Source of the DNA: Chloroflexota bacterium
GTDB taxonomy: Bacteria; Chloroflexota; Anaerolineae; Promineifilales; Promineifilaceae
Assembly (NCBI GenBank): GCA_022616275.1
Contig: JAKEFB010000184.1
Location: 1-43,323 of the forward strand
Length of the DNA stretch: 43,323 nt
Reading direction: 5' to 3'
Part shown: positions 1 through 43,323 of the stretch, one piece after another
Layout of the letters: each line of letters begins with the position of its first letter
Position numbering within the stretch: position 1 is the stretch's first letter
Made by a program: the position numbers and the translations under genes
The notes under the pieces: generated by a model
Database searches by the model: none
Told to the model about the DNA's origin: nothing
The model's input: the letters and a program-made list of their open reading frames with translations, nothing else

Positions 1-2596
1 CCTTATCGGCCGCTTCCGCTTTCTGCCAGTGGTAGGCCAATAGCGGATACGGCGGGTGCAAATCGGCCGCGTAGGTGGCCTCATAACATTCCGCCACCGC
101 CCGGTGCAGTTCCTGGCGTTGGGTATACAGCATCAGCCCATAAGCCACTTCCTGTGTAATGATATGTTTGAAAATGTACTGTACTTCCGGTTCCAGAGAT
201 TCCAGCGGTGTTAGGTCAAGCCGGGCCAGGTGGTCCAGGTACTTGTTGACCAGCTCTGCCTCCGTTCGCAGCGGGTGAACATCCAACAGCGTTTTTTGGG
301 CAAAGACTCGGCCGATCACGCTGGCCACTTTCAAAATCAACTGCTCATCCTGGCTCAAACGGTCAATGCGGCTGGCAATCATCGCCTGGACCGTCGTCGG
401 CAGCATCGCCGTTTGCAGATCCACCCCGTCCGCAATCGTACACTTCCCATCTTTAACGTCAATCACGCCAGCATCCCGCAAACCATAGACCAAATCCTCG
501 CTAAAAAAGGGGGGGCCCTCGGCTCGCTGCCGGATCAGCTCGGCCAGAGAATCCGGCAGCCGGCTGACGCCCAGGCGGCTGCAAACCAATTGCAACGTCT
601 CCTCCGGAGACAGGTTATCGAGCGTCAGGTGAATTCGGTGCGGCCGGCGCAGCAGCCGGTGGTAAGCCTGGGGCAGCGGTTCCAGCATTGGCCTGGTGAC
701 AATAGCCAGCAGGAGTGGCTTGACATCCAGGCCCACCAGCCGGGCCAGTTCCCAGGAAGAGGCATCCATCCATTGGGCATCTTCCAGGACAATGAGCAGC
801 GGCCGCTCCCCGGCCACAATTTGCAGAATGCGGCTGAACAGGTCGTTCGTTTTATTCGCCCGCCCTTCGCCTTGCAGCGATTTGGTCAGCGCCGTCTCCG
901 GCAGATCAAGGGACAGAATCCCGTTGAGCAGCGGGGCCAGCGCCCTCTCCGGGTCATCCGGGCCAAACATCGTTTCCATCTGGGCCAGGACGGCAGCCTG
1001 CCGTTCTCCAGACGTTTCCAGCCCTAACTCCCGCTCAAACAGCCGGCGGAAAATCGGCCGCCAGAGGTAATAAAGGGTGTTACTCTCAACCGCATCCGCG
1101 CTGGCCACCAGGGTACGAATAGGGTAATCGCCGGCCCGCGCCAGCCATTCGGCCACCAGCCGCGACTTGCCGATGCCTGCGTCTCCCTCAATAGTCACCA
1201 GGCTACTCTGGCCTTGGGCCAGCCCGGCCAGTTGGTCCAGCAAAATCTCCAACTCCGCCTTCCGGCCAACCATTGGCAGCCGCCGGCGTTCCGCCGCAGC
1301 CGCCACTGTGCGTTGCTCTCCCTCTTGCACGGCAAAGACCGGCAGTGGTTTGGCTAACCCTTTAACCGGGATAGCTCCCAGGGGCTGGAAATGATATTGA
1401 GTAGCCGATTTGATAATGTGCGGCGTGGCCAGGATCTGCCCCGCTTCCGCTTTGCTCATCAGGCGGGCAGCAATATTGACCTCACTGCCCAGAGCGCAAA
1501 AGGTATATTGGTCGGGGCTGCCGGACGTTCCCGTGTATAACTGCCCCTGGCTCAAGCCAATCTGGCGGGCGGTAATAAAAGGGAATTCGCCTGTTGCTTT
1601 CTGTAGTTCCAGGGCGGTCGCTACGGCGCGAGCGGCGTTATCTTCGTGACTCAGAAGCGCACCAAAAACGGCGTAGAGATAACTACCCTTGTCACCCAGC
1701 GTAAGCTGAATCAGGTGCCCTTCATAGCGGGCCATAATCCCCTGCACCCACCGGATATAACTATCCAGCTTCTGGCCGGCCTGGTCGTCGGCTTCGTAGT
1801 TGATGCCGCTGAATTTGAGGAAGAGCGGGACACAGAGGCGGAGTTGGGCAATTGAAAAATGGCCCTGCCGCCACCGCTCGACGACCGGTTTCAAAACCCA
1901 GTTGTGGACGACCGCCTCGGCCGGCTCAGCGACCTGGGGCCAGGGAGCAGCCGGGACAGGCTGGGCCAGCCCCTCAACAATGGCAAAATATTCCCCTTGG
2001 TCGTCCACCCGCCACTCCTGGGCGGCCGCTTGGTCGCCGAACCGGCTCAAGATTTCTGCCCCCACGGCCACTTCACCCCGTTGCAACACCTTTTCGGCCG
2101 CCGCTGCCCGGTTGACGACTTCTCCGGCGACCACTTCTATTTGCTGCACGGCCGGGTCACCGACCAGAAAACGCCGCCCCGTTCCGGCCGTGACGGCCAC
2201 CTTGACTGCCAGGGGAACGGCCGTGCCCAGCGGCGTGACGCCATCCCCCAGCCGGCCGAGCACCTGTTGCATCTCTAACGCGCAGGCCGTTGCCCGGCTG
2301 GTGGCCGCCGGCTGGCCCTCAAACCAACACATGATGGCATCACCGCTAAAGCCAATGACGCTACCCCGGTAACGATGCACTTCGGCAATCAGGGCGCTAT
2401 AGATGCGGTTAAGCTGGCGGGTCAGTTCCTCTGGCCCCCGCTGCGGCCCCAACTCCTCTACCAGCGCATTGGTCAGCGGCGTAAAGCCCGAAATATCGGC
2501 AAACAGGGCTGCGCCACTGGTCCGGTCCGGCAATGAATCGCCCCGAGCCAGCGCCTGGCGACGGTCCATAGGGATGAAGGCGGTCAGGGAATGCAT
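1..2596 (-). CDS. Double class III cyclase domain plus AAA ATPase regulator (3' end outside window)
   Basis: Large multidomain signalling ATPase, read without interruption from an ATG at 2596 to the window edge (865 codons, C-terminus missing). Residues about 28-180 form a class III adenylate/guanylate cyclase domain: LFADISGFTPL carries metal-ligand Asp34 and GDAIMCWF carries Asp86. Residues about 240-430 form a second cyclase-like domain ending in GSEVNIAARLM, but its first metal site reads LFLKFSGIN, so the Asp is lost and it may be a pseudo-catalytic partner. A Walker A motif, GDAGIGKS, follows near residues 470-478. The visible end (AYHWQKAE) resembles the region before TPR repeats in this family. 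Known relatives combine cyclase, ATPase and TPR modules; whether this one makes cAMP is inference. It lies 14 bp after the SEDS gene on the same strand, so it may belong to the FHA/SEDS run. Confidence 0.9.
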   Translation of the reverse strand, partial: MHSLTAFIPMDRRQALARGDSLPDRTSGAALFADISGFTPLTNALVEELGPQRGPEELTRQLNRIYSALIAEVHRYRGSVIGFSGDAIMCWFEGQPAATSRATACALEMQQVLGRLGDGVTPLGTAVPLAVKVAVTAGTGRRFLVGDPAVQQIEVVAGEVVNRAAAAEKVLQRGEVAVGAEILSRFGDQAAAQEWRVDDQGEYFAIVEGLAQPVPAAPWPQVAEPAEAVVHNWVLKPVVERWRQGHFSIAQLRLCVPLFLKFSGINYEADDQAGQKLDSYIRWVQGIMARYEGHLIQLTLGDKGSYLYAVFGALLSHEDNAARAVATALELQKATGEFPFITARQIGLSQGQLYTGTSGSPDQYTFCALGSEVNIAARLMSKAEAGQILATPHIIKSATQYHFQPLGAIPVKGLAKPLPVFAVQEGEQRTVAAAAERRRLPMVGRKAELEILLDQLAGLAQGQSSLVTIEGDAGIGKSRLVAEWLARAGDYPIRTLVASADAVESNTLYYLWRPIFRRLFERELGLETSGERQAAVLAQMETMFGPDDPERALAPLLNGILSLDLPETALTKSLQGEGRANKTNDLFSRILQIVAGERPLLIVLEDAQWMDASSWELARLVGLDVKPLLLAIVTRPMLEPLPQAYHRLLRRPHRIHLTLDNLSPEETLQLVCSRLGVSRLPDSLAELIRQRAEGPPFFSEDLVYGLRDAGVIDVKDGKCTIADGVDLQTAMLPTTVQAMIASRIDRLSQDEQLILKVASVIGRVFAQKTLLDVHPLRTEAELVNKYLDHLARLDLTPLESLEPEVQYIFKHIITQEVAYGLMLYTQRQELHRAVAECYEATYAADLHPPYPLLAYHWQKAEAADK

Positions 2597-2610
2597 GGTC
2601 TGTACTTTAA

Positions 2611-4005
2611 TTACCCCAACCGCTGCGCCAGGGCCAGCACCAGCCCAATCTCCGTTATATTCACCAGCAAGGCCACACCGCCCTGGCTCAAGAACGGCAC
2701 GGTAATGCCGGTGGGGGGGATCACGTTCAGCGTGCCGCCAACCATGACAAAGACCTGGGTAAAGAGGTGGACGCTGATCCCGACCAGCAGGAGCCGCTCA
2801 AAGAGCTGGCCTTCTGGCAACATGATGGCCAGCCTTAAAATGCGCAGCAGCAAAATGGCAAAGCAGGCCAGCAAAGCCAGGGCCACGGCCGCGCCCAGTT
2901 CCTCGACCAGCGCGGCAAAAATAAAATCGGAGTGGGCCAGGGGCACGTTTTGCGGCGAGCCCAGCCCCAGGCCGGTCCCACTAATCCCACCGGCGATGAT
3001 GGCGTAGACTGATTGCTGGATCTGGTAGCCTGGCCCCTCGGCAACGGTGATACCTGTCGGCTGGCCGTTGATAACCAGCTCTTCCTCGCTCCAGGGATCG
3101 CGGTAGGCCACCAGACGTTGCTGGATGACGGCCGGCGGCTCCCAGGCGATGGCCAGGACAATGGCCACCATCACGGACAGGACCAGGCCAATAGCCGCTA
3201 CGGTCAGGAAAACGCGTGGCTGGAAGCCGGCGTAGAGCATAGCCACAAAGAGGCTGCCTAAAATGGGAATGGCCCCAAAGTCGGACATGCGGACCAGGGC
3301 CAGGGTGGCCAGGAAGACGAAGAGCGTGCCGGGCACAAAATATTTCAACGATGGCAGGCGCAGCCAGCCGACTATCCTGGCCCGCCCCTCGGCCTCTTCA
3401 CCCACCCGCTCAATGTACCAGGCCAGGAAGATGATCAGGGACAGCTTGACGACCTCGGCCGTCTGGATGGGCGGTAGCGGCCCCAGCTTCAGCGACAGGC
3501 GGGCGCCCGATTCGTCCACCACTCCGAGGAAGGCGGTAGCCAGGAGGAGGAGCAGCCCACCGGCGCTAATGACCAACGCCAGTTGGCGGCGAAGGCGCTC
3601 CAGTAGCAGCGGGTAAACGGCCAGGGCGACGACCACGACCAGTCCCGGTAACCAGCCCCGGGTCAGTTGCTGCCAGACGACGGCCGGGCCGCGCAAGCGC
3701 CAGATGAGGACCAGACTGAGGGCGACCAGCAGGCCAACAATCGGCCAGACAACAGGTTCTGTCTGGACACCCCGCCAACGCAGAACGAAATGGACCAGAA
3801 ACAAGGACAAGACCAGGACGGCCGGCAGAGGCAGCGCGGCTAACAGAGCAGGCAAAATGGGGGCCTCTTCCTGCAGTTGCACACCGGCCACCGCCAGGGC
3901 AAAAGCCAGAAAGGCGACCAGGGTGACGATAACTATCAAAAGCGCTTCCAGGGATCGCGCTTCCAGGAAACGGAAAAAGAGTCGGCGTGGCTGGGCGTTT
4001 TCCAT
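2611..4005 (-). CDS. SEDS-family peptidoglycan glycosyltransferase (FtsW/RodA/SpoVE)
   Basis: Polytopic membrane protein of 464 residues with about ten or more hydrophobic helices. SEDS proteins polymerise lipid II into glycan strands during elongation or division. Family signatures seen: GPGYQIQQSVYAIIAGG with GTGLGLGSPQ, then AHSDFIFAALVEELG (the conserved H-x-D-F-I-F...EELG loop), and a C-terminal TGITVPFLSQGG like the FtsW/RodA PFLSYGG. I chose the ATG at 4005, reading MENAQPRRL, because it lies 4 bp after the stop of the upstream FHA gene; a longer frame would run into that gene. The neighbouring FHA proteins mirror the fhaA-fhaB-rodA arrangement of actinobacteria, which suggests control by phospho-signalling. 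FtsW and RodA roles cannot be separated here, and no class B PBP gene is visible beside it. Confidence 0.92.
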   Translation of the reverse strand: MENAQPRRLFFRFLEARSLEALLIVIVTLVAFLAFALAVAGVQLQEEAPILPALLAALPLPAVLVLSLFLVHFVLRWRGVQTEPVVWPIVGLLVALSLVLIWRLRGPAVVWQQLTRGWLPGLVVVVALAVYPLLLERLRRQLALVISAGGLLLLLATAFLGVVDESGARLSLKLGPLPPIQTAEVVKLSLIIFLAWYIERVGEEAEGRARIVGWLRLPSLKYFVPGTLFVFLATLALVRMSDFGAIPILGSLFVAMLYAGFQPRVFLTVAAIGLVLSVMVAIVLAIAWEPPAVIQQRLVAYRDPWSEEELVINGQPTGITVAEGPGYQIQQSVYAIIAGGISGTGLGLGSPQNVPLAHSDFIFAALVEELGAAVALALLACFAILLLRILRLAIMLPEGQLFERLLLVGISVHLFTQVFVMVGGTLNVIPPTGITVPFLSQGGVALLVNITEIGLVLALAQRLG

Positions 4006-4009
4006 ACGG

Positions 4010-4477
4010 TTACTCGAGCAATTCAAAGACCACGTCGCCCACTTGCAGCGCTGCGCCAAAGGGGATGATCTCGCGCTGGTGGGGCATCAATTCCCGGCCG
4101 TTGACTAGCGTGCCGTTGGTGCTGCCCAGGTCTTCAATCCACCAACGGACCCCATCCCAGCTCAGGAAGGCGTGCCGGCTGGAAACAAATTCGTCGTTCA
4201 GCCGCAGGTCTTGCTGGCGCAGTTGGGACGGGTCGGTGCCCAGGACCACGTCGTTCGGGAGCATAATGAGCTGCCCCGGCTTCAGGCGGGGGTCGCCCAC
4301 ACTGCTAACCACCCGCAGCCGGCCGGGCGCGGCCGAAGTAGTGACCGGCGTGTGGCTCTGCAGGCGCTGGCGCATTTCCCGCCGCACCGCGACCAGGACA
4401 ATGAAGAGGGCCAGGTAAATCAGCCCAATTAAGAGCCACTTGGCGACAAAGAGGAGCGTACCCAGGGCCACTTCCAT
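4010..4477 (-). CDS. Membrane-anchored FHA domain protein, FhaB-like
   Basis: A 155-residue protein with one N-terminal membrane helix (residues about 8-30), a short basic linker, and a C-terminal FHA domain (residues about 75-150). The FHA core is clear: DEFVSSRHAFLSWDG followed by DLGSTNGTLVNG, the usual S-x-x-H and T-N-G phosphothreonine-binding loops. Size and layout match actinobacterial FhaB/FipA, which recruits phosphorylated partners to the cell-wall machinery; transfer of that role here is inference. The gene sits between the FhaA-like gene and the SEDS gene on the same strand and is probably co-transcribed with them. Confidence 0.88.
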   Translation of the reverse strand: MEVALGTLLFVAKWLLIGLIYLALFIVLVAVRREMRQRLQSHTPVTTSAAPGRLRVVSSVGDPRLKPGQLIMLPNDVVLGTDPSQLRQQDLRLNDEFVSSRHAFLSWDGVRWWIEDLGSTNGTLVNGRELMPHQREIIPFGAALQVGDVVFELLE

Positions 4478-4499
4478 CTAGTTATCTACCAACGGGCGC

Positions 4500-4521
4500 G
4501 GTCAGGAGACCGGCCCGAGCA
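4500..4521. repeat. Partial copy of the 16.5-kb hairpin element arm
   Basis: This 22-bp stretch matches 16538-16559 at 20 of 22 positions, both containing the core GAGACCGGCC. It lies in the 66-bp gap between the FhaA-like and FhaB-like genes and looks like a solitary arm of the larger hairpin element. Confidence 0.55.
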
Positions 4522-4543
4522 AAAGGAAATTCCTATAATCTGG

Positions 4544-5869
4544 TTACCCACAATGCGCCCGGAAAATAAAGCCGGTGGCGCCGGGCGTGTCTGGCCGCGG
4601 CCTGGCCGGGTCAACGGAGGCCAGGATGATCACGTCGCCATCGCGCAGCTCCTGGCCGCCCGCAGTAACGGGCCGGCCGTTGACAAAGGTGCCGTTCAGA
4701 GAGGGCTTACCGGCCGGCGAACCGTCAAAAAGGCGACAACGGCCGCCGCCAAGCTGGAAATAAGCATGCTGCCCGCTCATCAACCGCTGGGCCTGGATTT
4801 CCGGGCTGTTGAGGAAGATGTCGGCCGTCCGGCTGCGGCCGATGGTCGTCGTGCCTTCACGCAGGGGCCAGGTCCGGCCGCCGGGCAACTGCTCCAGGCA
4901 GGGCCGGCCCACCGCCAGGCCGGGGCCGGCCGGGGCGGCCGGTCCAGCCGCCGCCTCATCGGCCTTGATCCGGGCGTAAAGACGGACCTCGTTTTCCGGC
5001 AGGTCGGGGACCGGCCGGACCTGGACGTCCACCCGGCCGCCAAAACGGTACTCCTTGCGACCCTGGCGGCTGTTGGCGGTGTTCAGGGCATCCAGCAGCC
5101 GCTGCCGCCACTGTTCCCGCACCTCGCCCTCAATAGGCTGGTAATGGCCGCGGTAATTGTCCTCGTTAACCTCGACCAGGTAATCATTGGGCACAATTTT
5201 GCCGTAATTGACGTCTTCGAGGTGGTTCTTGCGGTCTAGCATGGCCGCCGCCAACCGCTTGTTCAGGTCGGCCGGCAGCACCGGCCCCGACCGCTGGACA
5301 AAACGGATGGGGTTCAACTGGCCTAAACCGGCGTCGAGTATTTCCGGCAAGGCGCGCAGCGCCCGGCGCAAGGGCGGTGTGGGCGGGCCGGGCGTTCCAT
5401 CAGGGCCAATATCGGCCTCACGTAACGCGTCGGCTACCTGGGCGGCAACATTGCCAGGCGGCTGGGGATTTTGGGCGCTGGCCCGCAAAATGTATTCCTG
5501 GATGGCGGCCGCCTCTGGCAGGGCCGGCGAGTCATCACCCTGGTTGGGTGGTGGGGCCTGGCCGATCCAGAAGACGTAGACTGGTAGCGGCCGGCCGGCC
5601 CCGGCCGCTTGCTGGGCGCGGGCCACCAACCGGCCAGCAGCCCGGGGCGGTGTTATGGCCCTGGGATCGCGGCCGGAGTCTATGCCGACCACGACGGCCG
5701 TGGCGGTCACGGCCAGCAAGTCAACCAGGGCCCGCTGGCCGCCTTGCTGGTCAAGCAGCGTCAAGCCCGTCAGGACGTAGACGGACATGGGAAAGGTGTC
5801 TAACAGCGCTTCGGCCAGGCGCTGCACCGGGGGAGAAACGGCCGCCTGGCCAGCCTGAAGAGTCTTCAC
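4544..5869 (-). CDS. FhaA-like protein: DUF3662 (FhaA_N) plus C-terminal FHA domain
   Basis: About 441 residues from the chosen start. Residues about 190-300 resemble the FhaA N-terminal domain (DUF3662), with the typical KIVPNDYLVEVNEDNY segment. Residues about 324-441 are an FHA domain with GTTTIGRSRTADI, a histidine in SGQHAYF and PSLNGTFVNG. The first 190 residues (GIDSGRDPRAITPP region, then a Pro-rich linker) match nothing I recognise. The open frame extends to 6034, but that part overlaps the upstream gene and consists of repeat DNA, so I place the start at the GTG at 5869, which has GGGGAG about 12 nt upstream; TTG 5896 and ATG 5788 are alternatives. FhaA-type proteins bind phosphorylated cell-wall regulators; the adjacent FhaB-like and SEDS genes fit that role. 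Confidence 0.82.
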   Translation of the reverse strand: MKTLQAGQAAVSPPVQRLAEALLDTFPMSVYVLTGLTLLDQQGGQRALVDLLAVTATAVVVGIDSGRDPRAITPPRAAGRLVARAQQAAGAGRPLPVYVFWIGQAPPPNQGDDSPALPEAAAIQEYILRASAQNPQPPGNVAAQVADALREADIGPDGTPGPPTPPLRRALRALPEILDAGLGQLNPIRFVQRSGPVLPADLNKRLAAAMLDRKNHLEDVNYGKIVPNDYLVEVNEDNYRGHYQPIEGEVREQWRQRLLDALNTANSRQGRKEYRFGGRVDVQVRPVPDLPENEVRLYARIKADEAAAGPAAPAGPGLAVGRPCLEQLPGGRTWPLREGTTTIGRSRTADIFLNSPEIQAQRLMSGQHAYFQLGGGRCRLFDGSPAGKPSLNGTFVNGRPVTAGGQELRDGDVIILASVDPARPRPDTPGATGFIFRAHCG

Positions 5870-5889
5870 GGCGTTATTGGTCTCCCCGA

Positions 5890-5948
5890 AAAGCAATGAG
5901 CGTAGTTGGCAAGGCCAACTGTGAGCGATGAGCAATGAGTGATGAGCA
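5890..5948. repeat. Mini-element: GATGAG/CAATGAG tandem array with hairpin
   Basis: Contains a small hairpin (AGTTGGC and GCCAACT) followed by an array of GATGAG/CAATGAG words. The stretch 5923-5948 is almost identical to 31470-31495, which lies 25 kb away at the end of an unrelated gene. Confidence 0.75.
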
Positions 5949-5969
5949 TGGTCGTATGGTGATAAATAT

Positions 5970-5989
5970 TTCGCGTTAATTCGCGTTAA
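5970..5989. repeat. Tandem TTCGCGTTAA repeat
   Basis: Two perfect adjacent copies of TTCGCGTTAA just after the stop of the FHA/PLDc_N gene. The same word family (ATTCGCG/CGCGAAT) recurs at 7549-7651, 8087-8176, 25842-25942 and 27651-27710. Confidence 0.75.
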
Positions 5990-5999
5990 TTTGATGCTT

Positions 6000-6614
6000 T
6001 TAATTCCCTTCAATAACCAGGACTGAGTTGCCAACCTGGATGTGGTCGCCGAGGCCGACGACTTCGTCCTGGATGGGGGAGCCGTTGAGGGTGGTGCCGT
6101 GGCTGCTGTTTAAATCGCGGAGACGCACCAGGCCGGCCTGTTCGTAAAACTCGGCGTGCTGGCGAGAGACGGCGCTGTCCTGGGCCAGGCGGACCAGGCA
6201 GTCGGCCACCCGGCCGAGCTGGGCCGGCAACGTGTCTACTGTAAAACGCTGGCCGGCGTACGGCCCGGCCGTGGCCGCCAGGGTAAATCCCTGGGTTAAG
6301 GGTTGCTGTCCCGGGCCGGCGCCCTGCCAGGCCACGGCCGCTATCGTCGGCGGGTCCAGGTTAGCCGCTCCCTGAGGCCGCTTCAGCCGGGTCCCATGCC
6401 GCCGCGACCGGCCGCCCGGCCGGCCCAAGGCCAGGTAAGCCAGAAAGCCGACGAAGGGGATCAACCCGGCCAGCAGCCAGCCAAAACGCTGCTGGTCGGC
6501 CAGCTTACGCCGCCCGCTGTCCCAAAAAATATAACCAACAGTGGCGGCCCACAGAATCATGAAGCCCCAAATGGCCGCCAGGCTAACCACCAAGTCAATC
6601 ATTTCCTTCGCCAA
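6000..6614 (-). CDS. Membrane FHA protein with PLDc_N-type helices
   Basis: About 204 residues. Two N-terminal membrane helices (residues about 8-28 and 42-63) surround FWDSGRRKLADQQRFGW and resemble the PLDc_N (cardiolipin synthase N-terminal) helical module. A C-terminal FHA domain follows (residues about 110-204) with PAQLGRVADC, SAVSRQHAEFYEQ and LNSSHGTTLNG. It is the first gene of the minus-strand FHA/cell-wall run. The frame begins at a TTG at 6614; an ATG at 6602 (MIDLVVSL) is a credible alternative, but its AAGGA motif is only about 2 nt away. Function beyond phosphothreonine binding at the membrane is not evident. Confidence 0.82.
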   Translation of the reverse strand: MAKEMIDLVVSLAAIWGFMILWAATVGYIFWDSGRRKLADQQRFGWLLAGLIPFVGFLAYLALGRPGGRSRRHGTRLKRPQGAANLDPPTIAAVAWQGAGPGQQPLTQGFTLAATAGPYAGQRFTVDTLPAQLGRVADCLVRLAQDSAVSRQHAEFYEQAGLVRLRDLNSSHGTTLNGSPIQDEVVGLGDHIQVGNSVLVIEGN

Positions 6615-6692
6615 TCAATGTTTTACACCAGGAAGTTTACCCGAAAAAGCCGATTATGTAACGTCTCCCGGCAAAAGACGTTACAATAAATA

Positions 6693-6743
6693 TACCCTCA
6701 GGTCAGGTGACTGTCACTTTGCCAAGTGACAGTCACCTGAGGG
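6693..6743. repeat. 17-bp perfect hairpin at the ribosome site of the TrmH gene
   Basis: Arms 6703-6719 and 6724-6740 (core AGGTGACTGTCACTT) pair perfectly around a TGCC loop. The GAGGGA Shine-Dalgarno-like motif begins in the foot of the stem, and the ATG at 6750 follows 9 bp after the stem. It may be a dispersed palindrome that also affects translation or ends upstream transcription. Confidence 0.8.
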
Positions 6744-6749
6744 AAAAAG

Positions 6750-7529
6750 ATGATCACCAGTACCACCAACCCCAAAATTAAGTATATCCGCCGGCTGTTG
6801 AACGACCGGCGCTTCCGCGAGCGGGAACGGGCCTACGTGGTGGAGGGCAGGCGCTGGCTGGCCGAGCTGGCCCGCCTGGCCACGCCGCCGCAACTGGTCC
6901 TGGCCGTGGAGAGCTGGCTGGCCGAGGAGGAGAACCGGCGCCTGGTAGAGGAATTAAATATTTCGGCGCAACCGGTTAGCGAGGCCGTGATGAACCAGGC
7001 CAGTGATACCGAGACGCCGGCCGGGGTTCTGGCCGTCGTGCCCATGATACCCCGGCCATTGCCGGCCGGGCCGGCGCTGCTGCTCATCCTGGACCGCATC
7101 GCCAACCCGGGCAACCTGGGGACGATGCTGCGCACGGCCGCCGCCGCCGGGGCCGACGGGGTCATCCTGGGGCCGGGCTGTGTGGACGCTTACAATCCCA
7201 AAGTCGTGCGGGGGGGAATGGGGGCTCACTTGCGGCTGCCGCTCCACCCGGCCGGGTGGCCGGAGATTGCCGAATTGACGGCCGGCATGGCGGTCTGGCT
7301 GGCGGCGGCCGGCGGCCCGCTGGCCTATTATGACGTAGACTGGCGCCAACCGTCGGCGCTCATCATTGGCGGCGAAGCGGCCGGGGCCAGCGCCCCGGCC
7401 TACCAACTGGCCGGCAGCACCGTCTCTATCCCCATGCAGGCCGAAACAGAGTCGCTCAACGCGGCCGTGGCCGCCGGGATCATCCTCTTCGAAGCCGTCC
7501 GCCAGCGAACAGAGATGGGACGCAGATGA
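6750..7529 (+). CDS. TrmH/SpoU-family RNA 2'-O-methyltransferase
   Basis: A 259-residue SPOUT methyltransferase that transfers a methyl group from SAM to a ribose 2'-OH in tRNA or rRNA. Residues about 20-95 form the substrate-binding N-terminal domain. The catalytic knot domain follows with all three motifs: LDRIANPGNLGTMLRTA (motif 1), IIGGEAAGA (motif 2) and VSIPMQAETESLNAAVAAG (motif 3). Length is normal for the family. The ATG at 6750 is preceded by GAGGGA and a long hairpin. Which RNA it modifies cannot be read from sequence; RlmB-, TrmH- and TsnR-like proteins share these motifs. Confidence 0.92.
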   Translation: MITSTTNPKIKYIRRLLNDRRFRERERAYVVEGRRWLAELARLATPPQLVLAVESWLAEEENRRLVEELNISAQPVSEAVMNQASDTETPAGVLAVVPMIPRPLPAGPALLLILDRIANPGNLGTMLRTAAAAGADGVILGPGCVDAYNPKVVRGGMGAHLRLPLHPAGWPEIAELTAGMAVWLAAAGGPLAYYDVDWRQPSALIIGGEAAGASAPAYQLAGSTVSIPMQAETESLNAAVAAGIILFEAVRQRTEMGRR

Positions 7530-7548
7530 ACGCAGATGATGCTGATAT

Positions 7549-7651
7549 TAAACGCGAATAGCTGCGAATGAGCGTCTTACGCTGAACGAATGACGTGAAT
7601 GAATTAAAAATATTCGCGTCATTTGTTCATTCGCGCTATTCGCGATGAATT
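7549..7651. repeat. ATTCGCG-word inverted repeat element
   Basis: The left half has CGCGAATAG, GCGAATGAGCG and CGAATGACG words; the right half has their complements (ATTCGCGTCATT, CATTCGCGCTATTCGCG) around an AT-rich centre. It fills the convergent gap between two genes and could fold as a long imperfect stem, possibly acting as a bidirectional terminator. Confidence 0.8.
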
Positions 7652-8030
7652 AACGGGTCACGTGGCGGGGCTTGATTTGGATTCGCAGGACGGCCGGCTG
7701 GCCGTCTTCGGTGGCTTCGTGGTAGGCAAAGAGCCGGTGACAGTCGGGGCAGGTCCCTTCGTAGTGGTAAGCGTCCAGGTCGGCCCGGCCGCCGTATGAT
7801 TTGTGGAGCAGGCGCCGGACCGGCGAACTGAAGCTCAACTGGAGCCAGCCGCCCTCGGTCTGGCTGGCCGCCTGGGGGAAATCGTCGTGGATCAGGCGGT
7901 AGCCAACCAGGAAAAAACCACAGCGCGGGCAGGCAGCAAAAGCGGCCGTGACGGTCTCTGCCGTATAAACTACCGCTTCGGTAGATTGGGTTGAGCGCGT
8001 CTCACGAACTGGCTTTTCATCCGGCGACAT
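7650..8030 (-). CDS. Small zinc-ribbon protein, unknown function
   Basis: A 126-residue soluble protein with two widely spaced Cys pairs: CPRCGFFL near residue 35 and CPDCHRLF near residue 96. These would form a zinc ribbon if they bind one metal. No other recognisable domain. The ATG at 8030 is the first in frame. The last codons border the ATTCGCG-type element. It is convergent with the TrmH gene and divergent from the DUF711 gene, so it has its own transcription unit. I do not recognise a named family. Confidence 0.72.
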   Translation of the reverse strand: MSPDEKPVRETRSTQSTEAVVYTAETVTAAFAACPRCGFFLVGYRLIHDDFPQAASQTEGGWLQLSFSSPVRRLLHKSYGGRADLDAYHYEGTCPDCHRLFAYHEATEDGQPAVLRIQIKPRHVTR

Positions 8031-8086
8031 ATTAAGATAGGGATTCTAACGACGTGAAAGATTCTGTCAAACAGACGGCCTCAAGT

Positions 8087-8176
8087 TAAACGCGAATCAC
8101 GCGAATAGGCGAATGTCGCGAATAGAATAAAAACAAATATTCGCGCTATTCGCTCATTCGCGCCATTCGCGATTTT
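8087..8176. repeat. CGCGAAT/ATTCGCG inverted repeat element upstream of DUF711 gene
   Basis: Tandem CGCGAAT-type words, an AT-rich centre, then ATTCGCGCTATTCGC and CATTCGCGCCATTCGCG. It belongs to the same family as 7549-7651 and occupies most of the divergent gap, ending about 12 bp before the ATG at 8189. Any promoter for either gene must lie in or beside it. Confidence 0.8.
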
Positions 8177-8188
8177 GAATCCAAGCCT

Positions 8189-9376
8189 ATGGAAATACGT
8201 TCTATCACTCTATTTGTCGAACCGGACCTGGACCCGGCCGCGGCGGCGGCTTTTTTTGGCGAGGCGCGGCCGGCTTTTGCCCGGCCGGTACAGACGACGC
8301 GGGTGGCCACCACTCCCTTTCCCGGCTGGTGGCCGGTAGACGAAGAGCCGGCCGCCCAGGCCATACGCCTCTCCCAGCAGTGGCGGGAGGCCGGGGCCGA
8401 CTACGTCTGCCTGGGGCCGGTGCAACTAGACCACGACGCCGGCTGGCTGGAGCGGCTGCCGGAGATCGTTGCCGCCAGCGACAACCTCTTTGCCAGCGTG
8501 GAAATTGCCGGCACGGCCGGCCGGCTGGACGTTGGCCGCTGTTGGGCGGCGGCCGATCTCATTCGCCGCCTAAGCACGCTGCAGGCCAACGGCTTTGGCA
8601 ACCTCTACCTGGCCGCCCTGGCCAACTGCCCGCCGGGCTCGCCCTTTTTCCCGGTGGCCTACCACAGCGGCGGCCCGGCCCGCTTTGCCCTGGCGGTGGA
8701 AGCGGCCGACCTGGCCGTTTCGGCTTTCGAGGCGGCCGGCTCGCTTGAAGAGGCTCGCGGCAACCTGGTAACGGCCATTGAGCAGGAAGCGGCCGGGCTG
8801 GTCGCCGCGGCCGAAGCGCTGGCTGAGGCTCACCGGGTCGCCTTTGGCGGGCTGGACTTTTCCCTGGCTCCCTTCCCCACACCTGAGCGGAGTCTGGCGG
8901 GAGCCATGGAAGCGCTGGGGCTGCCCTGGGTCGGCGCGCCGGGCAGCCTCTTTGCCGCCGCCTTTATTACCGAGGCCATCGGCCGGGCCCGCTTCCCCCG
9001 CTGCGGTTTTTCCGGGCTGATGCTGCCGGTGCTGGAAGATTCGGTCCTGGCGCTGCGGGCAAGCCAGGGCCGCCTGGCCCTCAGCGACTTGTTGAGCTAC
9101 TCGGCCGTCTGCGGCGTCGGCCTGGACACCATCCCCCTGCCAGGCGACGTGAGCCAGGCGACGCTGGCCGGCATCCTGCTTGACGTGGCCGCCCTGGCCG
9201 TCCGGCTGGACAAGCCGCTGACGGCCCGCCTGATGCCCCTGCCCGGCCTGGCGGCCGGCGACCCCGTCCACTTCGACTTCCCCTACTTCGCCGACAGCCG
9301 GGTCATGCCCGCCCCCGGCCCCGGGGTAAGTGGCTTGCTGCAAGACCCGGCCCGGCTTGAATTCAACAATCGCTAG
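8189..9376 (+). CDS. DUF711 (UPF0210) family protein
   Basis: A 395-residue cytosolic protein, somewhat shorter than the roughly 450 residues typical of DUF711. The family signature VCGVGLDTIPLPGDVS is present near residue 307-322, with YSAVCG just before it and a C-terminal conserved MPLPGLAAGDPVHFDFPYF segment. The N-terminus (MEIRSITLFVEP) matches the usual MKIRSITLF start, supporting the ATG at 8189. No experimentally agreed reaction is known to me for this family; a TIM-barrel-like enzyme fold is expected. It is followed by a toxin-antitoxin pair 41 bp downstream that is probably unrelated. Confidence 0.85.
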   Translation: MEIRSITLFVEPDLDPAAAAAFFGEARPAFARPVQTTRVATTPFPGWWPVDEEPAAQAIRLSQQWREAGADYVCLGPVQLDHDAGWLERLPEIVAASDNLFASVEIAGTAGRLDVGRCWAAADLIRRLSTLQANGFGNLYLAALANCPPGSPFFPVAYHSGGPARFALAVEAADLAVSAFEAAGSLEEARGNLVTAIEQEAAGLVAAAEALAEAHRVAFGGLDFSLAPFPTPERSLAGAMEALGLPWVGAPGSLFAAAFITEAIGRARFPRCGFSGLMLPVLEDSVLALRASQGRLALSDLLSYSAVCGVGLDTIPLPGDVSQATLAGILLDVAALAVRLDKPLTARLMPLPGLAAGDPVHFDFPYFADSRVMPAPGPGVSGLLQDPARLEFNNR

Positions 9377-9417
9377 TTGTGTGCTATGATTAGCCAAAGC
9401 TAGAAGCGAGGGTTAAC

Positions 9418-9633
9418 ATGTTACAGGTCACGCTCAATTTAGATGAGCAACAAACAAAGGAACTCTTCAAGCAGGCCGTCCTAGAAATGTTGGCCGAAAA
9501 AAATGAAGTGCTGTACCAGGCCCTGGCCGAAGTGATCGAAGACATCGCTCTGGGGCGCGCCATCCAGGAAGGTGAATCCAGTGATTTCGTCAGTCGCGAG
9601 GAACTCTTTGAACTCCTGGAGCGAGCCACTTGA
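9418..9633 (+). CDS. Antitoxin of a RelE-type toxin-antitoxin pair
   Basis: A 71-residue acidic protein with no membrane segment, starting at an ATG preceded by GAGGG. The N-terminus (LQVTLNLDEQQTKELFKQAV) could form a short strand plus helix for DNA binding, followed by a Glu-rich C-terminal arm that would wrap the toxin. The stop overlaps the toxin start by 4 bp (TTGA), the classic coupling of type II modules. Identity as antitoxin rests mainly on its partner. Such antitoxins usually repress their own promoter. Confidence 0.8.
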   Translation: MLQVTLNLDEQQTKELFKQAVLEMLAEKNEVLYQALAEVIEDIALGRAIQEGESSDFVSREELFELLERAT

Positions 9634-9896
9634 ACGTTGCCTTCAAACGCAGCTTCGCCAGAGACTTGAAGCCTATCAAAGACAAGGCACTGCTCAAAAG
9701 AGTGCAGGAAATCATTGAAGAGGTGGAGCGTGCAGACACTTTGAGCGAACTGAGCAGCGTCAAAAAGCTACAGGGAAGCGACCACTACTATCGTATTCGC
9801 CTGGGGGATTACCGGATTGGCTTGCTGGTGACAGGGGACACAGTGACCTTTGTACGTTTCCTGCATCGCAAAGACATCTATCGCTATTTTCCTTAG
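9630..9896 (+). CDS. RelE/ParE-family toxin
   Basis: An 88-residue basic protein of the RelE fold, expected to be a ribosome-dependent mRNA endonuclease or a related growth inhibitor. Typical features: FKRSFARDLKPIKDK at the N-terminus, the LQGSDHYYRIRLGDYRIGL strand pair, and FVRFLHRKDIYRYFP at the end, a familiar RelE-type C-terminus with basic and aromatic residues. Translation starts at a TTG that overlaps the antitoxin stop codon, so it depends on upstream translation. It appears intact. Base composition is lower in GC than its neighbours, consistent with recent acquisition. Confidence 0.88.
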   Translation: MNVAFKRSFARDLKPIKDKALLKRVQEIIEEVERADTLSELSSVKKLQGSDHYYRIRLGDYRIGLLVTGDTVTFVRFLHRKDIYRYFP

Positions 9897-9958
9897 CACA
9901 GATATAAACCGAAGCGGTAATCACTTCGTTGGCTTATAGTGCTATCATCTCCAACGAC

Positions 9959-11614
9959 ATGACCCAAACGCGATCCCTTTACTCATTACTGGCCGATTGG
10001 CGCACGGCCGTCGCCGACACCCCCCACCCCCAACCGCCAGCCTACGACGGGCCGGACGTGGAATTGACCGGCTTCGTCGAGCACACCGGCGAGGTTGAGC
10101 CGGGCACGTGCTTCGTCGCCCGCGTCCGCACCGGCTCGGACGGGCACCACTACATCGGCCAGGCCGTGGCCCAGGGGGCCAGCCTTATCCTGGGCCAGCG
10201 GCCGCCGGAAACCCTGAACGTAGCCTTAGGCGACACCTCTTACCTGCAGGTCGAAGACACGGCCATAGCTCTGGCCTGGCTCTCGGCCGCCTGGCACGGC
10301 TTCCCGGCCCGCGAACTGGTCATCGTCGGCGTCACCGGCACCGACGGCAAGACGACGACCACCAACCTCATTTACCAGATATTGCTGGCGGCCGGGCTAA
10401 AAGCGGGAATGCTCAGCACCATCAAGGCGGCCATTGGCGACGCCGAAGAGCCGCTGGCCCTGCACGTCACCACCCCGGAAGCGCCTGTCGTCCAGCACTA
10501 CCTGCGCCGCATGGTGGACGCCGGCCTCAGCCACTGCGTCCTGGAGGTCACCTCCCACGCCCTGGCCCAACACCGGGTAGATGCCATTGATTTCGACGTG
10601 GCCGCGGTCACCAACATCACCCACGAGCACCTCGACTACCACGGCGACTACGAAGGCTACCTGGCCGCCAAAGCCCGCCTCTTTGAGAACGTCGCCAGCC
10701 CTACGAACCATCTCGTCCATCACCCGGCCGTAGTAAAAACAGCGGTACTAAACCGTGACGACGCCTCCTACCAGCGTTTAGTCACTATCCCCGTCCCCCG
10801 CCAGATCACCTACGCCATCAACCAACCGGCCGACGTCACCGCCACCGACATCACCTACACCGCCGCCTCCACCCACTTCACCCTCCACCTCCCCCCTGCT
10901 CTCCTGCCCCTCCTCCCCCCTGCCCCTCTCTCCCCCTCTCCCCCTCTCCCCGCTCGCAGAGCGACCCTCTCCACCCCGCTCGTCGGCCAGTTCAACGTCT
11001 ACAACATGCTGGCGGCGGCCGCGGCCGGCCACGCCCTGGGCCTGTCCCCCGAAGCAATCAAACAAGGCCTGGAAGCCATCGCCGGGCTGAGCGGCCGGAT
11101 GGAGCGGATCAACCGCGGCCAGACCTTCCTGGTCATCGTAGACTTCGCCCACACGCCCAACGCCCTGGAGCGGGCTATCCAGGCGGCCAGGGGAATGACG
11201 ACCGGCCGGATCATCACCGTCTTCGGCAGCGCCGGCAAGCGGGACGTGGTCAAGCGGCGGCTGATGGCCGAAATCTCGGCCCGCGAGGCGGACCTGACCG
11301 TGCTGACGGCCGAAGACCCGCGCACCGAATCGCTGGACGACATCCTGGCCATGATGGCCGAAGGCTGCCGCAGCCAGGGTGGCGTGGAAGGCCAGAGCTT
11401 CTGGCGCGTACCCGACCGCGGCCGGGCCATCTACTTCGCCCTGACCCTGGCCCGGCCGGAAGACCTGGTCCTCATCTGCGGCAAAGGCCACGAGCAATCC
11501 ATGGCCTTCGGCGCCGTCGAATACCCCTGGGACGACCGCCACGCCGCCCGCGCCGCCCTCGACGCCTTCCTGGCCGGCCGGCCGGCGCCCGACCTGGGCC
11601 TGCCGACGTACTAA
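9959..11614 (+). CDS. murE: MurE-type UDP-N-acetylmuramyl peptide ligase, with an internal mini-element
   Basis: A 551-residue Mur ligase that would add the third, diamino residue to UDP-MurNAc-Ala-Glu using ATP. Seen: P-loop GVTGTDGKTT at about 124-133, the HVTTPEAP substrate loop, VLEVTSHALAQHR, NITHEHLDYHG, the Lys of YLAAKARLF that is normally carbamylated, and CGKGHEQ near the end. The amino-acid selectivity motif, usually DNPR in DAP-adding enzymes, reads EDPRTES: Arg is kept but Asp-Asn is changed. Residues about 312-338 are a Pro/Leu/Ser-rich insert before the conserved VGQFNVYN, encoded by repeat DNA. I prefer the ATG at 9959; a TTG at 9929 is in frame. It stands alone, not in a mur cluster, so a paralogue with another substrate is possible. 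Confidence 0.9.
   Translation: MTQTRSLYSLLADWRTAVADTPHPQPPAYDGPDVELTGFVEHTGEVEPGTCFVARVRTGSDGHHYIGQAVAQGASLILGQRPPETLNVALGDTSYLQVEDTAIALAWLSAAWHGFPARELVIVGVTGTDGKTTTTNLIYQILLAAGLKAGMLSTIKAAIGDAEEPLALHVTTPEAPVVQHYLRRMVDAGLSHCVLEVTSHALAQHRVDAIDFDVAAVTNITHEHLDYHGDYEGYLAAKARLFENVASPTNHLVHHPAVVKTAVLNRDDASYQRLVTIPVPRQITYAINQPADVTATDITYTAASTHFTLHLPPALLPLLPPAPLSPSPPLPARRATLSTPLVGQFNVYNMLAAAAAGHALGLSPEAIKQGLEAIAGLSGRMERINRGQTFLVIVDFAHTPNALERAIQAARGMTTGRIITVFGSAGKRDVVKRRLMAEISAREADLTVLTAEDPRTESLDDILAMMAEGCRSQGGVEGQSFWRVPDRGRAIYFALTLARPEDLVLICGKGHEQSMAFGAVEYPWDDRHAARAALDAFLAGRPAPDLGLPTY
10893..10975. repeat. Intragenic CTCCCCCTC-word element in murE
   Basis: A run of CTCCCC/CTGCCCCTC words followed by the near-palindrome CGCTCGCAGAGCGACC (10951-10966). 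The same near-palindrome, with one base changed, is at 20060-20075 inside a radical SAM gene, again beside a purine/pyrimidine run. The insert stays in frame in MurE. Confidence 0.8.
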
Positions 11615-11620
11615 GGATTT

Positions 11621-11706
11621 AATGCAAAGGCGCAAAGGTGCAAAGACGCAAAGGTGCAAAGAAAAAGATCATCTCTGCGTCTTTGCTGCTTTGCATCCTC
11701 GCGTTT
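11621..11706. repeat. GCAAAG-word inverted repeat element
   Basis: Four or five copies of GCAAAGGC/GCAAAGGT/GCAAAGAC, a short centre, then TGCGTCTTTGCTGCTTTGC. It follows the murE stop and belongs to the same family as 12388-12457. A stem of this kind could end transcription. Confidence 0.82.
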
Positions 11707-11806
11707 TGTTTTAATCATTTCCGTGTTATGATCGCAGCCATAACGATCTGTCTGCTTTAGGACGGCCCATTTACGGGCGGCCCATATATGGGCAAGGGAG
11801 AAAATT

Positions 11807-12379
11807 ATGTTAAGTGAATTGGTTAGCCGCACCCGGCGAAATCACGCTCTGGAACACGCCACCATCAACGTCCTGAGCGAAAAGCACAAGAATTTCAGCG
11901 CCCAGGGCAACTCCTCGCACCGGGGGTTTTACTTGAATATCTACGGCGACATCCCCGAGCAGGACGTCGTGGCCGCCGTGGAAGAAGCGCATAACCGGAT
12001 GAAGCAAGGGGAAGAACACCTGGCCCTGCACCCCAACTGTGGGACTGTCCTGCTGACGACTTCGACGATGGCCGCTCTGGCAGCCCACGCCATGTTCGGC
12101 CTGGAACAAAGGCGGCAGCGGCGCTCCAGCCTCAGCCCGTCGGTCCTGTTCAACGCCCTGCCGGCGGCCGTCCTGGCCGTCACCGTGACCCTCATCATTT
12201 CCCGGCCGCTGGGCATGGCCTTACAGGCTTACGTCACCACCGACGGCCACCTGGGCGACCTGCGCGTCCGCCAGGTCCGCCGCATCGCCCCCTCCGTCAT
12301 CACCCGCCTCTTCCAGCTCCTCCTGGGCCAGGCCGGCAACCAGGAAGTCCGCGCCTACCACGTCGAAACCACTGAGTGA
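11807..12379 (+). CDS. DUF6391 family protein
   Basis: A 190-residue protein. The N-terminal half carries the conserved RNHALEHATINVL segment and a SHRGFYLNIYGDI strand typical of DUF6391. A hydrophobic segment near residues 110-140 (SVLFNALPAAVLAVTVTLII) suggests one membrane helix, followed by a soluble tail. The ATG at 11807 is preceded by GGGAGAA. The function of the family is not known to me. It has its own gap on both sides, each filled by a GCAAAG-type element, so it may be monocistronic. Confidence 0.78.
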   Translation: MLSELVSRTRRNHALEHATINVLSEKHKNFSAQGNSSHRGFYLNIYGDIPEQDVVAAVEEAHNRMKQGEEHLALHPNCGTVLLTTSTMAALAAHAMFGLEQRRQRRSSLSPSVLFNALPAAVLAVTVTLIISRPLGMALQAYVTTDGHLGDLRVRQVRRIAPSVITRLFQLLLGQAGNQEVRAYHVETTE

Positions 12380-12387
12380 CGTTTTTC

Positions 12388-12457
12388 TGACGCCAAGACG
12401 CGAAGACGCAAAGAAAGAAATAATCTTTGCGCCTTTGCGTCTTGGCGTCAATTTTTT
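12388..12457. terminator. GCAAAG-family long hairpin with T-run; probable intrinsic terminator
   Basis: Arms 12388-12413 and 12425-12450 pair over about 26 bp with two mismatches (outer core TGACGCCAAGACGC). The loop is AT-rich and the right arm is followed by six T residues at 12452-12457. It lies between the DUF6391 stop and the holA start, so it can act as a terminator for the upstream gene. By sequence it is also a member of the dispersed GCAAAG word family. Confidence 0.75.
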
Positions 12458-12464
12458 CTGGCCC

Positions 12465-13415
12465 ATGTTTTACGTCTTTCACGGCGACGACGAGCATTCG
12501 CAGAAGGAGACGCTGGCCGAGCTGCAGCGGAAGCTGGGCGACCCGGCCATGCTGGAGCTAAACACCGCCCGTTTTGAAGGCCAGGGGGTGTCCTTTTCCG
12601 AGCTGCGCCACGCCTGCGACTCCATCCCTTTCCTGGCCGACAAGCGGCTGGTCATCGTCGCCAATCTACTGAGCCAGACGCCTCCCTTCCTGGACGAGCT
12701 GCTGGCTTACCTGCCCGACCTGCCGGAGACGACGCGGCTGGTCTTCCTGGAGTCGAAAACGCTGCCGGCCGCCCACCCCATTCTCAAGCTGGCCGAAAAG
12801 AGCGGCCAGGGGTACGCCAAAGCCTTTGCCCGGCCGGAAGGCAGCGAGCTAGAGCGGTGGATCCGGCAGCGGGTCAAAACGGCCGGCGGCCACATCGCTC
12901 CCCAGGCCGTCCAGTTGCTGGCCCTCAACGCCGGCAACGACCTGCGCCTGCTGGACAACGAGATTGAAAAGCTAGTGCTCTACAAAGGGGGGGAAACAAT
13001 TGAGGCCCAGGACGTGACCCTGCTGTGCCCCTACGTGGCCGAAGCCAGCGTCTTTGACCTGGTGGACGCCCTGGGCAGCCGCAACGGCCGCACCGCCGCC
13101 CAACTGCTGCACAAAAAGACGCTCGAAGGGGCCGACCCCTTCTTCCTCTTCTCTATGTTTGTCCGCCAGTTCCGGCTGCTGATCCAGGTTAAGGAGCTGG
13201 CCGAGGAGGGCCGCCGGCCGGCGGAGATCGCCAAGGCCCTCGCCATCCGGGACTTTGTGGCCGGCAAGCTGCACCAGCAGAGCCAGCACTTCACTTTGCT
13301 GCAACTGGAGCAAATTTACGCCCACCTGCTGGAGATAGACGTAGCCGTCAAGACCGGCCGGACCGACATGCCCACCGCCCTGGACCTTCTTGTCGCCGGC
13401 CTGGCCAGCCAGTAA
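12465..13415 (+). CDS. holA: DNA polymerase III delta subunit
   Basis: A 316-residue clamp-loader subunit that opens the beta sliding clamp. The N-terminus (MFYVFHGDDEHSQKE) is the usual HolA start, followed by AAA-like domain segments (SIPFLADKRLVIV, TRLVFLESKTLP, LLALNAGNDLRLLDNEIEKL) and a C-terminal helical domain with PFFLFSMFVRQFRLLIQVKEL. Length matches the family. The frame extends upstream to 12435, but that part is the right arm of the hairpin element, so the ATG at 12465 is chosen. Its 3' end overlaps an antisense, decayed antitoxin frame. Confidence 0.92.
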   Translation: MFYVFHGDDEHSQKETLAELQRKLGDPAMLELNTARFEGQGVSFSELRHACDSIPFLADKRLVIVANLLSQTPPFLDELLAYLPDLPETTRLVFLESKTLPAAHPILKLAEKSGQGYAKAFARPEGSELERWIRQRVKTAGGHIAPQAVQLLALNAGNDLRLLDNEIEKLVLYKGGETIEAQDVTLLCPYVAEASVFDLVDALGSRNGRTAAQLLHKKTLEGADPFFLFSMFVRQFRLLIQVKELAEEGRRPAEIAKALAIRDFVAGKLHQQSQHFTLLQLEQIYAHLLEIDVAVKTGRTDMPTALDLLVAGLASQ

Positions 13416-13435
13416 GTAAGCCCACCCACCCTGAA

Positions 13436-13645
13436 GTGCTCCGTTTCGTATGTTTCTACCAGCGTGCCGACGGTTTCCATTAACGAAGCTAATGGATGTT
13501 CTTCATTCTCTCCTACTTCGTCAATTAACTCATCGAGTAAAGCCACCGTCCGCTCGTATTCCTCCTCAGTGTGAGGAACAAAAACGATGTCAGAAACCAG
13601 AGGCCACACTTTGACAGCCTGTTCCAGAGAAGAATTAATCATCAT
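13436..13645 (-). pseudogene. Truncated HigA-type antitoxin
   Basis: From a start at 13645 the frame reads MMINSSLEQAV and then EEEYERTVALLDELIDEVGE and ASLMETVGTLVETYETEH, a characteristic N-terminal region of HigA-type (Xre) antitoxins. The expected C-terminal HTH domain is absent. After the EH residues at about 13436 the frame only continues antisense into holA (to 13316) with no family features. It is directly preceded by a 20-codon higB fragment. I read it as the remnant of a type II module cut by the junction with holA. Confidence 0.65.
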
Positions 13646-13697
13646 CAGGGTGTTCATCCGCAAACTCGAGCAAACGTTTTCGAGTAATAATGTGCAT
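13635..13697 (-). pseudogene. HigB toxin N-terminal fragment
   Basis: Twenty codons from the ATG at 13697 read MHIITRKRLLEFADEHPDDD and then a stop. This matches the conserved start of HigB-family mRNA interferases (MHIITRKRL..F...HPD). The remaining roughly 75 residues are missing; the sequence passes straight into the antitoxin start at 13645. This looks like an internal deletion that removed most of the toxin. It is too short to be active. Confidence 0.65.
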
Positions 13698-13707
13698 TTT
13701 CCCGGCC

Positions 13708-14069
13708 GTCGCTTACACACCCACTGATGAACTGGTAGCCACCATGATTGGCCACGCCGGCGCCTTCCCGCGCGACCCGATGGACGGCCGTTACATCCTC
13801 GCCCTCACCTAGGGAACGATTGATCCCACCCCCTGCCACCAGCCCGGCGCCGACGACGCTCTGGCCCTCAGCTTCGATCCGCCGCCCCACCCTAGCCGCC
13901 TGTAGATACCGATGTTGACGGCATGCCCGACGAGTGGGAAACGCAACACGGCCTGAACCCTACCATCCAGGACCATAACGGCCGGGAATTGTCGGCGTCG
14001 TTTACCGGCCGGGAGGGGTATACCAACCTGGAGTGTTACTTGAACTGGCTGGCGGATCACTCAGGATAA
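13708..14069 (+). pseudogene. Degenerate C-terminus of a secreted polysaccharide-lyase-type protein
   Basis: Two coding pieces in different frames. 13708-13812 reads VAYTPTDELVATMIGHAGAF and RDPMDGRYI, then a TAG. 13905-14069 reads DTDVDGMPDEWETQHGLNP and GYTNLECYLNWLAD, then a stop. The DTDxDGMPDxWE..xGLNP...GYTNLE.YLN pattern is the usual C-terminal tail of secreted pectate-lyase-like proteins, and the first piece resembles the segment just before it. The enzyme core is absent, and a stop plus a frameshift separate the pieces. Together with the adjacent higBA remnant, this marks a decayed junction region. Confidence 0.6.
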
Positions 14070-14095
14070 CTGGTGACTGCTTGGGCACCCCGGAG

Positions 14096-14168
14096 TTAAC
14101 CGCAGAGGCGCGGAGTCCGCAGAGTTTTCGCCCCTTTTCTCCGCGCTCTCGCCGTCTCAGCGGTAAAA
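14096..14168. repeat. CGCAGAG-word inverted repeat element
   Basis: TTAACCGCAGAGGCGCGGAG and CCGCAGAG on the left; CTCCGCGCTCTCGCCGTCTC and AGCGGTAAAA on the right. It separates the degenerate lyase tail from the end of the radical SAM gene (stop at 14170) and can fold as a long imperfect stem. Confidence 0.8.
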
Positions 14169-14169
14169 C

Positions 14170-15660
14170 TTAGAAGCCGGACGTCTCCGGCCGCTGGTAA
14201 GCCACCAACTTATGTAAAGCTCTCAACTCGACAGGGAAGTGATAGAAGCGCAGGTGGTAGCGCCAGGCGCTGGCGCTGCGGAGGATGGTGCGCCAGAAGG
14301 CGGTCAGCCGGGCGTCAGTGGAGGTGGGATAGTAGGCGTTGATCACCCGCTCGAAGTCGTGAATTTGTTCCTGGAGGGTGCGCTTGATCCAGGGCATCGT
14401 TGTGCTACGCCGCTGGGAGAAGTTTAGCCATTCGGGGCTGATCCATTCTTCCAGCGTTTCCGGGAAGGCAAAGCCCTCGGCCCTGGCTTCGTCGTACAGG
14501 TCGCCGGCCAGGGGGACCGGGGTGTAGAGGTACATGATGATCTCGGAGGCCGGGTTGATCCGCTTGACCTTGCGGATGAACTCCATCGTCAGGCGCAGGT
14601 CGGCTTCCGGGTCGGGCGGGTTGCCCATGACGAAAGAAAACTCCGGCACGACGCCGTACGATTTCATCAGCCGGGCCATTTCCAGCGTGCGCGCGGTGCT
14701 CATCTGGCCGCCCTTGTCCATCCGCTTCAACGTCTCGTCCGAGCCGGACTCGGCGCCCATGAAGACCATCTTCAGGCCGGCCTGGCTCATCAGCCGCCAG
14801 GTCTTGTCCGAGTACATTTGCATCGTGTCAATCCGCCCCTCGCCCCACCAGGCCACGCCCAGGTCCATGATCCGCTCGGAAAATTCGGCCACCCGCGCCT
14901 GGTGGGTGAAGAAGTTGTTGTCGTAAAACTCGACGGCGTTGACGCCCCAGCGCTCGTGGTACATCCGCACCACACCGGCCACACTCTCGGCCGTTTGGGG
15001 GAACCAGCGGCCGTTGACCATGTTGACCACCGCGCAGAAGTTGCAAAAGAACGGGCAGCCGTAAGAAGAATGGTAGCCCAATGTCCGCGAGCCGAGGAAC
15101 GTCGGCCGGACGTAGCGGGCCACCGGCAGGCGGTCAAAGTTCCACATTGGCAATTTGGACGGGTGGGGAATGGGGGCCAGCGGGTTGCTGGCCGGTTGGC
15201 CGGTCTCGTCGCGGTAGGCCAGGCCGGGGATGGATTTTAGATTTTCGATTTTAGATTTTGGATTTTGGTCGAGTTCGGCCAGGAGGTGGAGGAAGACTAT
15301 TTCGCTGTGGCCGCGGACGACGTAGTCTATAAAGTCGGAGCGCAGGCAAACGTCCCAGTGTTGGGTGGGGAAGTAGCCGCCCCAGACGATGGTCAGGTGG
15401 GGGTGGCGCTGTCTAAGCTGTTGGCACAGCGACACGGCCTGTTGCAATTGCGGGCCGGGCATGACCGTCAGACCCAGCACCGGCCGGGGGCCAGCGGCAC
15501 GCACGGCCGCGTCCAGCGCCGCCAGCGGGTCGTCCTCCAGGTTGCCGTCCAGGATGCGGTAGTCGTACTGGCCCTCCAGCACCGCGCCCACGGCCAGCAG
15601 CGACATGGGCAAAATCGGCTTGCGATTGGCAGAAGATTGGGGGTTGTAGAGTATGATCAT
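14170..15660 (-). CDS. B12-binding radical SAM protein (COG1032 type), first of three
   Basis: A 496-residue enzyme. Residues about 1-130 form a cobalamin-binding Rossmann domain (LGLTVMPGPQ, IVWGGYFPTQ, YVVRGHSE). The radical SAM core at about 195-410 has the 4Fe-4S motif CPFFCNFC with Cys202, Cys206 and Cys209, and GAESGSDETLKRMDKG. A C-terminal region of about 90 residues has no recognised domain. Such enzymes often methylate or rearrange unactivated carbons; the substrate is unknown. Residues 133-143 (NPKSKIENLKS) are encoded by a dispersed TTTTAGA-word repeat lying just before the conserved IPGLAYRDETG. It is the last gene of the six-gene minus-strand run starting at 21537. Confidence 0.9.
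   Translation of the reverse strand: MIILYNPQSSANRKPILPMSLLAVGAVLEGQYDYRILDGNLEDDPLAALDAAVRAAGPRPVLGLTVMPGPQLQQAVSLCQQLRQRHPHLTIVWGGYFPTQHWDVCLRSDFIDYVVRGHSEIVFLHLLAELDQNPKSKIENLKSIPGLAYRDETGQPASNPLAPIPHPSKLPMWNFDRLPVARYVRPTFLGSRTLGYHSSYGCPFFCNFCAVVNMVNGRWFPQTAESVAGVVRMYHERWGVNAVEFYDNNFFTHQARVAEFSERIMDLGVAWWGEGRIDTMQMYSDKTWRLMSQAGLKMVFMGAESGSDETLKRMDKGGQMSTARTLEMARLMKSYGVVPEFSFVMGNPPDPEADLRLTMEFIRKVKRINPASEIIMYLYTPVPLAGDLYDEARAEGFAFPETLEEWISPEWLNFSQRRSTTMPWIKRTLQEQIHDFERVINAYYPTSTDARLTAFWRTILRSASAWRYHLRFYHFPVELRALHKLVAYQRPETSGF
15233..15268. repeat. Intragenic GATTTTAGATTTT-word array
   Basis: Five imperfect copies of GATTTTAG/GATTTTGG in tandem, inside the first B12 radical SAM gene and kept in frame. 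The complementary word array is at 17454-17485, and parts recur at 38068-38083. Confidence 0.85.
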
Positions 15661-15674
15661 GGTGTCTCGTAATC

Positions 15675-15735
15675 GGAGATTGGAGATTGGAGATTAGAGA
15701 TTAGAGATTGATAATCTCCAATCTCTAATCTCTAT
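15675..15735. repeat. GGAGATTGG-word inverted repeat element
   Basis: Tandem GGAGATTGG/AGAGATTAG words on the left and AATCTCCAATCTCTAATCTC on the right, around TGAT. It fills the 71-bp gap between a methyltransferase stop and the radical SAM start. A related array is at 38092-38150. Confidence 0.85.
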
Positions 15736-16442
15736 TCCCTAACCTCATACATCGTTAGCAATTCGTTGACCAGGTTCTTCTGGGCCACGACGTTTATAGC
15801 AAAGCCGCGCTCGCGGAGCAACGCCAGCAGATCGTCGCCGTCGCCGTCGGAGGAGAGGACGACCAGCGCCCGGCCGCCGGGCCGGAGGGCGTCAGCCAAA
15901 TGGCCGGCAAAGCGCTCAAAGACGTCCTCGCCCCGCCAGGCGTGGTCGAGACCACTCCGCGGCCGGCCGCGGTGGAACGGCGGGTTAAACAACACCAGGT
16001 CGAAGCGCCGGCCGGCGACCGGCGTGAACAGGTCGCCCTGGAGGACCTCGATCTCTTCCTCCAACCGGTTCAGCAGGACGTTCATCCGGGCGCAGCGCAC
16101 CGCGTCCGGGTTGATGTCCACGGCCGTCACCCGCCCCCCGCGCCGGGCGGCAAAAATCGCGCCCACGCCGGAGCCTGTACCTAAATCCAGAACCTGCACG
16201 CCTCGCTCCAGCGGCAGCCCGACCAGCGAGCGGACCATAAATTGGCCCGTCCGCAGCAGGACGGGGTTAAAAACCTCCGGCAAAACAATCAGCGGCACAC
16301 CGTCAATCTCCTCCAGGACCAACCGGCCATAGCGCCGGCCGAGCGCCCGGTAGCGCAGCGCCAGCCAGCGGCGCACCACCGCCCCGATAGCCCGGCCCAG
16401 CCAGGAGGAAGTTGGTTGCAGAGGTATGTCGGTCTTGAACAT
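15732..16442 (-). CDS. Class I SAM methyltransferase, PrmC/RsmC-like (NPPF motif)
   Basis: A 236-residue protein with a Rossmann methyltransferase fold: motif I VLDLGTGSGVGAIFAA near residues 84-99, an acidic loop VTAVDINPDA near 105-113, and the catalytic FNPPF near 152-156. The NPPF/NPPY motif is typical of N-methyltransferases acting on glutamine amides or nucleobase amino groups (PrmC, RsmC, TrmN6 types). The region before motif I (residues 1-80) lacks a known domain. It lies in the radical SAM operon, where it could methylate a small molecule, but a housekeeping role is equally possible. Confidence 0.85.
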   Translation of the reverse strand: MFKTDIPLQPTSSWLGRAIGAVVRRWLALRYRALGRRYGRLVLEEIDGVPLIVLPEVFNPVLLRTGQFMVRSLVGLPLERGVQVLDLGTGSGVGAIFAARRGGRVTAVDINPDAVRCARMNVLLNRLEEEIEVLQGDLFTPVAGRRFDLVLFNPPFHRGRPRSGLDHAWRGEDVFERFAGHLADALRPGGRALVVLSSDGDGDDLLALLRERGFAINVVAQKNLVNELLTMYEVRE

Positions 16443-16460
16443 CTTTGTCCTTGGTCATTC

Positions 16461-16606
16461 GTTATTGGTTATTGATCATCAGGTAACTATCAGCCTCTCT
16501 AGCTGTGGCCGGTCTCAGACCGCGCCACTCCAGGCTCGGTCATGAGACCGGCCTGAGCAGTTACATCATCAGGTGGTAATAACCAATCACCAATTTACCA
16601 ATAACC
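16461..16606. repeat. ATTGGTTATT inverted repeat element interrupted by a second element
   Basis: The outer arms are ATTGGTTATT (16464-16473) and AATAACCAAT (16578-16587), with more CAATCACCAA/CCAATAACC words to the right. Between them lies an 80-bp insert (16485-16564) flanked by the direct repeat ATCATCAGGT (16475-16484 and 16565-16574). Removing the insert and one repeat copy restores a compact palindrome with a 14-nt loop. Confidence 0.75.
16485..16564. mobile_element. Inserted 80-bp hairpin element with 10-bp target duplication
   Basis: The core hairpin pairs GGCCGGTCTCAGACCG (16507-16522) with CGGTC plus TGAGACCGGCC (16537-16553), with one bulged A. It is flanked by perfect 10-bp direct repeats and sits inside another repeat element. 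A partial relative is at 4500-4521. It encodes nothing; the transposing enzyme, if any, is elsewhere. Confidence 0.6.
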
Positions 16607-16610
16607 TCTT

Positions 16611-17414
16611 TCATCTCCGCTCTAGCACCATCAAATAATGATCGCCCCAGCCACCGGTCAGGCGAGCGGTGGCTTCTTCCAGGCGGTTGAGCCGGCCGAA
16701 GAGCCCTGACCAGCGTTTGAGCAGGTGCTCCAGGTAACTGGGCGGCAGCCACAGACCCAGGCTCTCCGTACACAGGTGGCGGAACCAGGGAGCAAAGTCC
16801 CGGCGCAACCGGCCGGCCGGAGGATACCAGACCGGGATGGCGGCCGGCCCAATCCGGGCCTTTGCCCGGCCGCCCAGGCGACGGAAAGCCACCCGCGCCT
16901 GCCCATGCAGCAGGTGCCAGCCGATTTCCCAGGGGCAAAACGGCCCCATTGGCACGAGGATCAGCTTGCCGCCCGGCCGGACTATCTCGGCCAGCGCCCC
17001 GGCCAGCGGCCGCCAGTCGCCAATGGTGTTCAGGCCGCCAAAGTTGCTGAAAGCGCCGTCGAATAGTTGATGGTTGGTGGTTGATGGTTGATGGTTGGTG
17101 GTGAGTTCCTGTAAAGCAAGCTGGACGGCCGTTATCCGGCCGTCTACCCCGGCCTGGTGGGCTTTCTCGGTGGCTATGCGAATCATCTCCGCCGAGCCAT
17201 CGGTGGCCGTCACCTGCACCCCCTGCTGCGCCAGCCAGACCGCGTCCTCGCCCGTGCCGCAGGCCAGCTCCAACACCCGCTGCCCGGCCGTGAAATGCTT
17301 GGCCAGTCGCCGCCAGACCCGTCGCCGCCACATCTTCCCCAGCAACGACTGCGTAAAAGACGCATCATAATCCCCGGCAAAATTATCAAAAGCTGCCGGA
17401 TCAACCTCTACCAT
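16611..17414 (-). CDS. Class I SAM methyltransferase (UbiE/Methyltransf_11 type) with in-frame repeat insert
   Basis: A 267-residue methyltransferase. Motif I VLELACGTGEDAVWLA lies near residues 47-62, followed by VTATDGSAEMIRIA and, after an insert, FDGAFSNFGGLNTI. The helical C-terminal part (GPFCPWEIGWHLL, YLEHLLKRW) resembles small-molecule C-, N- or O-methyltransferases. Residues about 105-116 (TTNHQPSTTNHQ) come from a dispersed GTTGATGGTTGG-word array inserted just before a conserved strand. ATG 17414 is chosen because the protein then begins with a normal FDxFAxDYD motif; a GTG at 17444 is in frame but lies next to repeat DNA. The substrate is presumably shared with the flanking radical SAM enzymes. 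Confidence 0.85.
   Translation of the reverse strand: MVEVDPAAFDNFAGDYDASFTQSLLGKMWRRRVWRRLAKHFTAGQRVLELACGTGEDAVWLAQQGVQVTATDGSAEMIRIATEKAHQAGVDGRITAVQLALQELTTNHQPSTTNHQLFDGAFSNFGGLNTIGDWRPLAGALAEIVRPGGKLILVPMGPFCPWEIGWHLLHGQARVAFRRLGGRAKARIGPAAIPVWYPPAGRLRRDFAPWFRHLCTESLGLWLPPSYLEHLLKRWSGLFGRLNRLEEATARLTGGWGDHYLMVLERR
17066..17103. repeat. Intragenic TTGATGGTTGG-word array
   Basis: Tandem GTTGATGGTTGGTGG words inside the UbiE-type methyltransferase gene, in frame. The same word family forms the intergenic inverted repeat at 26970-27049. Confidence 0.85.
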
Positions 17415-17453
17415 GCTCTGAACTTTAGTAAACCCTCGAAGCACAAGAGTCCT

Positions 17454-17485
17454 AATCCAAAATCTAAAATCTAAAATCCAAAATC
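17454..17485. repeat. AATCTAAA-word array
   Basis: Four imperfect copies of AATCCAAA/AATCTAAA between the second radical SAM gene (stop at 17484) and the downstream methyltransferase. It is the complement of the array at 15233-15268. Confidence 0.85.
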
Positions 17486-18941
17486 ACCACGCGTCGGCCG
17501 CCCGTTCCCTGGCCGCCCAACCCCGGCCGCTGGGTGGCTGTTCCTCGCCCTCTTCTCGCTCGTGGCGAGACAGGTACATCCCCAGCCGGCCGCGCTGGGC
17601 GTTGACGAACATCCTGGCCATGTGCAGGTAGTCATGCGAACCGGTGAGGCGGGCTTTGTTCAGATTGACCTCGTTGACCATCCAGCGGGTGGCATGGTCG
17701 TAAAAACGGCGCGAGTAACGGCCGGCCACCTTCAGGTCCCGGTCGGTATGCTCCAGCCAGTTGTGCGGGGCCACCACCCGCCCGGCCACCCTGTCGTGGT
17801 ACTTCGTACCTTTAATGGGGTAGGCCACCGTGGTCAGGAAGACGTCCGGGTTTGACTTCTTCAGGTGGTCAACCGTCGCCTCCAGGTCGGCGATCTCTTC
17901 TCCCTCGTAGCCGAGCATGATAAACATCCCGACCTCAATCCCCCGGGCCTGGAGCAGCTTTGTTTTGGCCTGGATGTCGGCCACGTTGGCCTTGCGCTCC
18001 ATGCCGTCCAGGATGCGTTGCGAGCCGCTCTCCGCGCCAATCCACAGCCGGTAACAGCCCATCCCGTCCAGCGCCTCAATGACCGCCTCGTTCAGCCGGT
18101 CCGCCCGGCTAATGCACTCAAAGGGCAGGCGCAATCCGCGCTCCTTCAGCAGGCCGGCGTAGGCCAGGAACCAGCGCGGATGAATGGTCAGCACGTCGTC
18201 GGCGTACCACAATTGGTCGGGGTTGTAACGCTCCTTGATCCAGGTCACTTCTTCGACGACCTCCTCCGGCCGGCGGCGGCGGTGGGTGTGGCCAAAGACG
18301 GAGTGGCTGCACCAGTTGCAAACGTAAGGGCAGCCCCGGGCGGTAATGAGCGAGACCGAACTGAGGCCGTGGTGCGTTTTCCAGGTTGCCAGGTAGCGGT
18401 CCATGTCAATCGCTTCCCGGTCGGGCCAGGGCTGGGCGGAGAGGTCCTTGATCTGCGGCCGGGCCGGGGTCCTCACCGGCCGGCCATCGCCGTCGCCAAA
18501 GATAATTCCCTGGACCGCTTCCAGCCCGCTCAGGCCATGCCGGGCCAGGTGGGGAATCAGCTCTTCCAGCGTCTCTTCCCCCTCGCCCACGACGACAATG
18601 TCCACGCCGGCCGCCAGGTACTCCTGGGCGTAATTGACCGGCTCCGGCCCGCCAAGGACGACCTTCGCACCCACCTCCCGGCACAACTGGACCTGCCGGA
18701 GGATGTTTTGCTTGGTCATCAGATTACAGTACAGCCCGACCAGCCCCGGCCGCTCCCGGCGAACCATTTCGGCAAAATCGGCCATCGTCTGAAAGGTCGT
18801 ATCGTACAGGTGTACGTCAAAGCCGCGCGCCTTCAGGTGGGAAGAAATGTACAACAACCCCAACGTCGGGTAAGGCTTCATAATCTTCTGTTCGTGTTCA
18901 TCTTCGGCAATGAAATAGCCGTGGGATAACAGGATATCCAT
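17484..18941 (-). CDS. B12-binding radical SAM protein, second of three
   Basis: A 485-residue COG1032-type enzyme. The N-terminal cobalamin domain (about 1-140) starts with KPYPTLGLLYISSHLKARG and contains VVLGGPEPVN and VVVGEGEETLEEL. The radical SAM core (about 195-420) has ARGCPYVCNWC with Cys204, Cys208 and Cys211, then IGAESGSQRILDGMERK and MFIMLGYEGE. The C-terminal 70 residues form a charged tail (HEREEGEEQPPSGRGW). It shares layout and many motifs with the gene just upstream (18959-20569), so the pair probably arose by duplication and may act in sequence on the same substrate. The ATG at 18941 lies 17 bp after the upstream stop, consistent with co-translation. Confidence 0.9.
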   Translation of the reverse strand: MDILLSHGYFIAEDEHEQKIMKPYPTLGLLYISSHLKARGFDVHLYDTTFQTMADFAEMVRRERPGLVGLYCNLMTKQNILRQVQLCREVGAKVVLGGPEPVNYAQEYLAAGVDIVVVGEGEETLEELIPHLARHGLSGLEAVQGIIFGDGDGRPVRTPARPQIKDLSAQPWPDREAIDMDRYLATWKTHHGLSSVSLITARGCPYVCNWCSHSVFGHTHRRRRPEEVVEEVTWIKERYNPDQLWYADDVLTIHPRWFLAYAGLLKERGLRLPFECISRADRLNEAVIEALDGMGCYRLWIGAESGSQRILDGMERKANVADIQAKTKLLQARGIEVGMFIMLGYEGEEIADLEATVDHLKKSNPDVFLTTVAYPIKGTKYHDRVAGRVVAPHNWLEHTDRDLKVAGRYSRRFYDHATRWMVNEVNLNKARLTGSHDYLHMARMFVNAQRGRLGMYLSRHEREEGEEQPPSGRGWAARERAADAW

Positions 18942-18958
18942 AGTTCAGCACTCAGTCC

Positions 18959-20569
18959 TTATCCCTCACTTTGCGGCGTCGGCCGGGCGGCTTCTTCCAG
19001 GCTCATATGGGGCATGGGGGCCACGCCCTGGTGAGGAATCCTGGCCAGCCGGTCGAGTTTAGCCCGTTCCAGGGGCAGTGTGCCCAGCCGGTAGACAATG
19101 GCCACCGCTTCGCGAAGGTGGGCCGGCCGCAGTTGCCAGGGGTGGGGCAGGACGCGCCTGAGTGACACCCAGCCCCGCCGGGAGCGGAACTCTTTGTGCA
19201 GGACAACGTGCAACTGGCGGTAAAAGACGGTCGTAAAGGGGCCATTATACATCATGGCCAGGTCGGCCGAATCCAGCCAGTTCTGTTTTTCGCCCAGTTG
19301 CAGCCGGACGTTTTCGTAAAACTTTGTGCCCGGCAGAGCGTAAGAAACCGACATACCCACGTCGTCAGGCAGGCAGTCGCGCACCATCTGCAACGTCCGC
19401 TCAATGTCCTGGCGGGTCTCGCCGGGGTAGCCGAACTGGAGGAAAAACCCGACCCGAATACCGGCAGCGTGCAGGCGGCGGGTGGCCTCCACAATCTGTT
19501 CTACCTTCGTCCCCTTTTCCATGGCGTTCAAGATTTTCTGCGAGCCCGATTCCGCACCCATCCACAAGATGTTGCAGCCGGCGCGGCGCAGGCCGTCCAC
19601 GTCTTTGTCGCTGCGCACCACCAGGTCGGCCCGGCTCAGGCACTTGAACGGCACCAGCGCCTCCTGCTGCTCCACCTGGTCGGCAAAGCGCTGCCACCAG
19701 CCGGGCTTGAGGCCCATAATATCGTCGGCAAACCAGACGTGGTCCGGCCGGTACGTTTCCTTAAGCCACTTTAGCTCAGTGACGACGTTCTCCGGGCTGC
19801 GGGAATTGTAACGCTGACCCCAAATCGGCTTGGCGCACCAGTTGCAGTGGTAGGGGCAGCCCCGGGTGGTGACCATGTTCATCGAGTAAAAGCCGTGGCG
19901 CTCCAGCCAGATTTTCCGGTAGCGGTCCACGTCCACCAGGTCCCAGGCCGGGAATGGCAGCGTGTCCACATCCTTGATGTCCGGCCGGCGGGCGTTCCGG
20001 CGGAAGAGAGGGGGAGAGGGGGGGAGGGGGGGAGGGGGAGAGATTTCTCCTTGTCTACCCGCTCGGAGAGCGACCGTCTCTCCCTCCTTATAAGCCAGGC
20101 CCAAAATCTCACCAAACGGCGTCTCCGTCCGGCCGGTCAGCCTGTCGAGCAGTTCAGCCAGCGTTACCTCTCCTTCGCCCAGGAGGACGAAGTCAGCTCC
20201 CTGCTTCAGGTACTGCTCGGCGTGATCGGTGGCGTCCGAACCGCACATGATGGTGACGCAACCGCGCTGCCGGGCCATGCCGATCATCGTGAACGCCGCC
20301 TGGCGCATTCGCAGCAGGCACATTTTGGACAGATAGTTGAAGTTGTCCTCGTAAATGACGGCAAAGTCCGGCCGCTCCCGGTCCAGGGCGGCCGCCCACT
20401 CCTCCTCTGACTCGGCCAGCATGGCGTCGAACAAAGCCGCCTGGTAGCCTCGCTCACGAATGAAGCTGGCCGCGTAGAGCGTGCCCAGGGGCGGGTATGG
20501 TTGCATGGCCGCCCAGAGCTTGGGATCAAATTTCAGGTAATAAGATTGGCCAAAAAGCACTTTAGGCAT
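18959..20569 (-). CDS. B12-binding radical SAM protein, third of three, with in-frame repeat insert
   Basis: A 536-residue COG1032-type enzyme. The cobalamin domain (1-150) starts PKVLFGQSYYLKFDP and contains QPYPPLGTLYAASFIRERG, MCGSDATDHAEQ and LLGEGEVTLAEL. The radical SAM core has TRGCPYHCNWC (Cys238, Cys242, Cys245) and MGAESGSQKILNAMEKG, then a C-terminal helical region. Residues about 170-195 include SPPPPLPPSPPL, coded by a GGGGGAGAGG array and the shared CGCTCGGAGAGCGACC core, just before the conserved DIKDVDTLPFPAWDLVD. I use the ATG at 20569 because it overlaps the upstream stop (TAATG); the frame's extra N-terminus only re-reads the neighbour. The substrate is unknown. Confidence 0.9.
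   Translation of the reverse strand: MPKVLFGQSYYLKFDPKLWAAMQPYPPLGTLYAASFIRERGYQAALFDAMLAESEEEWAAALDRERPDFAVIYEDNFNYLSKMCLLRMRQAAFTMIGMARQRGCVTIMCGSDATDHAEQYLKQGADFVLLGEGEVTLAELLDRLTGRTETPFGEILGLAYKEGETVALRAGRQGEISPPPPLPPSPPLFRRNARRPDIKDVDTLPFPAWDLVDVDRYRKIWLERHGFYSMNMVTTRGCPYHCNWCAKPIWGQRYNSRSPENVVTELKWLKETYRPDHVWFADDIMGLKPGWWQRFADQVEQQEALVPFKCLSRADLVVRSDKDVDGLRRAGCNILWMGAESGSQKILNAMEKGTKVEQIVEATRRLHAAGIRVGFFLQFGYPGETRQDIERTLQMVRDCLPDDVGMSVSYALPGTKFYENVRLQLGEKQNWLDSADLAMMYNGPFTTVFYRQLHVVLHKEFRSRRGWVSLRRVLPHPWQLRPAHLREAVAIVYRLGTLPLERAKLDRLARIPHQGVAPMPHMSLEEAARPTPQSEG
19998..20085. repeat. Intragenic GGGGGAGAGG array with CGCTCG-AGAGCG core
   Basis: Runs of GGGGGAG/GGGAGAG words beside CGCTCGGAGAGCGACC (20060-20075), which matches 10951-10966 in murE at 15 of 16 positions. 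The two host genes run in opposite directions, so the element is read in opposite orientations. Confidence 0.8.
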
Positions 20570-21537
20570 TATCGCCTTCCTTCTACATCCGAGCGCGTCA
20601 CCGCCTGCCAGTGACTGGCAAACTCTTCGAGAGTGCGCCGGCCGTGGCTGTGGAAATGGCCCTTGCACCAGTCGGCCGAAAAAGCCGTCTCATCCCCGCC
20701 GTGACGGCGGGTGAACTTGCGGATCTTACGGGCCATCTCCCACCTCTCCAGCCAGCCGCCGGGAGGCGTACGCAGCGCCAGCTCGGCCAGGGTCCGCCAC
20801 AAAGCCGCCCGGTCGGGTGCGGCTGGCAGCTCGGCGGCCAGGGTGCGCGGCCGGTCAAGGGCGTTAGGCAAAAAGTCGGCCACCCAGCCGTTCACCTGGC
20901 GCATTTTCTGGTAAGTGGCCAGGCCGGCAATAGGCACCATCTGGACCAACTCGCGGGCCGTGTACAGGTTCCGCTCCTGGAAAACCAGGGCCCTTTCCGA
21001 CAAAAAATAGTTGGGGCACAGGTCAACGCCGCGCCGGGCGGCGATTCTGACGACCAGGATGACCATCGCCCGGCACAACCACAACCGGCCGGCGGCGGTG
21101 ACGACCAGGTAATCAATGTCGGCGTTAGGCTCGACGTTGTCCACGGCCAGGGAGCCGGTGACGGCAACCATGTGTACGAACGGCAGCGCTGCCATCAGCC
21201 GGCCGTAATAGACGGCCCGTGGCCACATCTGCCGGGCCACGCCGGCCCGCCGCTGGCGCGTGTCCACGATGGCAGCCCGGCCGGGCAGGGCAAAGAAGCC
21301 GTTGTTCCGGTACAGGCGTTGCGGCACCAGGCGGCCGTTGTTGAGCACGCCCTGGACTTCCGGAGCTGAGGCCGGCACGCCCACCAGGTAGCGGTGGACT
21401 TCAGCGGCCGTCAGAGGATAGTCAAAAATATCTACGTAGGTAACGGTCTGGAGAACGGCCGTTTCCAGCCGGGACAAGGACGGCTCACCCGCTGATTCGG
21501 GGAGTCCAGAGGTCGTTGTCTCAAAGCTGCTCTGCAT
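20569..21537 (-). CDS. Nucleotidyltransferase-fold protein heading the radical SAM operon
   Basis: A 322-residue soluble protein. Residues about 25-90 look like a winged-helix domain (YVDIFDYPLTAAEVHRYL). Residues about 120-180 carry a nucleotidyltransferase-type motif: VAVTGSLAVDNVEPNADIDYLVV, given here as GS at 128-129 with Asp140 and Asp142 as metal ligands. The C-terminal half is helical with several Trp/Arg-rich stretches. This layout is known in uncharacterised proteins beside B12 radical SAM genes, in my recollection. It starts at 21537 and its stop overlaps the next ATG (TAATG), so it is the likely first gene of the operon. It may adenylylate or otherwise activate a substrate; that is inference. 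Confidence 0.72.
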   Translation of the reverse strand: MQSSFETTTSGLPESAGEPSLSRLETAVLQTVTYVDIFDYPLTAAEVHRYLVGVPASAPEVQGVLNNGRLVPQRLYRNNGFFALPGRAAIVDTRQRRAGVARQMWPRAVYYGRLMAALPFVHMVAVTGSLAVDNVEPNADIDYLVVTAAGRLWLCRAMVILVVRIAARRGVDLCPNYFLSERALVFQERNLYTARELVQMVPIAGLATYQKMRQVNGWVADFLPNALDRPRTLAAELPAAPDRAALWRTLAELALRTPPGGWLERWEMARKIRKFTRRHGGDETAFSADWCKGHFHSHGRRTLEEFASHWQAVTRSDVEGRR

Positions 21538-21650
21538 GACGGCCCACCTTCGTCCTGTTTTGTTTCAGTGTGGCGGCCGGCGTCAATCCCAGCCTTATAC
21601 CAGTACCAGGGTGTTATAACGGAGGACTAGGCTATGTTTGGATGCCAGTT

Positions 21651-21674
21651 AAGCCGCGTTTGACTACGCGGCTT
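21651..21674. repeat. Hairpin AAGCCGCGT / ACGCGGCTT
   Basis: Perfect 9-bp arms (21651-21659 and 21666-21674) with a 6-nt loop. No T-run follows. It may be a terminator remnant or another dispersed palindrome. Confidence 0.6.
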
Positions 21675-21786
21675 CGGCTGCGGTCCACCGAGAACGCTAC
21701 TATACTAAAACAAAACGACAATGGCCACAACAGGTTGCCGCCGATTGCTTTAGCTTATTATCTGGCTTTTAGATGGGAGACCGTTC

Positions 21787-21839
21787 AGACCCCGCAGGTC
21801 TTGAGGGCACGATAGTTTGTGTCCCGACCTGCGGGGTCT
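21787..21839. repeat. Long inverted repeat AGACCCCGCAGGTC
   Basis: Perfect 14-bp arms at 21787-21800 and 21826-21839; the 25-nt centre contains a further GGGCAC/GTGTCCC pairing. It lies 7 bp beyond the lipoprotein stop and could end that transcript. The compact GC palindrome style matches those at 32942 and 36685. Confidence 0.82.
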
Positions 21840-21846
21840 TGTTACT

Positions 21847-23211
21847 CTATGGCTCCGGTTGAGGGCAAACGGTCTCGGCCGTCAGGCTGGGGTTGGCGTA
21901 GCCCATGTCGGCCAGGGGGCCGGTGGGGTTTTCATAGGTGAGCAGCATGTTGGTAATGTTGGCGCAGGCAGTCGCCTGGTCCACACCGGCCGTCCACTCG
22001 ACGATCAGGCGCAGTGCGGCCTCGTAGAGGGGCGCGCCGGAGTAATTTTGCTCAAACCACGCCTGCCACTCCTGGACCGAAGCTGTGTCATTTTGCAGGG
22101 TGGCCAACAGAATGAGGCGGAAGGCGGCAAACTGGCGGCTGCTGTCATAGCTGCTTTCGCCGGTCAGCAGGCCGGCCGAGTCTTCCAGCGTGGCGTCGTT
22201 AACCACCTGGCTATAAAGGGCTTCGGCCGTTTCCCAGTCACCGGCGGCAAAGGCGTCGTTGGCGTCGTACAGCCGGTGAAAACGGTAATTGCTGGCGTCC
22301 CAGGTGGACGAGGCCAGGCTGACGCCCTGGCCGTCCCAGGCCCACACTTCCGTCCGGGCACGGTGAAGACCAGCCCCGGCCGAGCCAATCGTGCCGCCGT
22401 AGAGCACCAGGTCTGGCCGGCCGTCGCCGGTGGCGTCTTCCAGGCGCGGCTCGTCGTAGCTGAGGGAGATGGCCGGCTCACTGCCTTCCAGCGGAGGCTG
22501 CGGCGGCAGGACCACGTTCTGGACAGCGCCGGAGTGGTCGCTGAGGATAACGTAAAAGGAGTAGCAGGTGTGCGCGCCGCAGGCCCCGGAACGGAGAATA
22601 GCCTCTCGCCGGTTGTCGCCGCTCATGTCCGCGTCGCCCCAAATGATCGGCGCGCTGACCCAGTTGGTGTCGTTGCCGTCGGAGAAGCGGTAGATCACGC
22701 CACTACCGTTGACGACGATCAGGTCGCCCGGGTCGCCCCAGGGCATCGGGTTGTAATCCGGCTGGCGGGTCACTTCGCCGAGCAGGGTCGCCAGCCATTC
22801 GTCCCGGCCGTCGCCGTCCAGGTCTATCGCCCGCCACTGATCGGGGCTCTTTTGCCAGCCTGCTTCCTGCAGGGCCGCCTGGACGGCGGCCTGGTCTACG
22901 CTTTGGGCCCAGGCGCTAACCAGCCATTCCTCCACCCCAGCTATCGTCTCCGGTGCGGGACCAACGGCGGCCGGCGCTGTGGTCGGGGTGGGCATTGTCG
23001 CCGGCCCTGACGTAGGCGTGGGTATTGCCGTCGCCCCACCAACCAGCGTAGGCGTAGGGAGGATAGTCGGTTCGGCCGCGGCCGTGGCCGTCGCCCTGGC
23101 GGTGGCTAAAGGGGCAGCTCCCGGCTCCGGCGAAAGCGCCGGCCCAGTCAAACTGCAAGCTGAGCTACCCAGCAAAAAAATCACAAGCGTCAAGAAAATG
23201 GTTCGTTTCAT
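21847..23211 (-). CDS. Secreted lipoprotein with Pro/Thr linker, unknown function
   Basis: A 454-residue protein with a lipoprotein signal peptide: KRT, a hydrophobic stretch and lipobox GSSAC with Cys19. Residues about 30-80 are a Pro/Thr/Ala-rich linker with PTPT repeats, typical of Chloroflexota surface lipoproteins. The body contains FG-GAP/VCBS-like acidic segments (DLDGDGRDEWLATLL, DATGDGRPDLVLYGG) and, near the end, TPR-like helices (AFAAGDWETAEALYSQVV). The ATG at 23211 has AAGGA about 4 nt upstream. It probably sits on the outside of the cytoplasmic membrane; ligand or partner is unknown. It is monocistronic, with an inverted repeat just after the stop. Confidence 0.85.
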   Translation of the reverse strand: MKRTIFLTLVIFLLGSSACSLTGPALSPEPGAAPLATARATATAAAEPTILPTPTLVGGATAIPTPTSGPATMPTPTTAPAAVGPAPETIAGVEEWLVSAWAQSVDQAAVQAALQEAGWQKSPDQWRAIDLDGDGRDEWLATLLGEVTRQPDYNPMPWGDPGDLIVVNGSGVIYRFSDGNDTNWVSAPIIWGDADMSGDNRREAILRSGACGAHTCYSFYVILSDHSGAVQNVVLPPQPPLEGSEPAISLSYDEPRLEDATGDGRPDLVLYGGTIGSAGAGLHRARTEVWAWDGQGVSLASSTWDASNYRFHRLYDANDAFAAGDWETAEALYSQVVNDATLEDSAGLLTGESSYDSSRQFAAFRLILLATLQNDTASVQEWQAWFEQNYSGAPLYEAALRLIVEWTAGVDQATACANITNMLLTYENPTGPLADMGYANPSLTAETVCPQPEP

Positions 23212-23394
23212 GGTGTCCTTGCCAATTGATAGATCTGTTTAATGGACGGCCGGCAAGGGGCAGTATCGCGCCTTGCTGGCAGCGCCTGCCACATTGTAAT
23301 CAAAACGCGGTTCTTGGGAATAAGGTGTTGGTCAGTGATAGGCCCTGCGCCGGGCAGTCGTAGGGCTAGTTTATACCGGCCGCCGGCCGGCAAC

Positions 23395-24433
23395 TCAAGC
23401 TGATAAGCCGTCGTCTAAAGCAGCTAAATCCACAAGTAAAGCGCTATATTTTTGACCCTCTGCCAGAGCCGCATCTGTAAAGCCTTTGCGGGCAAAAAAG
23501 GCATAATGAATCTCCCATCCCCGGCCATCGTCAGGCAGCGCTGTCAGGACAATGGGCATCTTCCGTTCTACCAGTTCACGGACCACGTCGCGCCCAACCG
23601 CGTCCACGCCCCACTTGCATTCAGCCAGCAACAATTGGCGTTTGCGCCAGTTAACAGCCGCTACGTCAACCTGTACTCCTTTACCCCAATGGGCGCCAAC
23701 TCTTTCTGGCGTGAAAGGCAGCCGGCCACGGCGCGCCTGCGCCAGCACCCATTCCTGACATAGCTCTTCAAAAGCGGTCTGCCCGATGAAAGCCCGCAAC
23801 TGTTCGCTGATTACCTCCCATAAAGGATCGTAGAGACGTTGTTCCAACATGTCCTGGTGGGGCCAGATGTAACGGAAATAAAAGCGCAGGTAATGATCAG
23901 CCAGGACATAGCGGCCCAGGCGGGAGGTGGCGCGCTCGGTCTTAGGCACGGTCACCGGCACTTTGCGACGAATGATCCCCAGGTCACGCAAACGAGCCAG
24001 ATAGGGATCCGCTTGTTTTAATTGCTGAAAACCGGCCGTCGAAGCAATATCCGCGATACGATGGTGGCCAGCGGCGATAGCCAGCAAAACAGCAACATAA
24101 TTTTGTGGTTCACGCAATGACTCGTGCAGCAAGTTTTCTGTATCGGTGCTGAAAATGCCGGTGGCCCGAAAAATATGGCGTTTGACATTCTCGCTAATCG
24201 TGCGGCTGTCTTTGAACTGCTCCAGGTAAGCCGGCACGCCCCCCAGCATAGCCCAGACGGCCACTCGCTGTTCGGCGTTGTAGTTGGGGTAGAACTGCTT
24301 CAGTGCACGAAACGGCAAAGCAGCGACTCGCATTCCCTAGCCGCCGCCGGCCGGTGACCGCTAACAAGCGCGCTTCGTTCTCCTGGAGCAGTAAGTTAAG
24401 TTCATCTAATTCCCGTTCACGATCAATAAGCAT
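23395..24433 (-). pseudogene. Archaeal-type AAA ATPase with DUF234, broken at the P-loop
   Basis: The start at 24433 reads MLIDRERELDELNLLLQENE and then VTGRRRLG, where the P-loop should continue with K-T/S. Instead the frame shifts into unrelated sequence. The C-terminal part continues in another frame from about 24333: LPFRALKQFYPNYNAEQRVAV, MLGGVPAYL, a winged-helix segment, and a DUF234/nuclease-like end with AECKWGVDAVGRD. Roughly 170 residues of the ATPase core (rest of Walker A, Walker B and sensors) are missing, so an internal deletion is likely. The 312-residue C-terminal part remains open and could in principle still be translated from an ATG at 24333. The ATPase is inactive as it stands. 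Confidence 0.78.
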
Positions 24434-24447
24434 AACAGCACATTACC

Positions 24448-24492
24448 CTAAACATGATTAGCCTAATCATGTTTAGCCTAATGTACATTAGG
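24448..24492. promoter_or_regulatory. Two adjacent perfect palindromes (operator-like)
   Basis: 24448-24476 is a perfect 29-bp palindrome with a single central C (arms CTAAACATGATTAG and CTAATCATGTTTAG). Next to it, 24477-24492 is the perfect palindrome CCTAATGTACATTAGG. Both share CTAAT half-sites. It lies 15 bp upstream of the AAA pseudogene start. It may be a regulator binding site, a terminator-like stem or a mobile palindrome. Confidence 0.6.
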
Positions 24493-24520
24493 ATATTATT
24501 TCTGCCAACAGGAATACTTG

Positions 24521-24547
24521 TCGTCTGTCGTTCGTCGTCTGTCGTCC
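24521..24547. repeat. TCGTCTGTCG-word array
   Basis: Imperfect tandem words TCGTCTG/TCGTTCG/TCGTC upstream of the BNR gene, in the same style as the other tandem word arrays but without a clear inverted half. Confidence 0.7.
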
Positions 24548-24746
24548 AACTATAAAGCTAATCTCAGCCAAGCCCGCGTAATACGCATTTCGGCGTATCC
24601 CGAAGGAGAAAGGAATGAGGTACAATCCTGGCAACTCAACTGGGCCAATCAGCCTTGAGCCAACATTGACCTCTTGATTTGGAACAAATGTTCTTGTATC
24701 ATGTTGGCATCTGAATCCTCACATTCATACCAGAAAGGAGGCGCTT

Positions 24747-25841
24747 ATGTCAAGTAACAACTGGGTCCTGGCCCTTGTCGGCACACGCAAGGGCGCTTTT
24801 ATCTTTGAAAGCGACGAAGACCGCCGGACGTGGCAGGTCCACGGCCCCCACTTCCCCGGCTGGTCCGTTCATCACCTGGTCCACGACGCGCGTAGCGGCA
24901 CGTTGTTTGCCGCCCTGGACCACGCCGTCTACGGCAGCAACGTCCACCGCTCGGCCGACCTGGGAAAAAGCTGGGAGATGGCCGAAGGGCCGAGCTTCCC
25001 CGAAGGGGACGAGCGCACCGTCAAGCGCGTCTGGCATATCCGGCCGGGCCACGCCAGCCAGCCGGGCGTCGTCTGGGCCGGGGCCGACCCCGGCGCGCTG
25101 TTCCGCTCCGAGGACAACGGCAAGAGCTGGAGCAGCGTGGATGGCCTGAACAACCATCCCACCCGCGAGAATTGGTTCCCCGGGGCCGGGGGGATGATGG
25201 TTCACACCATTATCCAGGACCCCAACAACCCGGACCGCCTCTTTGTGGCTATCTCGGCCGCTGGCGTCTTCCGCAGCGATGATGGCGGCCAGAGCTGGCA
25301 GCCTAAAAACAAGGGTGTCCGGGCCGACTTCCTGCCCGACAAATATCCCGAAGTCGGCCAGTGCTGCCACCACCTGGTCATGAGTCCGGCCGACCCTAAC
25401 GTCCTCTTCCAGCAAAACCACTGCGGCGTCTACCGCAGCCGGGACGGCGGCGACAACTGGGAGGACATTGGCACCGGCCGCCTGCCGGCCACTTTTGGCT
25501 TTCCCATGGCCGTCCACCCCCGTCATGGCCACACCATCTACGTCGTTCCCCAGGTCAGCGACGAGTACCGCTTCACCCCAGACGGCCGTTTCCGCGTCTA
25601 CCGCTCCAGTGACGGCGGCGAGCACTGGGAAGGGCTGACCAATGGGCTGCCCCAGGACAACGCCTACCTCAACGTCTTCCGCGAGGCCATGGCCACCGAC
25701 GCCTGCGACCCGGCCGGGGTCTACGTCGGCACCGGCACCGGCCAGCTCTTCTTCAGCCGGGACGGCGGCGAGAACTGGGAAGCGTTAACCCAGACCCTGC
25801 CGCCTATCTACGCTGTTAGCACGGCCGTCGTCAGTGGGTAA
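24747..25841 (+). CDS. BNR/Asp-box beta-propeller protein (sialidase/VPS10-like fold)
   Basis: A 364-residue protein with about seven repeats carrying Asp-box motifs (S-x-D-x-G-x-x-W): HRSADLGKSW, FRSEDNGKSW, FRSDDGGQSW, YRSRDGGDNW, YRSSDGGEHW and FSRDGGENW. This predicts a seven-bladed propeller. No signal peptide is present, so it is probably cytosolic. Asp boxes occur in sialidases but do not show glycosidase activity on their own; no catalytic Arg triad is evident, so function is open. The start is secure, with AAAGGAGG 7-8 nt before the ATG. It appears monocistronic and well expressed. Confidence 0.88.
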   Translation: MSSNNWVLALVGTRKGAFIFESDEDRRTWQVHGPHFPGWSVHHLVHDARSGTLFAALDHAVYGSNVHRSADLGKSWEMAEGPSFPEGDERTVKRVWHIRPGHASQPGVVWAGADPGALFRSEDNGKSWSSVDGLNNHPTRENWFPGAGGMMVHTIIQDPNNPDRLFVAISAAGVFRSDDGGQSWQPKNKGVRADFLPDKYPEVGQCCHHLVMSPADPNVLFQQNHCGVYRSRDGGDNWEDIGTGRLPATFGFPMAVHPRHGHTIYVVPQVSDEYRFTPDGRFRVYRSSDGGEHWEGLTNGLPQDNAYLNVFREAMATDACDPAGVYVGTGTGQLFFSRDGGENWEALTQTLPPIYAVSTAVVSG

Positions 25842-25942
25842 AAAACGCGAATGAGCGTACAACGCTTCACGAATGGGCGAATGGCGCGAATAAATTAAAA
25901 ACTATTCGTGCCATTCGTTTTATTCGCGTCATTCGCGATAAA
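25842..25942. repeat. GCGAATGA/ATTCGCG inverted repeat element
   Basis: AACGCGAATGAGCG and GAATGGGCGAATGGCGCGAA on the left; ATTCGTGCCATTCG and TTCGCGTCATTCGCG on the right, around an AT-rich centre. It fills the convergent gap; its right end overlaps the last codons of the desulfhydrase gene. Same family as 7549 and 8087. Confidence 0.82.
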
Positions 25943-26969
25943 AGGCAGAAAGTGGCTCTTCATAAGCCCAAAGACCTGGTGCGCCGCCGGTGTGCAGGAA
26001 GATGACGTGCTCGCCCGGCCGGAAGCGGCCTTGCCGGATCAGGTCAAGCAGCCCGGCAAACGCTTTGCCGGTGTAGACCGGGTCCAGAACGATTCCTTCG
26101 CTTTGGGCCAAGGTCTGGATGGCCTGGCCGGCCTCGGCCGTCAGGACGGCGTAAGCTGGTCCGGCATAGGTCCTTTCAATGATCGGCACGTCCTCCGGCC
26201 GGAAGTCGTGCGGCTCTCCCAACGCAGCGCATAGTTCCCCGGCCAGCCGGCCGATGCTGACCGGGAACGCCTTCCACAACTTGCCCACGTCAATCCCCAG
26301 CAACCTGACCGGGGAGTCCAGCAGGGTAAAACCGGCCAGCAGCCCGGCCAGCGTGCCACCCGTGCCGGCGGCCGTGACCACCGTCACCGGCTCCAGCCCC
26401 AATTGGGCCACCTGCTCGTGTAGCTCCAGCGCGGCGGCGACATAACCCAGGCAGCCGGTAACGTTGTGGCCGCCGACAGGCATAAAGTAAGCCCCCGGCC
26501 CGGTGAAGGGCAGCGCCACCAGCCGGACCAGCCGGTTGGCTGCCTCCAACGTCATCGAAGCGCCGCCCCCACCGCCAAAAGGAATAAAGTGCAGCCGGGC
26601 GCCAAAGAGCCGGTCCAACAGCAAATTGCCAGGCAGGGTGGGCGGCCGGCGTTCAAAGAAGAAGAGGTGCGCCTCCAGCTCCAGGGCGGCGCAGGCGGCG
26701 GCCGTCATCCGGGCGTGGTTGGACTGCAGGCCACCATAAGTGATCACCTTCCGTTTGCCCTGGCGCTGGATTTCGGCCATCAAAAAAGCCAGCTTCCGCC
26801 CCTTGTTGCCGCCCATGCCCGGCCCCAGGCCGTCGTCCCGCTTGACCCACAGGCGCGGCCCGCCCAACTGCCCGGTCAAACGCGCCAGCGGCGCCAGCGG
26901 CGTGGGCAGGGGACTGTAGTCCAGTTTAGGAAAGCGGGCCAGTTGGGCCCTTAGTTGCTCAAATAACAT
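25929..26969 (-). CDS. D-cysteine desulfhydrase / ACC deaminase-like PLP enzyme
   Basis: A 346-residue fold-type II PLP enzyme. WVKRDDGLGPGMGGNKGRKL (residues 41-60) carries the Lys that should bind PLP within GGNK, followed by TYGGLQSNHARMTAAAC and a Gly-rich phosphate loop near VVTAAGTGGTLAG. The family includes D-cysteine desulfhydrase (D-cysteine to pyruvate, H2S and ammonia) and 1-aminocyclopropane-1-carboxylate deaminase. The two cannot be separated safely by eye, so I give no symbol. The C-terminal VIFLHTGGAPGLWAYE is typical. It is followed on the same strand by unrelated genes and bounded by repeat elements on both sides. Confidence 0.88.
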   Translation of the reverse strand: MLFEQLRAQLARFPKLDYSPLPTPLAPLARLTGQLGGPRLWVKRDDGLGPGMGGNKGRKLAFLMAEIQRQGKRKVITYGGLQSNHARMTAAACAALELEAHLFFFERRPPTLPGNLLLDRLFGARLHFIPFGGGGGASMTLEAANRLVRLVALPFTGPGAYFMPVGGHNVTGCLGYVAAALELHEQVAQLGLEPVTVVTAAGTGGTLAGLLAGFTLLDSPVRLLGIDVGKLWKAFPVSIGRLAGELCAALGEPHDFRPEDVPIIERTYAGPAYAVLTAEAGQAIQTLAQSEGIVLDPVYTGKAFAGLLDLIRQGRFRPGEHVIFLHTGGAPGLWAYEEPLSAFYRE

Positions 26970-27049
26970 GGTTGATGGTTGATAGTTGATGGTTGGTAGT
27001 TGGTGGTTAACTACCTGCTATCAACCACCAACTATCAACTACCAACTAA
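26970..27049. repeat. TTGATGGTTGG-word inverted repeat element
   Basis: Left: GTTGATGGTTGATAGTTGAT and GGTTGGTAGTTGGTGGTTAA. Right: TATCAACCACCAACTATCAA and CTACCAACTA. It fills exactly the 80-bp gap between the desulfhydrase ATG and the DUF3267 stop. Confidence 0.88.
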
Positions 27050-27649
27050 TCACCTTCCGGCCGGCAGATAGACCAGCATAGTCTTGGGATTGACGTCATA
27101 TAACAGGGCGGCGGCCGGCCAGCGCAACAGCCGCCAGGCCAGGTACAGGTCGCCCACCGCACCGCCGGTGTTAAAGAGCAGCATGGCCAGGGCCACCAGG
27201 CTGACGGTGTGATCGGGCGCAGCCAGCAACGGGACCATGACGGCCGTAATGACCAGCAAGGGGGCCAGAGCCACGACCAGGTTGTGGTTGCGTTTCTGGA
27301 ACTGGCCGAAGGCGGCGGCGTAGGCGGCAAACAACCGTAGATTAGCCCCAAACGTTACCCGGTAACCCAGCAGTCGGTAGGCCAGGCCGTGGACGGCCTC
27401 GTGGACCAGGACACCTAGCAGCACCGTGGCCAACACCAGCAACAGGTCGCCCAGACCGCGCAACGGCAGAGCCCGAAACTCGCCCGGCAGCCACCATCCG
27501 ATCCACAACCACAACGGGACGCTGGCCACCAGCAACAGGTTGGCCGTCACCTGTAGCCGCCTCTTGGGATACTCAAAAGCCTCGGCCGGTTCGTACCCAG
27601 CCGGTGGAGGCGGGTATCGCGCAGCAACCTGGTCCACGTTCGTTGCCAT
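27050..27649 (-). CDS. DUF3267 family putative membrane zinc metalloprotease
   Basis: A 199-residue integral membrane protein with about four helices. HEAVH at residues 83-87, inside LLGVLVHEAVHGLAYRLLG, is an HExxH zinc motif within a membrane helix, as in site-2-type and DUF3267 putative zincins. A FGAN...F...F..RN.......PL segment follows, typical of DUF3267, where further ligands may lie. The N-terminal 20 residues are Pro-rich and cytosolic. The substrate is unknown. It is flanked by repeat elements and by the GMC oxidoreductase gene 10 bp upstream on the same strand, so the two may share a transcript. Confidence 0.82.
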   Translation of the reverse strand: MATNVDQVAARYPPPPAGYEPAEAFEYPKRRLQVTANLLLVASVPLWLWIGWWLPGEFRALPLRGLGDLLLVLATVLLGVLVHEAVHGLAYRLLGYRVTFGANLRLFAAYAAAFGQFQKRNHNLVVALAPLLVITAVMVPLLAAPDHTVSLVALAMLLFNTGGAVGDLYLAWRLLRWPAAALLYDVNPKTMLVYLPAGR

Positions 27650-27650
27650 T

Positions 27651-27710
27651 TTTTCGCGCTAACGCAGGCTTCCTGCGTCATTCGCGTTAATTGGTTGCGA
27701 TTTATTCGCC
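27651..27710. repeat. ATTCGCG-type element forming the C-terminus of the GMC gene
   Basis: Contains the hairpin ACGCAGG (27662-27668) / CCTGCGT (27672-27678) with a CTT loop, plus TTCGCGTTAATTGGTTGCG. The GMC gene's last residues and its TAG stop (27659-27661) lie inside the element. Confidence 0.75.
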
Positions 27711-29011
27711 AGGTGATCAGCCAGCCGCCGGGCCAGGCTGATAATCGTCAGGACTGTCGGCCGGGCCAGGGCTTCGGGGAAGACGCTGGCGTCGCAGGCG
27801 TAGAGGTTTTCGACGGCCGTCTCCAGGTCGCGGGAGAGCATACTGTCTATGCGCACCGTGCCCGAGGGGTGCGTGCCCCGCAGCGGCGTTAGAAACAGCG
27901 TTTCCGGGTCACAGCCGGCCTGGCGCAGAATGCGGCGGGCCACCTGCTCGGCCCGGCCCAGCCGCTCCCGGTCGCCGGCCGTCAATCCCTTGCTGATCCG
28001 GCCCTTCCGGTCAATACCCCCACTGACCTCGTCCTTCAGCTTAATCATCACCCCCAACGTCCGCCCCCAGCGCGGCCAGGTCAGGGCATAACCCGGCCCC
28101 TTGGCCAGCATGGCCACCGGGTAATTCAGCCAGGGGTCAATGAGCGTCGAAAACATGACCCCCAGCCCATCGTCGGGGTAGCTCCAGGTCATCGGCGGCT
28201 CGTTGCCGATCCCCTCGTGCTGCGCCAGCCCGTAGACCATTGAGGTGGTATCCAACGTCATGCCCCGGCCGGCGTCTGGCAGGCCGCTGCCCTGCAAAAT
28301 CAGCGGCGTGCCAATTCCCCCGGCGCAAACAACGACAATTCCTGCCTCAATGACAAATGTCCGGCCGCCTCGCCGGCCGCGCACGCCAAAGACCTGGCCG
28401 CCGCCGTGCAACACCTTGTCCACCGTCGCCCCTGTCCACAGGTCAATTCCCTCAGCCACGGCGTCGTCCACGTACTCGGCCGCGTTCCACTTGGCCCGGC
28501 AGCGGCAGCCCAACATACATTTGGCCCCACAATCAAACGCCGTAGCCCGCTCCGGCTGCACAAATTTGTCCTGCGGCTGCCATTGCATTCCCAACTCGCC
28601 GGCCGCCTCGGCAATCCGGGTCGAAGCCGCGCCGCGCAATTCCGGCGGCAGTGGACCAATGGCCAGCTCGGCCGCCGTCTTCTCGGCGTGAGCCTCCAGA
28701 TCAATACCATACCGCTCGCGCCACCAGGCCTGCGGCCGGGCGGCGCAGCCACAGTACATACTCGTCGCCCCGCCCAGCATCAGCGGCCGGACGATGCTCA
28801 GCCCCTCCCGCGTGTAGAGGAAGGAGGCCCGGTCGGTGTACAGCATCGCCCCCGGATACGTGCCGTAGAGCGGACTATTGCGCCAGTCCCGGCCGCGCTC
28901 CAGCAAGGTAATCCCCCAGCCGGCCTTGGAGCGGGCCAGTTGCCGGGCCAGCGTCGCCCCGCCCGGCCCCGAGCCGACGATGACTACATCTGTCTGTTTA
29001 CGAACCGTCAT
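27659..29011 (-). CDS. GMC-family FAD-dependent oxidoreductase
   Basis: A 450-residue flavoprotein. VVIVGSGPGGATLARQLA at residues 9-26 is the FAD Rossmann motif, followed by ITLLERG. The C-terminal GMC_oxred_C region is recognisable: GTHPSGTVRIDS, then NLYACDASVFPEALARPTVL, which places the catalytic His and the second FAD contact. A Cys-rich segment (CGAKCMLGCRCRAKW, about 165-180) is common in bacterial GMC proteins annotated as dehydrogenases. Substrate (alcohol, sugar, sterol or other) is not evident. The last residues (PINANDAGSLR) are encoded by a repeat element and are not part of the family. The ATG at 29011 follows no strong ribosome site. Confidence 0.88.
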   Translation of the reverse strand: MTVRKQTDVVIVGSGPGGATLARQLARSKAGWGITLLERGRDWRNSPLYGTYPGAMLYTDRASFLYTREGLSIVRPLMLGGATSMYCGCAARPQAWWRERYGIDLEAHAEKTAAELAIGPLPPELRGAASTRIAEAAGELGMQWQPQDKFVQPERATAFDCGAKCMLGCRCRAKWNAAEYVDDAVAEGIDLWTGATVDKVLHGGGQVFGVRGRRGGRTFVIEAGIVVVCAGGIGTPLILQGSGLPDAGRGMTLDTTSMVYGLAQHEGIGNEPPMTWSYPDDGLGVMFSTLIDPWLNYPVAMLAKGPGYALTWPRWGRTLGVMIKLKDEVSGGIDRKGRISKGLTAGDRERLGRAEQVARRILRQAGCDPETLFLTPLRGTHPSGTVRIDSMLSRDLETAVENLYACDASVFPEALARPTVLTIISLARRLADHLANKSQPINANDAGSLR

Positions 29012-29152
29012 GGTTGCATTTTAACTCAATTTAAATTCCAGGTACCATTGTCTTTTGAATCAGAGTTTGGAACGAGGCCGATCAGTACAAGTAGGACATA
29101 ATTTCCAGTACAATAGGCGCCACATGAGAATGAGGAATGGAGTAATAATCCG

Positions 29153-29521
29153 ATGACAACCGTTACCCTGGCCCCCGATCTGGCCGAAGAAATTGAAAAC
29201 CTCACCGGGAAGGACCACGCCGACACACAGGCGTTTGTTGAGAAAGCCATCCGGGCCTATCTCATTCAACTGCGGCGGGAGATAATCCGAACCGAAACAG
29301 AGGCGTTTAACGCCCAATACGAACAACTGCGAGCGAGGCATCCGGGGCAATACGTCGCTATTCATCAGGGCCAGGTCATTGACCACGACTCCGACCTGCG
29401 CACCCTACATTTGCGTGTTTATGAACAGTTAGACCGTACACCGGTGTTGTTGAAGCAAGTCACAGATGAGCCCGAAAGAGAACTAATCTTCCGCAGCCCG
29501 CACCTGGAAAGGTCCAAATAA
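29153..29521 (+). CDS. Small protein with DUF5678-like C-terminal segment
   Basis: A 122-residue soluble protein. The N-terminal half is helical and charged (LAPDLAEEIENLTGKDHADT, then FVEKAIRAYLIQLRRE), like the ribbon-helix-helix-type N-termini of small antitoxin-like proteins. The second half, GQYVAIHQGQVIDHDSDL followed by LHLRVYEQL and a LLKQV strand, resembles DUF5678. No toxin partner is adjacent. The ATG at 29153 has GGAG about 10 nt upstream. It lies 1 bp before the start of the membrane glycosyltransferase-like gene, but its GC is lower, and a functional link is doubtful. Confidence 0.68.
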   Translation: MTTVTLAPDLAEEIENLTGKDHADTQAFVEKAIRAYLIQLRREIIRTETEAFNAQYEQLRARHPGQYVAIHQGQVIDHDSDLRTLHLRVYEQLDRTPVLLKQVTDEPERELIFRSPHLERSK

Positions 29522-29522
29522 G

Positions 29523-31478
29523 TTGGGCCGGGGAAGCAGCCATTCCTATATACCGCCCTCTTCTTCACTCACTGATTTGTTGCCCCCCTGGCTCCCGGCC
29601 GCCCTGCTACACGTCCTGCTTCTGGGCCTCTACCTGGACTGGGGCCAGGTCATCGGCAACCCGCCGGTAGCCGACACTGACTTTGCCAGCCACTGGGCCG
29701 AGGCCTGGAGCGTCGGCCACTTCTTGGACCACGGCCGGCTATGGGGCTACGACCCCCACTTTATGGCCGGCCAGCCCGAGGGCACACTCTTCGACGTAGA
29801 CAACAAGCTCGTCGAAGTCGCCACTTGGGCCATCGGCCAAAGCGGGCTGCCGCTGCCCCTGGCCTACAACCTGGTCCTGGCCACGCTCATTCTCATTGCC
29901 CCGCTAACCATTTATCCGGCCGCCCGCTGGCTGGGTCTCGGTCGGCGGGATGCCCTGCTGTCCCAACTGGCAGCCCTGGGCTTGTGGTTTCTGGACCCGG
30001 CGCTGCGCTGGGCCTGGCAAGGTGGGACTTTTGCCTTTGTCGTCACCGTACCCCTGGCCCTGCTGGGCCTGGCGGCGGCGGCCCGTCTCGTCCGGCCTGG
30101 CCCGCCACCCCGGCCGGTGGTCTGGCTGGCCTGGTTCGGCCTCGGGCCGCTCCTGTTCTGGCTGCACGCCCTGGCTTTTGCCCTCCTGGCGTTGCCTCTG
30201 GCCGTCCTCTGGCTGCGCGCCTGGCCGGGGTTGCCCTGGCCTCGCCGGCTGGCCGGCCTCCTCTGGCCGCCCCTGGTACTCCTGGCCAGCCTGCCCTGGC
30301 TGCTGACGACCCTCCGTTTCCTCGGGGCGCGGACCAGCGCCGGCCAGTTTTTACAGGGTGGGCTGCCGGCGCTGGCGGCCGACCTGCTGGGCATCGGCGC
30401 CGTGGACGGCGCGTCCACCGTCAGCCTGCTCGGTCTGCGCTGGCTGGTTTTGCTCCTCGGCGGGCTGGGCCTGGCCTGGCTGGCCCGGCGCAGCGCCGCT
30501 GGGCTGGCCGTGGCCGCGGCCGTCTGGGCCGGCCTGCTCCTGGCCTACGGCGCCGTCCACTTGCCGGGCGGCGGCGACCTGCAACCGTACCGCTACCTCA
30601 AACAGTCTATGCTCTGGTCCACCATCGGCCTCGGCCCCGGCCTGCGGGTCCTCATAGCTCTATTCGCTCCTGGCCCCCATCTTCTCCCTCGCCCCCCAAT
30701 AACCAATCCACCAATAACCACTAACCTCCTCACTCGAACTCTTTTCCTGGCCGCCACCCTGGTCGCCTTATTATGGATTGGTTACGGCGGCTGGCGCTTC
30801 CGGCCGCCGCCGTTAGGCGGGCCGCCCTACAACCAGTGGCAGGGACCGTCGGCCGAGGCCCACGCTTTATGCGACTATCTGCGCACCCTCCCCTTGCAAG
30901 AGGGGCGCGTCCTGCTCGACGACGCCCGCGTCGGCGCATTGCTGCCCTGGTGCAGCGGCGCCCAGGTTATTGGCGGGCACTTTGGCCAGATCTGGACCCG
31001 GTACGGCTTCAGCAACGCCACCCCCTGGAACTTCCTGGACGTCCTCTACCGGGATTACACCGTCGCCGCCTGGCAGCGGGCCATGACCACCTACAACGTG
31101 TACTGGATCGTCGCCCACCAGGCCTGGAATATGCCTGGCTGGTACACGCTGGCCGAGTGGCTGGCCGACCACCCCGACCAGGTCGTCGCCGGCCCGGCCT
31201 TTGGCCCCTACCAGTTCTACCAGGTCGCCCGACCGACCGCTTCCCCCACCTTTTCCGTGCAGGCCGGTGTGGCCGGCCTGCACGTCACCGCCACCCCCGG
31301 CGCAGAATCGTTCGTCCTGCCCTACCACTGGATCACTACTTTACGAACCGTTCCCGCCACCGTCCAAATCCAACCCCAACCCACCGGCCGCGACCCCATC
31401 CCCTTCATTGCCGTCCAGCCAAACGGAGCGACCGATTTCCTTATCTGCCACGAACCACTCTGTCCAAAAGAGCGATGA
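29523..31478 (+). CDS. Large polytopic membrane protein, GT-C-like
   Basis: A 651-residue protein with about ten to twelve hydrophobic helices up to residue 430, then an extracytoplasmic domain of about 200 residues. The first loop reads NPPVADTDFASHWAEAW and GYDPHFMAGQPEG; acidic residues in the first external loop after helix 1 are typical of GT-C glycosyltransferases that use polyprenyl-linked sugars. The 6-pyruvoyl-tetrahydropterin-synthase-related membrane family has a similar plan and is an alternative. The start appears to be a TTG at 29523, one base after the previous stop. Residues about 392-402 (PPITNPPITTN) are encoded by a dispersed CCAATAACC array, and the stop lies in another repeat. 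It probably belongs to the surface-glycan region that follows. Confidence 0.78.
   Translation: MGRGSSHSYIPPSSSLTDLLPPWLPAALLHVLLLGLYLDWGQVIGNPPVADTDFASHWAEAWSVGHFLDHGRLWGYDPHFMAGQPEGTLFDVDNKLVEVATWAIGQSGLPLPLAYNLVLATLILIAPLTIYPAARWLGLGRRDALLSQLAALGLWFLDPALRWAWQGGTFAFVVTVPLALLGLAAAARLVRPGPPPRPVVWLAWFGLGPLLFWLHALAFALLALPLAVLWLRAWPGLPWPRRLAGLLWPPLVLLASLPWLLTTLRFLGARTSAGQFLQGGLPALAADLLGIGAVDGASTVSLLGLRWLVLLLGGLGLAWLARRSAAGLAVAAAVWAGLLLAYGAVHLPGGGDLQPYRYLKQSMLWSTIGLGPGLRVLIALFAPGPHLLPRPPITNPPITTNLLTRTLFLAATLVALLWIGYGGWRFRPPPLGGPPYNQWQGPSAEAHALCDYLRTLPLQEGRVLLDDARVGALLPWCSGAQVIGGHFGQIWTRYGFSNATPWNFLDVLYRDYTVAAWQRAMTTYNVYWIVAHQAWNMPGWYTLAEWLADHPDQVVAGPAFGPYQFYQVARPTASPTFSVQAGVAGLHVTATPGAESFVLPYHWITTLRTVPATVQIQPQPTGRDPIPFIAVQPNGATDFLICHEPLCPKER
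30696..30726. repeat. Intragenic CCAATAACC-word array
   Basis: CCAATAACCAATCCACCAAT plus further AACC words, in frame within the 651-residue membrane protein between two helices. The same word family forms the outer element at 16461-16606. Confidence 0.85.
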
Positions 31479-31500
31479 GCAACGAGTGATGAGCAATGAG
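31470..31500. repeat. GATGAG/CAATGAG array at the end of the membrane protein gene
   Basis: A near-identical copy (25 of 26) of 5923-5948. It overlaps the last codons and supplies the TGA stop (31476-31478). Confidence 0.85.
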
Positions 31501-31515
31501 TGGCTCTGAAACCGG

Positions 31516-32394
31516 TCAATTGCTGCTAAGTGTCGCATGCCGGTTTAAAAAGGCGCGGACAGTAGTTACGTAACGCTCGTTTTCTTCCACGAAAGTCATG
31601 TGGGCGCTTTTTTCGAACACAACCAACTCCGCGCCCGGCACGTTCGCTGCCATAAACCCGGCGGCTTCGACCGAGCAAGTTCGGTCATACCGTCCAGCCA
31701 GGATTAGCACGGGGTGGGAAATGCCTCCCAGGCGATCCTCTACTTCGATCCCACCGTACTCTTCAGCAGCAAACTTGCGCAACACCTCCGGTGAGTAGAC
31801 CATACCTGCCGTACGCTGTTCGTACTCAGGGATACGTGGATCGAATGGATCAGCAAAATGGAACGGAAGTTGGTCCGAAAGCAGGGCGGCGACCTCGTCG
31901 GGGGTCTGCGCCTGTAGTTCCCGTGCCCACGAGTCAGTCACCTGCTGGCGGAGTTCTTCTGGTTCAAAGCTCGCCAGTTCACGCTCAACATGCGACATCA
32001 AAAAGCGGCTGCCAGGCACGCCGCTGGAAACAATGGTTTGCGCCGCCTGTCCGGGGAAATCCACCGCGTGTTGCAAGGCGACAAACGCACCATACGAGTG
32101 GCCCAACACGGCGTATCTCTTCAATTCCATTGCCTTCGCCAGCAAACCCACGTCCTTTGCGTTTTGCTCAAGCGTCCAGGTAGCTTCGGGCGGCCGTCCG
32201 GAGCGCCCATTGGCGCGCTGGTCCACCAGGATGAGCCGGTAGTCGTCGGTGAGCGCATCCAGGTAGTCGCCAAACAGATGGTGGTCGAGGCCGGGTCCAC
32301 CATGTAAGACGATGAGCGGGTAACCCCGGCCGCGTTCCACAACGTACAGGCTGGTGTCGCCAATATCAATCAGACGGCCTTCTTCACTATTCAT
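31516..32394 (-). CDS. Alpha/beta hydrolase, proline iminopeptidase-like
   Basis: A 292-residue alpha/beta hydrolase. The oxyanion motif HGGPG (residues 31-35) and the nucleophile elbow GHSYG (Ser100) are present, with a likely Asp in ILAGRYDRT and a His in KSAHMTFVEEN completing the triad. HGGPG is typical of proline iminopeptidases and related S33-family enzymes. I use the ATG at 32394 (MNSEEGRLID) because a strong AAAGGAGAGAG lies about 7 nt upstream; the frame extends to 32427 but that part covers this ribosome site. The gene lies after the GT-C gene on the same strand (29-bp gap). Confidence 0.88.
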   Translation of the reverse strand: MNSEEGRLIDIGDTSLYVVERGRGYPLIVLHGGPGLDHHLFGDYLDALTDDYRLILVDQRANGRSGRPPEATWTLEQNAKDVGLLAKAMELKRYAVLGHSYGAFVALQHAVDFPGQAAQTIVSSGVPGSRFLMSHVERELASFEPEELRQQVTDSWARELQAQTPDEVAALLSDQLPFHFADPFDPRIPEYEQRTAGMVYSPEVLRKFAAEEYGGIEVEDRLGGISHPVLILAGRYDRTCSVEAAGFMAANVPGAELVVFEKSAHMTFVEENERYVTTVRAFLNRHATLSSN

Positions 32395-32423
32395 AACCAC
32401 TCTCTCCTTTCCACAATCGAATC

Positions 32424-34163
32424 TCACTGCCTTTCAGAACGAAGACAACACGCGCGGGCCATACCACCGTGAACGAAAATTAATTCGTCTAATTCGTGCA
32501 ATTCGTGGCTATTTTTAGAGTAGTAGGAACCTATCCGAAACAGGGTATATGCCCCATTCCGGCCGATTTCTGTCAGGCCGGGGTTGTCGCGCAGCCAATG
32601 GTAATTTTCGGTCGGCGAGCGGCCGGCCCACTGGCTTTCCACGTTCTCCACTTCTAACAGCAGGTACAGCGGCCGGTCGTCCTCTAGCAACGCTTCCAGC
32701 TCGGCCGGGGTCGGGTAGTAGATATTGATCGTCTCCAGTTCGCTTTCGTGCGCCAGCGTCAGGGCCAGGCCAAAGGCAATCACTCGCGCGTTTGGGGGAA
32801 CCTGGGCCTCCAGCCAGCGAACGGTAGCCACGTTGGCCTGCATCGTGGCAATAAAGCTGCTCGCCAGTCGGTAGCCGCCAATAGCCATCCAGGCCAGCCC
32901 GGCCGCCAGCCACAGCGCCAACACCGCCCGGCCGTACCTCCGTAGGGGCACGATGCATCGTGCCCCTACATTCCAACGCGACAACGCCCCGACCGTCGCC
33001 AGCACGCCGACGGCGGCCAGGATAGCCAGCGGCGGCAGGTAAGTGAGCGTAAAGCGAAAGTTTTGCCAGGGAATGCCGGCCAGGAAGCAATAGACCAGCG
33101 CTGCCCCGCCCGCCACCAGGAACAACGAAGCCCCGGCCCGCCGGCGCAACACTGCCCACAGGCCAGGCAGCAAAAACAGCGCCAGCAAGGGGGAAAAGTA
33201 AAAACTCCGGGCCGGGGCCAGGGCATAATAGAGCCCGTTTGGCAGGCGGTATTGCAGCAGGCCGTCGCTGGTGACGAAGGAGCGGCGCAAGGCATTAACC
33301 GGGCTCCAGGTGACCACCTCCAGGTCAACGGTGAAGGACGGCCCGGCCGGCTTGTCCCCGGCCAGTAGTTGGCCGGCCGGCCCCAGGACCGGGGAGAGAA
33401 CAACCAGCGCCACCAGCCCGGCCAGCAACGCCTGGCCGGCCGCCGCGCGGCGCGGCCGGCGGGCCAGGACGGCGAGAGCGTATAGTGTGGCTATGACAGC
33501 GACCAGCGCCAGCGCCCAACGGACCAGGATGGCGAAAGCCAGCGCCCCGGCCGCCAGCGCCAGCCAGCCGGCGCGACGCTTCTGGCCATAAACGGCCACC
33601 GCCCACGTGCCCAGCGTCGCCGCCGCCAGGCCGGTCGTGTCCGACATGACCACCACGCTCGATTGCCACAGTTGGCCAACGCAGGCCGCCAGCAGCCCAG
33701 CCAGCGCCGCCCCCGGCAGCCGACCCCTGACGCCGGCCGGCCAGAGCCGGGCAGCCAGCAGCGCCGTAAAGAGTGGAACCAGGCCACCGGCCGCCAGGCT
33801 GACCACTTGCCCGGCGCGCGGCGTCACCCCCACGACAAAAGAAATCAAAGCCACCAGCAGCGGAAAGCCAGGCGGCCAATAAAACGGGGGCGGAGATTCC
33901 CCGGCCAGCAGGCTGGCCCGCAGCGGCCCAATAGCGTAATCGTAGTAGGCGTAGGCGTCCTGTCCATAGAGTCCGTTAAAGCCGCTGTCCAGGATTAAGA
34001 AAGCGCCAACCAGCCAGGTAATCAGCGAAGGCAGCGCCAGGGCGATGATCGCCCTGCTCTTGGTCACGGCCCCCGGTATCCTTGCCGCCGGCGGGCTTAC
34101 CACCTTGACCGGGCGCGGGGCCGGCGCTACACTGCTGCGATTTTCGGCGTCGTCACCATGCAT
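32424..34163 (-). CDS. GT-C/ArnT-like membrane glycosyltransferase with internal palindrome
   Basis: A 579-residue polytopic protein with about ten to twelve helices after a basic, Pro-rich N-terminal tail. GLYGQDAYAYYDYAIGPL after helix 1 supplies the Asp69 expected in the first external loop of GT-39/ArnT-type enzymes, followed by PFYWPPGFPLLVALI. It would move a sugar from a polyprenyl carrier onto a glycan or protein outside the membrane. NVGARCIVPLRR in a loop is encoded by a perfect 28-bp palindrome, and the C-terminal NSHELHELDEL by a TTCGTC-word array. Its ATG overlaps that of the divergent flippase gene; a later start is possible because the first 35 residues look disordered. Confidence 0.82.
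   Translation of the reverse strand: MHGDDAENRSSVAPAPRPVKVVSPPAARIPGAVTKSRAIIALALPSLITWLVGAFLILDSGFNGLYGQDAYAYYDYAIGPLRASLLAGESPPPFYWPPGFPLLVALISFVVGVTPRAGQVVSLAAGGLVPLFTALLAARLWPAGVRGRLPGAALAGLLAACVGQLWQSSVVVMSDTTGLAAATLGTWAVAVYGQKRRAGWLALAAGALAFAILVRWALALVAVIATLYALAVLARRPRRAAAGQALLAGLVALVVLSPVLGPAGQLLAGDKPAGPSFTVDLEVVTWSPVNALRRSFVTSDGLLQYRLPNGLYYALAPARSFYFSPLLALFLLPGLWAVLRRRAGASLFLVAGGAALVYCFLAGIPWQNFRFTLTYLPPLAILAAVGVLATVGALSRWNVGARCIVPLRRYGRAVLALWLAAGLAWMAIGGYRLASSFIATMQANVATVRWLEAQVPPNARVIAFGLALTLAHESELETINIYYPTPAELEALLEDDRPLYLLLEVENVESQWAGRSPTENYHWLRDNPGLTEIGRNGAYTLFRIGSYYSKNSHELHELDELIFVHGGMARACCLRSERQ
32478..32515. repeat. AATTCGT-word array at the end of the GT-C gene
   Basis: Four imperfect TAATTCGT/CAATTCGT words encode the C-terminal HELHELDEL of the GT-C protein. 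Same style as the other arrays, and read in frame. Confidence 0.78.
32942..32969. repeat. Perfect 28-bp intragenic palindrome
   Basis: Arms GTAGGGGCACGATG and CATCGTGCCCCTAC pair perfectly with no loop. It sits inside the GT-C gene and is translated as VGARCIVPL. The GTAGGGGC...GCCCCTAC type is, in my recollection, a widely dispersed bacterial palindrome. Confidence 0.92.
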
Positions 34164-35612
34164 GAGTTGCCCCTCTATCGCTTCGTCTCTCTGCGCCTGC
34201 GCGGGCTGCTAGACCCGGTGAGCCGGGGATGGGCCATTATTTTGGGCAGCAACCTGGCCCGGATGGTCTTGGGCTTCGTCGCCAGCGTCCTCATTGCCCG
34301 CTCGCTCGGCCTGGCCGGCTTCGGCGTTTACGCCGGCCTGGGGGCCGTCGTCAACGTCACCCACGCCTTTTCCGACCTGGGCCTGTCGGCCACGGCCGTC
34401 AAGCAGATGGCTGCCGTCTGGCCGGCCGACCCGGCGCTGGCCTACCGGCGCGGCCGGGTTTTCTTCTGGCTGCGCCTGAGTATAGCCGGATTTATCGTCG
34501 CTGTCGGCACTTTGCTGGCCGGCCCCCTGGCCGGCTGGTTGAACATTGCCCAGGGTGGCCGCCTGCTGCCCCTGGCCTTTTTGGGCGTGCTGGCTACGGC
34601 GATGAGTGGAACGGTCAGCGCCCTCTTCCAGGCCACCGGCCGCTTTGGCCAGATCGCCGCCCTGACCATCGGCAACACGGCCCTGACGGTCGTCCTGGCC
34701 ATTGTCCTGGTGGCCACCGGCCGGCTGACGCTGGTGACGGCGCTACTGGTCCTGGGAGCCGGCACCGCCCTGGCTACCTTCGCCCTGGGCCTGCGCCTCC
34801 TCCCGGCCGGCTGGTCGCTGGCTCTACCTTCGCGCCAGGAGCTACGTGAGGAGGGCCGGCCGCTGCTCGGCTTTGCCCGCTGGATCTGGGTGGCCACCAC
34901 CCTGGCCACGATCACCGCCCACCTGGACGTGCTGCTGCTAACCCGCTTTGACGCCCTGACCACCGTTGGCGCCTACGGCCTGGCCTTAAACCTGGCCAAC
35001 AAAGTAGACGTGGTCAACCACAGTCTCTTCACCGTTTTGCTGCCGGCGGCCTCCGCCCTGGCCGGCCGGGAGGCGATTGGCCGCTACGTCCGCCGGGGCC
35101 TGGGACGCAGCACCGTCGTCGCCCTCCTACTACTGGCCCTCCTGCCCTTGTCCCGGCCGTTTATTTTGCTCTTTTACGGCCCCGCTTACGCCCTGGCTGT
35201 GCCCCTGTTCCAATTGCTGTTGGGGATCGTCATTTTCGACGTGCTCACCCTGCCCCTGCTGATGCTGGCTTACCCCCTGGAACAACCCAGGGTGCTGGCT
35301 ATGGCCGAGGCAGCCCGCCTGGCGGTGATGGCGGCGCTGGCTGCCTGGCTGCTGCCGGCCTATGGCCCGGTGGGCGTGGTCGCGGCCAAGTTGATCGCCA
35401 AAGCGGTCGGGGTGAGCTTCGTCGTGGCCCTGCTACTCCGCCGCTACCGCGACGGGGCCTGGGGCGCGCCGGCCGGCCAGCAAGATAGCCCACAGCAGCA
35501 GGCCACCGTAGAGCTTGGGATAGGCCAGCAAGGCCCACAGCCCGCCGGCCAGCCGGGGCGAGCGGTAGGGGAGATCGGCCGCCACGAGCAGGACGGCGGC
35601 GGCCAGCAGTAG
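34158..35612 (+). CDS. Oligosaccharide flippase (Wzx/MATE-like, MVF superfamily)
   Basis: A 484-residue protein with about twelve to fourteen helices. GSNLARMVLGFVASVLIARS followed by LGLAGFGVYAGLGAVVN is the typical start of polysaccharide flippases, and LLTRFDALTTVGAYGLALNL and FTVLLPAASALAG match later helices. It would flip polyprenyl-linked oligosaccharides outward, which fits the flanking glycosyltransferases. The last 60 residues (from about APAGQQDSPQQQ) are antisense to the convergent GT87 gene and have no membrane character, so the family match ends near residue 425. Its start codon overlaps that of the divergent GT-C gene, leaving no intergenic promoter; a downstream start is possible. 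Confidence 0.88.
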   Translation: MHELPLYRFVSLRLRGLLDPVSRGWAIILGSNLARMVLGFVASVLIARSLGLAGFGVYAGLGAVVNVTHAFSDLGLSATAVKQMAAVWPADPALAYRRGRVFFWLRLSIAGFIVAVGTLLAGPLAGWLNIAQGGRLLPLAFLGVLATAMSGTVSALFQATGRFGQIAALTIGNTALTVVLAIVLVATGRLTLVTALLVLGAGTALATFALGLRLLPAGWSLALPSRQELREEGRPLLGFARWIWVATTLATITAHLDVLLLTRFDALTTVGAYGLALNLANKVDVVNHSLFTVLLPAASALAGREAIGRYVRRGLGRSTVVALLLLALLPLSRPFILLFYGPAYALAVPLFQLLLGIVIFDVLTLPLLMLAYPLEQPRVLAMAEAARLAVMAALAAWLLPAYGPVGVVAAKLIAKAVGVSFVVALLLRRYRDGAWGAPAGQQDSPQQQATVELGIGQQGPQPAGQPGRAVGEIGRHEQDGGGQQ

Positions 35613-36668
35613 CGTGGGCCGCAACCCCGGCCGGACCCGCCACCACCAGGCCAGCCCAATGGCCAGCGGTAATAAGAGCAAGGTGTAGTGGTAATCCAGG
35701 GCCACCGGGCTAAGAATCACGCTCAGGACGGCAAAAGCGGCAAAAAGTTCATCACTGTCACCGGCCCGGAGGGCCTCGTAACTGCTAATGCCCACCAGGC
35801 TGAGCAAGGCCAGCCAGGGCAGCGCCGTGGCCAGCCAGGGGGCCGGCCAGAGCGGGGCCGGGTTCCACTGTGGGTTAAAGCCAAACAGGTGGCGGAAAAA
35901 GCTCAGGTGCGTCTGGTAGGCAGTGACGGCCAGCTCCGGCCGGCCGGTGAATCCAGGCAGCAGACGCAAATAGGTCAGCCAGGCGGGTAGCCCCAGCCAG
36001 GGCAAGGAGCCAACAATCACCAGCAACGCCGTTCCGGCCGCCCAGAGCAAAGCCTGCCAGCGGCGCTGGACGACCAGCAGGGGCCAGAGGAGAATGCCGG
36101 CCGTCTTCAGCACCAGCATCAGCCCCAGGGCCGCGCCCAACAACCCGTCTCGCCGCTGGCGGTAGCTGTGCCAGGCGACGACCAGCAGCCCCAGGAGGAG
36201 CACGTAAGCCTGGCCCAGGGCAAAGTTGGCGTACAATGGCTGGTATAACAACAGCACCACCAGCGCGGCGGCGGCCACGTGGCCCGGCAGGGCCGTCTGG
36301 CGGACCAGCCACACCGCCGCCAGGGCCAGGATAACCACATTGAAAGCGGTCCAGACAACCCTGGCTGGTTCGTAACTCAACCCGGCCAGGGGCAGCAGCA
36401 ACAGGGCCGTCGCCGGCGGGCCGACGTTATAGATGTCGCCAATGGTTGGCGTGTCCTGGGCCACCTGCTCGCGGAACCACGCTTCGTCGTAAAACTGGCC
36501 GGCGTCGGCCCCGGCCCGCACCAGCCGGGCGGCCGTATAGTAGGCCGCAAAACCGGAGGTGTGCTGGCGGGCCACCGTCGTGGCAAACCACAAGAAGCGC
36601 AACGCCAGGAGGGCCACCAGCGCCCACAATGCCCAATGAATCAGACGGCGGCTCGTCACAACGTCCAT
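35433..36668 (-). CDS. GT87 (DUF2029) family membrane mannosyltransferase-like protein
   Basis: A 411-residue polytopic protein with about ten helices. HTSGFAAYYTAARLVRAG and the YNVGPPATALLLLPLAGL loop are characteristic of DUF2029/GT87, a family that includes polyprenol-phosphomannose-dependent alpha-mannosyltransferases in actinobacteria. NFALGQAYVLLLGLLV is the typical N-x-x-x-GQ segment. Its own C-terminus continues naturally (LYGGLLLWAILLAGRR) within the overlap with the flippase gene, so in the shared 180 bp this gene appears to be the true coding strand. The ATG at 36668 is followed upstream by two small GC palindromes. Confidence 0.86.
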   Translation of the reverse strand: MDVVTSRRLIHWALWALVALLALRFLWFATTVARQHTSGFAAYYTAARLVRAGADAGQFYDEAWFREQVAQDTPTIGDIYNVGPPATALLLLPLAGLSYEPARVVWTAFNVVILALAAVWLVRQTALPGHVAAAALVVLLLYQPLYANFALGQAYVLLLGLLVVAWHSYRQRRDGLLGAALGLMLVLKTAGILLWPLLVVQRRWQALLWAAGTALLVIVGSLPWLGLPAWLTYLRLLPGFTGRPELAVTAYQTHLSFFRHLFGFNPQWNPAPLWPAPWLATALPWLALLSLVGISSYEALRAGDSDELFAAFAVLSVILSPVALDYHYTLLLLPLAIGLAWWWRVRPGLRPTLLLAAAVLLVAADLPYRSPRLAGGLWALLAYPKLYGGLLLWAILLAGRRAPGPVAVAAE

Positions 36669-36684
36669 TCAACTCACGTTTAAT

Positions 36685-36742
36685 AGCCTCCCGGAGGCTT
36701 GACACTAGAGGTCAGCAGCAAACGTTAACCTCCGGGAGGTTA
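36685..36742. repeat. Pair of CCTCCCGGAGG-type palindromes
   Basis: AGCCTCCCGGAGGCT (36685-36699) and TAACCTCCGGGAGGTTA (36726-36742) are each perfect palindromes with one central base, 26 bp apart, in the gap between two GT-C genes. They are variants of one another and may be two dispersed mini-elements or one composite. Confidence 0.82.
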
Positions 36743-36755
36743 TCTCCGATAGACT

Positions 36756-38057
36756 CTAACGCATTGCCGGTGGTTGCGCAGCTACGGGCGTTTCCTGGCC
36801 TGGTTCAGTCTGCTCACCCATCCACCGGGCCATCAGCCAGGCCAGGACAACCACATGAATAGCCGCTGCTAAAAAAGAAAAAACCTTCAAAATGGCGATG
36901 AGAGTTGGATAGGGGGGTTGCCAGACCACCAGGTTCGTCCACAGCGCCGGAGCAAAAGAAGCCACCGTCGCCAGGTTGAAGAAAAAGGTCAGCGATAAGG
37001 CAACGTAAGCCCACCCATACCTCCGGCCGCCGGCCGCCGGCCGCTCCCAACCGGCCGCAGCCAACAGCAAAAAAGGCAGCACCGGCAGCAAATACCGTTC
37101 GCGCACGCCGCTGAGTAGCAGAAACATCCCTAGCGCCAGCAGGGCCGTCGCCGTAGCCAGCGAAACAGCGCCCCGCCGCCGGGCAACCCGGCCGCAGACC
37201 AGAAAAACAAACGCCCCATACAACCCGGCGCTGAACGTGGCGTAAGAAATGGGCAGGCCGCCCACCTGGTCGCCGGCCGCTGCCTGGGTGGGATCGCCGG
37301 CCAACAAGAGATACCAGAGATTATAGGCCGTGACGACGACCGGTAGCTGGCCGGGCACGTTCGCCCGCAGCAGCTCCACCAGGCGGCCGTTCAGCAACCA
37401 CGGCGCGGCCAGAAGCAGGCCCAACGCGCCGCCGGCCGCCAGCCCCTGCATCAGGCGGCGCAGCCCATAGCGCCCGGCTGTCACCGTCACCAGGAGCGGC
37501 AGCAGGACAAAACTTTGCAGCTTGGTAGCCATAGCCAGCGTCCAGGCCAGCCAGGAAAGGGTAACTCTGCCTTTGGCCAGGGCGGCCACCGCTGCCACCA
37601 GGAAAAAGGTGTATACGCCGTCCAACTGGCCCCACAAGGCCGATACATACCAGGGGCCTGGACTAAAGAGGTAAGCGGCGCAGGCCAGCAGCCGCAACCA
37701 GGGCGGCCGGCCGCGCAACAACCAGGCCATCACCCCGGCCAGCAGCACGTCGGCCAGGGCCGGCGGCAACTTGATCAACACGTTGAGAGCTGCCTCGCCC
37801 CGCAGCCCGGCCGGCAGGCCGGCTTCCACCCATCCGGCCGCCCCGTACAGGTAAGCCGACACCGGCCCATAGGCAGTGTGAGGGGTCCGGCCGTAAAACT
37901 CCGCCAGCCCATGAGCCTGGATCAGCCGTACCCACTCGCGAAAGATAGGCAGGTCGGCCGTCAAGTTCAAATCCCCCGCCAGCCAGGGCAGCCGGACCAG
38001 CAGACCCAGCAGCAAGACCGCCACCAGGTGGCGATTTTGGATGCGAATGCGAAGCAT
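36756..38057 (-). CDS. GT-C-type polytopic glycosyltransferase
   Basis: A 433-residue protein with about ten helices. The first external loop DLNLTADLPIFREWVRLIQ has the acidic residues expected of GT-C enzymes, and SALWGQLDGVYTFFLVAAVA with LAWTLAMATKLQSFVLLPLL resembles PIG-M/DUF2029-like mannosyltransferases and their bacterial relatives. The frame extends to 38099, but those residues (IFRGIQNLKS) are encoded by repeat DNA; the ATG at 38057 is better, although it lies within a small hairpin. It probably extends a surface glycan with the neighbouring enzymes. Donor and acceptor are unknown. Confidence 0.82.
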   Translation of the reverse strand: MLRIRIQNRHLVAVLLLGLLVRLPWLAGDLNLTADLPIFREWVRLIQAHGLAEFYGRTPHTAYGPVSAYLYGAAGWVEAGLPAGLRGEAALNVLIKLPPALADVLLAGVMAWLLRGRPPWLRLLACAAYLFSPGPWYVSALWGQLDGVYTFFLVAAVAALAKGRVTLSWLAWTLAMATKLQSFVLLPLLVTVTAGRYGLRRLMQGLAAGGALGLLLAAPWLLNGRLVELLRANVPGQLPVVVTAYNLWYLLLAGDPTQAAAGDQVGGLPISYATFSAGLYGAFVFLVCGRVARRRGAVSLATATALLALGMFLLLSGVRERYLLPVLPFLLLAAAGWERPAAGGRRYGWAYVALSLTFFFNLATVASFAPALWTNLVVWQPPYPTLIAILKVFSFLAAAIHVVVLAWLMARWMGEQTEPGQETPVAAQPPAMR

Positions 38058-38155
38058 TCGTCCAGATTTTAGATTTTGGATTCCCCGGAAAATCTCCAAT
38101 CTCCAATCCTTCGGCGTAGCTCAGGACAAGTCTCCAATCTCTAATCTCCTCCCTC
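38041..38155. repeat. Composite of three repeat types between two GT-C genes
   Basis: From left: the hairpin CGAATGC-GAA-GCATTCG (38044-38060) over the GT-C start codon; GATTTTAGATTTTGGATT words (38067-38083); and two AATCTCCAATC arrays flanking CTTCGGCGTAGCTCAGGACA. Each part recurs elsewhere in the window or looks like a known type of dispersed repeat. Confidence 0.75.
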
Positions 38156-40129
38156 TCGCTCTAGCTCCGTCCCATACCCCGCCAGCCACAGCACCGGCCA
38201 GGCTGCCACCTGGCTGGCCAGGCGAAAGACGGAGGCCAGGACGTGCTGTTGGTAAGGGACATAATTGGAAAAAACGTAGGTCACCCCTATCACTCCCAGG
38301 TATAAGAAGGCAGCCAGCGGCAACAGGTGCAAGAATGGGCTGCCGGCCGGGCCGGAAGGGTGGTTCCGGCCGAGCCAGACCCCCAACCCGGCCAGGGCCA
38401 CCAACGGCCAGACGAAACCGAAACGGGCGTTGGCCAACTGGCCGAGCATCAGCCCGGCAATAGCCGGCAGCCGGCCGGCATTGTCCAGGAAAGTGGCCGG
38501 GGTCATGGGCAGAAAAGCGTCGTTGGCGATGGCCTGCCGGCCGGCAAATAGCCACCACGGCCCGGCCAGCAGCCCGGCCGCCACGGCCAGCGCTGCCACA
38601 GCCAACAGCCCCCGGCGGCGGACCGCTCCGCCCGGCCACCAGCTCACCAACAACGTGGCCAGGGCCAGCGCACCCAGCAGCACCAGCCCCTCCCGCTTGG
38701 CCCAGGGCAGCAGGCCGCCGGCCAGGGCGGCTACCAGCAGCCCGCCTGGCGAGCCGGCCGCCAGCCCCTGGACCAGGTACAGGCCGGCCACGGCCGCCAG
38801 GGCAGCCACCACCAGGTCAGTAAAGGCTGACGCCGCCAGCCCGGCCACGTGGTTCATGGACACCAGGGCCACGGCCGCCAGCAGGGCCACCACCGGCCTG
38901 GCCCCCCAGCGGCGCACCCCGGCAAAAACAGTGCCGGCCAGGGCCAGGTAAAACAAGGCAAACAGCACCCCTACCAGCCGGTCGTCGGGCGCGCCCAGCC
39001 AGCCAAACAGCCAGGCCTCCAGCAAAGGGACCAGCAGAGGGTAATCCAGCAGGGCCACCGCCCGCGATGGGTCGGCGTAGACGGCCGGCGTCACGCCCCC
39101 TTCCAGGAAAATAATCCGGGCCTTCATCGCCCAATTGACCCAGCTATCCCAGATAAACAGCGGCCGGCCGGCGCTCATCAGTAAGACGTATAGAAAAAGA
39201 AAAACCAGCAAAACGAGCAGCAATGCCCGGATTGCGCGGGTCGGCCGGTCCTCTACCATTACTGGACCACACCGGCCTACCACCGGGCCTGCGCCCCGGC
39301 GACTGAGCAGGCCAGTGGCTGCCAAAACTCCAAAGGCCAGAATGATTCGCTGGTCCTTGAAAGAAACCCGCCACAGGTTCAGCCACCATATGGCTACGGT
39401 CAACAGCCCTGCGCCCAATACCCAGGCCAGCGCCGCCGCCTCCACCCGGCCGGGCCGGTATCCCAGCCGGGCCACGATCCTCAGCGCGCCGTAGCCCAGC
39501 CCCAGCGCCAGGCCAACAGCCACCGCCACCTGCAGCGGCCAGGCCGGGCCGGCGTAGGCAATCGTCGCCGGGCTCGGCCCCTCGGCCAGGCAGGAACTTT
39601 CCTGGCCGGCCAGGTGCCACAGCGTTCCGCCCGCCAGTGAGGACTGGTTCCCAGTCCCGGCCACCGGCCGCCCGACCTCCTCCGGCAGCGTCACCCCAAC
39701 AGCCAGCACGCAGCCGGCGCCCCGCCCGGCCGCTGCTTCCTGGATAGCCCCGGCCGTCAGGGGCGCCGAAATCCACCAGCGCGCCTCCCAGGTCCCATCT
39801 GGGGGCGCCGGTGACAGCCACCACACCGGCCGGGGGGCCAGATAGTACAGGGCGCGGTGGTAGGTGCTGTACTCCCGGCGGCGCACGTCCTGCCCATCTG
39901 TCACCAGGAGCACCGCCGCATCTCTGGGCAGCAGGGCGTCGGCCTGGCGCAACAGGTCGTAGGGCACGTCGCCCAGTTGCAGCCGGTGCTGGGCGTCAGG
40001 GTCAGCCCACCGGCCGATAACCGGTAGGCTGGCTCTCAGAGCGGCCAGCGGTCCCGGCAACATAGCCACGGCCACGGCGACCATCACCCACAGGGCCAGC
40101 AACGCCCAGGAACGCCGCCATCGCCTCAC
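38141..40129 (-). CDS. Large GT-C-like membrane protein with N-terminal soluble domain
   Basis: A 662-residue protein. One N-terminal helix (residues about 8-30) is followed by an exposed region of about 170 residues with ADALLPRDAAVLLVTDGQD, and then about ten to twelve helices. LFIWDSWVNWAMKARIIFLE after a helix carries the W-D-x-W-x-x-W motif common in GT-C/GT39-like membrane enzymes. LDYPLLVPLLEAWLFGWLG follows. The GTG start at 40129 overlaps the stop of the upstream gene by 4 bp (GTGA), so the two are translationally coupled. Its 3' end lies in a GATTAG/CTCCAATC repeat array. Substrate unknown. Confidence 0.78.
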   Translation of the reverse strand: MRRWRRSWALLALWVMVAVAVAMLPGPLAALRASLPVIGRWADPDAQHRLQLGDVPYDLLRQADALLPRDAAVLLVTDGQDVRRREYSTYHRALYYLAPRPVWWLSPAPPDGTWEARWWISAPLTAGAIQEAAAGRGAGCVLAVGVTLPEEVGRPVAGTGNQSSLAGGTLWHLAGQESSCLAEGPSPATIAYAGPAWPLQVAVAVGLALGLGYGALRIVARLGYRPGRVEAAALAWVLGAGLLTVAIWWLNLWRVSFKDQRIILAFGVLAATGLLSRRGAGPVVGRCGPVMVEDRPTRAIRALLLVLLVFLFLYVLLMSAGRPLFIWDSWVNWAMKARIIFLEGGVTPAVYADPSRAVALLDYPLLVPLLEAWLFGWLGAPDDRLVGVLFALFYLALAGTVFAGVRRWGARPVVALLAAVALVSMNHVAGLAASAFTDLVVAALAAVAGLYLVQGLAAGSPGGLLVAALAGGLLPWAKREGLVLLGALALATLLVSWWPGGAVRRRGLLAVAALAVAAGLLAGPWWLFAGRQAIANDAFLPMTPATFLDNAGRLPAIAGLMLGQLANARFGFVWPLVALAGLGVWLGRNHPSGPAGSPFLHLLPLAAFLYLGVIGVTYVFSNYVPYQQHVLASVFRLASQVAAWPVLWLAGYGTELEREGGD

Positions 40130-41685
40130 CGCCGGTAAATCTCCATCCGGCCGTAAGTCCGGTCCTCGACTACAGCCGCCGGCCGGAAGCCTCGCTCGTC
40201 GAGCCAGGCCCAGATAGCCCCGGCCGTCTCCGGGTCGCCCTCAAAAAAAGCGCGCATCCGCCGGTCAATGAGGACCACCTCAGGATTGATAACCTCCAGC
40301 GACAGCCCCACCGGTCGCGGCGGTGACCAATAGGTGGCGTTGCCTTGCAGCAAAGGCACGGCCCAGGAACGGTACGCCCGGTCCTCCAGCCCAAACCAGT
40401 AATGGTGCAGGCCCAACACCGTCGCCCCGGCCGGTATGTGCTCCTCGACCTGGGCCATAAAATCGGCGTAAGGCGTCGTCGTGGCGGCCGCCTGTTCCAG
40501 CCGGGCCAGCCGCCAGGCCCCCTCGGCCGAGATGGCCAGCAGCAGCAACACCAGGAGCGCCCGCGCGAGTGGCCGCCAGGCCAGCGCCTGCCGCGCCCCC
40601 CAGGCTACAGCCACCGCCCACAAGGGCACGATGGTGACCAGGTAATTGGCCAGCTTCAAGTAAATCAGCAGGGCCAAGAGGGCCGGCAGGGCCACGGCCG
40701 GCACAAACAACGTCCTGGCCGCCCGGTCGCCGGCCAGGGCCCGCCGGCCGAGGGCCAGCAGCGCCAGGGGGACAGCCCCTAACGCCGCCCAGAAGCCCGG
40801 CCGCAGCAAATAATTCCAACCGGGTGGCCCCAGCCCCGGCCCGTAGCGGCGCGGCTCCTGCAGCAGGTTTTGCCAGTACCAGCCGGGCTCCAGCAGGCCA
40901 AAGCGCGGAGCGTAATCCCGCGTTTGCCCGATCCAATCGGGCAGGCCAGAGAAGACGTACAGGGCGTAGGGCAGCCAGGGCAGGGCAAAGCCGCTTGCCA
41001 GCGCCAGAAGCTGTTGCCAGCCGGCCCGCTGCCAGAGGGTGAGGACGGCCAGAGCCACCAGCCAGAAAGCCCCATACAGGTGGCTGAGCGTGGCCAGCCC
41101 GGCCAGGAGACCGGCCAGCGCGTAGCGCCACAAAGACGCCGGCCGTTCCGGGCCGGCCCTGGCCGCCGGCCAGTAAACGTGCAGCGCCGCCAGACCCAAG
41201 ACCGGCACGGCCATGTCGTAGCGGGCAATGCGGGCAAAGTCCAGCAGGACAATGCCCGTGACCTGGCTCGGCCCCAGCGCCGTGAGGCGAACGGCCAGCA
41301 AGAAGTAAACGGCCAGCAGCCCCACGGCCGGCCCAAACAGCCGCCGGCCGAGGGCAGCAGTCAAAGCCAGCGCCAGCGCACCCAACACCGCCGGCTCAAA
41401 GCGGGCCTGGAACAGCCCCACCCCGGCCCCGCGAAAGACGGCCGCCAGTAGCAAAGGATGGACAGGCATATAGCCGTAATAGTGGCGCTCCATCCCATAA
41501 AAGCCGGTAAACAGATCCGAGCCGAACACCCCCTCCCTGGCTATCTTCCAGCCCGTAGACGCCTGCCACGGTTCATCCTCATAAACCGGGGGAACGACGG
41601 CTAGATGGCGCAACGACACCAACCAATACAGCAACAGCAAGAAACCAAAAAGCGCCCGGACCTTGTGCTTACCACTCACAAGCAC
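40126..41685 (-). CDS. GT39/ArnT-like membrane glycosyltransferase
   Basis: About 519 residues and ten or more helices. VVPPVYEDEPWQASTGWKIA after the first helix carries the Asp-Glu pair (about residues 37-38) typical of the catalytic first loop of GT39/ArnT enzymes. FARIARYDMAVPVLGLAALH and the HLYGAFWLVALAVL helix are also typical. A C-terminal soluble domain of about 110 residues includes VEEHIPAGATVLGLHHYW. The open frame begins at a GTG at 41739; I prefer GTG 41685 (or 41679) because the extra residues are not membrane-like and cross a possible gene remnant. Its stop overlaps the next start (GTGA). It is the first gene of the minus-strand GT-C run. Confidence 0.82.
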   Translation of the reverse strand: MLVSGKHKVRALFGFLLLLYWLVSLRHLAVVPPVYEDEPWQASTGWKIAREGVFGSDLFTGFYGMERHYYGYMPVHPLLLAAVFRGAGVGLFQARFEPAVLGALALALTAALGRRLFGPAVGLLAVYFLLAVRLTALGPSQVTGIVLLDFARIARYDMAVPVLGLAALHVYWPAARAGPERPASLWRYALAGLLAGLATLSHLYGAFWLVALAVLTLWQRAGWQQLLALASGFALPWLPYALYVFSGLPDWIGQTRDYAPRFGLLEPGWYWQNLLQEPRRYGPGLGPPGWNYLLRPGFWAALGAVPLALLALGRRALAGDRAARTLFVPAVALPALLALLIYLKLANYLVTIVPLWAVAVAWGARQALAWRPLARALLVLLLLAISAEGAWRLARLEQAAATTTPYADFMAQVEEHIPAGATVLGLHHYWFGLEDRAYRSWAVPLLQGNATYWSPPRPVGLSLEVINPEVVLIDRRMRAFFEGDPETAGAIWAWLDERGFRPAAVVEDRTYGRMEIYRR

Positions 41686-41713
41686 GCAATCGTAACAAAA
41701 CGGGTGAAAAATG

Positions 41714-41971
41714 TCATTTTGTGAGCGGCCGTAGCACACGGCGAAACCAGGAGCGGTCGGTGGCGGTGGAGGTGGCGCGGCTGATGGACAAGTCTACGGT
41801 CACGGCTGGGGGTGTGGCGGCGGTAGGGCGGCCGTTATGCAGCCGAGGAGCAGCAAACACGCGCCGGGTCAAAGCATGAACCTGCGCCCAGATGCCTTTG
41901 CCGTTGGACCGCTTACCACTGTTGACCCGTTGACAGCCATAATATGCATCAGCTTGGGGATTCGAGGGAAA
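41714..41971 (-). pseudogene. Possible 3' fragment of an unrecognised gene at the composition boundary
   Basis: A stop-free minus-strand stretch of 86 codons with no good start, reading ADAYYGCQRVNSGKRSNGKG and IWAQVHALTRRVFAAP, and ending RSWFRRVLRPLTK before TGA. It uses the high-GC composition of the main window and stops abruptly where lower-GC DNA begins. It could be the tail of a gene cut by recombination near 41970. Another frame here reads CLLLLGCITAALPPP, lipoprotein-like, so the true frame is not certain. I recognise no family. Confidence 0.3.
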
Positions 41972-42083
41972 TTAGAAAACAAGGCACCCTTTATATTGAC
42001 GAAGGGCGTTCCGCTACATTCCCTTATCCACACACGCTACCGGTTAACAGTTGTCAACAATTAGACGTTGAGGGTCGTCTATT
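41972..42083. other. Lower-GC intergenic stretch at the composition boundary
   Basis: No convincing gene. A plus-strand frame of 64 codons (41944-42138) crosses the boundary and has no recognisable features. The CGGCCG and GGCCGG words that mark the rest of the window stop at about 41833. Confidence 0.5.
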
Positions 42084-42566
42084 TTATCGTTCAGTAGAGT
42101 CTACAGGGCCAATCGTGTCGTTCAATCTGGGCTCCTGACTCAGCAGTTCATCCAACTTTGATTCTAGATGTTGAATTTTTTCTTCTATTCCCATTACCGC
42201 CTGGTACCCGGCTTTGAGCTTTTCTAGCATTTTGAATACGAATCCCACCGTGCTACCAATGAGTACACTTATTAACACAATAGAGGTCGAACCTAGAACA
42301 TAAAGCAGGGATATATTCTCGCCACGAAGAAGGTGTGCATAATAAACCATAGTTGACACAAAGATAAGTCCGTAAAATGCGCCATGTAAGCTACCTTCTA
42401 GCCAGTTTGAAGGCTTAGTTATGAATACTAAGACGATAAACAAACTAACTAACGGGGCCATATGTAACTGCTCTTCATTGAAGGAAAGCACTGTAAGGAA
42501 AATGCCAGCAACAATTCCGAGCAGGATTCTACTGATTCCTCGAAAAAATTTTCTCGTCATTACCAT
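42084..42566 (-). CDS. Small membrane protein with C-terminal coiled coil, unknown function
   Basis: A 160-residue protein with four predicted membrane helices (about 10-28, 36-50, 58-78 and 85-112) and a charged helical tail from about 115 that could form a coiled coil (EEKIQHLESKLDELLSQE). Codon and base usage differ plainly from the genes to the left, with many AT-ending codons. I recognise no family. A holin-like or immunity-like role would fit size and layout but is speculation. It probably belongs with the other lower-GC gene to its right. Confidence 0.65.
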   Translation of the reverse strand: MVMTRKFFRGISRILLGIVAGIFLTVLSFNEEQLHMAPLVSLFIVLVFITKPSNWLEGSLHGAFYGLIFVSTMVYYAHLLRGENISLLYVLGSTSIVLISVLIGSTVGFVFKMLEKLKAGYQAVMGIEEKIQHLESKLDELLSQEPRLNDTIGPVDSTER

Positions 42567-42815
42567 AGGTAACCCTATTATAACCTCAAATACAGTCGTC
42601 TATAAATAGCCGCAAGATGAAGTACTACAATGTTATCATTTCATCCCCCCACAAGAGGCTACCTCATCTGCAGGGTAATTTTGCTTGTTGCCGTCTGTGT
42701 CAAGGTACGTACCAAACTCATGCTGGTGTTAGTGAAGCTGTTTTTTTCAGCAAGGCTCTGGCCTTGTTGGCATTCCCTGTCTTTTTTCAGTGACGGGGAT
42801 GAAATGTTATCGTTA
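42567..42815. other. Lower-GC gap holding a MITE-like element
   Basis: Contains the 170-bp element at 42637-42806 and little else. A plus-strand frame of 71 codons (42630-42845) lies mostly inside the element and extends into the next gene's antisense strand, so it is not called. Confidence 0.55.
42637..42806. mobile_element. MITE-like element with 12-bp terminal inverted repeats and TTAT duplication
   Basis: The ends are CATTTCATCCCC (42637-42648) and GGGGATGAAATG (42795-42806), perfect inverted repeats. Each is flanked directly by TTAT (42633-42636 and 42807-42810), consistent with a 4-bp target duplication. The 146-bp centre has no coding sequence and a CAAGGC/GCCTTG hairpin. It looks like a non-autonomous relative of a DDE-type insertion sequence whose transposase is elsewhere. 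Confidence 0.65.
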
Positions 42816-43323
42816 CTATATCGCAAACCTTGCCCATCCCTGTAGGATCGCATTAGTAGCGGTAAATTCTGGGTGCATTACACTTGTAACAAGAGTCATA
42901 TTAAAAAAGACTCTGTATTCTGCCAGTACATTCCCAGCCTGATCTAACCCAGTCAACGTAACTATGCTCTCGATTCCCCATTGTGTTGGTTCGTCTTCTA
43001 CTGTAAACCTAACTTTGTCCAAACCCTCTTCTAACTTTAACGAATTTAAATTTCTCTGTAACTCAAGAAAGTTAGAAAGCGTTGTTAGAATCGCATCTCT
43101 TACAAATGAGTAAGCAATAGCTCCTCCTGCGAGAGCTATAAGGCCTAGCCCCAGGATAGCAACCAGCACCTTGGCTACAGGGACGGCTATTGCCACAGTA
43201 GTTACCCCAGCCCCTGCACCTACTAGAGTCTCTATTGCTGCTTCTACGCCTCCTGTTCGCAAAGCGTGAACGAGCTGTACTACCGCTCTAATCGTGACTG
43301 CTATTCCAAGAATACCCATAATC
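42816..43323 (-). CDS. Membrane-associated protein, unknown function (possibly partial)
   Basis: At least 167 residues. The first 90 are hydrophobic with about two or three helices (VETLVGAGAGVTTVAIAVPV-type Gly/Ala/Val-rich segments), and the C-terminal part is a soluble beta-rich domain (VRFTVEDEPTQWGIESIVTL, VFFNMTLVTSVMHPEF). The ATG at 43319 is only 4 bases from the window edge, so an upstream start is possible. Lower GC like its neighbour at 42084. I recognise no family. Confidence 0.6.
   Translation of the reverse strand, partial: IMGILGIAVTIRAVVQLVHALRTGGVEAAIETLVGAGAGVTTVAIAVPVAKVLVAILGLGLIALAGGAIAYSFVRDAILTTLSNFLELQRNLNSLKLEEGLDKVRFTVEDEPTQWGIESIVTLTGLDQAGNVLAEYRVFFNMTLVTSVMHPEFTATNAILQGWARFAI

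Follow-up and report, generated by a model that had tools for sequence, protein, structure and literature searches.

Opposite-strand tandem arrays of many short words lie with their G-rich strands facing each other in a Chloroflexota genome

The genome of a Chloroflexota bacterium carries tandem arrays of 7–8 nt words, which are simple sequence repeats of the 5–11 nt class, and where two such arrays lie close together on opposite strands their G-rich strands face each other, whether the two words are complementary or not. Such a constant facing direction hints that DNA is added by a polar process and not simply copied from a hairpin. Bacterial heptamer repeats have long been reported (Mrazek, 2007, as cited in PMC4692102), and heptamer arrays in Xanthomonas and Nostoc, as well as convergent pairs in Xanthomonas, are already described in the available text of Rehm et al. 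(2015; PMC4692102), the closing remark of which leaves the function of heptamer repeats ‘to be elucidated’. What is new here is the turnover of many words together with a polarity that is independent of complementarity. The polarity rule and this independence make the question of origin testable, and they point to directional, strand-specific synthesis.

Abundance and facing direction of the arrays

The window, that is the whole stretch of DNA analysed, comprises 43,323 nt (contig JAKEFB010000184.1 of assembly GCA_022616275.1), with the repeats spanning positions 5,890–38,155. The first-pass annotation of this DNA had described many short repeat loci, and in our count the window holds 22 loci with arrays, some of them single and others paired convergently; its list of words was correct, yet incomplete, and it omits the almost invariable 5′ placement of the G-rich arm. 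As refuting its view it had named absence of the repeats elsewhere in the genome or a frequency no higher than in shuffled sequence, and neither was the case. Arrays occur genome-wide, 172 of them in a sample of 1,073,507 b (about one-eighth of the genome), and in non-coding DNA 30 period-7 tandem windows were observed against 0.10 expected and 10 period-8 windows against 0.05, the expectation being obtained by shuffling 220 non-coding segments (together 39,586 nt, from 416 kb of the same genome) 20 times at the dinucleotide level. The view that unrelated words share one architecture likewise held, the arrays of the sample falling into 44 word groups, with an inverted partner present for 66 of 142 array clusters and absent for the 76 that are singles. 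Heptamers are dominant (period 7 in 79 of 120 arrays), and a partner scoring at least 14 was found for 45 of 120 arrays in their own flanks but for 1 of 120 once flanks had been swapped. The identical finder returned 0 arrays from 50 kb of E. coli K-12. Arrays sit mostly between genes and some lie inside them; genes were called with a simple GC-frame caller that fails on low-GC genomes (of 40 kb each it left 37 kb uncalled in Flavivirga and 17 kb in a Bacteroidales genome), so that array densities in such genomes are not comparable.

Among the 66 hairpins of the own-genome sample, 59 are G-first, 6 C-first and 1 equal, G-first against C-first being 7:0 in divergent and 9:0 in convergent gaps; GGAGATT pairs picked by word alone gave 53 G-first and 1 C-first. 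When opposite-strand neighbours no more than 60 nt apart were compared, with overlapping loci dropped, the G-rich strand came first in 136:2 complementary and 25:0 non-complementary pairs; a less strict count gave 138:2 and 23:0, with 2 G-first ‘direct-similar’ pairs in addition, and 69 neighbours within this distance lie on the same strand. For strictly unrelated words the ratio was 20:0, about 15 of these pairs being independent, since L262, L264 and L278 represent one orthologous gap and L013, L125 and L187 look, by eye, like diverged copies of one word. That words which are not complementary keep the same G-first order argues against hairpin formation as its cause. Abutting arrays with different words, some of which are one word at two periods, were on the same strand in 47 cases, G-first in 23 and C-first in 1. 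These neighbour and abutting-array counts took in 80 listed loci picked by GGAGATT and 31 further such loci, and orthologous elements of relatives are not independent of each other.

At distances above 200 nt many pairs are C-first (for unrelated words, for example, G-first to C-first was 7:31), so the C-first orientation is not forbidden as such. C-first hairpins accounted for 8 of 78 among the 80 matches listed of the GGAGATT-picked loci, 2 of 5 in genome G024, 2 of 7 scored in G044 and 2 of 2 in Flavivirga. Polarity was slight (58:42 of 111) for hairpins in array-free gaps. Single arrays had no strand preference relative to genes (coding 25, template 20), and pairs are fewer between divergent genes as a trend only (7 of 84 against 56 of 379 gaps, p 0.16).

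Array loci in the window

Eleven of the 22 loci lie in gaps, six at or over the ends of called ORFs (5922, 5965, 7520, 31470, 32480 and 38061) and five well inside ORFs (10888, 15231, 17066, 20000 and 30696). Convergent pairs are formed by GCAAAGGT (11613..11719; period 8, score 20), by GACGCAAA/TTTGCGTC (12388..12450), by GGAGATT/AATCTCC (15671..15746; arms of 34 nt, loop of 3 nt) and by GTTGATG/CATCAAC (26967..27048; arms of 38 nt and no loop). The second of these fills the gap between DUF6391 and holA, for which the counts in our comparison were taken by eye from a printed list. Two further pairs join ACGCGAATC to TATTCGCGC (8090..8171; period 8–9) and ACGCGAATGA to ATTCGCGTC (25845..25939; period 9), an outer GGTTATT/AATAACC pair has further palindromes nested within it (16451..16606), and imperfect pairs of CGCGAAT(G) words (7552..7645) and of CCGCAGAG/CTC(A)GCGG (14098..14166) were recognized by reading the sequence by eye. 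At 38061..38149 is a mixed-word element, with AGATTTT on the left and AATCTCC on the right. Single arrays consist of GATGAGC/T at period 7 (5922..5948; TRF and sequence), AATCCAA/AATCTAA (17453..17486; TRF included) and TGTCGTC (24519..24546; TRF).

Several arrays touch genes. An array of TTAATTCGCG has period 10 (5965..5995), two copies of ACGCAGATGA overlap the stop codon of a SpoU-type methylase gene at 6750–7529 (7520..7539), a GATGAGC array found by TRF spans the stop of ORF 29523–31478 (31470..31502), within which lies a CCAATAA array (30696..30726), and a period-9 array of AATTCGTGC is close to the 3′ end of ORF 32424–34163 (32480..32508). A CCTCCCC-type array within the Mur-ligase ORF 9929–11614 encodes Pro/Leu-rich residues 320–343 (10888..10955). 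A GATTTTA array occupies a linker of a B12-radical-SAM ORF, residues 131–144 (DQNPKSKIENLKSI; 15231..15268), a GTTGATG array residues 115–127 of a methyltransferase ORF (TTNHQPSTTNHQL; 17066..17102), and a GAGAGGGG array the interdomain residues 209–221 of a third B12-radical-SAM ORF (20000..20044).

Turnover and vocabulary of the words

The comparison of orthologous gaps that the first-pass annotation had proposed was carried out, and relatives carry different words at the same place. In the same gap related species have different words, another palindrome or nothing, and they differ likewise in array content at the same protein linker; for one interdomain linker an array was present in 6 of the 11 orthologues read, in five different word make-ups. 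By reshaping gaps and one interdomain linker between close species, arrays act as a rapid local supply of novel sequence. Whole-unit slippage shows up as 14- and 7-nt alignment gaps between G022 and G051. A change of word keeps the strand and sometimes the phase, and in G022 and G035 GGTAATTG adjoins GGGAGATT in an 8-nt step. At least one word family, GGAGATT, is shown to expand or vanish between close species. A single genome can hold hundreds of dispersed matches to a word that 29 of 53 family genomes lack altogether. Words therefore spread inside genomes, and the claim that the repeats reflect a common generating process ‘rather than descent’ was overstated.

Foreign words no more than one letter from own-genome words numbered 18 of 84 in the family (mean of shuffled words 13.5, maximum 20), 23 of 101 in other Chloroflexota (mean 16.9, maximum 24) and, slightly above the shuffles, 6 of 26 in other phyla (mean 3.1, maximum 5; 30 shuffles). 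We therefore discarded a vocabulary shared across genomes, which is near the letter-shuffled level and is shown only for GGAGATT, searched by name. GTTGATR, with 14 matches in the own genome and 2 in one of 52 relatives, was dropped as a private word, its reversed-letter control giving 2 and, in that relative, 5. Within the genome, letter-shuffled words formed 106.6 groups against the 44 observed, the largest held 8.2 against 36, and groups of at least three numbered 17 against 14.3; this grouping counts the two arms of one pair as two arrays. In own GGAGATT units (n=186) position 1 is G in 102, A in 83 and T in 1, every other position being at least 90 % one base, and this degenerate design is weaker in other genomes (n=827; G 588, A 207). 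Per array the degenerate-purine design is modest (0.56 against 0.47 expected). Adjacent units differ at position 1 more often than expected in own arrays (identity 0.36 against 0.51) and slightly less often in other genomes (0.66 against 0.62). The mechanism proposed below does not depend on a design of six conserved positions and one degenerate purine.

Origin of the arrays and their relation to known repeats

Our best explanation of the observations as a whole, put forward tentatively and at rather less than even odds, is that polar extension of G-rich 3′ ends gives rise to arrays and pairs, on which selection and slippage then act. An array would originate when a G-rich 3′ end, left by a chromosomal break or by stalling, is extended stepwise in polar fashion, the template being a short one or a pre-existing array; extension of both ends and their rejoining would yield a head-to-head pair, extension of one end only a single array. 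Selection would leave arrays chiefly in gaps and protein linkers, slippage would afterwards rewrite them, and the hairpin would be a by-product. For the pairs, then, we infer that two G-rich 3′ ends grow towards each other and are joined. Counting against end extension, both arms are usually of one word, so that one shared template would be needed, some pairs are C-first, a few near-perfect palindromes look copied, and the comparisons yielded no empty site that was clean and had a legible junction. The arrays do not need a standard reverse transcriptase, because no RVT_1 match was found in G050 (222 GGAGATT-triple matches) or in G024 (array-rich in 40 kb), and RVT_1 was set aside as a necessary part, as was Ku, which 52 of 53 family genomes lack.

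The main competitor needs no special enzyme: it combines ordinary heptamer-biased polymerase slippage with ectopic recombination, or with template switching at microhomologies, among dispersed arrays, and it would trace polarity to an asymmetry between G-rich and C-rich nascent strands as they slip or switch. We regard it as possible, if on the unlikely side. It accords with length changes of whole-unit size, with homogenization of arms from AATCTCC to AATCCCC in close relatives, with the TTGG common to chimeric arrays at a word switch and with the over-representation of heptamers in many bacteria (Mrazek, 2007, via PMC4679880 and PMC4692102, as far as these relate it), but slippage or switching alone does not produce opposite-strand pairs, and the 20:0 ratio among unrelated neighbours is left unexplained. 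The annotation had proposed slippage with template switching or hairpin copying. Its slippage part is borne out by unit-size slippage and in-phase word change, but the making of arms by hairpin or fold-back is not: in 53 word-picked pairs of the main word, GGAGATT, own arms match no better than foreign ones (19.08 against 19.53), a mean as high as that observed arose in 1917 of 2000 permutations, and longest exact arm runs are 15.6 for own and 15.8 for foreign arms (57 pairs). Fold-back copying or strand-switching on a quasi-palindrome, by which the second arm is made from the first and then blurred by slippage, is thus highly doubtful to us. Three near-perfect palindromes with loops of 1–3 nt, extending past the repeats (L038:15597, L232:143 and L048:10906), and one compensatory pair (G023/G001) look as if they were copied. 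Own arms were also in excess among own-genome pairs picked for complementarity, clearly for GGAGATT (n=19; 18.4 against 16.6, 2/2000), slightly for GGTTATT (n=6; 64/2000) and not clearly for five other word groups, an excess that such selection can itself create. Pairs of unrelated words show the same polarity, however, and among hairpins of any kind comparable between relatives 6 pairs were compensated and 37 broken.

Hairpins functional at gene ends, as terminators, mRNA 3′ structures or insulators selected while their sequence drifts, are improbable. The median start is 3 nt past the upstream stop in ++ gaps, codirectional gaps are 73–87 % filled (medians), and among 73 pairwise comparisons of orthologous gaps, homologous elements included, both sides had a hairpin in 24, one side in 24 and neither in 25. 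Yet a stem followed by a T tract, as in an intrinsic terminator, is not what we found: a T4 run stands at the 3′ end in 2 of 66 (background 6.3 %), an A4 run at the 5′ end in 3 of 66 (control 5.0 %), and the coding strand shows no preference for G–U over A–C (63 against 64), on which grounds selection at the RNA level was rejected. Moreover, 7 of 66 lie in divergent gaps, arrays occur within genes too and 76 of 142 clusters are partnerless. REP/REPIN–RAYT elements are short dispersed palindromes in gaps; the arrays differ in having no fixed tag or single sequence, in arms that are tandem arrays and in the fewness of Y1 transposases. We likewise give little credence to transposase-driven miniature mobile elements, REPIN/RAYT-like or MITE-like, whose ends are inverted iterons. 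They would account for dispersal and rapid turnover, for a gap of 375 nt that has GGAGATT arrays close to either end and corresponds to overlapping genes in G001, and for the Y1 transposase locus L006, where the match is preceded at about 30 nt by a period-6 ACTCTA array and followed at about 0.9 kb by a GTTATTG pair. Set against this, 17 word groups with at least three arrays in one-eighth of the genome face 6 matches to the Y1 family, the transposases searched for; two of the six carry a different palindrome, arm length, loop and word vary freely, and no target duplication was seen in alignments between relatives. RAYT-borne REP/REPINs, in which one and the same repeat flanks a linked Y1 transposase gene, were rejected, as TRF finds array words at only L006 among the six Y1_Tnp loci.

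Returning to end extension, the pair pattern resembles, by analogy, head-to-head telomeric repeats, the fusions of which place the G-rich strand first. That Chloroflexota possess a telomere-like end-healing, with templated 7–8 nt steps on G-rich 3′ ends at chromosome breaks and head-to-head joining, is an unlikely proposition; were it true, the genome would be littered with interstitial, word-switching telomere-like tracts, by which gaps and linkers evolve. Vertebrate interstitial telomeric sequences are described, in the text available, as tandem repeats, short and telomere-like, that are introduced when breaks are repaired (PMC8537989; PMC7215372). They share the sequence-independent head-to-head polarity (here 20:0 for unrelated neighbours, some not independent), but involve telomerase and one word, whereas the present arrays are bacterial and of many words. 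The bacterial DRT10 reverse transcriptase makes tandem-repeat DNA from a short RNA template (9-nt unit in Eco3) as protein-linked single strands, with no genomic insertion described in the text available (PMC12632851); unlike in that system, RVT_1 is absent from some array-rich genomes here.

The STRRs of cyanobacteria are heptamer-dominated tandem repeats attributed to slippage. So, too, are the LSSR(5–11) of prokaryotes (Mrazek, 2007, via PMC4679880 and PMC4692102), with which our arrays share units of 5–11 nt beyond chance, dominance of heptamers and whole-unit length change; inverted pairing, polarity and word turnover are no part of that class as these two papers describe it. In Beggiatoaceae, TAACTGA repeats form 169 direct sets and one ‘indirect’ repeat, mostly just upstream of start codons, with related heptamers rare, according to the available text of MacGregor (2015; PMC4679880); these are likewise intergenic heptamer arrays scattered over phyla, but of one word. 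The heptamers of Xanthomonas and Nostoc, GGGAATC and GGGGA(C/T)T, are, in the text available, of one type per genome and interpreted as G-quadruplex repeats, with inverted pairs of the ‘convergent’ kind numbering 70 and 75 in two species of Xanthomonas, few such pairs in Nostoc, and the repeat kept in the same gene context of a sister species in 83 % (Rehm et al., 2015; PMC4692102). Ours resemble them in being intergenic, in having one degenerate position, in a trend towards scarcity between divergent genes, in length and sequence that differ between close relatives, and in the G-rich-first pairing of the Xanthomonas type (59:6:1 of 66; 136:2). They differ from the repeats of that account in their 44 word groups in 1.07 Mb, in words that swap at the same gap and in a polarity that extends to unrelated words. 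G3 tracts, judged by reading the words, are lacking in the main words here (GGAGATT, GTTGATG, GATTTTA and GTAATTGG, with at most GG), and minor words with GGGG do occur.

Abundance and distribution of the word arrays

The first-pass annotation had described a dense population of short repeats, many unrelated words sharing one tandem-plus-inverted design, and this picture is borne out. Within the window, which covers contig C88 completely (the genome measures 8.53 Mb in 309 contigs), TRF and direct reading identified 22 array loci, single or paired. In 39.6 kb of non-coding DNA from 416 kb of this genome (the window and 20 further stretches), 30 period-7 windows were observed against 0.10 in shuffles and 10 period-8 windows against 0.05; over the 416 kb, the period-7 rate per kb was about 20 times higher in non-coding than in coding DNA. 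Arrays recur elsewhere in the genome, 1.07 Mb (the window and 60 stretches) containing 172, mostly non-coding, in 142 clusters, which extrapolates arithmetically to roughly 1,400 genome-wide. An inverted partner is present in 66 clusters and absent from 76. The 172 arrays form 44 word groups (106.6 for letter-shuffled words), the biggest holding 36 arrays (8.2) and 17 holding at least three (14.3). Another 42 period-7 or -8 windows, many GC-rich, lie inside called genes of the sample.

Heptamer repeats and convergent pairs have been described in Xanthomonas by Rehm et al. (2015; PMC4692102), and citing papers credit the heptamer excess to Mrazek (2007) (PMC4679880, PMC4692102). In the openly accessible literature, we found no description of many words under one architecture in Chloroflexota, or of polarity between unrelated words.

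The same array finder returned 4 to 29 arrays per 100 kb in sampled Chloroflexota. E. coli, sampled over 50 kb, yielded none, and some were present in samples of Dyadobacter and of one Bacteroidales genome, selected for containing GGAGATT. Searching species genomes for exact GGAGATT triples gave at least 111 stretches, the 80 listed being mostly from Chloroflexota, with some Bacteroidota and Verrucomicrobiota, a Pirellulales and a Chamaesiphon. Among 53 Promineifilaceae genomes, including our own as sole member of its genus, such matches (overlapping ones counted) numbered 219 in our genome, 376 in G051, three in G049 of the same genus, and zero in 29 genomes; a reversed-letter control matched once in each of two genomes and in no other. 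GTTGATR triples numbered 14 in our genome (control 2), two in G010 (control 5) and none in the remaining 51. GGAGATT, at least, expands and vanishes fast.

Word turnover in orthologous gaps and genes

The gene content of the window is ordinary (SpoU methylase, DUF711, Mur ligase, DUF6391, DNA polymerase III delta, B12-radical-SAM proteins, methyltransferases, a PALP enzyme and a GT87-type glycosyltransferase), and orthologous gaps of relatives can carry different words at the same place, as the first-pass annotation had proposed to check. Between DUF6391 and holA, clear arrays were seen by eye in seven of 30 family loci: GACGCAAA in our genome, 8-mer pairs of GTTGCG/GTGGCG type in L058 and L063, GCGTGAT in L071, GTGGTTA in L074, GTGGCAA in L069 and CTTCTCC in L059. 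Matches were weaker in L066 and L078, L057 and L062 had no DUF6391 match, and at that threshold none was seen in the remaining loci. In closer genome pairs (DNA about 83-92% identical over aligned parts), single gaps held a GGAGATT pair in G023 and a GATTGAC array in G001; a GGAGATT pair in G051 and a GTAATTG pair in G022, with flanks 90-93% identical; and a GCGTGAT pair in G051, an unrelated palindrome in G035 and neither in G022. Several arrays are common to relatives (e.g. G022 and G035), one differs between G022 and G051 by 14- and 7-nt unit gaps, and one arm is altered from AATCTCC to AATCCCC.

Inside genes, arrays occupy the linker between B12-binding and radical-SAM domains in six of the 11 loci read (of 13): GATTTTA in our genome, GGTGAGC in G052, GGGAGATT/GGAGATT in G050, GGTAATTG adjoining GGGAGATT in G022 and G035, and a GGTAATC-like tract in G051. 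The linker lacks an array in the other five, two of them just 27 nt long. ORF-internal arrays at 15231-15268, 17066-17102, 20000-20044 and 30696-30726 encode low-complexity peptides, two of the four in interdomain linkers. Such arrays are a source of lineage-specific protein segments.

Polarity of the pairs

The G-rich arm lies 5' (G-first) in 59 of the 66 pairs of our genome, 3' (C-first) in six and equal in one; 16 of 22 word groups are G-first, four, each of a single element, are C-first and two are tied. By flanking gene strands, G-first:C-first counts were ++ 17:3, -- 23:3, +- 9:0 and -+ 7:0, and GGAGATT pairs picked by word alone gave 53:1. Relatives and triple-GGAGATT loci mostly, though not always, share this polarity: 19:0 by eye among the matches listed for G044 and G045, 11:0 at holA loci and 70:8 in the 80 listed of at least 111 triple-GGAGATT stretches, with 5:2 in a G044 sample, 3:2 in G024 and 0:2 in Flavivirga. 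Opposite-strand neighbouring arrays at most 60 nt apart, overlapping loci left out, gave 136:2 for complementary and 25:0 for non-complementary words, and 20:0 for the strictly unrelated subset (score at most 8, words differing by three or more letters), three of these 20 coming from one orthologous gap. Beyond 200 nt C-first neighbours are frequent, and ordinary hairpins in array-free gaps gave 58:42 (n=111). Since both orientations of a word pair make the same duplex stem, stem stability should be unable to select orientation, and between unrelated words there is no stem at all. What sets the polarity must be either the way in which arrays are made or a directional binder.

Pairs begin near the upstream stop codon and occupy most of the gap. 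However, they generally lack a T tract (present in two of 66), show no preference for G-U (63 vs 64) and occur in divergent gaps too, arrays also lying inside genes. There is no sign of selection on the hairpin itself, save its recurrence on both sides in 24 of 73 orthologous-gap comparisons.

Origin of the arms and other palindromes

Hairpin copying, one generating process proposed in the first-pass annotation, is not supported for the arms of the main word, GGAGATT, which do not behave as copies of each other: mean arm-arm score in 53 GGAGATT pairs was 19.08 for the own partner vs 19.53 for foreign arms, and the longest exact run in 57 pairs 15.6 vs 15.8. Pairs of our genome chosen by complementarity showed an own-arm excess for GGAGATT (18.4 vs 16.6) and GGTTATT, which can be a product of that choice. 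Compensated changes were few: comparable hairpins, whatever their kind, offered 420 ungapped paired cells, with six changes compensated vs 37 broken and 14 G-U. Polar extension of G-rich 3' ends fits best; two ends so extended may point towards each other across a break and be joined, and the word could switch on the growing strand. At L140:7412-7578, GGAGATT is outermost on both sides and GTCAGAG lies solely inside the right arm, the pattern expected from inward growth. The closest parallel appears to be vertebrate telomeric repeats inserted at breaks (PMC8537989, PMC7215372). DRT10 is a bacterial enzyme making tandem-repeat DNA off a short template (PMC12632851); RVT_1 is absent from two array-rich genomes, G050 and G024, and we therefore do not claim DRT10 as the array maker. 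Ku is absent from 52 of the 53 family genomes. A close rival to polar extension is slippage with template switching among arrays, which involves no special enzyme.

The AGGTGACAGTCACCT palindrome (6703-6740; also L004, L005 and L019:10056) shows no G skew in exact copies; copies adjoin Y1 transposase genes on contig C22, so that, in contrast to the arrays, it may represent a genuine REP-like family. Nested palindromes at 16451-16606 and L209 (about 2090-2200) combine array pairs with enclosing or enclosed palindromes of the same gap, and 24440-24484, within a long gap, is a ATTAGCCTAATCATG palindromic repeat that differs in type from the word arrays. A dispersed AACCTCCCGGAGGTT palindrome family occurs at L014:6653, L007:10866 and L010:19331, and at L048:10906 and L232:143 GGAGATT words are joined to a GGCAAC word related to this family. 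In G050 (L266, L267, L277, L279) GAGATT carries one or two spacer bases, giving periods of 7 and 8, as if this six-letter core were the repeat unit. A period-6 ACTCTA array (L006:1444-1471) sits some 30 nt ahead of a match to Y1 transposase.
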